Translations under genes and position numbers: made by a program
The notes under the pieces: generated by a model
Databases searched by the model: none
Seen by the model: the letters and a program-made list of their open reading frames with translations, nothing else
Told to the model about the DNA's origin: nothing
Part shown: positions 1 to 64,000 of the stretch, piece after piece
How positions within the stretch are numbered: the stretch's first letter is position 1
Layout of the letters: each line of letters begins with the position of its first letter
From: Sipunculus nudus
Taxonomy: Eukaryota > Annelida > Sipuncula > Golfingiida > Sipunculidae
Assembly (NCBI GenBank): GCA_026874595.1
Contig: CM049317.1
Span: 30,374,901-30,438,900, forward strand
Direction of reading: 5' to 3'
Length of the DNA: 64,000 bases

Positions 1-2058
1 TGAAGAGATGATGCAAACACACACATGAGCTACATTTAGATGTCATGCTTTATGTGGTCTACAATCAGCCATTTTACTTTCCCACTACGTGGAATGCAGA
101 TTCCTAACACACAGACAATGGAATTTTTAGTTCAGAATTCCCGTTCTTAGTTTTATACATCGTAGGTCCTTGTGATGTAACAGAGGTCATTTGTACAGTA
201 ACATGTACAGTTACAATGTATAAAACCATTGTGTTGTTATCTTTTTTACTAACAATCAGATACAGTTTAAATGCCATCACCCCAGACTGTCACAGTGAGA
301 TATCCCAACACAAAATCAATCTGCTTGTCATAAGTTTGGTTTTAAATTTATCATATAGAATTTGTACAAGGGAGAGAATTATTTTCAGTTTGTCTCTACT
401 CTTAAGGTATTCTCTATTCTTTTCTAAGCCTATAAGATTTAGTGCTTTTATGGATTTTGTGTAAATCACAAGCATTGGTAGATAGGCCAGGGGCAGTGGA
501 ACAAAGTATTACAAGACTAGTTAGCTTAGCTCTGTTTGTGCTGCTTAACATCACTGTGTTCCATTCTGTTTTTCAGTTTGTGCATCTTTTTCAGGTGACA
601 ATAATTTCGGGCATTATTCTTAATTCAGTTGCATCAAACAATGAAAGTGGGTTTATTGCCCACTGCTGAGGTTATATAAATGTAGGTTATTAAGTTTTTC
701 TCTGTAAAAAAGGAGTTGATATCCTGTTTATTACCACCTTACCACCCACTGTTTATTGTATCCCCGGTGTGAAATCATGTGGTTGGTCAGGTACAGACTG
801 GCTATTTTCCCCACCAGACATGACACATTTAGCACTGTATGTCATCAGCGTGCAGCATTACATACAGAGAATGAAAACTGATATTGACCAGTTTCTCAGA
901 CCCTCTGTATATTCTGCTGACCTTATAAGGGTCTAATCCAAGGCATCTGATTTCTTAGAAACCGTGCTTGCATCAAGCCGGTAAATCGAATGCTTCATAT
1001 AAATCAAATTCCCTGACCTATTAAACACATGCTGCTTTTCATAAAGTTTTTACCACTGAGTTTCAGATTGCCTTCCAACGAATTCAGGCTTAAATAGTGT
1101 GTGGTATAGTGAATCGTATATTTGGACAAAAATAGTTATGTCTTGCTTAAATAGATGGGGTATTCTAATGAATATATGACAAAAATGTGAACAGGTATAT
1201 ATTATTGTACATCATTTGAAATAAAATATATAGACAGAAGACTTACATAAAAGACTTTTTGTTTTATGAACAATTCAGATTATATCTTCCTCAAACTGTA
1301 AATGCAAAGGTTATTGAGAGGTTTAGGACTTGCTGCTCAAGTCCAAACTATAAAAGGTATCAGACATTGAGTAATCTGAAATTTTATACATAACCAACAC
1401 CATGGTTGTCTTGCAAAAAAAAAGGAAAAAGCATTTTTAGGGCCAAAAAAAATAAAAGGTATGGTTCTCAGGCACAGCCTGCATCAATTTTAACCCCCTG
1501 CATCAAAAATTTTTATTTTTATTTCCATCTTTCAAGAAGATAAAGTAATACAATTTGATAAGATTTCTTTTGCTATGTAGTGCTTTTGCCCGTTTCATGC
1601 TTTTCCCTGATCATATGACATTTTCATCGAAATATACAAAAGAAAGGTAAAATATCGCCAGCCAGCACTTGTTTCTGAAAAAAGTGCCTGAGAACCATAC
1701 AAAATTTTGAAAATATGATACAATCTCCAATTTACTTAAACTCATGTCAAGGCCCAGATCCCAATCTTGACCAATCAGGAATTTGTCCAGCCCATATACT
1801 GATCAGGGTTTAGGCTAGACTGAATTCTGATTGCGATTTGCTCTGGACCAATTCCTGGATGTTCTGGACCAAATCTGGATTGTGCCCTGGTCCAGCCCAT
1901 CATTATCAGAATGATAGAATCTTCTTGTGCCGTGATGCATGGAGAGAGGAATTCACAGATATTGTTGTATACACTGGTCTCTTTGGTTTTTGTCAGAGAT
2001 TAATAATATATCTGTGTAACTTTAATTATTATTTAAAATTTTCATTTTGTCTTTCCAG
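1..2058. other. Intron (or upstream) sequence before the first visible ACVR2 exon
   Basis: AT-rich non-coding sequence. It carries no cysteine-rich three-finger ectodomain exon, so the ligand-binding exons must lie upstream of the window. It contains one palindromic MITE-like repeat (1441-1701) and a diverged stretch of CCAAATC/GGTCCAG-type words (about 1745-1895) related to the array at 32760-33060. It ends in a pyrimidine-rich tract and AG at 2057-2058, the acceptor for the next exon. Confidence 0.7.
1441..1701. repeat. Palindromic MITE-like element, copy 1
   Basis: A terminal inverted repeat is directly readable: GGTATGGTTCTCAGGCAC begins at 1459, and its reverse complement GTGCCTGAGAACCATAC ends at 1700. 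The interior is AT-rich with no ORF. A second copy lies in inverted orientation at 57766-58055; it shares the same terminal repeats, the A-rich flank beside GGCC, and interior words such as the stretch around TAGTGCTTTTGCC. Two independent insertions of the same short inverted-repeat element point to a non-autonomous DNA transposon. No target duplication was identified with confidence. Confidence 0.7.
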
Positions 2059-2780
2059 TGCCCCAGGATGACACAACTCAGATTCGCAAATCAAACGAGC
2101 TTGTGAACACATTGATGTACTCTGTTGTTCCGCTGAGTGGAGTCACCTTGCTCATCACTATCACGTTCTGGATGTGGAGACGTCACAAAATGGGAATGTA
2201 CCATGAACGCATCCCTGTAATCGAACCCAACCCAATGCCACCTCCCTCCCCTATGGTGGGGATGCGTCCCCTGCAGTTGTTAGAAATCAAAGCCAGAGGG
2301 CGCTTTGGTTGTGTGTGGAAAGCTCAGATGTTAACAGAACAGGTAGCGGTTAAAGTGTTTCCGCTGCAGGACAAGCAGTCGTGGTTAATTGAGAGGGACT
2401 TCTACCTCTTGCCCCAGGTGAAAGAAAACTCTGCTATTCTCAATTTCATAGGTGCAGAAAAGCGCGGGGACAACTTAAACATGGAACTTTGGTTAATAAC
2501 CGAGTTCCATGAGCTGGGTTCACTGTATGACTACCTCAAAGGCAACCTCATAACATGGGCAGAGTTGGTCAAGATAGCAGAGACAATGGCCGCAGGACTT
2601 GCTTTTTTGCATGAAGACATACCTCCACAGGGCGGACTCGGCCACAAGCCTGCTATAGCACACAGGGATTTCAAGAGTAAAAATGTGCTAATAAAAAATG
2701 ACTTAACAGCTTGTGTGGCTGACTTTGGCTTAGCGCTGAAGTTTGAGCCTGGACAGTGCCCTGGGGATACTCATGGACAG
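2059..2780 (+). CDS. ACVR2: Activin receptor type-2, exon encoding TM segment and kinase N-lobe through DFG (partial gene)
   Basis: The exon lies between AG at 2057-2058 and the donor GTAAGA at 2781. It encodes 240 residues plus two leading bases of a split codon. In order it encodes a short extracellular stalk, a transmembrane helix (about residues 22-40, [16 protein letters not shown]), a basic stop-transfer (RRHK), a proline-rich juxtamembrane segment, and the Ser/Thr kinase from [15 protein letters not shown] (glycine loop). Further kinase motifs are VAVKVF (ATP lysine about 99), the catalytic loop HRDFKSKN (Asp about 204) and VADFGLAL (DFG about 222). QFIGAEKRG-like and DTHGQ sequences are typical of type II activin receptors, which bind activin/BMP ligands at the plasma membrane and phosphorylate type I receptors. 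HRDFKSKN has Phe where vertebrate receptors have Ile. The ectodomain exons are outside the window. Identity is very secure; ACVR2A versus ACVR2B is not applicable to a single invertebrate gene. Confidence 0.96.
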
Positions 2781-2859
2781 GTAAGAAATTCTTATGATGT
2801 AAAAAATGTATCTATATGTATTATAATCATTTGTCTTCTTTTAATGAAGCTTTATCATT

Positions 2860-3165
2860 TTGTTTGTTGACAGTGCCATGATATATTATTTCATGTGGCA
2901 TTGTGTGTGTTGACAGTGCGATGAGATATTATGTCATGTGGCATTTGGTTTGTTGACAGTGCCATGAGATATTTTGTCTTGTGGCATTTGGTTTGTTGAC
3001 AGTGCCATGAGGTAATTTGTCATGTGACATTTTATTTGTTTACATTGCCATAAGATATTGTGTCCTGTGTCATTCTGTTTGTTGACAGTGCCATTAGATA
3101 TATTGTCCTGTGGCATTTTTTGTTGAAATTTTCATGAGATATAATGGCCAGTAACATTTTGTTAC
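2860..3165. repeat. Minisatellite, about 46-bp period (TTGTTGACAGTGCCATGAGA)
   Basis: At least six degenerate copies of a unit containing GTTTGTTGACAGTGCCATGA, then a run like TATTATGTCATGTGGCATTT, follow each other directly. The array resumes in more diverged form at about 3485-3650 after an unrelated insertion. It begins about 80 bp after the ACVR2 donor site. Confidence 0.85.
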
Positions 3166-3490
3166 ACTCCTTTCACAGCAGATATACACTACAGTTGTTG
3201 TAGATCTCCTTCGCTCTAATCTCTGTGCAGTGTACTGTATAGCAAGTTTTTCTGAGTTTCTACACCAGGGCTGGCACAGCCCTAACAAGTTTCAAACCCA
3301 TGACACCTCATGCACTCTCATTTGTTGTAAGCACAATGCTCTCATCTGTCTGATAACAATTCTTTGCCCTGTGCTAGCCCTGGTGGTGTAACCCAGAGAA
3401 CATTGAGCACTATGCAAGGCAGCAGTTAAAGGGAAGGAGATATAGAACAACTGCTTTGTATAACAGCTGTGTGAGAGGTGTACATTTTTT
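3166..3490. mobile_element. Palindromic (foldback) element interrupting the 46-bp minisatellite, with possible tRNA-like core
   Basis: The left end (from about 3170, TACACTCCTTTCACAGC) and the reverse complement of the right end (TACACCTCTCACACAGC) match. The pairing continues inward, for example CAGTTGTTGTAGATCTCCTT against CAGTTGTTCTATATCTCCTT, then CACCAGGGCTGGCACAG against CACCAGGGCTAGCACAG. The whole element is therefore a near-palindrome of about 320 bp. The minisatellite continues on both sides, so the element was inserted into it. On the - strand the centre has a box-like ATGGGTTTGAAAC and AGATGAGAGCATTGTGCTT, which could be a decayed tRNA-type promoter; that part is speculative. Confidence 0.65.
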
Positions 3491-3650
3491 GTTGTTGACA
3501 TTTTCTTGTGACATTATGTCCTGTGGCATTTTGTTTGTTGACATTGCCTTGTGACATGATCTGTGGCATTTTGGTTGTTAACATTATTGTGTGACACGTT
3601 CTGTCACACTTTGTTAACATTCAGACATTACCATTGACATTGTCTTGTTG
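3485..3650. repeat. Degenerate continuation of the 46-bp minisatellite
   Basis: Repeated TGTTGACATTG, TGTGACA and TCCTGTGGCATTTTG words match the array at 2860-3165 but are more diverged. Confidence 0.65.
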
Positions 3651-4170
3651 GTTTTTTATACAGCCATCTAAAACGAGACGTATTCTTGTATGCCTACTGC
3701 CCGTCCATCTGTCTGTTAACTTTAGTGTTGCTGAGGTAACTTTCTGGGGCATTGATGGATTTTCAGGACACTCACCATTAACTACATACCAATATATTAT
3801 CTCGCCCGAGTTTGATTATGGGCAAAATACACACATATTTTATAAGGTCAGATGTCACTGGGCTACTTTGTGGTGTCGCCACAATAATGTACAAGTAATA
3901 AGATGGATTTTGATGAAATGCAATAAAAAATATTAATCGATCTAATATTTTGCTTAAGTTTGATTTCCAGCAAAATCCAGGCAATTTTTAAGGAGGTCAG
4001 AGGTCACTATACTTTGGTGGCACCATAGTGACATGCGAAAAATCTGATGGCTTTTGATGAATATAAATATATACCAGTAGAGATTCTCACCTGAATTACA
4101 TTCTCAGCAAAATTTGCCCTTATTTAATGAGGTCAGAGGTTACCAGATAATAACGGGCATATTATGCACC
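3640..4170 (-). mobile_element. Tandem-body repeat element, GTATAAAAA-end family, copy 1
   Basis: Read on the - strand, the element has about 145-bp direct repeats, each containing GTGACCTCTGACCTC and a GATTTTCATCAAA-type block. These are followed by a GACAGATGGACGGGC stretch and a terminal hairpin-like segment ending GTATAAAAAACC (complement of about 3647-3660). Related copies lie at about 53380-53655, 59810-60290 and 62350-62520. There is no coding capacity. Confidence 0.6.
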
Positions 4171-7100
4171 CTTTGCGGTGCTCTTGCTTTAACAAAAAAT
4201 ATTTTGTCATACAGTATATGATGTCCTTGAGCATTTTCAAACCTTAGTACACGTCTCTCTGTTTTGGCTGCAAGTTGTCTGTAAGTGGGCACAGTTTATC
4301 CTGTATGTATTTATCCTAGATTCCTTCTCCCTTGTTTTAGTAGATTAAATGCTGCCTGATTAAGTCATCTTGAATAAAGATGGAAAATTAACCATTTTAC
4401 CTGGTTCATGCAAGTGCTCCATCTGAAACTGTTTGTAATATCACTTAAGAAAGTCTTACATAAATGATTGAAGATCATTTCAAACCAGGCAGTAAATATC
4501 TTATATACATGAATTGCTTGTTTCTGAGGAGTGATCCTGAAGTTAAGGATAAGAAGTGAGTCATTACAAGTGCTCCTTTATTATCAGGAGAAAAAGAATA
4601 CTTTCTCCATTGTAATGATAACAAAGCGTGATCTTCTGTGAAAACTCAAAAACTGAAGTTTCATGGGAAGTACAATGAACGCGGCTTCGGGTAATGACCT
4701 CTCATTTGTAAACATTGAATTGTATTGAATTACATGAAATGAAGCAGGGAGTTAATTTAAAAAGACCTGGACTGTAGTCATCAGCTGGCTCTGAATGTCA
4801 CATGCATATAATAGGGAGACTTGACATTTGCAGTTTTGCCTCGTGCAAGATCATTTGGTTTTTCTTTCAAGATAGGGATAGTTCTCGTTCTTATATTCTT
4901 ATACTATTCAATGCCGACTTTCATTTTCTTACTAATGACTGGTTTTGAAATGCCAGCCTCCGAGTGGGGCTCAGCTGGTACTTGAATATTACTACACCCA
5001 CTGTTGAGACTATTAGCAAGATGAAGCTGGTTTGGGCTGGCCTATTGTTTCAGAGCATGGTAATTCCCAGAGTTTTGTTCTCTGTTCCGTTTCCAAAACT
5101 TAATATTTGGACACAGTATCGGGGGCTATTGTTCATTTACACAGTGTCAGGATTTGATACAATCCTCAATTGTTTACCAATCAGTTCATAAAGATAAATA
5201 GTTCTGAAGTTTTTCCATATCAGAAATCTCATTTAAACAATATCTTATGCAAGAAATGTGTATTAAAAAGAACATGAGTATTGTTTTAGAATGACAAGGC
5301 TAATTCTGGCCCATTTTAAAGGGGGAGGGGAGAGGTTATGATATGTTGTCATCTCTACCCAGACTACCATATATTTTAAATAAGTTTGAATAAAAATAAA
5401 TATTTTTTATCATGGAAATTTGAATTAAAGTAACAAAAAATAGTGAATAGTCTCTTGCTGTTGCTTTGACCCTCAATCTCTTATAGTTTGTAAATGGGCC
5501 ATAATGCTAGAAGTTAAGAATATCTCCGTTTTATTGTACCATGTCTTTGTACTTTATCACATATTTGTGAATAAAACATTTCTGATGTCCTTTTTGTTCT
5601 TTTAATACAAGTTTAAAAATAAAGAATTGGGTATATCATACTCAACTCAAGTGGCATGTGTATCACTTCCATTTCACAGCTGTCATATTTACATACAGGC
5701 ACTAGGCTTCTGATCATCTGTTGCAGTCACTAGGAATAAAATTCACTGCAGACTTTGAACAAATATATTTAAATATTTTTTGCCTTTATTTTCTTTCTGT
5801 TATTGGTGTTTGCTCCTGCCTTTACCTAAATAAAATTATAATAGTATTCAGTGCAGAGGTCTTTCTAGACTAGTACCCTGCTTTACTATGGCCCACTTCT
5901 CTCAACCTGTCATGATAAGCTTAGAGCAGTAGGTCGTTTCCACTCAGTGCAGTCCCATTATAACAAACCAATGCATAATGACAACATCCAGGAAAGCAGC
6001 AACCTTACAGATGTAATAATTATTTTTTTTAAAAGAAAATACTGTTTTCAATTTAAAACAGTTCTAACTAATTGAGAATATATACAGTACTTTAATAAAG
6101 GGTTCACATCCTCTATGAGCTACAGAGTCCGGTCAGCATTTCTTGTATAATATCTATAAAAAGCCTGAAGCTTTGGCCTGTTATAGATGTATCTACAACT
6201 TAATTTTATTAATTTATTTCCGAATATTATAAAAATCGGTATTAAAATGAAATATCTTTGACTCACAATTCTGGCCCAAGTCACATGCAGTTAGAATACC
6301 ATGATCACTTTGTCTCAAACCAACAGTTGTACAGCAAGTATTAAATTTGTACAAGAATAAAATGCACATGGTATCCACTGTCCATCTTTGTTTATTAAAA
6401 GTTATTTCATAAAAAGTAAAAATCAAACCATAAGGGGCCTTCCTTTTCTGCTGTACTGAAAATATAACAGCAGAGCATCTGACCCTAGGGTCACTTTCCC
6501 AGTCATAAATAAAATATTTAATATACAACTCATATATAAAATGCACCAAAACAAAAACATGACATGCATTATGCAGTTTCGTAGAGTGCAGCTTGACTTG
6601 AAAACCCAATGGCAGGGTCACAGTGGCCTCATTTGTTTAACCCATAATTAGAATTTTGATTCTGGCTAATAAAACCACCTACAGCAAAGCTCTGTGGTTG
6701 CAGAAATCAATATTTTGATTGTATCACTTGAGAACACATAACACTTGCTCATGGCGACATTGTGCAGTCTTATGGAAAGTACATGCCAGAATTTAGCCTT
6801 TTAGATGTAACTTTTTTTAACCATCATGCAATGTTTATTGATCTTTGTTGGCCTGAAAATGTAATTGAGCATGTGGTTGTGCTTATGCGTGTGAATATTC
6901 TAAAGATTCAGCCCTCTTGTTTTGTATGTGGACCATGCCTGGTTTATTTTATGATCTGTGGCTCCAGTTTTGCCTCTTCTTGGAAGACCGATGCAGGAAC
7001 TAACACGACATGAATATTGTATATAAAAAATGGTGGACCAGTTCAAGTGGGAGGGTTGACTAGATTCAGCTGATGCTGATTTGGAGATTGAAGGTTTTAC

Positions 7101-10100
7101 TCCTGTATTGCTTGTAATTTGATTTTGTTGCCATGGTAACCAGAAAATCAAGAGCTGCTTTGTCCTAGCAGCAGGTGCCCCTTTCTCCGTCATCAGAATA
7201 TTCTGCAGCTGACAGTTTGATTGTTGCCTTTCACAGGCTTTATTGGAATGGTCAGTTGCTGACCCTGCTTGTTAATTACCCCTGCTATTCATTAAAGGAA
7301 ATCAATTAAATCCCTTATGAAGATGCTGGTTTTCCTGCAGAATTATATAGCAATGTCTTATGATGTCCAGATGCTTTGAAGATGCCTATTGTACTCAGGC
7401 ATTCAGAGTTTTTAAAAAAGTTACTACAGACTTGATGAGTATAAAAAAACACAGTAACAACGTCAACTAAAAAATTGTGCAAATTGGTTCTGAATTCCTG
7501 TTTATTTGTGTGGAAAATTTGTAATAATATCCAGTTTTCATAAGTATAAAATGTTAACCTTTCACAAAAAAACATATGATTCTGACAAAATTAAAATTAT
7601 ACGAGTCAGAATCGTTGACAAAAGTATATGTATAAAATCTTATTTAATTTCAAATACAGGCTTAAAAAAACAAAACAAGTATAAAGCATCAGTTGAGATC
7701 TGTTTGAATTTGATTCTTCAATAGTTACTTAAACAACAGATGTATTGGAATTCCAGATAAAACATCGATGACCGAATTGTTTGTTCATGAACTAGCAATT
7801 GTACCTGAAGAAATAAAAGGCATTTAGAGAAATAAGAAAAGGAATAAATAGTTTGAACTACATGTGACATATCATATGAAAATTAACATAAAAATTAAAA
7901 CTGAGCGCAAGTGAATCTCTGCCTGGATCTTATTTAAACTCTCCAGTATTCTGCACACTGTCACAGTTCTCCAACACAGTTCTTAATTGACCTCCAAGTG
8001 GAGGTAAAAAAATGTCCTCCTTTGTAAGTTGTAGCCACCTTTCTATTCTGACCACCTTGTTAAGAATTAAATCCAGGTGTTATTGCTTGATTAATAAAAA
8101 TCATCACACGTTCCAGCATTTGCTTTATAGTTGAGTACATCAACATATACTTTAAGATACTTTTTGTTGCTGAAACTTTTATCCCACCAGATTTTTTTTC
8201 CAAGTCCAGTAAATAAAACTTTATTATTAGTTCCATGTTGACACTTAATGGCAGTAACAGATTAGATCTGCAGTCTGCCCAGTCATTGTATTCATCATGA
8301 TGTCAAGATTATCATAAAATAAAGTTTATCAATGCTGTGTCACTGTCAGCATCTGTGAGATATACTATCATATAGACGGTACCTTTTATACAGGTCTTTG
8401 TTTCTTGTTGTGCTTTAGTCGGTTACATCCTCATGTCCACCTGTTTTTTGCCATGAAAATTTTTATCAATTACATCTAAGGAAAAATTATAGTGTAGAGG
8501 ATTAAAGGACCTTATTTTAACGTGGTAAATAAATACCCACCTTACATCTTTGTTTCTACAGAATTATTTGAAAATGTGAGAAATCAGTCTACTTTTTACA
8601 ACATATCAGACCCACTTGTGGCAGTCAAGGTCATTGGTCACATGCTGAAACATCCTCAATTGACAGCTGCTGATTTGATGATGTCATGTAACATTAAAAA
8701 AAATATACCCAGCTTAAACAAAGATGGCTACATATGGAGGGAAACATCATATCTGCCAGATCTTGGTGAAGAGACCAGAAAGTTGTGATACATAAACTTG
8801 GGGACTTATTTTAAAATTCTTAATTGCTGTATTAGGTTGCCACTTCAATATGTAGTTCTCTAGGAAATAATTGAAAAAGATAAACTTTTAAGAAAATTAT
8901 CTACAAAAAAACAGTTGGATAGCAGGTGTTGAAACAGACTTTAACCAGTTACGAAATTAACTCACTAGTGACATGAAGCACAAGCAAAATAATGATTGGG
9001 TCAGGACCAGACATGGTGTTTGACAGAGTGATTTGATATGGTAAAGTAACTAGTATCTGCCGTTAATTAAGGGTGTTTTCCCATCACTGTTAGTTTAGGC
9101 CTTCCTCAGGACTTTGTTGATAGGGATGTTCTTTCTCAGTACATCCCACACTATGGTGAACAACAATCAAATTTAAGATTTTCCTAAATAGTGCTGTTTC
9201 AGTTTGCCATTTTCAGAGCTGCCTCCAAGTAGTGCTCTCTGGGTAGGAAAGTAATGGCTCCGTCTCTGAATTGTTTACATACATTGTCATATCTAGAAAA
9301 AAAATATGTCCTATCTGATGTAAAGGGAAGGTTTTCTTCAACTGATTTGGTTTTTACCTCCCTGTTGATTTTTTTAATTAAAAAATTCAGCTAACAACAC
9401 ATCCCAAAAGCAATTAATCATGTTTATTTCTAATTATTATGTAAATTAAATATACATAAACATTTTGATAATATGTTAATTAACTCAAGTCATTAAATCA
9501 TTAAACTGAAAAGAAAAGTTATGCAGCAAAAGTATCATGAGGTATATGGACTTTTTATCTCCAAATCACCTATTTAATAATATATATACATTGTTATAGT
9601 TCTGTGTATCAGTTTGTGTCTGTTTACCATTACAAGACTGCATGACCGAAGGTCTGGTCTTGCGCATGAAAGAAAAGTTCCAATTAAGGAATTGGAACAG
9701 GAAAGGGGAAACACAGTTCTAAGAAACACCGGTTGGAAGCTTGAATAATCTTAATATGTGAAGTTGAACGGTATGGCTACCAGGTGGCATGTGCGCTATT
9801 TTTATGTTTGTGGCCCAGATTGTGCCCAGTTCATGATTTTTGCCATTTGTTTACAGGGGTAAGCAAACAGTTTTTGAACAAAATATGGGCAGAAACCATC
9901 ATGTTTTAGGGAGAACTTGCTATATTTCATGTATATTTAACATGCTGGGTATGTGAATCGGTCCCTTTAATCATATGGGTCACCTCAAGGATTGGATCTT
10001 GTGAATTTCCCCATGCTTTGCATTGTGTTTGCCCTATTGTTGTATTTACAGTAGCAACAAATAAATTAGTTTTACATGCAGTTTGATCATCTTGATGACA

Positions 10101-10170
10101 TATTCCTGAATTGATTTATATCAAATGAAACGTTCAGATGACATAATGTTGTTTTTATTGTTTGTTGCAG

Positions 10171-10309
10171 GTGGGTACACGCCGCTATATGGCACCAGAA
10201 GTGTTGGAGGGTGCCATCAATTTCAGTAGAGATGCGTTTATGCGCATTGACATGTACGCGTGCGGCCTGGTCCTGTGGGAGCTTATTTCACGATGCTCTG
10301 CAGCAGACG
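10171..10309 (+). CDS. ACVR2: Activin receptor type-2, kinase exon with activation segment and APE motif
   Basis: Bounded by CAG at 10168-10170 and donor GT at 10310. It encodes [18 protein letters not shown] followed by the F-helix region ([18 protein letters not shown]) and ends one base into the Gly of AADG. Phase 0 at the start continues directly from DTHGQ of the previous exon, and [10 protein letters not shown] is the diagnostic TGF-beta-receptor-type activation segment. The Asp of RIDMYA is the conserved F-helix Asp. Both exon ends fall where I recall vertebrate ACVR2 introns falling. Confidence 0.96.
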
Positions 10310-10705
10310 GTGTGTGCATCTTTTTAGTTTATAACTCTTTTTATATACATTATGGGTAGTATTTTGCGTAACATAAGTTGTATCATAACTAAATTTTCAA
10401 CATTTACTGCAGAGATATTTTGTTTTATGTTTATGGAAATCTTTTGAACTGAAGACAAATGTGCTTTGTGTATGACATCAAAGAATCTAATCAAATGAGA
10501 GATTTCTAGGTGCTAACTGAGTGGCTGTCTGAACAGAAAGGGTTAATTTTCATCTTTAAAGGGACATAATCAGGAGCAATATGAGACTTATTCTTTTACA
10601 CTATCAGTTTTTGCTTGTTTTATACAAAAGTTTCCAGGCAAAACTGTACCAGTACATGGTCTCAGTACCTCCCTTTGAGCTGTTTAACACCTTGTAATAG
10701 TTTTT

Positions 10706-11690
10706 AGCCCTCAGCCCTTAGGCTGATGGGCTATTGTTGTCACCCAAGCTGTCCGTCCGTCCGGCGTCCGTTAACTTTTACCTTGTGAGCGGGATATCTT
10801 GAAAAGGATTCACCGTCAGAATTTTATTTCCTCGGTAAAGATGTATATCGACAAAATCTCGGTCAAGTTCGAAGATGGGTGACCTTGACCTATTTTTCTA
10901 CATTTTAGAGCTGATTATAGAAAAACACTTAGATGCTTATTTCTCAGGAACCATTTGGTGGATTTTCACAAAACTTACTATGATTATTGGGAATGATAGT
11001 CTGTACCTGCTACACAAGTTTGGTGGCGCCACCTACAATTTCTGATTTTTAATGAATTTTTCTTGGATTTTTCAACTTTGGGCTTGTGAGCGGGATATCT
11101 CTAAAAGGATTCACCGTAGGAATTTTATTTTTTCGGTGAAGATGTGTATTGACAAAATCTCGGTCAAGTTCGAAGATGGGTGACCTTGACCTATTTTTCT
11201 ACGTTTTAGAGCTGATTATAGAAAAAACATTTAGAAGGATATTTCTCAGGAACCATTTGGTGGATTTTCACAATACTTACTATGATCATAGGGACTGATG
11301 GTCTGTAACTGCTGCACAAGTTTGGTGGCGCCACCTACAATTTCTGATTTTTAATGAATTTTTCTTGGATTTTTAAACTTTGGCCTTGTGAGCGGGATAT
11401 CTCTATAAGGATTCACAATAGGAATTTTATTTCTTTGGTGAAGATGTATATTGACAAAATGTCGGTCAAGTTCGAAGATGGGTGACCTTGACCTACTTTT
11501 CAAGGTCACAGAGCTTATAATAGAATAAAACTTAGAAGCTTATTTTTCAGGAAGCATTTGGTGGATTGTTATGAATTATGGTACATTACAAATTTTAACT
11601 GAGACGTATCGATACACATCCATGTGACAACAGATATTTAGTACTTGTTACTGTTACCACCTCTAAACACTGTTCTTTTGGCTGAGGGCT
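10706..11690. mobile_element. Non-autonomous element with terminal hairpin, CCGT run and three 300-bp direct repeats
   Basis: The left end is a hairpin, AGCCCTCAGCC-CTTA-GGCTGATGGGCT (10706-10732). It is followed by a TCCGTCCGTCCGGCGTCCG run (10750-10770) and then three consecutive direct repeats, each opening with CTTGTGAGCGGGATATCT (from 10782, 11093 and 11395) and containing GACCTTGACCTA and GGTGGCGCCACCTACAA. The third copy is truncated. The right end has GGCTGAGGGCT (11680-11690), the reverse complement of the outer hairpin arm. The ends are therefore defined by the sequence itself. There is no ORF, so the element is non-autonomous. Confidence 0.75.
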
Positions 11691-11805
11691 TTTGTCAGCT
11701 TCTGCTGATATTCTAGTGTATGTTTGTAAACACAGTCAACATGTGTCTGTTGACAATAACAAGGCCATGTGGCCTAAGGTCTAAGGAATTTTGGAAGGAA
11801 CCAAT

Positions 11806-11874
11806 TAATTTCAAAGAGAAGATGCTATTTTTTGTGTTAATTCAACATGCTTTATAGGTGATTAGGCCCTTTAA
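11806..11874 (+). repeat. Dispersed repeat (TTCAAAGAGA...GATTAGGCCCTTTAA), copy 1
   Basis: About 69 bp, shared with the complement of 50403-50472 and, for its 3' half, with 29374-29413. The shared core includes GTGTTAATTCAACATG, and all copies end in CCCTTTAA. A weaker relative may lie at 9936-9976. It is probably the tail of an interspersed repeat, SINE or MITE class, not resolved here. Confidence 0.65.
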
Positions 11875-13903
11875 AAAAGTGTACCAGTATTTCAACTCCT
11901 GATTTTATAGCAGTGTGGATTAAACATTGTATTTAACATGTCGGAACAAGTAATTCAAGAGACAGCTCATGATAATGATATGGAATCATAATATATACAG
12001 CTGTCATATGCATAATATTTCAGTTAGCCTTCCAAAAAATATTTCAAAAACAGGTTTAGACAGTTTTCACAAAACACAAGCAAAAAAAGAAACATAAACA
12101 TTTGGGAATCTAGAAAAAGGAATAAAAACACATGATTTCATGCATTTCCAATATCATTTTGACAAATAAGTTAAATCAGCAAGTCAAGAGAGCTTCATGC
12201 AGTCACTCCCATTAGAGCACAAGATATATAACATTTATACCATTATGGGTAAATTATTGGGTAAAGGATTACTCAAGGCCTCTGTTGTGTTGGTATTTAG
12301 ATCTGTGTGTTCATGAGCAGTGCCATGGTAGTTCAGCTTAACTATCAAGGGCCCTGAAGAGTGTAGCACTTAATGATATTGTCTCTTCTAGAGAGAGCCA
12401 CTGTAATTGATGCTCTGAATATTAAGTTAATGAGGTGTAATAGTCACCAGTGTTTTCAATCTTAATGAGATTCGGTGATAATTTGCTTGAAGGCATCAGT
12501 GTTCTTGAATGTAGATGACAATTTGATTACAGTGCTAATGCACAGAATGACCCAGTTATCAGCTGGCAGTCAGCACCATCTGGTGGGTATTTTGTGAAAC
12601 AAATTAGTCAAAGGCCATACATTCAAAATCCAGACCTTTATTAATTGACAAATATCTGATGCATAGGATATTAGTGTTTAGCTTTGAATGGAATAATATG
12701 ACTGTTTAGCTGTGAATGGGAAAATAATACAATCACCAGTTTGGAGCTTACATTTACAAGAATAATTCTAAATAAAGATTATTTCAGCATGAACATTAGA
12801 TGGGACAGCCTGCCAGCACTGCTCTCTGACTGTTAGGATTTCTTGTTTTCCAAATAAAAATAGACCTAAATGCAGGAATAAGGCTGTTATGCAATTTTTT
12901 TTTTGTAAAGAAGTTTTGGGGGAAAAAAATTGAAGTAAGAATTGTTTTCAATGAAATTCTCTTAGGTTATAATAATTACAAATATTAATAGTTTAAAGTA
13001 AATTGGTAATAGATACTGAAATGTGTTTGTCATTCATTTGTTTAATAATTTAATTTGATCATAAGTTGTCATGTATCCATTTGTTAAAAGAAATTGGTTA
13101 TAGACAATGAAATCTGTTTGTCTTATCTTTATTTGTTACAATAAATTAAATTGGTTATATAGATAATGAAATCTGTTCATTTGTTACTTTGAAAATTGAG
13201 AATAAATTATTTCTTTACTGGACTGCTCTGTATGAGCTCATACCTCCACCAACATATCTTTTGAGATCAAGCTTAATTTCCAAATTGAAAAAAAAAATAT
13301 TTCAGTCTTGTTAGTATCAAATTCCTCCACTAAGTGTTGGTTATCTTTTGTGGCTGGCTTGAGAATTTGTGAGGCTAATTTTACATGATTTTCACTTTTC
13401 TGTTTTTTTTGCAAGGGCTCCAGTTTTCACCATCTGCCATGCAGTAACCTACACATATAAAACCATTATGACATTATTGTTATTTTCAGTAAATCTAAAC
13501 ATATTGACTAGGACCCATGACAACGAGTAGAAATTCTTGTCCCCTGTAGCCAGATATTATGAAAGATCTGATGTTATTTGTTACGTCAATCTTTGATTTA
13601 CAAATAACATAAGATATGTGTTCTTATTTATAATATCAGTCTTTGGCTCTTTGACCTATAGCTACAGGCCTGTTCGCATGGATAAAATGAGGCCATATTA
13701 TAAAAGATCCTTGACCTATGTAGACTAGCTGTCTTTTTCATGAAGATTTCATTTTTGTGACAATTTCCCTTAATATTAAATCCCCACAAACTAAAAAAGT
13801 CAGCTATTGTATATCTAGATCCTTCCCTGAAACTGAAGGTGGGGCATGCAGTTACAGTGATATCACATATAATATATGATACAACACTGCTTTATAACAA
13901 CAG

Positions 13904-14034
13904 GTCCAGTGGAGGAATATGAGCTTCCATTTGAGGAGGAGATCGGGCAGCACCCGAGTCTTGAAGACATGCAGGAGTGTGTCGTCCAGAAGAAGCTGAG
14001 GCCACAGATAAAGGAACTGTGGCTCAAGCATTCG
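13904..14034 (+). CDS. ACVR2: Activin receptor type-2, kinase C-lobe exon
   Basis: 131 bp between AG at 13902-13903 and donor GTAAGA at 14035. The two leading bases complete the split Gly codon, then [20 protein letters not shown] and a further 23 residues ending [24 protein letters not shown] is nearly invariant among type II activin receptors. The exon ends on a codon boundary. Confidence 0.96.
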
Positions 14035-14644
14035 GTAAGAGTGCGCCGAAGGCCGTAGTTAAGTCATTAAATTCATAAAGATCAGTGGTTCAAGTATGCC
14101 TTAGGTGTTAGTCTCAAGAATAGGACATTGGTGAATGGTTGTCTTAAGTCACCTGGTTCACCCTGATACAGGCTAAATAATGTTAACCACCCCCCCCCCC
14201 CCCCCCCAACTTGTGATATTTTTAACCTCAGAGGTTTCCTATAATGGCTAATAACTTCTGTGTCATAATAACTTATTTTATTTCCATACAAATCCCTGCC
14301 TGTTCCTTAATCATGGAAGCATTAAAACTAAAATGCCTTTCAAGATTGTATTTATAATGTATGTGACGACAACTACAAACTGGAAAAGACTTAAATCAAT
14401 TTTTAAATTTTTGTGGCAAATGGTGTGATAAAGTAAAATTTGAAAAAGGATTGGGTGTTGCTTAACTATAAAGAGTGGGCAGTACACGCACATCAAATTT
14501 TACCTAGTTCCATCATGTCACTTAAAATTGATAGAAAAATTAAAACTGGAATAGCCTAATGATAATGATCATGCATTGTTTAAATCATATCAGATTATAA
14601 TGTCTTGATGAAAGACTGAATGTTTGTTGATTGTTTGAACACAG
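14035..14644 (+). other. ACVR2 intron 3 of the visible part
   Basis: Donor GTAAGA, acceptor TTGAACACAG. It contains an 18-base poly-C tract (14190-14207) and otherwise AT-rich sequence. Confidence 0.85.
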
Positions 14645-14851
14645 GGCTTGGCATCGTTGTGCAGCACCACTGAGGAATGCTGGGATCACGATGCAGAAGC
14701 TCGACTATCAGCAGGGTGTGTACAGGAGAGGATAGGCCACCTGCGACGCATCGCATCTAGCATGAACACTACCTCAGAAGCGCTCCAGGTGGTGGCGTTA
14801 CCGCCAGAGAGCACACCTGCCATAACCTCAACAATGGAATCATGTATTTAA
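14645..14851 (+). CDS. ACVR2: Activin receptor type-2, terminal coding exon and C-terminal tail
   Basis: 68 codons plus TAA. The exon starts with [20 protein letters not shown] (the Asp and Arg that close the kinase C-lobe), then [10 protein letters not shown], and then a less conserved Ser/Thr-rich tail ending ESCI. Vertebrate ACVR2 ends ESSL/ESSI, which binds PDZ proteins; the Ser-x-Ile end here keeps the class I PDZ-ligand pattern. It joins the previous exon in phase 0. Together the four exons encode about 398 residues containing a complete kinase domain. Confidence 0.96.
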
Positions 14852-16243
14852 ATCTCCTTAGCAGCAGGGTCAGTGCTGGAACAAGAATGTAATAGCCAGG
14901 GTAGGAGCTGGAAGAACACTAAGCATTGGCCAGTCTCATCCTGCCTGCAGATTGCTTTTTATCAGTAAACAATCAGTGAAAAAACATTTTGCGGAACAGC
15001 ACGTTTATCTGTTTAAGACCGTGCCACATCTGGTGGATCCCTACCTCATTTATACACTATTCAGATGATTTTTCAGCATTTGTATTCATTCAAATGAACA
15101 GGGCCTGAGTTTGCATAATTTGTTTATTTTTTATCCACATAAAGCAGTTAAAAGCAAAATTGTCATATCCACATACATACACTGGTACTTGTGTAACTTG
15201 TAACATCTTCATTGAGAAGATAAAAAAATATGGTTGTTTGTTTACATGCCATGGAACAATGATGTAGAAAAATCACAAATGTTAACTCTCTGTTATCAGA
15301 AAAAAATATGTCAAATTTGTCCATGTTCATTTGGTATATACTATTATATTGTGTTTTATTTTTTTCTGAGTGATAAACATCAGCATGGAAGCTGGCTCAA
15401 TCATGGTGTTAACATAATCAGATCAGTGGCCATTTCAAGGTTCTGTATGCAATTTCTGTTCAGTGAAGCCTGTCCAGTGTGGTATTTCTTTTGTTTGCTT
15501 TTATATAATGAGGGTTTCCTACCAAAGTCATTGGTATGCCTATCTGTTGAAATCTGATACATTTTCTTCATAAAACTTGCAAATTGGAACTCTAATACCC
15601 CTTTCACATGGCAGCTTGAAAATGGTGTAGAACTGTTTGTGTGAATTTAGTGTACATATGGCAGACTAAAGTATTTTTGTGCAAATCAACCCAACCCATT
15701 TTGAATCTTGCCAATATGATGATTTTAAAAGACATGCAGTACAAAACGAGTGAAACCATTTATGTAATGTATCATAACACTCAACTGTATTAGCTATGTA
15801 AATGAATAGACCTTGTCCAGTGAACAAGGATAACGGCACTATTACTGTGCAATTCTTTTTGAATCCGCTATACAGAGCATATTGGAACTGCATTTAGGAG
15901 TTTTCCTGATCAAAATGGTTTGGAAATGATTTCAGTGTGAAATGGGTATTAGTAACACATCAACTTCTGCTGACCTTGCGCAGTGTGTCAGGCCAAGGTA
16001 TTGTATATCAGTCGATGTAAAGACTGGTGTTCACTGAATGAGACTGTACATAACCACACATCGTTGAAATATTTTTTGTTTCTTTTGGGTGATGTTCATG
16101 AAGCGGGTGATGTTTATGATGCACACGTGAGCAAATGGAAGTTTCTTTTTATTAAACTGTTATTTGGAGAAAATTGTGTGGTACCATGCTGATGTATATA
16201 AACAGTAGATATACTTGTACAAAGAGTACTTTTATAAATCATT

Positions 16244-16245
<2 letters not shown>

Positions 16246-16309
<64 letters not shown>
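16246..16309. repeat. Compound (AC)n(AT)n microsatellite
   Basis: A pure AC run to about 16281 is followed by a pure AT run to about 16309. Confidence 0.98.
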
Positions 16310-16314
<5 letters not shown>

Positions 16315-16954
16315 CTGTACATATGACCTGTTTTGTCCCCTTTGGCATGCCAGTGTATTAGGAGATATAGAGTCTGGGGACAATATAAGATATATGTTAC
16401 CTGAAGCTATGATTCTTTTCACAGGGTTGAAGTCTGATCGCAGATAGAGCATGTTATGAAGTGTATTATATAATAACAATTCCTTCATGTGGATGTGGCA
16501 TAGATCTAACCTTCCTTTAGCCAGAGCATTTCATAGTGGAGCTGGTGTGGAATACAATTGGCCAAAATTAGGTAAATTCACCCCTGTCATATTTGACAAA
16601 ATCATCAGCAAATAAGAATAAATTTACCACTTTGACCTTTGCTCAAGTGTGATATATTTGTTTGCTTTTAAGTAAATTTTATAATCAAGTAAATGTTTTG
16701 GAATTTTATGATCAGAAGTAGTGATAGTTGTCTGAATAAGTAACTAATCATTGCAGAATACTACAGCCACAACTACATGAAAGGAATTGGTTTTGTTGCC
16801 ATAACATAATTCAACCTTAAAAACAGAATCATAGCTTACTTCCCATTCAAAAGGCCACAGCTTATCCTGTCATTTTCTGGGCATGGAGCAGCATAAAAAT
16901 CTGTGCACGGGTAAAATATTTTTAGCAGAAGCTGTATTTCATGCTTGAGATTTT

Positions 16955-17185
16955 CAGCAGGATCCGTTGTGAACCTTTTGAGGATCAGTTTGATCCTGTT
17001 GAGGATCACTTGTAATTGTATTTCTTAGAGGTTCAGGATCCTTTGGAGGATTATGAGATCCTTATTTTTATGCGAATCCCTTCATAGGATCATTAGTGCT
17101 CCTGCAGAGAGTTTGGATTATTTGAAGGATCATGTGTGATCATATGGGGGATCAGGACTTAAGAAAGTTGCTAGTGATCCCTTGG
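16955..17185. repeat. Cluster of degenerate GAGGATCA/GGATCC-type short repeats
   Basis: About eleven GATC tetranucleotides occur in roughly 225 bp, mostly inside GGATC(A/C) words (TTGAGGATCA, CAGGATCCTT, GGGGATCAGG). Spacing is irregular, 10-40 bp. Expected density in AT-rich DNA is about one per 250-300 bp. The pattern suggests an eroded minisatellite. Confidence 0.6.
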
Positions 17186-17983
17186 CTTCAGTTTCATATA
17201 CCTTGGTATCTATTGTTATGACTTGTTGACCCAAATGCAGTTTGTCTCATTGTTTGCTAGATCCAGAATCCATCACACAATACTTAACAAATGCTACAGT
17301 TGTAATATTCCTGTGCCCAAACACCCTGTTACTCCAATTGTGGATCATGCCAGTTTGCAACAACAATTTGCCAAGAGTGGTTCACTTTGAGTTGCCTGAT
17401 ACATGCGTCCTTGCACTATGTATCGGGTATTTGGGTGCAGATTTATCAAAATTTAATGTGCCAATTGTTTTTCCCCTTCTTAATTGGTGTACTGCTATTA
17501 ATATTCAAATCAGGGCATTTTTAGACATTAACAAACAAGATCAATGCAGGCAGAACAGACCACGATCAGGTGTATGTAATATAGTGTAAATACTTTGTAT
17601 ATATTGTTTGTTTCTTAATCCTATGTCCATTATATTACACATTGAGGTCATACATTGTAAATGCTTGCCTGTTTATTTCATAGCCCCAGGCAGGGTGCTA
17701 TGACTACTCTGTCCATGGTGACTGTATGTCTAGATAAACAATGAATGTCAGGGGCTGGGGTTTATTCCATTTATTTTGCTCCTGCTGTAGTAATGACCAC
17801 ACAGTATGTTAACATTTAATATTCAGATGCATATAAATTTAATCTTACAGTTGGGCCCAGTGGTAATCCATCAGCAGATGCTGAAAACAAGTAGTCCAAG
17901 CAAATATTAAAGTAATATATTCAGGTGTTGGGTTGGACAGATTTTGTTGTCCTATTGCACCACCTTTCTCATCCATTTATTAA

Positions 17984-18003
17984 CCCCCCCCCCCCCCCCC
18001 CCC
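17984..18003. repeat. Poly-C tract (20 bases)
   Basis: An uninterrupted C run in otherwise AT-rich sequence. A similar tract lies at 14190-14207 in the ACVR2 intron. Confidence 0.95.
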
Positions 18004-21000
18004 TCCACCAGGTCATAATCATCTCTATGTAAATGTAATGAAAAAAATAGGAAATTGCAGTGAAGATGTAATTGTATATTCATTTGATGTACTGCCAAGG
18101 CGAGTTGTTAGAAACATGTCTGCACAAAATAAAGAACACAATTTGCTTGTTTGTTTAACAAAAAATTCATCCTCAATATAAGTGTGAATTATTCCTTGAA
18201 GTATCATATCCTTGTAATATGGTCATCTACAGTGCAGCATACACTTTCAAATGTGGTCCTGCTGTTGCCAGATATGTTTGCTGCAAATTTTGTCAAGTTT
18301 TTTTTTTTTTTATATATAATTTTTTTTTTTTTTTGGTCATCTTAGTTTTCATAGAAACACCCCAGGGTTGCCAGAGGCATTCACCATGGATACCTCCGTT
18401 TTGAGTTTTCTGCTCAAGTATTGCTTAAGTTGCACGTACCTCTCACTAGATGGGGTGGGTGTAGTCCCACAAACCTAGGAGCTCATGATATGCCAGTAGC
18501 AGTCGATTGGCTGCCCTTAATGGGATCATTTAGCCCTTAATTCAGGGACGGTTTGGCTCAAAGAATGCAGCATTTTTTATCGGTTAAGGTGTTTTCCATG
18601 CTGCTGAAGTATTTGACATTCTGCAGTGGTTTTAGAGTTAAAATAAATTAGTGTTCTGCAGCAGATCTTCAATATAAAAGAATTATCAGTGAAACCTTGA
18701 TCAGTTGTGTTTGTGTGGTTTGTGTCATTACGTTATAGACAAACTGCCAGCTGCATGATCATATGTTTTTATTTTAGTGCCTATTTTTTTTTTTTTTTTA
18801 CTAATTGAAGGGATGATAGGCTACATGAGTCATCAGAATTGAAAAAAAAGTAAATATGCAAAATAGACCGAAATTTTGGCAGGAATCTACCAGTTTGTGC
18901 CCATGATGCACTACCAAAAGCACATGTTATTGTAAGCACATGCCAACCATTTCACATAAGGCCAGTGTTAAATCTTATTGTTATCATTTTATAAATCTGT
19001 ATGTAAAATATTTCTTTTACACTTGTGCAATTCATTTTGATATGAAAGTTGATCTGATTGAGAAACAGAGGTCATTTTCAAATGCATAAATTAATCGCAC
19101 CAAATGATGTCTGAGTGTGGACTGGTACTTGGCATTTTTTGTGGCATGCTCAGCTGGTTTTCATGACTATCAAGGACTCATAGTCACTTAAGTTTATTGG
19201 TGGCAAGGCTCCACCCCATTCCCACACCATGACATAAAATCAGATAACCACCTCAGGCACCATAACTTTCTACCCCTTGGTTGCTTCAACTGCTACGCAC
19301 GGTGGGTAGCTTGGCTGGAATGATGCGCCCAGTACTGTCAGATGTTCCTGCATCATTTTATTGACAATATTTCATCATAAGATGGGAGACAATGTCCCAC
19401 TTTTATCCTCCCTGCTCCATACAAGGTATTCAAGGTGAAAGATCATTGTCATTAGATTATTCCTGGAGTATATTGGAATGGCGAACACTGAATGTCGTCT
19501 ATGGTTCCGGAAAAATATTTGTTACAAAGAATTTTGGTTGTCTGTCTATGAACAAAAAAGAACAAACTATGATATACCTCATACGCATTGTATCTTGTAT
19601 TGTAATCCAAGGAAAGTATCTCTGTGCATATAATAATGTCTGTTAAGGCATCATGACAGCCCCTATGGCCAAACTAATGAGACAGTGGTGTATTTAATCT
19701 CTCTTTAACTAGAAAGAGTATGAAATGATGTGGAGCCATTTTGTAAATACTGATGGAGTTTAAGTTTCTCTTTAAAAATATGAGGTGCTATATGATTTAT
19801 TGGGCGCTGGGCCAACATAATGATTCTGTGAACAAGGATGGCACAAGTAAGATCTCTGGTTGCCACAGAGTTTAGAAAAAAGAGAGGTCTAGAAGGGGGA
19901 AGGGGGGGGGGGGAGGATGCCGGACTACCAGGCAGTGTCTTGCATTTTAAAGCAAAAATTCACATCATTTGTAAATCTCTGACACAACAGTTCTGAGGGA
20001 AAATACTACTCAGTGTGCGGGAGCAAGCTGCATCAATGCTTACAAATAAAACAGGGAACTGGATTAAATTATTTAACTAACAGGTATTTGCTGCTGCTGC
20101 TTGCTACAGGTCTCAGGAGATGCCAAAATGCCTCGAAGTGTAAAACCAGAACCTCGCCCTGTTACTTGCCAGTTATCAAAGATCAAATATTGTGGTACTT
20201 TCATTGTCATAGAAACTCAGGAAATTTGACCGTGTTTTGCTTAATTGTTGAATAGTGTCAGTCTTTAGGGGGAAAGGAGTCCCCCCAGTGTTAGCAAGGC
20301 TGGCATCAATTACTTCTTAGTGAATTTGCTGGAATAGCTTGGTTGTCAGCAGTTGAATATATCATTGACATGAAAAGTGTGTGTTAGAAATTGAGATATG
20401 AAAACCTGTTTTGTACACTAAGTTCAAATGCAGGCAACTATGAGATTGAGTCTTTGATTGAAGTGCAGATATCATTTTATGAAATTGTAATATAAGATTA
20501 TGATAAGGTACCTCAGTTGTAGCAAGTGATACACTCAATTATTATCATGTTTGATATTTTTACTGTCAATAATATATTTATTAGTCAGTAATATATAAGA
20601 ATATCACATTCGTTAGATAATATATCATGATGGAAATGTCAATTTGCCATTGTACCTGTATATAGTTTTTAACTGTTGAACAGTGTGATGGAATACTCCT
20701 GGTGTAAACATAAAAAGTAAAGCATTCGTATAGTTCTTTTCCACACCAACCTTATTATAACCCCTTTCTCCTTCGTGACGCAAACCAGTTATAAAAATAT
20801 TAATAAACCAACCTTCATTTTGAAATTGTTAATAAATTATGTTGACTCTTCATGATGAAATGTATATTAGACTAGTGTGCTCAAATGCATTTTAAATCCA
20901 CAGCTGAAAGTGATATGAAATGATTTTGAAAAAAAAAGATTTATTCTGATAAATAAGTAATTGAAAAAAAAAAATTTTATTATTGAATAAACGTTTCCAG

Positions 21001-24000
21001 TGTTGATGCAATACTTTGCCAGCAACTGACATGTTGAACCCACGTGGACCTTATTTGCAATGGCTGATTATGCATATTTTAATCATTAGAAAACCGTCTA
21101 GCTTTTGTTGCTGCATGTGCTTAGGCTGGCATGACACCATTGGAAACTGTAAGATTTATTTTCCACCAGATTGTACTGCCTGCATTACATGAACTGTTTG
21201 CTTTGTCCCTATGTGAAAGTGGTAATAGCAATACATCACACACATCGCCCAGACCATGTTTTCACACTCGCAGACCATGTGGGCTTATCTCAGTTCTCAC
21301 CAGTGAGAACCAAATGAGATGAGCGATTTCTACCAGATAGCCAAAAATGAAGTTCTTTTCAAAGATGAAATATATACAAATATAATTAGAACCTGTAATC
21401 ACTAGTTTACCTCATGGTCATGTTATTTTATTTGGCATACAAGGTACAGGTATAGGAGTTTGGGGTGCTATATTTGTAATATTTTTATTTTGTGCATTTG
21501 ATGATGTATGTTTTCATTCATGGACGCTTCGGTTTATTTAGCAGCTGTTGCACATAACTCTCTGAAGATACCATTGTGACATACACTACAGGCTCGTCAC
21601 TTGAAATCATGTTTAAAGATTCGCTGTGTGTAGTGGGGCACATTTTCAGATTTCTTCAGACTGCCATGTAAATACATGTTTATGCATGTGTTTATTTACA
21701 TGCGAGATGCTTATTTACATATTTTTCATACTTGATAGGAGGTACTTTAGATTATTATACCAGGTGTATATCCTAGTTGTGTCTGCCTATTATAGATAAT
21801 TTCTGCAAAGAAACTTCTGTGGCAGATTGTTCCTTCATGGTGTGGTATAATCAGACATAGCCTATCAATAGGAAGGGCTACATTTCATTAGCGCTATGCG
21901 TAGTGTACTCGGTGTAATATGAGCAGGATCTAGTTGTAAGTATATGTAAAATATGCTGACACATCCATAATTGTCCAGAGCAACCTTGTAAATACCGTTA
22001 ACCAATACTGCGGAACATACAGCATTTAGTATGATGAAAGGGTCGCCATATGACCAGGCAAGAAACCTCATGTGCACTACTGTAATATACCCAACTATTT
22101 TCACCTGATTTGCCGACAAGTGTTTACCTCTTTCAGATTTGCCGAACTTTGTACATTGAGACATTTTCCCAATAAGCCTTCATTCTCATGGCCTACAAAT
22201 ATGCCGACTTGTAAGTTATATATTTAATTGAGCACCAGACGCTTGGAAACAGTCATCAAAATTACTTCCTGGAAATAGTGATGCTTCATGGAACAACATT
22301 CAACCCATTTCCTAGTTTTAATTTATGAATATCTAAGAGGAATGTATAAGAAACACTAATTCCAAAAAGAACACACTAAGATAGTACACACTCTTACCTA
22401 GAGATGTATAGGCTGCATTTCTTCGTACTGGCAAATTTTAATTCTTAGGAAAACCGCGTATTAGTTTGCAACGCTCAGATCAGCACTGCTTCAATATGAT
22501 GATAAAAAACCGTACAGCCAATTAACAGTGCCGCCACACACTTCAAATATACTTTAAGTTAAAGTGTACCACAGATAAAGCAATCTGCAATTTAAAGTCG
22601 TCATTCTGTATCAGCATTTTGGCGAACGTTTAAGAAAAAACCTTGTGCACTTGATACTGTCACTGTTCCAAAGCATTTTTCCGATGTCATTTTCCCATAC
22701 ACAAGGCTGGCGAAAGCAGGTTTTGCTAATTTCTTATTAATATTATCAGAGGGCAATGTCTAACATTGGTAAAGCACTTATTCCCAGAACCTGGTGTCGG
22801 GCAGTATACATTTGTGTGATGATTATGCGACTGGTCAGTAACAGTTCATGTAGTGATTAGAAAATTGTTTGTATCGTGGCAGGTATGTCACATCAGGTTT
22901 CTGGTGTGAGTGATATCGTTACGCTGGACGCATATGGAGTCTTAAAGATAGTTTAGTTTTAGATGTTTATTTGGATAAAAAACCTGAAAACAAAAATATG
23001 ACATCTGACTAATAGTATTACAATTTTTATATTGGTGTGAACCGGGTAATTTATCTTACGAGATTCTTTATCTTTTATTTTTTTCCTGAAAGGCCCCTCA
23101 TTAAACATGCAGTGAAGCACACAGCAGAAGTTCCTGGGTTCTCCCATGTGATTCAATACTGCAGGCGGCTAAAGTTAAACTATGCAAACCAAGACTGGGC
23201 AGCTAGATGGGGCACTTAATACTTGTGTACCAACTGGCCTTAAATGAGTTTCTTGGAACTGTGGGTCACTGACATTGTTGGATACAGGATCTTCGTTGAA
23301 CAGTCACTGGAAGTGTTTGGGAGTCTGCTAGGCGTATATCCATGTTTCATTGTCAGATATAGATAGTGAATCCAGTCACAAAAGATTTGTACATAACAAT
23401 TGTTGAGAATGTAACTGTTATTGTATTTTGGCTAAATGCAAATAAACGGGTCGGGTGTTTCTAGCCATTTCTCTCAGTATTAGGGGTCACTACAAATGTT
23501 AGTACTGCGGGTTTTACAGGAAACACTAGCTTTGTACTCGCCCCATTATATATTTAAGCCCAAGGGCAGTGGAAAGCAGGGATTTTTCTTTCACTGGTTT
23601 TGGATTCGTTTGATACCCAGTTGTTATTGCAGGCTTCATGGATCTTCTTCAGGAACATTGTTATGCATTTATGCGGCCTTTGAAACTAATTCCATACAAA
23701 ACTGCAGCTTGTATGACTGAACATGGGCCATTTCAGCTTTAGAGAAAACTCTGTTACTTATTGGATTTGATGGATCGATGTACAGCCATCTGAGTAGATC
23801 GCTGAACTTGAAATGCTCAATTTTTTTTCGGAAGCCAACCTGGACTGCTTAATCGCCTTTGTGATACTAGAGACGTGCAGCTTTAATATTGTGGTAAACT
23901 TTTTAAAACCAACAGTGCCTTTTAATATTGATGGAATTTGAAATTCGTAATCAGCTGCCAAAATGTTGATATGTGAGATCCAACTATTTCTCACCTAAAC

Positions 24001-24427
24001 CCATGACAGTTTGCCAGCTGTCTCGTGGCTAGATGTTAAGGGATTAATGGTTCTCGGTCAAGTAAAAAAAAATGAAACCGCACTTTCCAGTGACGTGAGA
24101 AAAGATCCTGTAACCAATTAGCCGTGGCCCTTTCTGACATGTGACAGCCCTGTTGTGACCGAAAATGGTTCTGGTTTGTACTTGAAATGGTATTTTAGGT
24201 TGCAGTAGTTTCCATAGTTCTTTTTCGGCCCTTGTAAATGATAGGTCTCCGTGCCATATCAAGTATATGCGACAACCGGAACTATAGTGGGCTGTGACAT
24301 AGATCATGGCTGCCAGTATTGCGGAGTGACCTATCGATTTTCTGTCATGTGATGGGTTATTCGCAAGTGATCGTCATGTCGGAAAGGGCCAAGTGACATC
24401 CGGATAACCTCTACCCATCTATACATT

Positions 24428-24467
24428 GATAATATATATATATATACACATATATATATATATAAAT
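24428..24467. repeat. AT-rich dinucleotide microsatellite
   Basis: Alternating TA interrupted once by CAC. Confidence 0.9.
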
Positions 24468-25299
24468 ACAAATAGCATTCGCTTCGGTGTAAATATTTCT
24501 GGCAGCTAGCATTATTATACTTTTATTCTAGTGAAATTCATTCATAGGTGTCCTGGATATATTCAGGATGTAGAATTGCTCTTGTGTAAGGCAGAACCAT
24601 ATACAGACTGGTAATGGAAGTATGGGTAGTCATCGGGGGATGTTTTATTTCGTGTTTTTATTCGCTGTTGAAAACTAAATTCGGATGTTCGCAAAGAACC
24701 TAGTTGTAATACACAAATGTCAGCAACTAGAAGAGATTTGTTAAATCTGTGATCATGGAGGATGATTTTGTATGCAGTTATTGTATTCGGTTGGAAGTCC
24801 AGTAGTTTGATGATATCAAATTGCTGTTGTTTCGACAATGTGTCGGTCATGCCAGCTTGTGCATGCCATGTATATTAAAGGGTATTATAGCATGTGAAGG
24901 GGCAATTCGAAAATGGTACAGCACGTGGTAAGTATGCTTTGAAAACGGGTGCAATTTTCAGTAATAGTAGAGTTGAACTACCTCAGTGTAAGAATTGACA
25001 TGTTATCTTTTATACACTAAGTTGCGGGTAGCATTGCTGCGTGTTACTCTCGGGTAACTGAACTGTATAGCTATAGTAAGCTGTAATAATGAAGCTTTAC
25101 TGTACATGTATATCTGCTTGCGTTGAAGCTTTTTTGTGCATAGTTCTGCAATACGGACATTATTAGGTAACTGTAAATAAACGACCTGTAACCATTTATC
25201 AGCTATTGTTGTATATTTTTTATTCAGGAGAGTGTGAGAAAATGCAAAAGTTCTCAGTTGAACATTTGTACATGGATATAACTTTTCACAGGTAAAGCA

Positions 25300-28200
25300 G
25301 TGCCCAAGGATTGAGCACAGAGAGCACGTCCTTAAAAAGTGTAGGTCTACAAGTTCGCTTTAACAGATCATTTTACGTGCAACACTGATTTATTTTAGAT
25401 TTAATGTCAGCCTTACTAGTGATCTGATAAACGCGGAGCAAAGACTCTGCAAATCTCTTATGACCAGGTGTTCAGTGTGCCCGTTTTTCCTTGGATTATG
25501 TGTAACGAAGACCGCTTAAAATGCTGGCACGCTTGTCCCTCCAATACTGCAGATACCACTCGTGCCTCGCCCTAAAAATGATCAACAGAGTGTGGGGAAT
25601 AATATAGTTTCATTACATGGACAATCGGAGGTCACTGCTGACTGGTGCTGTAATCTTCAACTTCGGTTATAGTCGACGAGGTTCTCAAAGTGGAACAGCC
25701 CTATTTTGGCTAGGCCACCGGGGGGTGCCTCTCGTGTTACTCCTGTGTTGTTAGCACGTTTTATTTGTGTCAAGACCAATAGCCAAACCCGGGGAGCAGT
25801 GAAGAGTAGTGTTCAGTAGTGACCTACTCCTTCCAACTCCGAACCTACGACTACGGTAACGAAAAACGGGGGAAGTTCTTCCTCGTATCACTCTTGACTT
25901 GGATGAAAAGTGACAACTCATGGCACGGACCATTAAGACAGACAATCCCACTCCCGAGTACACATACCCTTCTATATTATTCAGTGACGTGACTTCATGA
26001 AAAGGTGTTGCACAGTGCATATTCTCCAGTATATAAACACACACCCCTTGCTTGGTGTTGACCTGTAAGGTCTACAGTGATGCAGTAAAACAATGTATGG
26101 AAGTTTACTCGGCTGAGCGCTTCAACTCTGACCTCGGATATAAGTATTACATATGCGAAAAGTCTGGCTATTATACAGAATCCACGAACCTGCCCTTTTA
26201 GTAAATATGTTTTTGTATCCAGACAAATATTCGGTCTATCACCTAATGACTGGTGGTTGCCGGTTCACCTGATGTTATCACCTACAGTTAGTATCAGTAA
26301 TTGCGTACCATCTTGACATACTGCTTTACTAAGTGTAATGAACTCAGTACTTATTCTTTACATGGGATCGACCTGGTCTGTGCTTGGTTTTTCTGCGGCA
26401 CTCAGATTTTCAGCAGTGTTGGAGGAATCAATGTGTTGGACCGAATTTATCACGGACACTCGCGTGTTGGCCCCGCCTGTGCTTCATAGTTTCGGTAACC
26501 TGCACCTATATTATCTCAACGAATTGCCTGTCTAGTATGATAACTTTTCATCATACCGTATCTAGATCTTTACACATGCTTTCGGTTTCCCTGTGGTCGT
26601 CATATTCAGTTGTGGCCTCTAATATAATATACAAATTTGACAGCTGCGGGCGATGTACCATTGATCAACTGACGACTTACAGTTCAAGACATTCAGATAT
26701 GTACACTCAGTTTTTCACATTACGGTGACATAAAAATCCCATCCACGGCACTGGTGCCGAGAACCACTTGGGGTCTCCTTTGGAATTTTATGTCGGATAA
26801 CTCTGCCCGTACTACATGCATGTATGCAGCAGCGTATGATTTGCTCCCTACTTGAATTCTTACACTATAAATGCCTGGGGTCCACAATGTTTCTAGGCTA
26901 AGGCCCACGTCTCTGGAGCGCATGCACTGAAAGATTTCTTCTTTGATTTCATATATAGCTCGACAATCTCTAACATTTCATCAGTCGAGCTTTACCTTTC
27001 CTCCTTCATCAAGACGTTGGCTCTTCTTGTGGCACTTTCCAAACCTGCCTTGGAATATCAGATCTCGGGCGGAATCAAATCCTGTCTTAGCACCATATAA
27101 CATTACCGAGTTAACAAAAACGACAAGGCCGGCCTTTAACTGACCAGGCGCTTCCATTCGCCTTGGGTGCTCACTGCTGAGATTCCCTTGGAACAATGCT
27201 TACTCCCAGAGGCTTTACAAACCACGTCTAAAAGCAGATAGCATTTATAGAACGCTCAATGGCTGAAACTTCCATAAGGCTGGATGATCACTTCCCTTTT
27301 GATGAATTCTGACTGTAACTCAACAAACCTTTGAAGGCAAGTATCTAATAGGCCGACTTGCTAAATATAGACACGTTTTCATAGATTAACTGCACACTTT
27401 TAGGCCTATTAGCCAGTTGACGAAATGCTTCCCTACGTGTCTTCGCATTCAGTGGTCTCCTGAAACTATTTCAATGCACACGGTGTTCCATGTTCAATGT
27501 ACCACGGTACCCCGTAATCCGTATGCATAAAATATCATTTTCAATGGATCCAGACGGTCAACCACATTCGACAGGGCTCTCAAGAATACAGACAGATCCA
27601 TTTGAATACCATGGCCTAAAGGACTGTCCATGAACTGTCAGTCCCAAAAGTGACTTCTCAGCCATGAATGCTCACGTGAGAGCGACACCTTTGAGTCTAC
27701 GCATAAACCCGAAACTAAATATAAATAGGTTAAAATCGGAACAACCGATACACATTAACATTCAAATAACCCTGCCAGGAAATGTCAAGGCCCAATAAGT
27801 TCTATGCCTTTTTGTTCATAGAAAAACAAGCAAGCCGAGACTTTCATCAATTCGAGCTCAATGTGTCAATAAAGTACAAATCTGCGTTTCCTATAAAAAA
27901 AAGTTGAATGGTCAACTGTGTACGAAATGTTACAAAATTTAATGTCCCCTGAAAGGCCTTGTTGGTCTGCAATGTGTCGGGCCTGTCCTAGTGGCTCCAG
28001 TGATTAAAATGAATGGTGATATCCCACAGGACTCAAAATAAACAGTTATTATAGTAGTTAAGGTTTTTCATTAAAACCACTGCGGATGTGATCATTTTGC
28101 CTGTTTATGCCCACATACTTCATTGACTACACACTTGCTTGCCACTTCTGATGCTGATAAGTCAGTTCGCCGTCTTTATTTAAAGCCCTCTTTTCCTTTG

Positions 28201-29700
28201 ATAGATGTGTGTCACCTAATGGATCCATAGTCTTTGTCAGAAATTAACACGGTCTATACCACCTTCTAGTTCTCTAGGACTTTGAAAGAGTACGCCTGAC
28301 TAGATTGTGCGACTGGGTAGATTTAAGCGTAATGTATGCTTCTGTTACATACTGACATACAGGCGGTTATTCCTGCCTTTTTGTATGTCACAATGTACAT
28401 TGGAATCTTGTTTAGGACTCAACCAGTTTATTTTAATTTCTAATACTCTTTGAATTTTCTCTGAGAATGGTATTCCAGCTTATCCTTTTATTTGATATAT
28501 CAAATATACACTGCATGTTACTTCTTTTTACAATGGGATTCCCGGTCCAAATTATTTGGTATTGTTCTGAACTTAACCGGATTACTACATACACTTTTGT
28601 ATATACCCATATATTTTTTTCGGGGTTCATCCAGTTCGACTCAATCTGGGTGGCTTACTGGGCCCCACCCTGTGGGGCTATTGTGGTACACGGAGACTAC
28701 TGAGTTTGTCCAGGGGACACTTGTTCAATGGTCACACAAAATATAACTCCAGTAGGCGATTGGATTCCTGTTTGTGTAGAACGACAGGTAAAACACTTAG
28801 ATGAGCCTACAGTGTATGGTATATAGGCCAGTCCTTCTATGACTGTGGATGTCGATTGGTGTGCCTACTTTTCATCAACCTTTGAGGGACACCTTTTTTC
28901 ACGCGCGCAAGTATCCACGCCCAATTTTACCATCTCACATGATTTATCATTTTATACCATCCGTCAGTCTGATTTACAGCGACGGGTCTTTGTCCATCGT
29001 CATTCCGTCCGTAATAAAAAAGCCATTTCTGGTAATCCGTCATTAATTCCTAGTGAGCCCAGATGGTCAGTGGAAAGTCCATGGCTTCGTCCGTCTTTAT
29101 CCTGCTTGACCTTTGGAAAGTAGTTCGGCAATGTCCATAACGTCCTTGTTTGGGCACGGATGAATCTCTCCATGGACAGGCCATGACGTTACACTGCTTG
29201 TCCGTGCATGTCACTCCTACTTCCGGCAGAGGTTCTTTCTAGTTGATCGCCAGCGCCGTTGCACTGACGTGCAGTTTCGAAGGAGGGTTGCTCTTAGAGC
29301 AATTGTGCTCGGCCGATCGTGAGAATCCATTACACTTCCTTGAATGGTTCCAAGGCCGTCCAAAACCATGGACGGTTAATTCAACATGTTGTATAGGTGA
29401 TTAGGCCCTTTAATACACTGACAGCCTTCAGACTCGAACGGGTTGAGAGAAAGTGGCGGCCTAGCAGAAAAAAAAATTAATATCTGCAAATACCAGTTCC
29501 CGAGAGTTTGTGTAGGACCTAAGAATTTATTATCATCAATTACTCTGGACTGACTTGCAAAATTATGTGCATTGTGGTGCATCTCCAACACGTATGCAGA
29601 ACGGTCTTTAATACCATAGAGGGCCGGTAGATGTCATCACCAAAAGAGCAGATATCGTAAGGCAAACGAAACGGCACTTTCCTTCCTTCAGTGCCCTTAT
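25300..29700. other. GC- and CpG-richer block with no recognisable gene
   Basis: Sampled lines here are about 45% GC, for example 28 of 60 bases at 26761-26820. AT-rich introns nearby are much lower, about 13 of 60 at 12961-13020. CpG dinucleotides are frequent and the A/T homopolymers common elsewhere are scarce. Short open frames occur on both strands (for example 25751-26044(-) and 28839-29123(+)), but none shows a domain, a splice context or a codon pattern I recognise. One copy of a dispersed repeat lies at its right side (29374-29413). Confidence 0.55.
29374..29413 (+). repeat. Dispersed repeat (GATTAGGCCCTTTAA), partial copy 2
   Basis: GTTAATTCAACATG followed by GTATAGGTGATTAGGCCC and TTTAA matches the 3' half of the repeat at 11806-11874. 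Confidence 0.7.
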
Positions 29701-29956
29701 TAGCAATGGGGGATGGTCAGAGTAATTATCCCCCCCCCCCGATATTCAGAAAATAATATTTATATACTGGAAATGAAACATAATAATAAGAAGGATCACA
29801 GACTCTGATTCTATTTCTAGGTTTACTAGGAAATATTATATATCTAAATCTGGTTTTGGAATTGACATAAACTTGAAACATACTGCCTTTTTTTAAAACC
29901 TTATACTTAATTGTAATATATGAAAAATGTGTTACACATGCAGACAATTACAGGTG

Positions 29957-29959
29957 TAC

Positions 29960-30044
<85 letters not shown>
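29957..30044. repeat. Compound (TA)n(GT)n microsatellite
   Basis: A TA run with one G interruption to about 30008, then a pure GT run to 30044. Confidence 0.98.
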
Positions 30045-30048
<4 letters not shown>

Positions 30049-32631
30049 TTAAAAAAAAAGGTTGTCCAAACTTTGATCACCCGACCACGCCTGCTCCCTC
30101 TTTGAAAAAGGAGCCACTTCCTCAAAATGCAATGTGGCCGACATGTAGAGATATATGCTAACATCTCGGCTTCTAGACAACTTAAGAAAGCAATTTTTAT
30201 GTCTAAACATTTTAATAGGCATGGAATACGATTGTACTATCCAAATTATAAAAAAGAAAATAATATATTCATTGGGATTCAGTATTTTCTAGAAACACAG
30301 GTTATAAGTTTTTTTTACTATTTTCTTACTGGTCAGGCGGCTTAGGAATTCTTGTATAATATGTCAAGAGCCATCTGCTGAGCCAATCGGATGCCCTTAG
30401 ATTGAACCCACAGACCTGGTGATAACTCATTACAACATACATCACTGATGGACAATATGACAGACATTCAGAGAAATAAAAAAAACTGCCTGTAGAATTC
30501 ACTTTTTGATATGATATTAATTGATGTTGACCAGTTAAGACATATTATACAGCACAATGGCACAAGTATTGTCTCACAGACACATTTGAATGGCCAAAAA
30601 AGAGGGAGAGAGATGGCAGGAATGAGAACTGTTCTGCAGATGAGAAAACAGATGAAAAGCAGTTGTAAACTACCTCGTTAGCCCTCAGAGACGAAGTCCG
30701 TCAAGAACAAGAAGAATATCTTCGAGTTCAGGTAGCTTAAGTCAAAAGGCAATGCAAAGAGTACAGCTAACAATCTACAAGAAAAAGATTCATTGTCTAG
30801 AATTGATGACACAGTTACTCCAGATCACCTGGCCTGCATGAATAGAAAAAAATATTCTTGCTGCCATCTTGAGAAAGAGAAAACTATGTAGTTACAGATT
30901 AAAGGGACGTATTTCCAGGCCCTATATATTATCATATAAGGTGCACATGTTGGGTGCCATGGGACAGTTTTTTCATTAATCGAGTGTTTGGCATCATGCT
31001 ATACACAAAACTTAAGATCAACACCTGAAACTTTATTTTAGTCCAGAAAACAGGGGGGGAGGGGGGGGGGGTCAGTATCTCATTTTCCCGCAAGAGACCA
31101 CTTTTTTTAATTCACCATAGTGCACCACAGATGTCGCCACCTGCCGAGCCATGCACACACCATTAGCACTGACACACTGAGTCTCCTCAAACAGCACAAA
31201 AAATATGACTACTCCTGGGAAAAAGTAGTATTAAAAGTCTTTTCTCTCCCACCATCTGGAACCAGTATATACCTTTCCTCATTCATTAAATGCCTAACAT
31301 TCTCTACTGCCCTGAAATATTTAACGCGACAACTCGACCTCGACCGGACAAGGAAATAGGTCACTCTTACCTGAGTGTGCGGAAGGTAAGGGTCAATGGT
31401 CGCAAAACGCCATTTGCAAAAACTCTTGACGTCCGACTTGTCGCCAGATGAACATGTTGAATGTGGCTAGATTATTTTGGCAGGCCCTGCACATGTTATA
31501 AACACGTGAATGTAAACAAAACAAACAGCCCATGTACCTTGGGTATATGTGTCTTCTGACCTTTTTTTTATGAAAGGTGATTAGGGTTATCTTTAAATAA
31601 TAGACGTCAGATATTGAAAAAGTCCCCTTCCAGCAGGCTACAATTTGAGCAGAAAAAAGTTCAGAGGGAACTGCAATTTAGTATTAATGACTTGTATAAT
31701 ATTTAAGGAGAGGTGATCATCATAATTATAAGGATGTGGCAATTGAGGCAAAACAATACTGACAGATCACACACATACATTACCACAGGTGGCAGCACTA
31801 TACGGATACGGATGTGGGGACTGGAAATGTTTAGTTGGCAATATTTTGCTGAACAACGAAAGCTTTTCTTTAAAACCAATATGGTTCTTTATGTTACCCA
31901 TTTGTTAGTCCTGCAGAATAACGGTAAAATATGAGTAACAGGCCTGCCAAAGGAAAATGATCGAATTTTATCTGTTTCTCCAGTTATTTGTAATTGATTT
32001 TCACTTTTTCATAATTCTTTTTTATTCCCAACAATTAAATTATTAAGTTTTTAACAGTTTATAACTAATAAATTCATAATTTGAGGATGTTAACGAACAG
32101 CTCTGTGATTTGCTCCATCAATTCAGATAGCATCCCAATGTTTCTACACTGAGGGATCAAGTCTTTTCGTTATTGCAGTCTGCTGGGTCATAACACAATA
32201 ACATATCAATTATTTTACCACGAGGATTACATTTAAACGATGATATTTTGCTAGGTATAAATGTAAATGAGCATTTTCATCATATAGACATCAACATGTT
32301 ACAAACGATTGAATGTTTGAACTTTCCATTTTGTATCCTAATTTTGAAGAAATTTTGAAGCCGGCCTCACGTGAATCCTCACCCCTTTAAGTTTGACTAC
32401 GCTATGCAAAGACATATAAGAGAATACTAGTTGCTCACATTCTTTGTGAAAGGTGCCTCAAAATGTCCTCTTTATATTATTTATTTAATAATTTTCCCAA
32501 TATGGCAGGGGGACACCCCTCCTATACCTTCCTCCGTGTACCTGTAATTAACCTGTAATTAAATAAAGAAAATGTTATAGATTTTATTCAATTAGATGGA
32601 TTAATAAAACATTTATATTTTTCATAGGCTG

Positions 32632-32635
<4 letters not shown>

Positions 32636-32697
<62 letters not shown>
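32636..32697. repeat. (AT)n microsatellite, about 31 units
   Basis: An uninterrupted alternating AT run of about 62 bases. Confidence 0.98.
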
Positions 32698-32702
<5 letters not shown>

Positions 32703-32759
32703 AATATTTATAAGTCTGGTTCTTTCTTTTTTCAAGATTCATTTATATCAACCCTAAGT

Positions 32760-33060
32760 GGGTCCAGTGCAGTTTACCTCAGGCCTAGAACAGAATTAAA
32801 TTGTGATGTTAGATTTTGATCTAGCCTATTCCAGATCCCAATCGCAATCTGGACTAGTCCAGTTTAGAACTGGCCTAGACGAGAATTAAATGTAAAGGAG
32901 GATTTTTGATTTGGCCTAGTCCAAATCGTAATCTGGACTAGTCGAGTTTAGAATTGGCCTAGACCAAATCCCAATCGTGATCTGGCCAAGACCAAATCCT
33001 AATCTTGATCTGGACTAGGCCAGTTTAGAACTGGACTGGATTTAGATCTGGGCTCCGACC
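32760..33060. repeat. Degenerate tandem array of CTGGACTAGTCCAGTTTAGA / CCAAATCCCAATC words
   Basis: Repeated modules containing TGGCCTAGACCAAATCC, AATCTGGACTAG and CAGTTTAGAACTGG succeed each other with variable spacing of about 40-110 bp. CTGGACTAGTCCAG is itself palindromic. Related, more diverged words (GGACCAAATCTGG, GGCCCAGATCCCAATC) occur at 1745-1895. This is probably a body repeat of an interspersed element. Confidence 0.65.
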
Positions 33061-33355
33061 TATATATACATTGACGCAGATCATTCCCGTAGTCAGAAAT
33101 ATACATGGCGAAGATCTCAATACATGAAGATAAGGACATTTTCCACGTTATGACACATGCTGGACATTTGCACACAAAAAAAGGCGAAATGTCCCATTCT
33201 TTTTCTAACTTGACTGTTTATGCAGGAGAGAAAACTATATATCGGAATTCTTTCATGAAAAAGAGAGGGAAAATAGTGCTGCTGAATTGGCGTAATTTTC
33301 AGGAAATCCTCAAAAAGAGTGACTCAATATTAACAAGCAAATTCGTGGAATTAAT

Positions 33356-34517
33356 GTCCCCCGGTTAGGGCTCTTGTTGTTTTTCATGCTTGATAACGGA
33401 TGGACAGACAGAGTGACAGACAGACAGAAACTAGAAACTTCACAACAAATCCCAACCAAAGTTAGGATGAGAGCAATCACTGATGAAAATTTGAATGAAA
33501 TCGGATAATATCTAGGAAATTAATTGCAGGGAAACGAAAACCTGATAGACTGACAGGCAGAGTGACAGAAGCCAGACGCTTCAAAACAAATCCAAACCAA
33601 GGTATGCATGAGAGCAATCACTGACCAAAATTTAAATGAAATCGGATAAAATTTAGGAAAGTTATCGCACGGAAAGAAAAACCTGACAGACAGACAAAGT
33701 GACAGACAGACAGACAGAAGCCAGACACTCCAAAACCAATCAGAATCAAGGTAAGCATGAGAGCAGTCACTGACCCAAATTTGTATGTAATCGGATAATA
33801 TTTAGGAAAGTTATCCCATGGAATCGAAAACCTGACAGACTAACAGACAAAGTGACAGACAGACAGAGAGAAACCAGACACTCAAAAACCAATCCCAACC
33901 AAGGTGAGCATGAGAGTAATCACTGACCCAAATTTGAATGAAACGGAATAATATTTAGGAAAGTTATCGCACGGAAAGAAAAACCTGACAGACGGAAACA
34001 AATTGACAGACTCGCAGACAGAGTGACAGACAGACAGATCGAGAGAAGCCAGACACTCCAAAACAAAGGTAAGCATGAGAGCAGTCACTGACCAAAATTT
34101 GAATGTAATCGGATAATATTTAGGAAAATTATTGCATGGAAACGAAAACCTGACACACTGACAAAGTTGCAGACAGACAGAGAGAAGTCAGACACTCCTA
34201 AACGAATTCTAACCAAGGTAATCATGAAAGTAATCACTGACCCAAATTTGAATGAAATCGGATAATATTTAGGACAGTTATCGCACGGAAACGAAAAAAC
34301 CTGACGGACGGACAGACAAATTGACCGAGAGAAGCCAGACACTCAAAAACCAATCCCAACCAAGGTATGCATGAGAGCAATCACTAACCCAAATTTGAAT
34401 GAAATCGGATAATATTTAGGAAAGTTATCGCACGGAAACCAAACAAAATGACGGACGGACGGACAGACAGACAGACAAACCCAAATCAATGTCCCTCGCA
34501 TCCGTGGAGCGGGGGAC
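33356..34517. mobile_element. Minisatellite element: seven 147-bp direct repeats, GACA/GACG runs and terminal hairpin
   Basis: Seven successive units (around 33441, 33588, 33736, 33889, 34060, 34203 and 34350) contain GCATGAGAGCAATCACTGAC, AATTTGAATGAAATCGGATA, TTTAGGAAAGTTATCGCA and GACAGACAGACAG-type runs. The period is about 147 bp, with some length variation. The right end is a hairpin, GTCCCTCGC-ATCCGTGGA-GCGGGGGAC (34491-34517). The left end has GTCCCCCGG (33356-33364), which matches the outer hairpin arm in inverted sense. There is no coding capacity. The short frame 33105-33368 ends exactly at the left boundary but shows no recognisable domain. Confidence 0.75.
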
Positions 34518-37500
34518 AAAAAAGAAGGGTGATTTAGCAGGACTGAATAAGGCCGGCTCTACCAATTTCTACGAGACTATACAAGTGGGTAGAACATGGA
34601 TAAGATTTTGACAAGAATTTTTATAACGGGGTAGATCACGTAAAATTGTTTTCCCTTTTCGTAGGAAGGTGCGCTACAATATGAAATCATCGTTTACTAA
34701 TGGTACAATCTTGCTTCATTTAACACAAACACGAGGCAGGCGTTTTCACATCATTCAGAGATTATACTAACATAACCCAGTTTCGTTTTCTAAAAATTTG
34801 TATCTGGCTACTTGTTATTCCGAAATTAGACGTTCACATACAGCTTAAATTCAACCAACAAAAATAAGGAGACTGGATGTGGCATTGTGTTTATCTTTAT
34901 TGACAATATTTGCATATAACGTGGGCCATTCACAGCTCCAATTCAATAGTTGATTTGCCCATTTGAATATTACACAATTTCCTCTGAACAAGTTACGTTC
35001 GTGCGGATGTCAAAGGGACAAACGGCAGATCAAACAAATACAATATCGATTTCTTCTGCTGCAGGTTATACTATCAGCGTGGTTAACTTTGAGCTCTTAC
35101 TTTCGCCCCGACGGTAGAGAACAATGTGCACAGCTGACACTTCAATGGGCGACACGTTTTTGAAAGCATGCATTATCGTATTACGGACATGGCCCTTTTA
35201 AATTTCTATCTGTTGTCTGTCAAAAATTACTAGAAATTTGGCCGGAAAATCGTGAATGCAATCTCCTTCCGCTTCCTGATCACATTCACACTACGTGGTC
35301 ATTTTCTTTTACAAGATGATGCTTTATTCCAAATAATCCAAACACATATTAACTAACGTTTTACAGTTCTTCGCTGCTGCGCATTTGTCCTTATATTTCC
35401 GCTGGTGTTATTGATTAAACAATTTCTACTTCAGCTGTACACACATCACACACATCTGTATCGTCAACAAATATGATTACTGTACACGAATTACACATTT
35501 CCCTAGTCAACAAACACCTTTAACCAAGCAGTTATAAAAACTCCATTAAAAACTTACAACAAATTTCTTTTCGTAACTTTTTTCTGTGTACATACAATAT
35601 ATTATACTCCTTGCTTTTAAATATTTGCATATATCCTTAATGTGCCGTGGATACCTAGTTAGAACTGAACCCAGCGGGTGATGCTAATGAAATATAAACT
35701 AAAAACATTCGGAATTCCTTGCCCACATTCGAATAAAGGAGAGAGGGGCTACGATTTGACCTAAAATCCTGCAGGTGGCGCTAAACTAGTTCAGACTAAA
35801 TCCAGAAGAGGACACTACACTACATGAGGAATGACTTGTACACTAGATCGAACCATGACCTTATTGTTAATGAGAACGGTGGTGACTACATCTACTATAG
35901 TATGAGATATCATATTAGTATTATGAACACGAATTAGTATATACAGGATACTCCAGTATTTCTTTGATACAATGATTAAAGACTTTTTTCTATTAAAATT
36001 ATTTAAGTCATGATAAAGTACACAATACCCATGTACCTTTATTTTGTACTGGACCTAGAGGGTTTGTTTCTTCTATGAACATATCGCGATTTCTTCACTC
36101 TTTATTTATATCAATGTTTGGATTGAAACTTGAGAAGCACAGCTACAGTGGACACATCACATAATGATTGCATGTCGCCTATCATACCCTACATCTTATT
36201 ATATATTTTTATTTAACTAGTTACTACTTTGAAATTTAAATTTTAACATTGTTAAGGCACCCGGTTTAATTTTATTATTTGAGTCCTTATTATTTTGGAC
36301 AATGAACAAAAGAATGCAACAATAACAGGCACACTTTAAACTGGTGTGATGTAAAGGTCATGTGACATGAAGAAAAGAAAGCGTTAGTAAATGTGTACAT
36401 GTATTTGGTAACATTTCCTATTTTGACGCATTACAAAGAATCTACTGGTGCCTGTTAGAGAACAGCTATTGCACAATTGCGTATGCTTCAGTGTAAGAAA
36501 ATATAACACCATAATCATCCGTGGACTTAACATATTGCCGTTAGTTCTTCATTTTTTTATAATCTGCCTTGAAACATTATTTTTTCATAACAACTGAAGA
36601 AAAACTTCTTCAAATGACAGATCATAAAATGATAGCTTATTTAATATAATTTTATCACTAATAAAGCTAAAAGAGAGAAACAAAGGCATCATTTTATTGC
36701 ACTATAGCATAGGCGTGTGTAATCCGTTCTGGAGGCCAACAATGCAAAAATGCAACCACTTCCTCTGCTGGATTTATTTAGTTTCTTATTTATTTAGTTT
36801 CAATAAAGTCACTGCGTGTAATGTTTCTCTCATAACCAAATATGACACAGGAAATACCATATATTACATAAATAAATTTACATAAATGTTAAAATTCTAT
36901 TTTTCAGTGTGGATTGTTAAACTGGTTGAATATTTTTACATAAACAGAGAAAATGTATAATAAAACTTCTGTTCCACATTTGATTCTAAAGCCTGATATG
37001 TTTTAAACTAGTGGAAATTTGAGCTAAAATAAGTTTCTGTGGCAAATAACTACAAATAATTTTGGATAAATAGTAGGTTTTGGTAAGAATATCTCATTTC
37101 CATGTTCTGAAGTTCTATATATATGTATTTTTCATAAAATGAATACATCCAACATGGATTGTTTTCCTCTAAAATTCTTCACTTTCAGATTTGTCAGCTA
37201 CATGCACAAAATTAAAATCTACAATTCCTTCAACAAGAAAGTCCTCCATGAAATCATGCAAAATACATCATATTTCCAAGGCATTAGGATCAACAAATAT
37301 ACCACACTGTGTTCACTACCATTAAAAACATCAACAAATGACAGCATGAAAAGCAGATTTCAAACAATTTACCATTCCCGATAAGCAAATTAATATGCAC
37401 AATCTTCATTTGGTTGATACAAATTCAACAGTAGATCCTGGTGAGGACCATACAATTTGGCCATCCCCAATTAGCATGTAGACATGTGAACCACTGGGGA

Positions 37501-37991
37501 CCAATTTATGCTGCCCAAAACTGGCTCTGGGGTCATGAGCTCTTCTGGGCATCAGCATGTTAATAAGGGGGAAGCCAGACTTGTTAAATGGAGAGGATAA
37601 ACATTACCTCTGTAATAGGCTGTAATGGTGTTGAGCACAGCACGACACAATATATTTAATTTTTAAGAACATATTGTCATAATTTTCTGAATATACTAAT
37701 TTAAATGGCTTTTGAAAAAAAGGTTATTGTAACAGATATTCTAGATGTTCTACTGCTCAACATTTATAACCTATATATGCCACACTGTAAAAATATACCC
37801 ATAATTTTATTTACCAACTTATGCCACCCTACTGATTGCCCATGTGGGTCCAGTGTCTTGACCCTCATTGGTTCCAGAGGCCAAACCCCAAAGAGCCCAA
37901 GTGGGTCCCACATGTACATGCTATCTGGGTGCATGCTTGCTCACATATGTAGAAGACATGTGGTAATGCTGCTTTGGTACATATGGAATGA
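34518..37991. other. Intergenic sequence and probable 3' UTR of the - strand gene
   Basis: AT-rich sequence without supported coding regions. On the - strand, AATAAA signals complementary to TTTATT at about 37806-37811 and 36773-36798 lie downstream of the stop at 37992. Either could end the transcript. No repeat element was defined. Confidence 0.45.
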
Positions 37992-38725
37992 TCAACGAGA
38001 TGTAGGAAGTGACAAAATCAAAGTTTTCATGTACCCGGCAGCAGCTAGGGCTGCATAAGATTGCCATTCTGTATTCTTTGTTCCGTCGCAGTAATCGGAA
38101 ATGCCTCTGATGAAAATGAAACTATCTTTGCGGTTACCTACGATTGATTCCAGCACCTGATCAAACTCTGTATCAAAACCAACACAACTGTGACGAGCGG
38201 CAAATTCAAGGCGTGTACGCTCTTCTTTCACGATGGGTTTGCCAGCCCCAAGAGCTCCGTAACGAACAACCGGCACTCCTTCTCTGTACCAGTGCTTCAC
38301 CTCCTCTGGAACTGCCGGGTGCCCAACTTCGATGACATCATGGCCACCGATGTTCATATACAACCTGTCACTCTCAGGAGGTGGCCTGTTGAAATTTGAT
38401 TCCTGCACACGAAGCAAATCTTGACCCTCTGTGATGAACTGCTCCAGTGGGTTTTCTCGGGGGTTAGCCTTGTAATAATCACGAATGTGCTCGGCAACAT
38501 TCTGTAGAAGCATATCATGGGGTGACCAGCTTTTTAGAGCGTATGATATCTGTCCCTTGGCTTCGTCATGTGTAACTTGGTCACAGAATACGTAAAGGAG
38601 GCCTTTTTGGTTGGGGACAGAAACGATAATATCACCAAGACGAACATGTTTGTAGAAATCGGTATAGTGAGGGACTCCACCAGCCACTCCGACCAGGAAC
38701 ACATGCTCAACATCCCCGAATGTAC
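37992..38725 (-). CDS. Nucleoside-phosphorylase-superfamily protein, terminal exon (main part of catalytic-type domain)
   Basis: The exon follows a CAG acceptor (complement of 38726-38728) and ends at TGA. It encodes about 243 residues. Visible landmarks of the PNP/UDP/MTAN fold are VFLVGVAGGVPHY (GxAGG loop), HVRLGDIIVS, YGALGAGKPIVKEERTR, GFDTEFDQV at the position of the EMEAA-like nucleoside-binding motif, and FIFIRGISDYCDGTKN with the expected catalytic Asp, followed by WQSYAALAAAGYMKTLI. The IRG(I/C)SDY...N..WQ.YAA ending is characteristic of the eukaryotic version seen in fungal NLR-like proteins. Members split or bind purine nucleosides. Activity is not provable here, because the Met of EMEAA is Thr and the following residues diverge. 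I do not know a gene name. Confidence 0.88.
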
Positions 38726-39154
38726 CTGACATATACAAAAGTCATTATATCATGATCTGACCAAAAAAATATTTCATAATATGTACATAAAGATAACAAT
38801 AAGTGACTAATTTTTCATTCTGTTCATTCACAAATCTGCTTTAATTTTTTTATTATTAATTATTTTTTTTTTTGGGGGGGGGGATTTATTATTTGGGGGG
38901 GAGTTTACTTTCAAGCAGTCTGAAATAAGCAAATTTAAGTTAAAGACAGCACATCTGGATTTAAATGCCTTAGTCAGGATATCACAGCTCTTGTTTTCCA
39001 AAATACATTTGTAATTTCTGAACAATTATCGTTGGGTGTCTGGAGAGAGTGTCAGTGTCTTAAAGGTGTAGAAACCATCTCTCTGACCATATATCTATCT
39101 TTGTTTTCCAGGTAAGATTTTATAATAACAGCACATTAAGCAAGTGTCACTCAC

Positions 39155-39280
39155 CTAAAAGCCTTGTGGTTGTGTTCCCTGATGAGATCTGTGCTGCCCT
39201 CTGGCGACCAATCTGGGGAAGTTTTGTAGATACAACCTTGTGGGACCCAATGTAACCGATTGTGTATACATTTGATTCTC
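39155..39280 (-). CDS. Nucleoside-phosphorylase-superfamily protein, exon 8 of the visible part
   Basis: 126 bp between acceptor TTTCCAG and donor GTGAGT on the - strand; two leading and one trailing base complete split codons. It encodes ESNVYTIGYIGSHKVVSTKL and then PQIGRQRAAQISSGNTTRLL. This is the first beta-strand and early alpha region of the phosphorylase domain (the family's Y..G.IG.H.VV motif). The codons split correctly with both neighbours (TEG|ES and LLG|TF). Confidence 0.9.
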   Translation of the reverse strand, partial: ENQMYTQSVTLGPTRLYLQNFPRLVARGQHRSHQGTQPQGF

Positions 39281-39905
39281 CTGGAAAGAAGAAGCAAAAT
39301 CAGAAGCTTATAATGGAAATAACTTTTTTTAGTGTAACATTCATATATGATGGTGTGGAAATAGAAAGTGAGCATTTTTAAAACCGAAATGTTACTTGAA
39401 AAAGACTAAGGTGTAAAATGTCTGAGAATGGACAAACTGGTCACAAACTGTGATCTGTAATGCCTATCACATGACAAGCTTGATCAACCTATGCTGAATT
39501 TCTTAAACTTCAAATCTACATATAGAGAAATTTATAATTCACTCACATTCTAAAAGTGTGTTACAAAAGAGAGCATTTTCCTATACACCGCATTTTGAAT
39601 AAATAAATGTTATAAAGTACAAATCATCAGTAAGGCAAGCAAAGACTAAGAATTTGTTAATATACAAAACTTTGCAGAACATGATATCAAAAACAGTGTA
39701 ATATGCCATGAATATTTCAGAATTTTCAGTAGTGTGAAAAATCCTAAACATATGCTTTTCTCTAATATAATACCTTTGTAACTCAATTTTAATCCTATTC
39801 TCAATACCATAAAAAGTATGTGCAAGTCAATTAACCAGGTATAAGTTGAGGGGGCATTTATCACATTGTTACAACCCATGTTTACACTGTACACAATGCA
39901 CTGAC

Positions 39906-40049
39906 CTTCTGTTTTGTAGCGTACAAAAGTAGTTTTTCTCTCCATCATGGAGTCAACTGCCAGCTTTTCACAGTATTTAGACGTGATAATAGCAATGGTT
40001 GGGCGTCCACCTTCAGTATGCACTGGCATCTGCTTCACGATCTTTACCT
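39906..40049 (-). CDS. Nucleoside-phosphorylase-superfamily protein, exon 7 of the visible part (domain start)
   Basis: 144 bp, acceptor CTTGCAG, donor GTCAGT. It encodes VKIVKQMPVHTEGGRPTIAI followed by ITSKYCEKLAVDSMMERKTT and FVRYKTEG. RPTIAIITSKYCEKLAVDSM is the opening beta-strand and helix of the phosphorylase fold (compare the I..I.T....E..AV pattern of eukaryotic members). The 8.3-kb intron upstream of it is filled with mobile elements. Confidence 0.9.
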
Positions 40050-40392
40050 CTGCAAGTTATTTTTTATTTGTGACATAGAATTCATCTGATAGATTTTTTT
40101 TATCAAATTTATATTTTTACTAAAAATATATTTGAAAATTTTGAAAGTGTTTTGAACTTTCACCTTTGTTGACTGAAGCAGCTGTTTACAAGTGAAAGTG
40201 CACATTAATCCTATTTTATTTCTATATGACTGGCTGTATTACACAATATTTGTAAGGATGACTATATTGGCATTTAACAATAGCTGCAAAAGAACAATTT
40301 AATATATAACATACATAGGTTACATAATATAAAATTTATCTAAAATAATAATGTATTAATTTTAAATCAAAAGGCCTCTCCTGATAAAATAT

Positions 40393-42995
40393 CAACAAGG
40401 GACCTATGGGTCACGACGCTCAGCTGTTATATATGATAAAAAAATATTATTTAGAAATGAGGCACATGCTGGTTTTGTGTGGTAATAAATATAAGCTGTA
40501 TTATGAGTTGTTGTTGTTTAGCTTATGTATGATTTTGATAGTACCTTTGGAGATAGGGGAGAGGATTGATTTCATTTATTTTATTAACAAATGGAGTACT
40601 ATTGTCACACAGATTTTGACTAGGCCATATAACTTATTAGCAGAACATATAATATAAGAGTTTAACTATTTATTAAAAAAATACAAATATTGTCCCAAAT
40701 ATAATTTTTATTAAAAATAATAAGAGAATCATATGATTTTTTAAAATGAAATATAACTGATATGATTATTAAAATACTATTAAAGAATATATTCATGAAT
40801 GCATTCATGAATACATTTTGAAAGTATTTGCACGAGTATTCATATATTTTCATTTTTACCTGAATTCCCATTCTTTATGCAAGAAATTTTATAATGGAGT
40901 ACAAAATCATATTCGTATTTAAATACAATTACAAAGTATTTGCACCATGTCTGGAATTTATTCAGTTTTCACCAAACAATGATGTTGAGAATCCAGAATA
41001 TACAAAATTCACACATTTAAATAATGATCATAAGTAACTGGTTTTATGGCTTTTATTTATATTAAAAAATAACTGTAAAAAATTCATTTTGGACTAATTT
41101 CACATCAGTGTACACACTAGACACAGCAGGAATCTAGATTAATATTATCAACTGCATCTTTGTCTAATTTCCTTCATATGATCCCTAATGATTAGTAATG
41201 AATAATATGATTCACTTCTTTATCATTAAAATTGAACTGAAAAATGCCATAGGTGACTGCATGGTGTTATTTGGAATATATGACATTCTACCCATTGATA
41301 CAAGAGTCTTAAATCATCAGTAACTGCAAGTTAATTTCCTGTTATTATAAACTAACAAATTCCTTTTCTATTTTTCTTTAATTTGTTATTAAAAACCAAT
41401 AAAAATTTATTAATTTATTGTTTTTTGTTATGTTCTTGGTTAAAACTACTAGATGAGTTGGGTTGGACACCTGGATCAACTGTGGCTTGCCATAAGCTGC
41501 CTGGATTCCATGTATGCCTCGCCTCAAGCGTGCATAATTTGATGATGGGTCAACAAGGTCAACATACAGGTGACTCAAGAGGGGCTGGAGAGAGCCAAAG
41601 TCTGACAGGGTCTCATAAAAAACATTAATAAAAGCTACAATTTTTGGCCAATTTCTTTCAGCTTTCTAAACTAAAAAGCTGAAATGCTTATGTGTGCATA
41701 ATATGAAAATTATATCAACAGTGCTCATGGGAAACAAACGTGCCATGGTCACAGTTGGGCAAAATTTAAGGTACTAATTTTATATTTATACTAAATAAAA
41801 TTTGAAAAATTCAGAACTAATTTTGGGTATTCAATTGAACCTTGATTAAATAATGTTACATCCCTGACAAAAAAATCTCTAGCTTCAGCAATGCTCTTGT
41901 TAAGGGAGTAAATATATTTCTTTATTTTTTACAAAGTGCATTATGTTTGGGCCCATAACTTAAAACAATTACACAATACTGACATCATTCTGGCATGTGC
42001 ATAGAGAATGAAAAATATGTATATTATTTATGATTAAAGTCAGATCAGTGGTTTTGATATTAGGCAGTCTTGAAGTGTAACAATGGGTTTTTAATGGAAA
42101 AATGATGTTTTTTATTAATATCTCGAATGTCCTAGTGACCAAATTCTTGGCATGGTAGGGCATTTTGGAGACATCTAACTGTATGCCGAATTTAAGGAAC
42201 TTAGAGCTGAAGCTGGGGAGCTGAGCTCTTGCAAACTGCATAACACTAGCTTGATGTAAACAATGTGTTACATGGTGCTTGAAAACTTGATAAAAATCTA
42301 CAGTTTTTGATCAACTGGTTTCAAATTTTTGGTGTTTACAGTTGAAATGCTAACAAAAACATGCTGTGAAAATTAAATCCACAGTACTTACAGGAAAAAA
42401 ACGAGCCATGGTCAAAGTTGGGCAAAATTTAAGGTACCAATTTTTTATTTTTATTAATATTTTTAAAAATTTAAAAGATTTTCATCTAATTTTGGGTATA
42501 CAAGTTAATTTTGATTAATTAAAGTTATATTACTGGAAAAAAGGTCCATAGCATTAACATTTTTTGTGTTAAGTGATCAAATATCTTTTCTGATTTTTTA
42601 CAAAATGCATTATGTTTGGGCCCATAACTTTTTTAAATTAAATAATACAGACATAGTTTCTGGCATGTACATAGGAACTATATAGAGGAATATTTATGGA
42701 AAATATGAGGTAAAACAGATGAGTGGTTTTGAAATTAGACAGTCCTGAAGTGTGAAAATAGGTTTTTAATAAAAAATTGAGGTTTTTCCTTAATTTCTCA
42801 AAGGAACGAAGTTGCAAACACCCAGTTTTCGGCTTGGTAGGAGATCTTGGGGACATCTAACATTATGCCGAATTTTGGATTCCTAGGTCTTACGGTTTCA
42901 AAACGTGCCACATCTACGGACGGACGGACGGACGGACGGACGGACGGACGGATGGACAGACGGACGGACGACGGACAATGGACCACGACTATTTA
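40393..42995 (+). mobile_element. 2.6-kb non-autonomous element (family A), copy 1, right end altered
   Basis: Begins CAAGGGACCTATGGGTCACG and contains an 850-bp AT-rich left part with ATTCATGAATGCATTCATGA. Two diverged direct repeats of about 650 bp follow (from about 41630 and 42290; anchor GCATTATGTTTGGGCCCATA at 41938 and 42607), and then a CGGACGGA run (42918-42971). The terminal hairpin seen in the other copies is missing: after GGACCACGACTAT the sequence passes to TTACAA and then copy 2. No ORF exceeds about 90 codons. Confidence 0.85.
42918..42971. repeat. (CGGA)n microsatellite inside family A copy 1
   Basis: About ten CGGA units with GGATGGACAGACGG interruptions. Homologous runs at 46390-46434 and 48177-48241 differ in length among copies. 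Confidence 0.95.
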
Positions 42996-43851
42996 CAACA
43001 AGGGACCTATGGGTCACGGCGCTCAGCTGTTATATATGATTCAAAAATATGATTTAGGAATGAGGCATATGCTGGTTTGGTGTGGTAATAAATATAAGCT
43101 TTATTATGAGTTGTTGGTGTTTAGCTTATGTATGATTATGATATTATCTTTGGAGACAGGGAAGAGGATTGATTTCATTTATTTTATTAACAAATGGAGT
43201 ACTATTGTCACACAGATTTTGACTTGGCCATATAACTTATAAGCAGATCATATAATATAAGAGTTTAACTATTTATTAAAAAAAATTACAAATATTGTCC
43301 CAAATATAATTTTTATTAAAAATAATAAGAGAATCTTATGATTTTTTAAAATGAAATATAACTGAAATGATTATTAAAATAATATTAAAGAAAATATTCA
43401 TGAATGCATTCATGAATACATTTTGAAAGTATTTACACTGGTATTCATATACTTTCATTTTTACCTGAATTCCAATTCTTTATGCAAGACATTTTATAAT
43501 GGAGTACATATTCATATTCATATTTAAATACAATTGCAAAGTTTTCCCACCATTACTGGCATTTATTCAGTTTTCACCAAACAATTATGTTGAGAATCCA
43601 GAATATACAAAATTCACACATTTAAATTATGATCAAAAGTACCTGGTTTGATGGCTTTTATTTATATTAAAAAAAAAAATGTAATATATTCATTTTGGAC
43701 TAATTTCACATCAATGTACACACTAGACACAGTAGGAATCTAGATTAATAATATCAACTGCATCTTTGTCTATCATTAATTTCCTTCATATGATCCCTAA
43801 TGATTAGTAATGAATAATATGATTTACTTTTTTATCATTAAAACTGAACTG
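42996..43851 (+). mobile_element. Family A element, copy 2, left fragment (split by insertion of copy 3)
   Basis: Matches the first 850 bp of copy 1 almost base for base and stops at AAACTGAACTGAA. The missing continuation (AAATACCATAGGTGACTGCA onward) resumes at 46485 after copy 3. The two pieces are therefore one element interrupted by a later insertion. Confidence 0.88.
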
Positions 43852-46484
43852 AACAAGGGACCTATGGGTCACGACGCTCAGCTGTTATATATGATGATAA
43901 AAAAATATTATTTAGAAATGAGGCACATGCTGGTTTTGTGTGGTAATAAATATAAGCTGTATTATGAGTTGTTGTTGTTTAGCTTATGTATGATTTTGAT
44001 AGTACCTTTGGAGACAGGGGAGAGGATTGATTTCATTTATTTTATTAACAAATGGAGTACTATTGTCACACAGATTTTGACTTGGCCATATAACTTATAA
44101 GCAGAACATATAATATAAGAGTTTAACTATTTATTAAAAAAAATACAAATATTGTCCCAAATATAATTTTTATTAAAAATAATAAGAGAATCATATGATT
44201 TTTTAAAATGAAATATAACTGATATGATTATTAAAATAATATTAAAGAATATATTCATGAATGCATTCATGAATACATTTTGAAAGTATTTGCACGACTA
44301 TTCATATACTTTCATTTTTACCTGAATTCCCATTCTTTATGCAAGAAATTTTATAATGGAGTACATAATCATATTCGTATTTAAATACAATTACAAAGTA
44401 TTTGCACCATGTCTGGAATTTATTCAGTTTTCACCAAACAATGATGTTGAGAATCCAGAATATACAAAATTCACACATTTAAATAATGATCATAAGTACC
44501 TGGTTTTATGGCTTTTATTTATATTAAAAAATAACTGTAAAAAATTCATTTTGGACTAATTTCACATCAATGTACACACTAGACACAGCAGGAATCTAGA
44601 TTAATTTTATCAATTGCATCTTTGTCTATCATTAATTTCCTTCATATGATCCCTAATGATTAGTAATGAATAATATGATTTACTTTTTTATCATTAAAAT
44701 TGAACTGAAAAATGCCATAGGTAACTGCATGGTGTTATTTGGAATATGTGACATTCTACCCATTGATACAAGATTCTTATATCATCAGTAACTGCAAGTT
44801 AATTTCCTGTTATTATAAACTAACAAATTCCTTTTCTATTTTTCTTTAATTTGTTATTAAAAACCAATAAAAATTTATTAATTTATTGTTTATTGTTATG
44901 TTGTTAGTTAAAACTACTAGATGAGTTGGGTTGGACACCTGGATCAACTGTGGCTTGCCATAAGCTGCCTGGATTCCATGTATGCCTCGCCTCAAGCGTG
45001 CATAATTTGATGAGAGGTCAACAAGGTCAACATACAGGTGACTCAAGAGGGGCTGGAGAGAGCCAAAGTCTGACAGGGTCTCATAAAAAACATTAATAAA
45101 AGCTACAATTTTTGGCCAATTTCTTTCAGCTTACTAAACTAAAAAGCTGAAATCCTTATGTGTGCATGATATGAAAATTATATCAACAGTGCTCACGGAA
45201 AACAAACGTGCCATGGTCACAGTTGGGCAAAATTTAAGGTACTAATTTTATATTTATACTAATAACTTATAAAATTTGAAAAATTCAGAACTAATTTTGG
45301 GTATTCAATTGAATCTTGATTAAATATTGTTACATCCCTGACAAAAAAATCTCTAGCTTTAGCAATGCTCTTGTTAAGGGAGTAAATATATTTCTTGATT
45401 TTTTACAAAGTGCATTATGTTTGGGCCCATAACTTAAAACAATTACGCAATACTGACATCATTCTGGCATGTGCATAGAGAATGAAAAATATGTATATTA
45501 TTTATGATTAAAGTCAGATCAGTGGTTTTGATATTAGGCAGTATTGAAGTGTAACAATGGGTTTTTAACGGAAAAATGAAGTTTTTCATTAATATCTTGA
45601 ATGTCCTAGTGACCAAATTCTTGGCATGGTAGGGCATTTTGGAGACATCTAACTGTATGCCGAATTTAAGGAACTTAGAGCTGAAGTTGGGAAGCTGAGC
45701 TCTTGCAAACTGCATAACACTAGCTTGATGTAAACAATATGTTACATGGTGCTTGAAAACTTGATTAAAATCTACAGTTTTTGATCAACTGGTTTCAAAA
45801 TTTTGGTGTTAACAGTTGAAATGCTAACAAAAACATGCTGTGAAAATTAAATCCACAGTACTTACAGGAAAAAAACGTGCCATGGTCAAAGTTGGGTAAA
45901 ATTTAAGGTACTGATTTTTTATTTTTATTAATATTTTAAAAAATTTAAAAGATTTTCATCTAATTTTGGGTATACAATTTAATTTTGATTAATTCAAGTT
46001 ATATTACTGGAAAAAAGGTCCATAGCTTTAACATTTTTTGTGTTAAGTGATCAAATATCTTTTCTGATTTTTTACAAAATGCATTATGTTTTGGCCCATA
46101 ACTTTTTTAAATTAAATAATACAGACATAATTTCTGACATGTACATAGGAACTATATAGAGGAATATTTATGGTAAATATGAGGTAAAACAGATGAGTGG
46201 TTTTGATATTAGGCAGTCCTGAAGTGTGAAAATAGGTTTTTAATAAAAAATTGAGGTTTTTCCTTAATTTCTCAATGGAACGAAGTTGCAAACACCCAGT
46301 TTTCGGCTTGGTAGGAGATCTTGGGGACATCTAACATTATGCCGAATTTTGGATTCCTAGGTCTTACGGTTTCAAAACGTGCCACATCTACGGACGGACG
46401 GACGGACGGACGGACGGACAGACGGACGGACGACGGACAATGGACCACGACTATAGCTCAGATGACTTATAGTCAGCTGAGCTA
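43852..46484 (+). mobile_element. Family A element, copy 3, complete and nested inside copy 2/4
   Basis: Runs from CAAGGGACCTATGGGTCACG to the terminal hairpin TAGCTCAGATGAC-TTATA-GTCAGCTGAGCTA (46454-46484), 2.63 kb. It has the same internal 650-bp duplication and CGGACGGA run (46390-46434) as copy 1. Because it interrupts another copy, both ends are exact to within a few A/C bases. Near the left end CGCTCAGCTG is the inverted complement of the outer hairpin arm CAGCTGAGC. There is no transposase-like ORF. Confidence 0.88.
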
Positions 46485-48290
46485 AAAATACCATAGGTGA
46501 CTGCATGGTGTTATTTGGAGTACGTGACATTCTATCCATCGATACAAGATTCTTTTATCATCAGTAACTGCAAGTTGATTTCCTGTTATTATAAACTAAC
46601 AAATTCTTCTTTATTTTTCTTTAATTTGTTATTAAAAAACAATAAAAATTTATTAATTTATTGTTAATTGTTATGTTGTTGGTTAAAACTACTAGATGAG
46701 TTGGGTTGGACACCTGGATCAACTGTGGCTGGCCATAAGCTGCCTACCTGCAACAGTGTATGGCTCGCCTCAAGCATGCATAATTTGCTGAAAGTTCAAC
46801 AAGGTCAACATACAGGTGACTCAAGAGGGGCTGGAGAGAGTTAAGGTCTGACATGGTCTCATAAAAACATTAATAAAAGCTATAATTTTTGGCCAATTTC
46901 TTTCAGCTTTCTAAACTAAAAAGCTGAAATCCTTGTGTGCATGATATGAAAATTATATCAACCGTGCTCACAGGAAACAAATGTGCCATGGTCAAAGTTG
47001 GGCAAAATTTAAGGTACTAATTTTATATTTATACTAATAACATATAAAATTTGAAAAATTCAGGACTAATTTGGGGTATTCAATTGAATCTTGATTAAAT
47101 AATGTTACATCCCTGGCAAAAAAACTCTAGCTTCAGCAATCCCCTTGTTAAGGGAGTAAATATATTTCTTGATTTTTTACATAGTGCATTATGTTTGGGC
47201 CCATAACTTAAAACAATTACGCAATACTGACATCATTTCTGGCATATGCATAGAGAATGTATAGAAAAATATGTATATTTTATATGATTAAAGTCACATC
47301 AGTGGTTTTGATATAAGGCAGTCTTGAAGTGTAACAATGGGTTTTTAATGGAAAAATGAAACTTTTATTAATATCTCGAAGGTATTAAGTCCTAGTGACC
47401 AAATTCTTGGCATGGTAGGGAATTTTGGAGACATCTAATTGTATGCCAAATTTTAGGAACTGAGAGCTGAAGCTGGGGAGCTGAGCTCTTGCAAACTGCA
47501 TAACACTAGCTTGATGTAAACAATTTGTTACATGGTGCTTGAAAACTTGAATAAAATCTACAGTTTTTGATCAACTGGTTTCAAATTTTTGGTGTTAACA
47601 GACAAAATGCTAACAAAAACATGCTGAGAAAATTAAATCCACAGTACTTACAGTAAAAAAACGTGCCATGGTCAAAGTTGGGCAAAATTGAAGGTACCAA
47701 TTTTTTATTTTTGTTAATATTTTAAAAAATTTAAAAGATTTTGATCTAATTTTGGGTATACAATTTAATTTTGATAAATTAAAGTTATATTACTGGAAAA
47801 AAAGTCCATAGCTTTAACAAGTTTTGTGTTAAGTGATCAAATATCTTTCCTGATTTTTTACAAAATGCATTATGTTTGGGCCTATAACTTTTTTAAATTA
47901 TATAATACAGACATAATTTCTGGCATGTACATAGGAACTATATAGAAGAATATTTATGGTAAATATGAGGGAAAACAGATGAGTGGTTTTGATATTAGGC
48001 AGTGCTGAAGTGTGAAAATAGGTTTTTAATAAAAAATTGAGGTTTTTCCTTAATTTCTCAAAGGAACGAAGTCGCAAAGACCCAGTTTTCGGCTTGGTAG
48101 GAGATCTTGGGGACATCTAACATTATGCTGAATTTTGGATTCCTAGGTCTTACGGTTTCAAAACGTGCCACATCTACGGACGGACGGACGGACGGACGGA
48201 CGGACGGACGGACGGACGGACGGACAGACGGACGGACGACGGACAATGGACCACGACTATAGCTCAGATGACTTATAGTCAGCTGAGCTA
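46485..48290 (+). mobile_element. Family A element, right fragment of the split copy 2/4
   Basis: Continues copy 2 from the base where it breaks off (CCATAGGTGACTGCATGGTG), carries both 650-bp repeats and a longer CGGACGGA run (48177-48241), and ends in the same 31-base hairpin (48260-48290). It is followed by AAAATTTACAAAATTACATA, unique intron sequence. Confidence 0.88.
48177..48241. repeat. (CGGA)n microsatellite inside family A right fragment
   Basis: The longest of the three CGGA runs, at the same place relative to the element's right end. Confidence 0.95.
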
Positions 48291-48327
48291 AAAATTTACA
48301 AAATTACATACTAGTATCTAAACTGAC

Positions 48328-48446
48328 CTGTTTTGTCATCAAGCACCTTACGAACCCACTTGCCGGGTTCCATTTCTCTTACTAGGTCCCGCCCTTGTAG
48401 CACCTTGAGTTGATTCAATACTTCAGTTTCTTCTGCTTTGGACATG
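48328..48446 (-). CDS. Phosphorylase-like gene, exon 6 of the visible part (probable winged-helix segment, part 2)
   Basis: 119 bp, acceptor TTTAAACAG, donor GTCAGT. It encodes MSKAEETEVLNQLKVLQGRD and LVREMEPGKWVRKVLDDKT. Alternating helices followed by KWVRK suggest the recognition helix and wing of a winged-helix fold; this is inference from pattern only. The ATG near its start is not required as an initiator, because the upstream exon reads into it in frame (DLAD|MSK), but it could serve for a shorter isoform. Confidence 0.82.
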
Positions 48447-50277
48447 CTGTTTAAATAAGAAATAATACATTATTTGCTTGATTATTTTAAAGGGTAACAA
48501 CTGACTGACTAATAAACACACGGCGTGTCAGATTTTTAAATTGAGCAAAGTACTAAGTAGGCAAATACGGTAAATCCTTGTGACAAACTGGAAAGAACTC
48601 GCAGAAAAATTTTATACAATTGGGTTTTTATATTGAACTTCAGATCAGCAGGATGTTTGACCTTGTTAATTTGTAATTCTCACTTACGGATTTCCTTTGT
48701 ATTTAAATAAAGAGATGACCATGCCCTACATTCAGTGCTAGCTGGATGATAACATAAAAGTAGGCCTCAAATGGTGTGATTTCCTTGGATTTAGTGAGAT
48801 TTTCTAAATTTTGAGCAACAAGTTTCTATCAAAGCACATACTGTGGTTTTCGTTCTGTTCATGAGGGTTGTAATATCACAAAATTCCTGAATGGGAAATG
48901 ATCACCTATATGAAACTCGTGGGAATAATATGTTCTATTAACTTTGATGAAAAAGAGGGTATGGTGCATATGCACAGCTGGATTAGTTATAACACCTCTC
49001 ATCTTTCAATAATCACCACACTAATCTGTGGATGGTACTGGGACCCACTGATGCAAACAACGGTAATCACCAGGGATATATAAACTGTGGTACAGATCAT
49101 AAATATAATGACTGTAACAAAACTGAGTGCGGTACTGTGAGGTTTATTCTTGATTTATTATAAATACAAGTACTGCTGAACTTCGTTATAGGTTGTGGTG
49201 CAATCATGAAATTAAAACCTTCATGAAATGTTAAAAAAATAAATTTGCAAAAATTTCAGCCTCACAAATATAAAGCCTGCAACAGTATTAATGTAGGAAT
49301 CACAGGAATCCTTAGCAATTTGAAAGGGTCATACCACATAAAATATTTCTTGTGGCAGTTTAAGACTGTGGCAGAAATTTGTAGCACATTTGATTGCACC
49401 TTGTTACTATGTTAGACCTGCTTGATTGGCACCTTGAATGTGACCATTACAAAATACAGAAATACAGATTATGAAAAATACAGAAGTACTGGTCTTTAGA
49501 TGATGATTACTCTAAAACACATGAACCTCAAATTTCCGTTAAGGATCAAACAATAATGATAACTATCCTTTTCTCTAACTGAATTAAAGACCAGCTGATT
49601 GAGTTGTTTGGGCCTTAGCAATTTGGAACTCTATCAAGTAAATGAGCAACATGTTACAATAATTATGGATGCACGATGAAGAACTACATTCACAGAGATG
49701 TTACATAAAAAAAGAACATCAAATGAAATCAAAATAACCTTGTTTAAGTGATGTTACCATAAATAATGGCAGGGGGTGAGGAGGAGGGTGAGGGGTGGGG
49801 AAGGGATTTTCTTTGAACAGCAGCATCATCTCATAACCAAGACATATAATCATATTTTGAAAAGTATGGTAAACATCTCATAACAACACAATATAACATT
49901 TTCTAAACTAGCCTAGCAAAAATTTATACAAATAAGTGACACTTATAATTTAATAATATGCTACGTAATAAAACCATAAAATAATATCACATTTCAGAAC
50001 AGTTTAGCTCTTCCTTCTAAAACTGATATGACATTTATAGCAGCATTCCATCATAACATAACATAACATCATTGTCTGATATAAAAATAAGTTCTAAGTC
50101 AAAGATAAACAATATGATATGACCTAAATGTCCTGGGTGAATAACTAAACAATATTCCATAAAATAAAAGTTAAAATATTTATAACAGCTTGACAACTCC
50201 ATATGGCAGAAAAACATAACATGATTACATAATATAACACTGCATAGCAAAATAATATGGAGAGATGTGGTACTCAC

Positions 50278-50353
50278 TACGTGAGGTCTTCCATATTGAG
50301 CACACTGGTGTAAGGCCAGTGATATGACATAACATAAGTACATGTCAGAACAT
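50278..50353 (-). CDS. Candidate alternative (duplicated) exon of the phosphorylase-like gene
   Basis: On the - strand this segment reads CTTACACCAGTGTGCTCAAT then ATGGAAGACCTCACGTA and the donor GTGAGTA. It closely matches the end of the exon at 51690-51798, including the donor. From an AG at 50354-50355 it is 76 bp, open in the relevant frame, with exactly the phases (two leading and two trailing bases) needed to replace that exon. It would encode ...PYTSVLNMEDLTY before MSK. The acceptor's pyrimidine tract is poor and the upstream part has no similarity to the functional exon, so it may equally be a decaying duplicate. Confidence 0.4.
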
Positions 50354-50402
50354 CTTAATACACAATGATATCACATCATGATACAGAGACATAACATCAC
50401 AA

Positions 50403-50472
50403 GTTAAAGGGACCTAATCACAAAGCATGTTGAATTAACACAAAAAAAGCATCTACTCTTAGTCTCTTTGAA
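50403..50472 (-). repeat. Dispersed repeat (GATTAGG...CCCTTTAA), copy 3
   Basis: The complement reads TTTCAAAGAGACTAAGAGTA, GATGC, a T-rich run, GTGTTAATTCAACATGCTTT and GTGATTAGGTCCCTTTAACT. It matches 11806-11874 over its whole length with a small insertion. Confidence 0.75.
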
Positions 50473-51689
50473 ATAACACAGTACCAGCCAAAATATTGTA
50501 CTGAAACCACTGGCCTACTCTTGTACATGAGTGTTAAAAAAGTGGACCCTGGCAAGATCAATGGAGCAAATATAAACAGCGTGAACGCTATCTGCATATT
50601 CTGTTTTCTTTTTAAGCTTACAATCTGTGTTTCAAAACCATGCACTTTACTGTTTGGACTACGACTTGTTTGGGATCTTTCTTAAACTCAGGCGCACATC
50701 AACCTGCTCTTTTTTGTGTGATACTCACCAGCATTCAAACAAAAATTTGGATATGGTGTTGGTCGGTAGGGAGAATTTGTGCAAATAACACTGATTGTCT
50801 CTGCCATTCCTGTGTGTTTTTTCCCAGCATAATTCAGACAATCATGAATAGAATCTTATAAATGTTTCAGGGTATTTCAGAAATGGGAATATGAATAATC
50901 TATCAGATTTTGGTGTGGATCTGGCACTTGATCTTGATTCAGGAACTTCACCAAGGAATATTCCCTAATGTAAAGTCATCTGTGCATGAATTAACCTTTA
51001 AAAATGGGCTAAGTAAACAGTTTTGGGAGCATCCCACAACAGGGGTCCCAACATGGCGGAGGCTTGCATGCCTTAGAATGCAGATGTCTAGTTTACTTTA
51101 TTCTTTGCTGTGTGATCATCGTACCAAATGCAATTACTAAGCTCCATAATTGCTATTTTGTGGCATCTCATGATGGGCAGGATCAATTATATATCAAACG
51201 TATATCCTTCCCATATTAATACAATGGTGACATCAACATTATTCTATGATTTTGTCAAAAATCTGTTGCCATGGCAAGGAATTGCTAAATGCCAATTCTG
51301 TCATATGACATGATAATTTGTGAGAAGCTCGTATTAGCCTAGCTTTTTGACACATGAAAGCACTCAGGCATCACACACCTGTACCCAGAACCCTTCCTAC
51401 TTGAAATGAACACTTTACTGCCTCAAGACCAACCTGTATTAATAATTCAAAATTGCTCCAACAGATGTCAGCACAGATGAAAGTGCCTTCTTGTAAGTCG
51501 GGAGACAGATAATCTGCTATATACAAACAAACAATGACGTTTCAATTTTTTACTCCTCCACATTTTATGATCCACCCCTTCAAGAAAACATTTTTGATCT
51601 CTAAATCACTTTTTGAGATATTAATTTTATCAGTGGCAGACAGACTGACAAACATGGGGAAACAAAACCTTTGTTTAAGAGATACTCAC

Positions 51690-51798
51690 TCGGCTAGATC
51701 CTCCATATTGAGCACATTGGGGTAAGCTGACTCCAGCGTCATCAACAGTGATTCCTGGACGACCTCCTCTCTCGGTCTTTCTTCCTTTTTGGGCAACC
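51690..51798 (-). CDS. Phosphorylase-like gene, exon 5 of the visible part (linker end and winged-helix segment, part 1)
   Basis: 109 bp, acceptor GCTCACAG, donor GTGAGTATC, phases two bases in and two out. It encodes LPKKEERPREEVVQESLLMT and LESAYPNVLNMEDLA. The first half is charged linker; the second half looks like helix 1-2 of a winged-helix module continued by exon 6. Confidence 0.85.
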
Positions 51799-52614
51799 CT
51801 GTGAGCACGTACACAAATTTACATGACATTTTTAATCATCAAGTGTAAACTTAAGACAGTTGTGGTATCCACTAAAGCTGGGAACACACTAGTACCAAGT
51901 ATGACTGTTTGCTCTCTCATTTAAACAGAAACCCTCCAGGATTATTAATGTGACTAAACTAAATCCTAGATCAATGAAAAATGCCTAATTCACGGATTGC
52001 ATAATATACTTGTTATTGCTAATGTAATTAACTAAGTCAGCTGCAGTATGTCATACAAGGGTTGTGTAAAAACAGATTAATTGCATGTTTGTGGTATTAC
52101 AAGTCTCTTATTAATCTCCGCTATCTCCGCTTTTGATGACTATAGTAAAACAACACAGACCACATCATTTGTCAAAACAACAGTAAATAATTCATTTTTT
52201 TTTCTTGTTAAATTAAGGTTCTCTTGTCATCATTCAACAAATCAGGACCCAGGGTCATTCTGGAACATGCTTTCATGTGAGAAATCAAATCTGACAAAAT
52301 CAAATGAACACCTGCAAACCATGCACTCAGTGTTAAGTAAAGAAACCAAATAACAACACTGGGGGATCCAGGGCTTTGACATAACAACCAGAACCAACTT
52401 CACTCAATAATAAACGATCAATACGTATGAAGATACCAATAACATATCCATGTAATTGTATAAATAATATTTTCTAAAGTTTGCTGCACATATTAATTTT
52501 GGATCAGAGGAGAATCCATATGTTTTTTACTCTTTTTTTGAGTCAGCCCTTAGAAATTTGTAAAATGTTATGCATCAAAGCCTTTTATGGTCTTTTAGTG
52601 AATAAATTTATAAT

Positions 52615-52937
52615 GGGGTACCTTTGAACAAGGTTATTGGTATTTACGGTAACTCCCGCTTTTGCTTATCAGTGCCATCTTGTGTTCATTTAGTGAAACA
52701 CATAACATTTGAGTAAGGCATTAAAACTGGCTAATTCCTTTGTTCATTATTATACATTTGAGTAGATCGCTAAAAGGGATACATAAAGCTTCACTACGTT
52801 GCATTGAAATATGATTAAAGTTCACATTTAATCGAAAAGAAAACTTCTAAATCATTCAAAGTTTGAATACTAGATGGTGCTGATAAGCCAGTGCAGGAGT
52901 TACCGTAAGTAACAATAATCTTGTTCAAAGGTACCCT
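52615..52937. repeat. Palindromic MITE (GGGGTACCTTTGAACAAG), best copy
   Basis: The left end GGGGTACCTTTGAACAAGGT and the reverse complement of the right end (GGGTACCTTTGAACAAGATT) pair over about 40 bp with few mismatches, including TTACGGTAACTC. There is no ORF. Relatives at 53890-54183 and 61228-61556 share interior words (GCCATCTTGTGTTCATT, ACATTTGAGT, AAGGCATTA). Confidence 0.8.
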
Positions 52938-53379
52938 ATTGTCTATCAAGCATATACTTTTTCACTTTTTGTAGTTTGCCATTTTACATCAATTTTCAAA
53001 TTTTTTATTATTCATTTTTTTAATAAAGCTTTTAAATATAATGGCCCATAATGAAAACAAAGTAAAGGATGGCACATATATGCATGCACCTGAGTGGGCA
53101 AAAAATTCAGTATAAGAGATGATTTATTATGCGCATCAATTACCATTCTTGGCCCCATCATATCATGTATGTCCCAAAAATCATTTCTAAGTGGCTTAAT
53201 ACAGAATTTCCATTTTATTATGCATATTTGTCACAAAAGACAACCAGAACACTGCAAAAGTGCATGATAGGCCTGTTGTACGTCTTGTGAACTATGACAC
53301 AGTAAACTATGCGCAAAATTGTACTTTCCTGTGGATGTGGGCAGATTTTTCTGTGAACTGAATACAGGTGAAAAACTCT

Positions 53380-53655
53380 TTTGGTTATTATTTATAATGA
53401 GTTTTGTGAAAAATCCATAAAATTATTGTGATTCCACATGGTGCCACCAAAGTCTGGTGACCTCTGACCTCATTTAATATGCATGGTTTTTGCCTAGAAT
53501 CAAACTTGGGCAAGATAATCTATTGGTTAATAGCTAAAGTGAGTTTTGTGAAAATCTCTCAAATCCTGGTAAGTTACCAAGGCGACATTTATAGTTAACA
53601 AACAGACAAACGGGCCAACTTACAGACTTAAGACGTGTATAAAAACAACTAGAGG
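53380..53655 (+). mobile_element. GTATAAAAA-end family, fragment copy 2
   Basis: ATAATGAGTTTTGTGAAAAT, GTGACCTCTGACCTCATTTA, an AACAGACAAACGGGCC stretch and the end GACGTGTATAAAAAC match the order seen at 3640-4170 (complement) and 62350-62520. Confidence 0.6.
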
Positions 53656-53889
53656 CTGTTGTAGGTGCCTCTATGGATATCTCTCCCAGAACCTTAATTT
53701 TTCCTGTGTTCCTGTCATGTTCACCAAACTGGTTCTCAGGTGAGCTCCAGAACACAGCAAGATCCTAATACCAACAAATATTGTGGTTATTTTAGACCAA
53801 CAGACAAACTGAGTGGAAAACATAATACTTTTGGTATCTTCAGAGGTATAATTAGAGGTGTAATTGAGCATCTGTTCTAATGAATCAAT

Positions 53890-54183
53890 GGGGTAACTTA
53901 AAATATGTTTTCATAATTAATTACGGTAAAACTGCTATTGCATCTCAGTGCCATCTTGTGTTCATTAAGAGAAACTCATAACAACTGATTTAGGCATTAA
54001 TATTCAATAATACCTTTGTATATCAATCCTTAAACATTTGAGTGGATTGCCACCCAGAATACAAAACGTTTCACTGTGTAGACCTGGAATATGATTACGG
54101 TAATCAAAAAGATAGATATCTTAACTTCTTTATTGTTCAACTCTTGAATACTAGATACTAGATTTAAACAATTAAAAGGTACC
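53890..54183. repeat. Palindromic MITE (GGGGTACC family), diverged copy
   Basis: Begins GGGGTAACTT and ends AAAAGGTACCC. The interior shares CAGTGCCATCTTGTGTTCAT and ACATTTGAGTGGATTGCC with 52615-52937. Confidence 0.7.
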
Positions 54184-57100
54184 CAATTTAAGATGGAAAA
54201 TCAGTGTAGGAATATGTTGGTCCATACACATGATTGCTAAAATGCCTTCTCTCACAAGGCACATTTTACTGCAAGCATGAAAAGAAATGGATTGTAAAAT
54301 ATATTTTAGCGACCCATTATAATTATTTGGCAGATTTCTACCTTGTGCTAACATTTGCACAAAATGGGATGGTGTTTCATTTAATTAAAACAAAGTTTTG
54401 CATGCATGTAATATCAAGTCATGATGAATAATATGACATTTCTTCTATTGCTAAAAATGTAATCCCATGTAATGGCACATGCATATATAAATTTTCTTTT
54501 TCCAGTATGAAGAGACATTCAATCAGTATTAGATTCTTTATTTGAGTTTATGAAAATAAAATCTTCTGGAGCAATTAAGGGAAACATAACATGAATCTTG
54601 TACTTAATTTGTAAAACAGATAATTGCCAATAACTGGAGCTGTCAAATTAAGGGGAAAAAAGTTCTTTTTACTTGTTACTTCATATTTAATCTTCCTTAC
54701 AATCTTGGGTAAATATATTGATTAAGAAGATGTCTTCAAAACATGAGTGGGATAATTCACTAATTACTTATGTCGATTCCTTATATGACCTTCAAGGGGT
54801 ATAAAACATTCAAGGTAACATTGTTATTTATGTTAAATTAATCTAAAGATGAGTAACGGTGCATGCGATTTCTTTTCAGAAATACACGTAACTCTAACTC
54901 CATGCAGACAAACATGCTATATCAACGCTGGGTTCTGTATACCGTTAACAGCTACAAACTGTTAGAAAAATAATTTTCAGTGCTGCCACTATGAAGTTTT
55001 AGAAAATAATATAAAATCTAAAAAAAGGAACTTAAAAAAACACTGCTTAACTTTTATATAAATGTGACAATATTATTTTCAAACCTGCTGCATGCTCAAC
55101 ATCTGATTTCTTGAGCTATGGCTTAAATTCTTTGAGCATATATTAAGAGGCACTGTTACATATGCAGTCAGAGCATAATAAAAGTGCTTTTGAAAATTTA
55201 TGTCGCTTGTGCTTAAGTACTAGTGGGCTATACCTCAGTGTAATAAAATTTTTAAAATTATATAAAATTATAAAATTTTATCTGAAAAATTCATTACCAC
55301 CACCTTGAAGATGTTATACTTTTAAAATAAATACAAAAATGGAGATGCATCTATAGGATAATGAAAATAATTTTTTTAACATATGAAATGGCAGCACTGT
55401 ACTTGGGTGTGAAGGATAAAGTGCAAACATAACGTCATCCAATACCAAACTTACCATCCTGCTGAGCTTGTAAGCCTTCAGAAATAACCAGGAATATGTC
55501 TTAACAAACAATTATAGCCCTCAGGAACAACCATACATATCTCAACATACATTCAAATTGTATTTCCACCTGTATGTGACATTAATGCATACACCACTAA
55601 ATTTCATCCAAAGTAAAAATTCTATTTTCATCTGTTGTAAAAATCATAATTTTGCTTCAAAACTGACATAAGGAAACATGCAAAATTTTACAAAAATATA
55701 CATTTTTTAGCCACCTACCAGCTACTGATATTAAATTACACATTAACATTAGAAACTTTGAGAATGGGGACATGTTATTATCATGGAAGTCCAAACTGCA
55801 TTTAAGAAGCAAAATAAGGCAAATGTTGTCCTAACTAACCCTTTTTTTAAAACAAAATACACAATATGGATGAATAAATGTATTTAAATATACAAAACTT
55901 CTGAAAGCACTGATAGAAATTTGTTTTAAAAGTGTACTGAAAAAAGGTATTAAAAGAATCGTGTAAACTTTTAAAATGTTAATCTGACAAATAAAAAAAA
56001 TATTTAAATAAAAAATATATATAATATATAGCTCTTGGGTTTAGTTCAACTCACAAGGCAGTCAAATATAAATATATTAAGCCAATAATTCTGAAGCAAA
56101 GTTGGGCTCCACAAGAAATTGGCTGGATGTGACACATGCGTAAAATACTTCAAATTATACATATTATTCACAACCAGTTCCAAGCTTTTAATAAAAGAGG
56201 AACAAGCCAGACTAATGACTAATCACAAAGAAACCCTGGATTTATTTGTTGCAAGTCTGCTTGATTGAAACACATATACTGCAAATCCCTAGAAAATGTA
56301 TACATTTTAATTTTCAATGGTATCTCAAATGACTTGGTGTAACTTGGGTCCATGTCTTAAACAAATGAGTAAAATAAAGATAGGAAATTATATGTAGCTT
56401 AATTTTATATAAACTACAAGATATAAAGAACCCTCAGAATGCATGAATTAAAGTCACAATACTGACCAACATAGTGGTGTGGTGATCATAGGGTTTTCAG
56501 TCATTTCAATTCTAAATGAGAAAATCTCATTTTAATGCTCAATTGCCAAAGGAAAACGGGGACAGATACAGGGTCTTAGAGGGGGCAGGGGGCTCATCAC
56601 CCTGTCAAAAAAGGATGGATGTGCACCCCTAAATCCCATACTCAAATCTGCCCCTGATCAATCACATCAACAAAATAAGTGTTTTTTTTTCCATATGAAG
56701 TTATGTTATAGGCCAATTATAGGCCAATAGATTCTGCCATACTTTTGTAATATTTTACACCTCAGTTCTGAACACACACTCAAAGACAACTTCTGTGCAT
56801 ATGATTGATACCATGGTAGCAAAAATAGGATGACTTAATAAAATCCATAAAACTGGCTTAGAACTGACAAAATTCTTGTTACTGGCACTGAGCTGACAAA
56901 TTACTTTGGTGTAATATTGTCTAGGGGGGACATACTGCCTATTTTCTCTGAACAGATTCACAGATGATGAAATTTTGTTTGTACCAATTATAACTGATTA
57001 TTAATTGGTTTGTCTGAACAGATATGTCAGAATACAATATTAACCAAATTCCACCACCATGAATGAATCATTTGCATCTCCAAATATACTGATTTTAACA

Positions 57101-57189
57101 TCCCAGACAAGATTACTTTTTTCAAAACTCTTCCGAGCAGACACACAACACTATAACATGATAAAAGTTATGTATGCTGGATCCTGTCC

Positions 57190-57726
57190 CTGGAGATTCC
57201 ATAAAGGTTAGTAAAATTCTCAACACAGGGACATACACTGTACATAGCTATACCGTTTGACCATATCACATGGTCATCATCACCACAATGGCATGCTTGA
57301 CGATGACTCAAGGACAAGACAAAACACAACAAGAAGAGAGGTGTTGTCTAAGACATCCATTGTGGTGACTGGGAAAACAAATCCAGAAACATCAAAAACA
57401 AGCCATGTCTGCAGATTATTTACATCAAGATGTATGCAGGATACCGAATGCTGTTGGACTAGAGTCTGATTTAGTTGATGTCAGGGGAAAGGTAAAGGAG
57501 GCACTCAACATCCAACAGCCTCAACCTGCCCAAAACCTCCACCGGGGCCTGGATCTTCCACAGAATTACAACCACTTGTTGTCGCAGAATCACTGTGGTC
57601 ATGTGACAACACCTGAGTTGTCATCAAGCACGCCAGTTTGCTGATGATGACTGTGTGATACAGTTGAAAGCTACAGCTACGTATAAGTCAAGGAGTTGAG
57701 AATTTTACTAACGTTTACGATTCCCT
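57190..57726. repeat. Long palindromic element, about 540 bp
   Basis: GTTAGTAAAATTCTCAAC at about 57207 is exactly the inverted complement of GTTGAGAATTTTACTAAC at about 57695. Pairing continues inward: a TAGCTATACCGTTTGACC-like arm, then TCATCATC and GGCATGCTTGACGATGACTC against the complement of GAGTTGTCATCAAGCACGCC. Short frames here (57257-57644) are products of the repeat, not genes. Confidence 0.7.
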
Positions 57727-57765
57727 TGATGCAAGTTTTTTCTCCCTGTAAACATGATAACATTA

Positions 57766-58055
57766 AAAGGCAAAAAAAAAAAAATGGTATGGTTCTTAGG
57801 CATTTTGTTTTTTAAAAATCCTTGCAGGCAGGTGATTTTTTGTATGTTTTGATAAAAATGTCAGATGATCAGGGAAAGCATGATAATAACAGAATTTTTT
57901 AGCTAAACAGGTAAAAGCACTACATAACAAAGGAAATCTTATCAAAATTATATTACCCTATCTTCTTGAATGATGAAATCAAAATAAAAATTTTTTATGC
58001 GGGGGACTAAATTGACGTGGATGGGGCCTGAGAATCATACCTTTATTTTTTTGGC
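57766..58055. repeat. Palindromic MITE-like element, copy 2 (inverted relative to 1441-1701)
   Basis: GGTATGGTTCTTAGGCA (57786-57802) and CCTGAGAATCATACC ending at 58041, followed by an A/T-rich run and GGCC, mirror the ends of the 1441-1701 copy. Confidence 0.72.
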
Positions 58056-58690
58056 CTAACACTCCACACATGATGGGAATCTAGTCTTGTGAACTTTCAC
58101 ACTGACAACAGTTTTTATGAGACCCAAATATTCTCAAATACACTTTCCACACATGCCAGAATTTTTCACACTATTTCAGTGTGATGGCAATATCTTTTGA
58201 AATACAGAGACCCTTCTATCACGTCAAAAACAATGACTTTTTTTATTTTCTTTGAACAATGCAGACATTTTTTAAAACTCCAAGCATCATGAAATTTGAA
58301 AGAAGACAACTTTTCAGCTCTCCAAAGATGACTGAATTTTTTCATCACCCCTCTGCAAACATGATTGAATATCTATCTCTCTCAGAAGATGACATTTTTA
58401 TCGTTCTTCAAACACGAGAAAACATAACCAACGTAACAAGATAATTTTCAACTCACTTATTAAAAACTGGTTCAAAAACAAAAGTTAATATTGTTAGTAA
58501 TTCATCACACACTGAAAACACACATTAGTGATCATAATATTAATTCTCAATCTGAGAAAGATTTTATTTTGCATTTTATAAAAAAAAATTCAACTTTTTA
58601 TTTTCAACACTTCTTGAAACAAAGATGACCTAAAAATTAACTAATGTAAACTGAATCGGGATGCACACAGCCGAAGCCATGCAGACTCAC

Positions 58691-58735
58691 CGATAATCTT
58701 AGGTTTTTTCGGTGGAATTGGCTTTACCTTTTTCC
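58691..58735 (-). CDS. Phosphorylase-like gene, 45-bp microexon (Pro/Lys linker)
   Basis: The complement runs from acceptor CAATCCAG to donor GTGAGT. Phases one in and one out make it symmetric. It encodes KKVKPIPPKKPKII, a basic proline-rich linker joining APAPAPG to GLPKKEERP. A symmetric 45-bp exon could be skipped without a frameshift. The call rests on consensus splice sites and exact phase agreement with both neighbours. Confidence 0.75.
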
Positions 58736-59496
58736 CTGGATTGGCAACAGACCATGTACATATTGAAATATATATATAACTGCCAGTTACCATATATTTA
58801 ATTCTGAACACTGAAAGAAGGTTCTCTGTGTGGGAAATATATTGTAATAATAAACAAAATTTTACTGATTATGAACAAATACTGTACAATTTTATGGGCA
58901 GGATAAAACTTAAACACAGTAATGATTATAGTACTATACTGAAGGCATACATTTAAGCATGCAGTGACATACTTTTGTCTGATGGTTTTCAAAGCACTTA
59001 TTCATATTCATAACATGTGTAATTTCCTGTTTTTTAGTGTCAGTTACTGAGACCTCTGCATATAAATGCATCAATGATATACAAGTCAAGAACTTAATTG
59101 CCAATCAAGTCTCACCAATTGCTATGAGTGTGTTCACTCTGAGTGGTGCTTTGAGAAATTTAGACTGACACCCTGCTTAATAGTTTATCCAGAAGCTCCT
59201 TGAAATGCATACAGGCCATGCCCATAATGACATTCCCAGAAAACCATTTTACATAAAATAAAGCAGTGGTTCATGTGAGACGGCCAAAGAGTCATAACTC
59301 ATACTGAATGGAAATGAGCAGAGAACCAATCTACAGAAAATCCTTCTTTGCAAAAAAGCTATTCAGAAGAAGCAGTTTTTTTTCCTGCCCCTTTTATAAG
59401 CCTATTTCCAGAGTGTATAAGAAGTGAGCACATTACCAGTCTATGTACAATGACAAGAAGAAACCAGCTGCCAGGTGGCGCCACTGATCTGCTTAC
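58736..59496 (-). other. Intron of the phosphorylase-like gene
   Basis: 0.76 kb, donor GTAAGC. AT-rich; nothing recognised. Confidence 0.8.
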
Positions 59497-59619
59497 CTGG
59501 TGCAGGTGCTGGGGCCTCGGCCTCCTGTAGTTGCATCATGTCGATGTCAAGTTTCCTCATCTGTTTGTATTTGGGCACCTGTATCTGCTTCATCACCTTC
59601 TTGATGAAGCCCACATAAT
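59497..59619 (-). CDS. Phosphorylase-like gene, exon 3 of the visible part
   Basis: 123 bp, acceptor GTTACAG, donor GTAAGC. It encodes YVGFIKKVMKQIQVPKYKQM and RKLDIDMMQLQEAEAPAPAP. The first half is a basic amphipathic helix-rich stretch; the second turns into an Ala/Pro linker that leads to the Pro/Lys microexon. I recognise no domain. Confidence 0.85.
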
Positions 59620-59809
59620 CTGTAACCACCAGCATCACATGTAAGGTGTCACTGAGCATCCAATATATTCTGTATCTAATAACACTAAACCCCTTTAACA
59701 AGTTCACCAGCATTCCATGTTTAAGGGGCCTATTCCGATAACTGTTCACTGATGAAATCCCTTGAACCTTAAAAAGCAATAGCACTGCCAATGTGCAAAA
59801 TATGCTCGT

Positions 59810-60290
59810 CTTACATCTTGTGACCTCTGACCCCATTAACTGTGTGTGAATTTTGCCGAGAATTAAAATCAGGTGAGAAACTGTATTGGTTAATATTTAT
59901 GATGAGTTTCATGAACACCCATTAGATATTTGGTCAGTTGTCACAGCGCCAACATAAGTCTAGTGACCCCTGAGCTCATTAAATATGCATGGATTTTGCC
60001 GAGAATCTAACCTAGGTGAAACAATTTTTGTTTACATTTCAGTTGATTTCATCAAAATCAGTTATCATGGCAACACCACAAAGTAGCCTTGTGACCTCTG
60101 ACATCATTAAATATGCTTGGAATTAGCCTATATTTAAACTTGGGTGAGATAAACAACTGGTTAGAAGTTATGGCAAGTTTCTTGAAAATCCATCAAATGG
60201 CTGGTAATTTATCTTGGAGACACTAAAAGTTGATGGAAAAACCATGTGTATACCATTAAACGTCCCATCACAGACAGGCGCATAAAAATA
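59810..60290 (+). mobile_element. GTATAAAAA-end family, fragment copy 3
   Basis: Three successive units of about 145 bp, each with TTGTGACCTCTGA(C/T)-type and AATATGCATGGATTTTGCC words, followed by GACACTAAAAGTTGATGG, ACGTCCCATC and GCGCATAAAAATAG. Confidence 0.65.
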
Positions 60291-61227
60291 GTCCAGGCAA
60301 TGCCAACCTCACCACACACAAGCCATTCAGTTTGTTTATATCCACTTGCCTATAATATGTGGGGTACCCATCAAAACAATCCTATTACATTCAACGAGGA
60401 CATCTGGTGGTAAGTCAGACAAACCAGGGCATTTTACCACCTAAGGTTACATGGTTTTCTGTTTGACAACATGAGTGGTTGTACCATGTTTACCAACAGC
60501 TAGTAGATAAGCAAGCTCATACATCTGTCACAAGAGGTGTCATAAGAACTTTTCTCAACAGAAATTACCTACATTTCATTTACATGTATACAGTCTAATC
60601 CAGAAATCACATAAATTCTACAGAAAAAAACAGGGGAATAGCTGGGTTTAAATGTCACCCGGCATCAAGTGTAATCTGTATCTATTAACACTGAACCTTT
60701 GACACCCCTGCACCACGGGTGGTAAATGTTACATTGTTACGTTGTAATTAAATGAGCGAAAGAAGGAAGCCTGCAAAGCACCTGTTGTGATCAATTAACT
60801 CTGACAGTAGGTCTTCTCTACCTGACCTTAACACTTGTACATGTTAATACACTTAATCACTACACTCCAGTTCACAAACATGGTACATATGTAAGACACA
60901 GCGCAAATCCTACTGGCATTTGTATATGAATACATAAGGATCATGGAAGCTGAGAGAAGTAATTTATCTAAGAAATATGATGAAGAATATCATGGATTTG
61001 GACATGTTGTTTTACCTCTTCTCCATTATGAAATGGAAAGAGTCATGGCAAAAAAAGTATTGGTTTGGCAATTCATTTTAATAATCAGTATATCCAAGTA
61101 TATCAGTTTATCTCATAGAATGAGCAAATCACATGCATATAATATCAGTAATTTCCCATTTTTTAAATCAACCGATCCCATTCAAAGGGTATGAGTATTA
61201 CCAGCTTTATAAGCATTTCCCGTCAAA

Positions 61228-61556
61228 GGGGTACCTCAAAATAATCACAGTATTAATCACAGTAAAACTGCTATTGCATCTCAACATCATCATCTTTACA
61301 TCAAATGAAATTCATTTAGCGTAAGGCATTACAACTGGATCATTATTTTTATATTCTTATACATTTGATTGGATTGCCAACATGAAGAAACAACAGTTTT
61401 TCACTGTTTAGAGCTAAAATGTGATAAAAGCTAACTTTTAAACATCAAGACAGATTTCTTAAATTTCTAAATCATTCGACATCTGTATCATGGTCCTGAG
61501 AAGCATATGTGGTAGTTACCATAAATTACAATAATAATCTCATCCAAAGGTACCCC
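61228..61556. repeat. Palindromic MITE (GGGGTACC family), copy 3
   Basis: GGGGTACCTCAAAATAATCA at the left and ATAATCTCATCCAAAGGTAC then CCC at the right. The interior shares AGTAAAACTGCTATTGCATC with the copy at 53890. Confidence 0.72.
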
Positions 61557-61663
61557 ATTCAGCATCTACATTTTATCCTGAGGACTGGTATTTCCTCTTT
61601 TACCAAGAATACAGTGAAGAACACAATTTTTTAAACTGATGAGAATCATGATTTTTTCCTTAC

Positions 61664-61775
61664 CGCGGGGAAACTGGTCTGGCTTCACCAGCTCCTTAAA
61701 AAATTCATAAGCTCCTGTGACCTTGTCCAGGTAATCTGTGCCGTCACGGAACCAGAACTTCAAGACACGACTCTC
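61664..61775 (-). CDS. Phosphorylase-like gene, exon 2 of the visible part
   Basis: 112 bp, acceptor TTTTGCAG, donor GTAAGG, phase 0 in and one base out. It encodes ESRVLKFWFRDGTDYLDKVT and GAYEFFKELVKPDQFPR. Rich in aromatic and charged residues, probably globular. No family recognised. Confidence 0.88.
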
Positions 61776-63268
61776 CTGCAAAACAGCATCCCAAGTGGCT
61801 TACAATCATGGATACGGTGTAGGTGCATTGAACGGGGATAAAACAGTAACTGAAGCCACATTTATGTTTTAAAAATGTGGGTTGAATGCCTAATAAGCTT
61901 TTACTATATCTTACTATAATAATATATTAATATTTTATCATTTGTATAAGTCTTTTAGGAAAAAAAGTGTCATTTCCTATTTTTCTTGATCTGAATTGTG
62001 TGTGTGAGATCATTGACAAATATACCACAAGGGGGGTCATCATAAACATACACAGATCAGCTATAACATGATAAAAGTAAAATATGATAGTATTTAATAG
62101 GTTACAAATATGCCACCAAAAAAATTGATAATATCAATGATTTGTTCTTTTCTTCCATAATTAATTAAACTGGTTGCATTTTTTCATAATTGATAATGAT
62201 CGATTATGAATGTGCATACAAATAAGTGATAAAATCCCGAAAAAAAATAGTTTATCCTGTGAGAGATTTAGAAAGATTGTACACAAAGTACTGAACTTCA
62301 GTAAGATTGAACCTTGTGCAAGTGTAAATATGAGCACTGCAAACGTGCATAATACACACGTAAGTAGTTATGGCCAGTTTTGTGAAAATCCATCAGAGTC
62401 CTTGTTTACAAGTTATAGCAGCGACACTAAAAGTTAATGGACAGATGGACTGATGGAGGGACAGATGGACACTCGGTATACCATAATACTCCCTTCATAT
62501 GACAGGTGTATAAAAACCTGGCCAATACCTTGACCTTTCAGGGTGATGCAAAATTTCTTGGTCAATATTTTAGGCATAATTTCATAACGCTGACTGCATG
62601 GTAATAGAGGAGGCACATAAAACAATTGATTAATAATTGATCTTTGGTCATTTTGTTTCTTTCAGTCATCAAACATGATTTAACAACCAATTTCAAACCA
62701 CATATATATATATATATATATCCATATACTATACAAGATTCATAATTTAATCCAATAAATATTTTTTTTCAATATATGTATTCATCAATCCCATAAAAGA
62801 GGTTATGTTTTTATTCACATCTGTTTGTTTGACTGTTAGAAGGGTTATGCAATTACTGAACTAATTTACATAACCACACGGGCATGGATGAACCAATATA
62901 ATTTTATACAGATTCAGATAAAGGGATGGATCCAGCTTTATTGGAATACTCTGTCGGACAATGCAATATCATACAAAACAGGCCTTTGTAACATCTCTAA
63001 TATTTACAAACAACTCTTGAAACTACTACAGACATGGGAAGTTTTTCATGCAGGCACGTGCTATCCAAAAGACACCATCCACAGTCCATTTGGTTGCAAA
63101 GTAAATACTTTAGATAAGATATATCATTACTTAACACAAAATTGGCAGAACCTTTGCATATTTGTTCTAGGACAAATGTTATTTGTATTGAATATTTTAA
63201 AACAGCTATCATGGGAAGAAACATGCAGGCATGGGTGCTGGGACAGACTTTCTTTTGCTGCCACCTAC
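61776..63268 (-). other. Intron of the phosphorylase-like gene
   Basis: 1.5 kb, donor GTAGGT. Contains a GTATAAAAA-family end (62350-62520) and a short AT microsatellite (about 62700-62722). Confidence 0.8.
62350..62520 (+). mobile_element. GTATAAAAA-end family, fragment copy 4
   Basis: GTGAAAATCCATCAGAGTCC, GACACTAAAAGTTAATGGAC, repeated GACAGATGGAC words, then TACCATAATACTCCC...GTGTATAAAAAC. Confidence 0.65.
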
Positions 63269-63351
63269 CGGAACGTGTCTTTGTGTCTTGCCATCCACCA
63301 GGAAACACTTGAATTCCAGCTGTAGATCCGGCGGAGATGTGTCAGCACCAA
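63269..63351 (-). CDS. Phosphorylase-like gene, exon 1 of the visible part
   Basis: 83 bp, acceptor TTTACAG, donor GTAGGT, two leading bases then 27 codons. It encodes GADTSPPDLQLEFKCFLVDG and KTQRHVP, continuing into ESRVLKFWF. No domain recognised. Phase agrees with exon 2. Confidence 0.82.
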
Positions 63352-63991
63352 CTGTAAACAAAACCGGAAAGAAAAACATTGATTACAGAGCTTCAGCATT
63401 GGTAAAAATGTCTAGTAACTGTATATTATACACCATGGAATTCCACGGGTGGAGTCATATACCAAAACAAATAAAGAAAGAACACAAGACCTCGGGTCTG
63501 TCTGGAAACTAAAGTACACAAAGGTAGACTACTACAAGATATAATGGTTGTTTAGATTCCCAGTGCACTGGTAAACCTGTTCCAATTACTGTGGTTGCCT
63601 TTTTGTTCACGAGGGTTTCAAATTTGCAATAAAATATAACCTTTGTGAATAAAAGGTCCCATTGTTGAATGCAGGTTGAAAGGTAAAACTGATATACAAT
63701 ATAAATCATAGTAGATCTTGATGTTCAAAGACTGGTATTATAAATTATATCAGATCTTTCAAATGACCTGCCATTACTGATAATGAAAAATAATTTATTA
63801 TCTGATAAAATTGGTTTATATATAGTATAGTATATAGTATTACTTTTGTAGGATTTCCACATGGTGAGATGGAATAAAATGGAACCTTCCCTAAACATTG
63901 AAAAGTGGAAATCAGGAAATTTTAAACCTGCGAACATGAAACAAATGACAGTGTTCACATATACCCCTACGCTCTTTACACAGCGCTTTAC
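63352..63991 (-). other. Intron of the phosphorylase-like gene
   Basis: 0.64 kb of AT-rich sequence between the exon at 63351 and a possible donor (GTAAAG, complement of about 63986-63991). Nothing else recognised. Confidence 0.5.
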
Positions 63992-64000
63992 CTATAGGGC
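63992..64000 (-). CDS. Possible 3' tip of the next upstream exon, cut by the window edge
   Basis: The complement reads GCCCTATAG then GTAAAGCG, a fair donor. The frame ending in one base (P-I-g) would join the two leading bases of the next exon. Only nine bases are visible, so this is tentative. Confidence 0.35.
   Translation of the reverse strand, partial: AL

What the first reader, a model, noticed from the sequence alone, without database searches (positions are those of the whole stretch)
10706..48290. Four unrelated repeat families share one architecture: terminal hairpin, tetranucleotide run, tandem body
Family A (40393-48290), the 10706-11690 element, the 33356-34517 array and the GTATAAAAA family have no obvious sequence in common. 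Yet each has a hairpin at one end, a CGGA/CCGT/GACA-type run within tens of bases of it, and a body of direct repeats (650, 300, 147 and 145 bp). In the first three, the other end carries a short motif complementary to the outer hairpin arm: CGCTCAGCTG/CAGCTGAGC, AGCCCTCAGCC/GGCTGAGGGCT and GTCCCCCG/GCGGGGGAC. Subterminal inverted repeats plus a terminal hairpin are known for Helitron-related Helentrons. The conserved place of the microsatellite suggests it matters for, or results from, the same transposition process.
Basis: partly seen in the sequence, partly recalled or inferred. Interest (0 to 1): 0.75.

Follow-up and report, generated by a model that had tools for sequence, protein, structure and literature searches.

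The report
T-run-inserting rolling-circle transposons (HINE type)
Several repeat families in this animal genome share one end structure because they look like non-coding jumping genes copied by the same rolling-circle machinery, a known kind; that neighbouring copies tend to point the same way is the less expected part.

Summary
On the element strand, families A, B and C share one order: T-run, hairpin made by a subterminal repeat, (GTCY)n run, tandem body, complementary 3' repeat, short palindrome (weak in C), CT(A/T)G, host T's. The GTATAAAAA family (D) fits in outline, but its window copies are too decayed to prove hairpin or 3' repeat. Genome-wide copies of A, B and C keep these ends. The 8-kb A region is one A element nested in an older A copy at a TTTTT, beside a third copy. 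Empty sites show no duplication beyond one or two extra T's (two in 6 of 9). The genome encodes Helentron-type Rep proteins, but none could be linked to A-D. Verdict: new members of a known kind. Not found in two literature searches: A-D neighbours of A and B copies are co-oriented (22 rows to 2), with flanks T-rich on the element strand, beyond what T-run availability in the window predicts.

The parts
48261..48294 (-). Family A, outer element: T5 (48290-48294) and 5' subTIR hairpin
   Evidence: exact match; same end in genome copies
46489..48260 (-). Outer A element, 5' portion: (GTCY)n run (48178-48244) and body (Y4)
42999..43853 (-). Outer A element, 3' portion (X2): 3' subTIR 43020-43029, palindrome 43004-43015, CTTG 42999-43002
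   Evidence: same raised divergence as Y4 (42 of 847 and 77 of 1729 singleton differences); coordinates
43854..46488 (-). Inner A element (element 3), nested in the outer one at a TTTTT: T5 + hairpin 46455-46488, (GTCY)n 46392-46438, 3' subTIR 43875-43884, palindrome 43859-43870, CTTG 43854-43857
   Evidence: hairpin z -5.4
40396..42990 (-). Third A element (element 1), lacking the 5' hairpin: (GTCY)n 42918-42976, 3' subTIR 40417-40426, palindrome 40401-40412, CTTG 40396-40399
10701..10732 (+). Family B: T5 and 5' subTIR hairpin
   Evidence: z -6.0
10751..10769 (+). Family B (GTCY)n run
10773..11567 (+). Family B tandem body, 302 bp period
11680..11716 (+). Family B 3' end: subTIR 11680-11690, palindrome 11695-11708, CTAG 11713-11716
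   Evidence: palindrome z -3.6
34491..34523 (-). Family C: T6 and 5' subTIR hairpin
   Evidence: z -3.1
34450..34476 (-). Family C (GTCT/GTCC)n run
33403..34477 (-). Family C tandem body, 149 bp x 7.2; GTCT runs recur inside the monomers
33334..33363 (-). Family C 3' end: subTIR 33356-33363, weak palindrome 33340-33352, CTTG 33334-33337
   Evidence: palindrome not better than shuffles (z -0.85)
3652..4187 (+). Family D copy 1 (T6, degenerate 5' end, GTCC/GTCT run, palindrome 4166-4181, TCTTG)
53330..53645 (-). Family D copy 2 (T5, GTTTGTCTG run; 3' end not recognised)
59776..60288 (-). Family D copy 3 (T5, palindrome 59782-59796; body repeats about 143 bp apart)
62334..62516 (-). Family D copy 4 (T5, GTCC/GTCT run, short)

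Best explanation
A, B, C and, less surely, D are non-autonomous Helentrons (HINEs, the Helitron2 kind) moved in trans by Rep/helicase proteins encoded elsewhere in the genome. SHOWN: each of A-C starts with a hairpin formed by its 5' subterminal repeat right after a T-run, carries (GTCY)n and a tandem body, and ends with the complementary repeat, a short palindrome (weak in C) and CT(A/T)G followed by T's; copies sit at T-runs; empty sites of A and B show no duplication other than one or two extra T's; A elements insert into T-runs of other A elements. INFERRED: a Helentron-type Rep cuts at the 5' end, a helicase peels off one strand, the 3' palindrome (perhaps helped by pairing of 5' and 3' repeats, as Bao and Jurka proposed) stops the copy, and the single-stranded or circular copy joins a T-run. 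The families look alike because one machinery reads the ends, not because the bodies are related. Each insertion leaves a T-run at its 5' side, which allows later head-to-tail insertions.
For: B: 30 fetched copies all show ATATTCTAG at the 3' end, read by eye; of 27 that the script parsed, 25 have T5 or more at the 5' end and 27 at least one T after CTAG. A: 31 full-length copies among 40 scored; 30 of 31 match from the T-run (query 8 or earlier) to CTTGTT; of 10 fetched, 9 have T5 or more and 9 CTTGTT. C: 17 of 28 rows, besides the window's own, that reach the 3' end stop at query 1192-1194, one to three bases after CTTG; letters of two further copies read CTTG then T's. Empty sites: 9 read for T count, 6 gain exactly two T's, 2 gain one, 1 blurred. 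No duplication: abutting repeats of 3 nt or more in 1 of 36 elements against 0.8 expected. Of 50 (GTCY)n arrays in the fetched DNA (loci chosen mostly for A and B) 35 have T-run plus hairpin just upstream, 0 of 50 in the mirrored control. 143 Helitron_like_N matches in the genome (150 of 195 candidates scored), open frames up to 2426 aa; among the 30 loci fetched, 28 have HxH and 27 of these the Helentron-type GSPH.
Against: No autonomous element with A-D ends was found: A-D had no match in the 32 Rep loci L031-L062, a weak test because most of these hold only the Rep domain with 1.5 kb each side, and the one Rep element followed outward ran past 13.6 kb with no end seen. C's 3' palindrome is weak (z -0.85) and A's modest (z -1.8). 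D's hairpin is not better than chance in two copies tested. Ten of 24 further (GTCY)n arrays had no element end that I could recognise (by eye). Rep activity, circles or single-stranded intermediates were not tested.
Confidence: 0.88

Rival explanations
1. They are MITEs: terminal inverted repeats moved by a cut-and-paste transposase (the older reading of 'pearl' and DINE-1 elements).
For: Inverted repeats near both ends; no long open frame inside A-C in the list of frames of 150 aa or more.
Against: Repeats are asymmetric (at the 5' end, but about 20-26 nt from the 3' end), the 5' copy forms a hairpin of its own, and no target duplication is seen in 36 elements; empty sites show only extra T's. 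A TT duplication cannot be told from T's carried by the element.
Confidence: 0.04
2. They are retroposed SINE-like elements: the A-run seen on the other strand (GGGCTAAAAA, GAGCTAAAAA) is a poly-A tail.
For: On the opposite strand each element ends in an A-run.
Against: Both ends are exact in nearly all copies looked at, empty sites already hold the T/A-run and gain one or two bases, not a tail, and there are no target duplications.
Confidence: 0.02
3. Shared architecture is coincidence: four tandem-repeat loci with chance hairpins, the (GTCY)n run being only a common microsatellite of this genome.
For: ACGG-type runs are the commonest perfect tetranucleotide in the fetched DNA (59 of 82, but loci were chosen mostly for A and B). 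Ten of 24 further arrays lack a recognisable element end. Family D's hairpin is not significant.
Against: Fold z-scores for A-C, complementary far-end motifs, exact ends in dozens of unlinked copies, and two further 5' ends (E, F) with the same order found by scanning for the run.
Confidence: 0.02

Closest known systems
Cg_HINE elements of the Pacific oyster (Vojvoda Zeljko et al. 2020, PMC7492417; abstract, first part of Results, two Results sub-sections, first part of Discussion and passages seen)
   Same: 5' subTIR, inverted repeat complementary to it, 4-nt microsatellite (GTCY, GTCC or GTCK in several), satellite-like central repeats, 3' subTIR, palindrome; T-rich target, no target duplication; no autonomous partner linked.
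   Different: Here A is 2.6 kb with 669-bp halves, against 138-181 bp monomers there. The word 'nested' does not occur in that text; it says the elements lie in both orientations and I saw nothing on neighbour orientation.
Helitron2 (Bao and Jurka 2013, PMC3627910; passages seen)
   Same: 5' hairpin formed by the 5' asymmetric terminal inverted repeat, 3' repeat just upstream of a 3' hairpin, insertion after TTTT.
   Different: Termini of A-C end CT(A/T)G; 5'-truncated copies with 7-19 bp duplications, as in Chlamydomonas, were not looked for systematically.
DINE-1 of Drosophila and HINE of mites (Yang and Barbash 2008, PMC2374699, passages; Thomas et al. 2014, PMC4067079, Results parts 1-2 and passages)
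   Different: No sequence comparison was made; partners of some DINE-1 families are known, here none.
FoHeli (Chellapan et al. 2016, PMC5148889; abstract and two sections seen)
   Same: Asymmetric inverted repeats, nested self-insertion, composites.
   Different: There several 5' ends with one 3' end; here two loci suggest one 5' end with two 3' ends (C6 and C8).
Pearl elements of bivalves (recalled, and as cited in PMC7492417)
   Same: Short central repeats between conserved ends in bivalves.
   Different: Not compared by sequence here.

Membership tests
HINE / Helitron2 (non-autonomous Helentron) | 5' subterminal repeat forming a hairpin near the 5' terminus | tested here: met
   A, B, C: z -5.4, -6.0, -3.1. 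D: not met in the two window copies tested.
HINE / Helitron2 (non-autonomous Helentron) | Complementary 3' subterminal repeat upstream of a 3' palindrome | tested here: met
   A, B, C repeats exact. Palindrome clear in B (z -3.6), modest in A (-1.8), weak in C (-0.85). D inconclusive.
HINE / Helitron2 (non-autonomous Helentron) | Insertion in T-runs / TT without target duplication | tested here: met
   A and B; 6 of 9 empty sites +2 T, which a TT duplication or T's carried by the element explain equally. C: T-runs at the ends only; D: window copies only.
HINE / Helitron2 (non-autonomous Helentron) | Microsatellite then tandem repeats in the body | tested here: met
   (GTCY)n on the element strand in A-C, at the 5' ends called E and F, partly D; bodies
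HINE / Helitron2 (non-autonomous Helentron) | Autonomous Helentron (Rep/helicase/endonuclease) with the same ends | tested here: inconclusive
   Helentron-type Rep motif present; element ends not reached; no A-D match in L031-L062
Canonical Helitron (Helitron1) | 5' TC, 3' CTRR, insertion between A and T, no 5' hairpin | tested here: not met
   5' hairpin present; 5' end is T-run plus AG or GT. 3' CTAG of B alone fits CTRR.
MITE (TIR and target duplication) | Fixed-length target duplication at terminal repeats | tested here: not met
   1 of 36 A and B elements with abutting repeat of 3 nt or more, 0.8 expected; a TT duplication is not excluded
SINE / LINE | Poly-A tail added on insertion, variable duplications | tested here: not met
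   empty sites of A and B hold the run already

The most novel reading that the evidence does not exclude
Insertion of these rolling-circle elements is strand-directed over kilobases: the copy enters T-runs on one particular strand of a region, perhaps the strand left single during transcription or replication, so that different families point the same way and their orientation records local strand exposure. Evidence: 22 neighbour rows co-oriented to 2 (about 19 to 2 after merging the two flanks of one host and adding two neighbours; 13 to 2 without nested hosts), flanks T-rich on the element strand in 31 of 39 copies, while T5/A5 runs of the window are co-stranded in only 1677 of 3292 pairs and their flanks show no skew.
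Probability: 0.3. Interest if true: 0.65.

Novelty: new member of a known kind. Interest (0 to 1): 0.4.

Why it matters
It says what the odd repeats are and shows, in one genome, families with different bodies (A, B, C, and 5' ends E and F) presenting the same end signals, so the signals rather than the bodies are likely what the machinery reads. A family nested in itself gives empty sites for measuring the insertion footprint. If the orientation effect holds genome-wide, Helentron copies would report which strand was open at insertion, and would link these eukaryotic elements to single-strand insertion of bacterial HUH transposons (that link is recalled, not tested).

Tried and rejected
Considered and rejected: one long array for family A (the three X and three Y parts fall into an older outer copy and two younger ones); MITE and SINE readings. 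Tried without result: autonomous partner by following the L034 Rep element outward: it still matched its relative L033 (99.7% alike over the Rep locus) at the edge, no end seen. The 5' break between L058 and L060 at about 464-468 turned out to be a family E element inserted in the Rep region, not an element end. Pfam on ten exon-like frames: seven gave no family, one (14639-14848) only a match below the cut-off, one (10147-10356) a kinase match at E 2e-6 but below the curated cut-off, one (2037-2867) a clear kinase. The family D genome search did not complete, so D's genome-wide ends are unknown. A scan for less decayed D ends in the fetched DNA found only two window copies. An 8-nt repeat (TTGTAAAT) on both sides of the outer A element was seen by eye; I treat it as probably chance.
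Full report
WHAT IS THERE. The window is G000:C12:30374901-30438900 of a 1.43-Gb genome in 153 contigs. The hairpins of A, B and C fold better than dinucleotide shuffles (z -5.4, -6.0, -3.1), those of the two D copies tested do not. The far-end motifs of A, B and C are exact complements of the outer arm (9, 11, 8 nt), which shuffles of the 3' end reach in 2, 0 and 1 of 500; wrong pairings of families score 3 to 7.

POLARITY AND COMPLETE ANATOMY. Read on the strand where the hairpin comes first, A (minus strand), B (plus) and C (minus) have the same order: T-run; hairpin; (GTCY)n; tandem body; complementary repeat; palindrome; CTTG (A, C) or CTAG (B); T's.

GENOME-WIDE ENDS. B: 41 matches, 40 of 2719 first-look candidates scored, 40 matches over nearly the whole query. 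Thirty were fetched (one is the window's); all show ATATTCTAG at the 3' end, by eye. My script parsed 27 (L008, L026, L027 dropped for changed ends): 25 of 27 have five or more T's before the element, 27 of 27 at least one T after it. A: 40 of 7949 candidates scored, 31 full-length at 95-100%, 30 of 31 matching from the T-run to CTTGTT. Of ten fetched (one is the window's), 9 have T5 or more (L069 has TTTTTATT) and 9 have CTTGTT (L068 changed). C: 40 of 3563 candidates scored, 72 rows; the larger matches are mostly 78-83% identical, so the family is older. Besides the window's own, 28 rows reach query 1190 or beyond; 17 of them stop at 1192-1194, just after CTTG, the rest at 1190 or 1196-1200. 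Letters of two further copies show CTTG followed by T's; a third (C8:31498943) was cut too short to show it. D could not be searched.

THE 8-KB A REGION. The three 3' parts (X1-X3) and three 5' parts (Y1, Y3, Y4) split by divergence: X2 and Y4 carry 42 of 847 and 77 of 1729 singleton differences, the others 3 and 10, and 19 and 23. Y4 plus X2 is one older element; element 3 (43854-46488) is inserted in it at a TTTTT; element 1 (40396-42990) lies next to them and lacks the 5' hairpin. The uninterrupted site is visible in elements 1 and 3: CATTTTTCAG became T5-element-TTCAG.

INSERTION FOOTPRINT. I found a paralogous uninterrupted counterpart for twelve sites. Nine were read for T number: the window, L066, L070, C13:46693263, L008 and L028 gain exactly two T's; C4:83620681 and L005 gain one; L068 is blurred by a change in the terminal tetranucleotide. 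L014, L022 and L030 are too diverged to score (T counts and L008 by eye; counterparts are other copies, so their T number may differ from the true target). At C13 the 5' side has only TT and four host T's follow the element, so the two extra T's can be taken as carried by the element or as a TT duplication. Among 36 A and B elements (27 B, 9 A; 4 of 40 dropped for changed ends) 1 has an abutting direct repeat of 3 nt or more once T-runs are removed, against 0.8 expected by re-pairing flanks; the longest shared word within 25 nt is 4.67 on average against 4.43 (54 of 500 re-pairings as high).

SELF-NESTING AND COMPOSITES. Of the 31 full-length A copies, 6 have A sequence on both sides, joined at a T-run of A (positions 246, 553, 920, 1784, 2591-2597, and a run of only four at 1222), all in the same direction as the host copy. 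Two more (C6:57458650, C8:32540755) have A only on the 3' side, both from position about 2355; that their 5' flanks are not A rests listing no such piece and on my reading of the letters. If every first-look candidate were a full copy, A would be about 1.5% of the genome and about 0.5 of 31 would be expected in A by chance; this is a rough bound of mine. The C6 and C8 arrangement, one 5' end with two 3' ends and different 5' flanks, suggests a copy that ran past its own 3' end to that of its host; only about 90 letters of the second part were read, so this is a lead.

SHARED SIGNALS. In 353,423 bases (window and fetched loci, 81 sequences, mostly chosen because they hold A or B) 35 of 50 (GTCY)n arrays have a T-run and hairpin just upstream and 0 of 50 in the mirrored control; by their first letters 18 are B, 15 A, one C, one F. 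A looser scan without A and B gave 24 arrays. By eye, 10 are at a T-run end (D copies 1 and 4, C, three of a family E, one of a family F, and three A or B copies that slipped through the filter), 4 are inside C monomers and 10 have no end that I recognise. E starts TTTTT-ATGCCCCCGCC (L058, L013, L028), F starts TTTTT-ATTGCTTGCCGG (L023). The 5' flank of the C6 copy (L077) ends in what looks like a family E 3' end: complementary repeat, palindrome, CTAG, then T5. E and F were not read beyond that, their bodies were not compared, and E and C share CCCCCGC in their repeats.

MACHINERY. PF14214 (Helitron_like_N) gives 143 matches (150 of 195 candidates scored), some in open frames of 1882 to 2426 aa. 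Of the 30 best loci fetched, 28 have an HxH motif and 27 of these read GSPH, the S that Thomas et al. give as typical for Helentrons; L057 reads GWPH; L031 and L032 show no such motif. A-D have no match in L031-L062, but most of these loci hold only 1.5 kb around the Rep domain. The L034 element still matched its relative at the edge of 13.6 kb, so its ends, and any link to A-D, are unknown.

ORIENTATION. Around 40 A and B copies (the window's two included), 16 loci have A-D matches in their flanks: 22 rows in the same and 2 in the opposite direction. Merging the two flanks of a host, and adding two neighbours seen, gives about 19 to 2; leaving out nested hosts 13 to 2 (by eye). Flanks of 39 copies (A-D masked) are T-rich on the element strand in 31 (B 25 of 30, A 6 of 9; Wilcoxon 8e-6); they hold 388 T5 against 336 A5 runs; G skew is not clearly biased (24 of 39, p 0.07). 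Control from the window: 353 T5/A5 runs have a mean flank skew of 0.0007 (46.7% positive), and runs within 1.5 kb of each other are co-stranded in 1677 of 3292 pairs; binomial tests of 19:2 and 13:2 give 0.00015 and 0.005, observed against control skew 4e-5. In the window 6 of 7 element sites (the A region counted once) have T-rich flanks on the element strand, C does not. D copy 1 lies on the plus strand between kinase exons at 2037-2867 and 10147-10356, and B on the plus strand just downstream (the second exon's match is below Pfam's cut-off); the A region lies between minus-strand open frames at 48314-48469 and 39649-40056 that Pfam does not name. Cautions: the control comes from one window and its runs overlap in flanks, unmasked HINE families may add to the skew, the merging is mine, the loci are the best-scoring copies only, and the oyster paper reports both orientations genome-wide.

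COMPARISON WITH WHAT IS KNOWN. The anatomy is that of Helitron2/Helentron non-autonomous elements: Bao and Jurka 2013 (passages), Thomas et al. 2014 (Results parts 1-2 and passages), Cg_HINE (abstract, Results part 1, insertion sites, grouping, Discussion part 1, passages), DINE-1 with a GTCY-rich run (passages), FoHeli with nesting and composites (abstract and two sections). The oyster authors could not link their elements to autonomous ones either. I did not see neighbour co-orientation of Helentrons in the listings of two searches or in the parts read; that is weak evidence of absence in print. The CT(A/T)G terminus of A, B, C and perhaps E was not mentioned for HINEs in the parts I read; Thomas et al. 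give CTAG for a proto-Helentron of Phytophthora.

VERDICT. Ordinary in kind and well supported for A, B and C: new members of the HINE group, with the A region a nest of self-insertions; D is probable. The role of (GTCY)n stays open although its place recurs here and, in print, in flies and oyster. The orientation effect is the part worth following.

Noticed in passing
window 52612-52940: A 329-bp palindromic element with 77-nt terminal arms 84% complementary and relatives at 53887-54156 and 61313-61559; looks like a MITE.
   Followed up: no
window 1441-1641 and 57838-58056: A dispersed repeat, 76% alike in opposite orientation over about 220 bp.
   Followed up: no
window 11814-11874, 29375-29413, 50404-50460: A short interspersed repeat at 89-95% identity in three places.
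   Followed up: no
window 2856-3146 and 3486-3604: A 43-bp minisatellite just downstream of a kinase exon.
   Followed up: no
L058 about 380-470 (antisense): A family E element inserted in the N-terminal part of a Helentron-type Rep region.
   Followed up: partly
C8:4368977, C4:75102430, C12:68372371, C9:18753622, C1:104308218: Five family A relatives begin at the same internal position (query 1061-1062): a 5'-shortened subfamily or a chimera.
   Followed up: no
L066 about 1004; window about 42990: Two A copies lack the first 30-35 nt, the hairpin; in L066 the shortened copy still abuts TTTTT.
   Followed up: partly
C1:106503450 and C1:106506891 (L072): Two A copies in the same direction about 826 bp apart.
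   Followed up: no
L034, L061, L062: Rep element with imperfect repeats downstream of its 2235-aa frame (seen by eye), so the coding element may carry repeats too.
   Followed up: no
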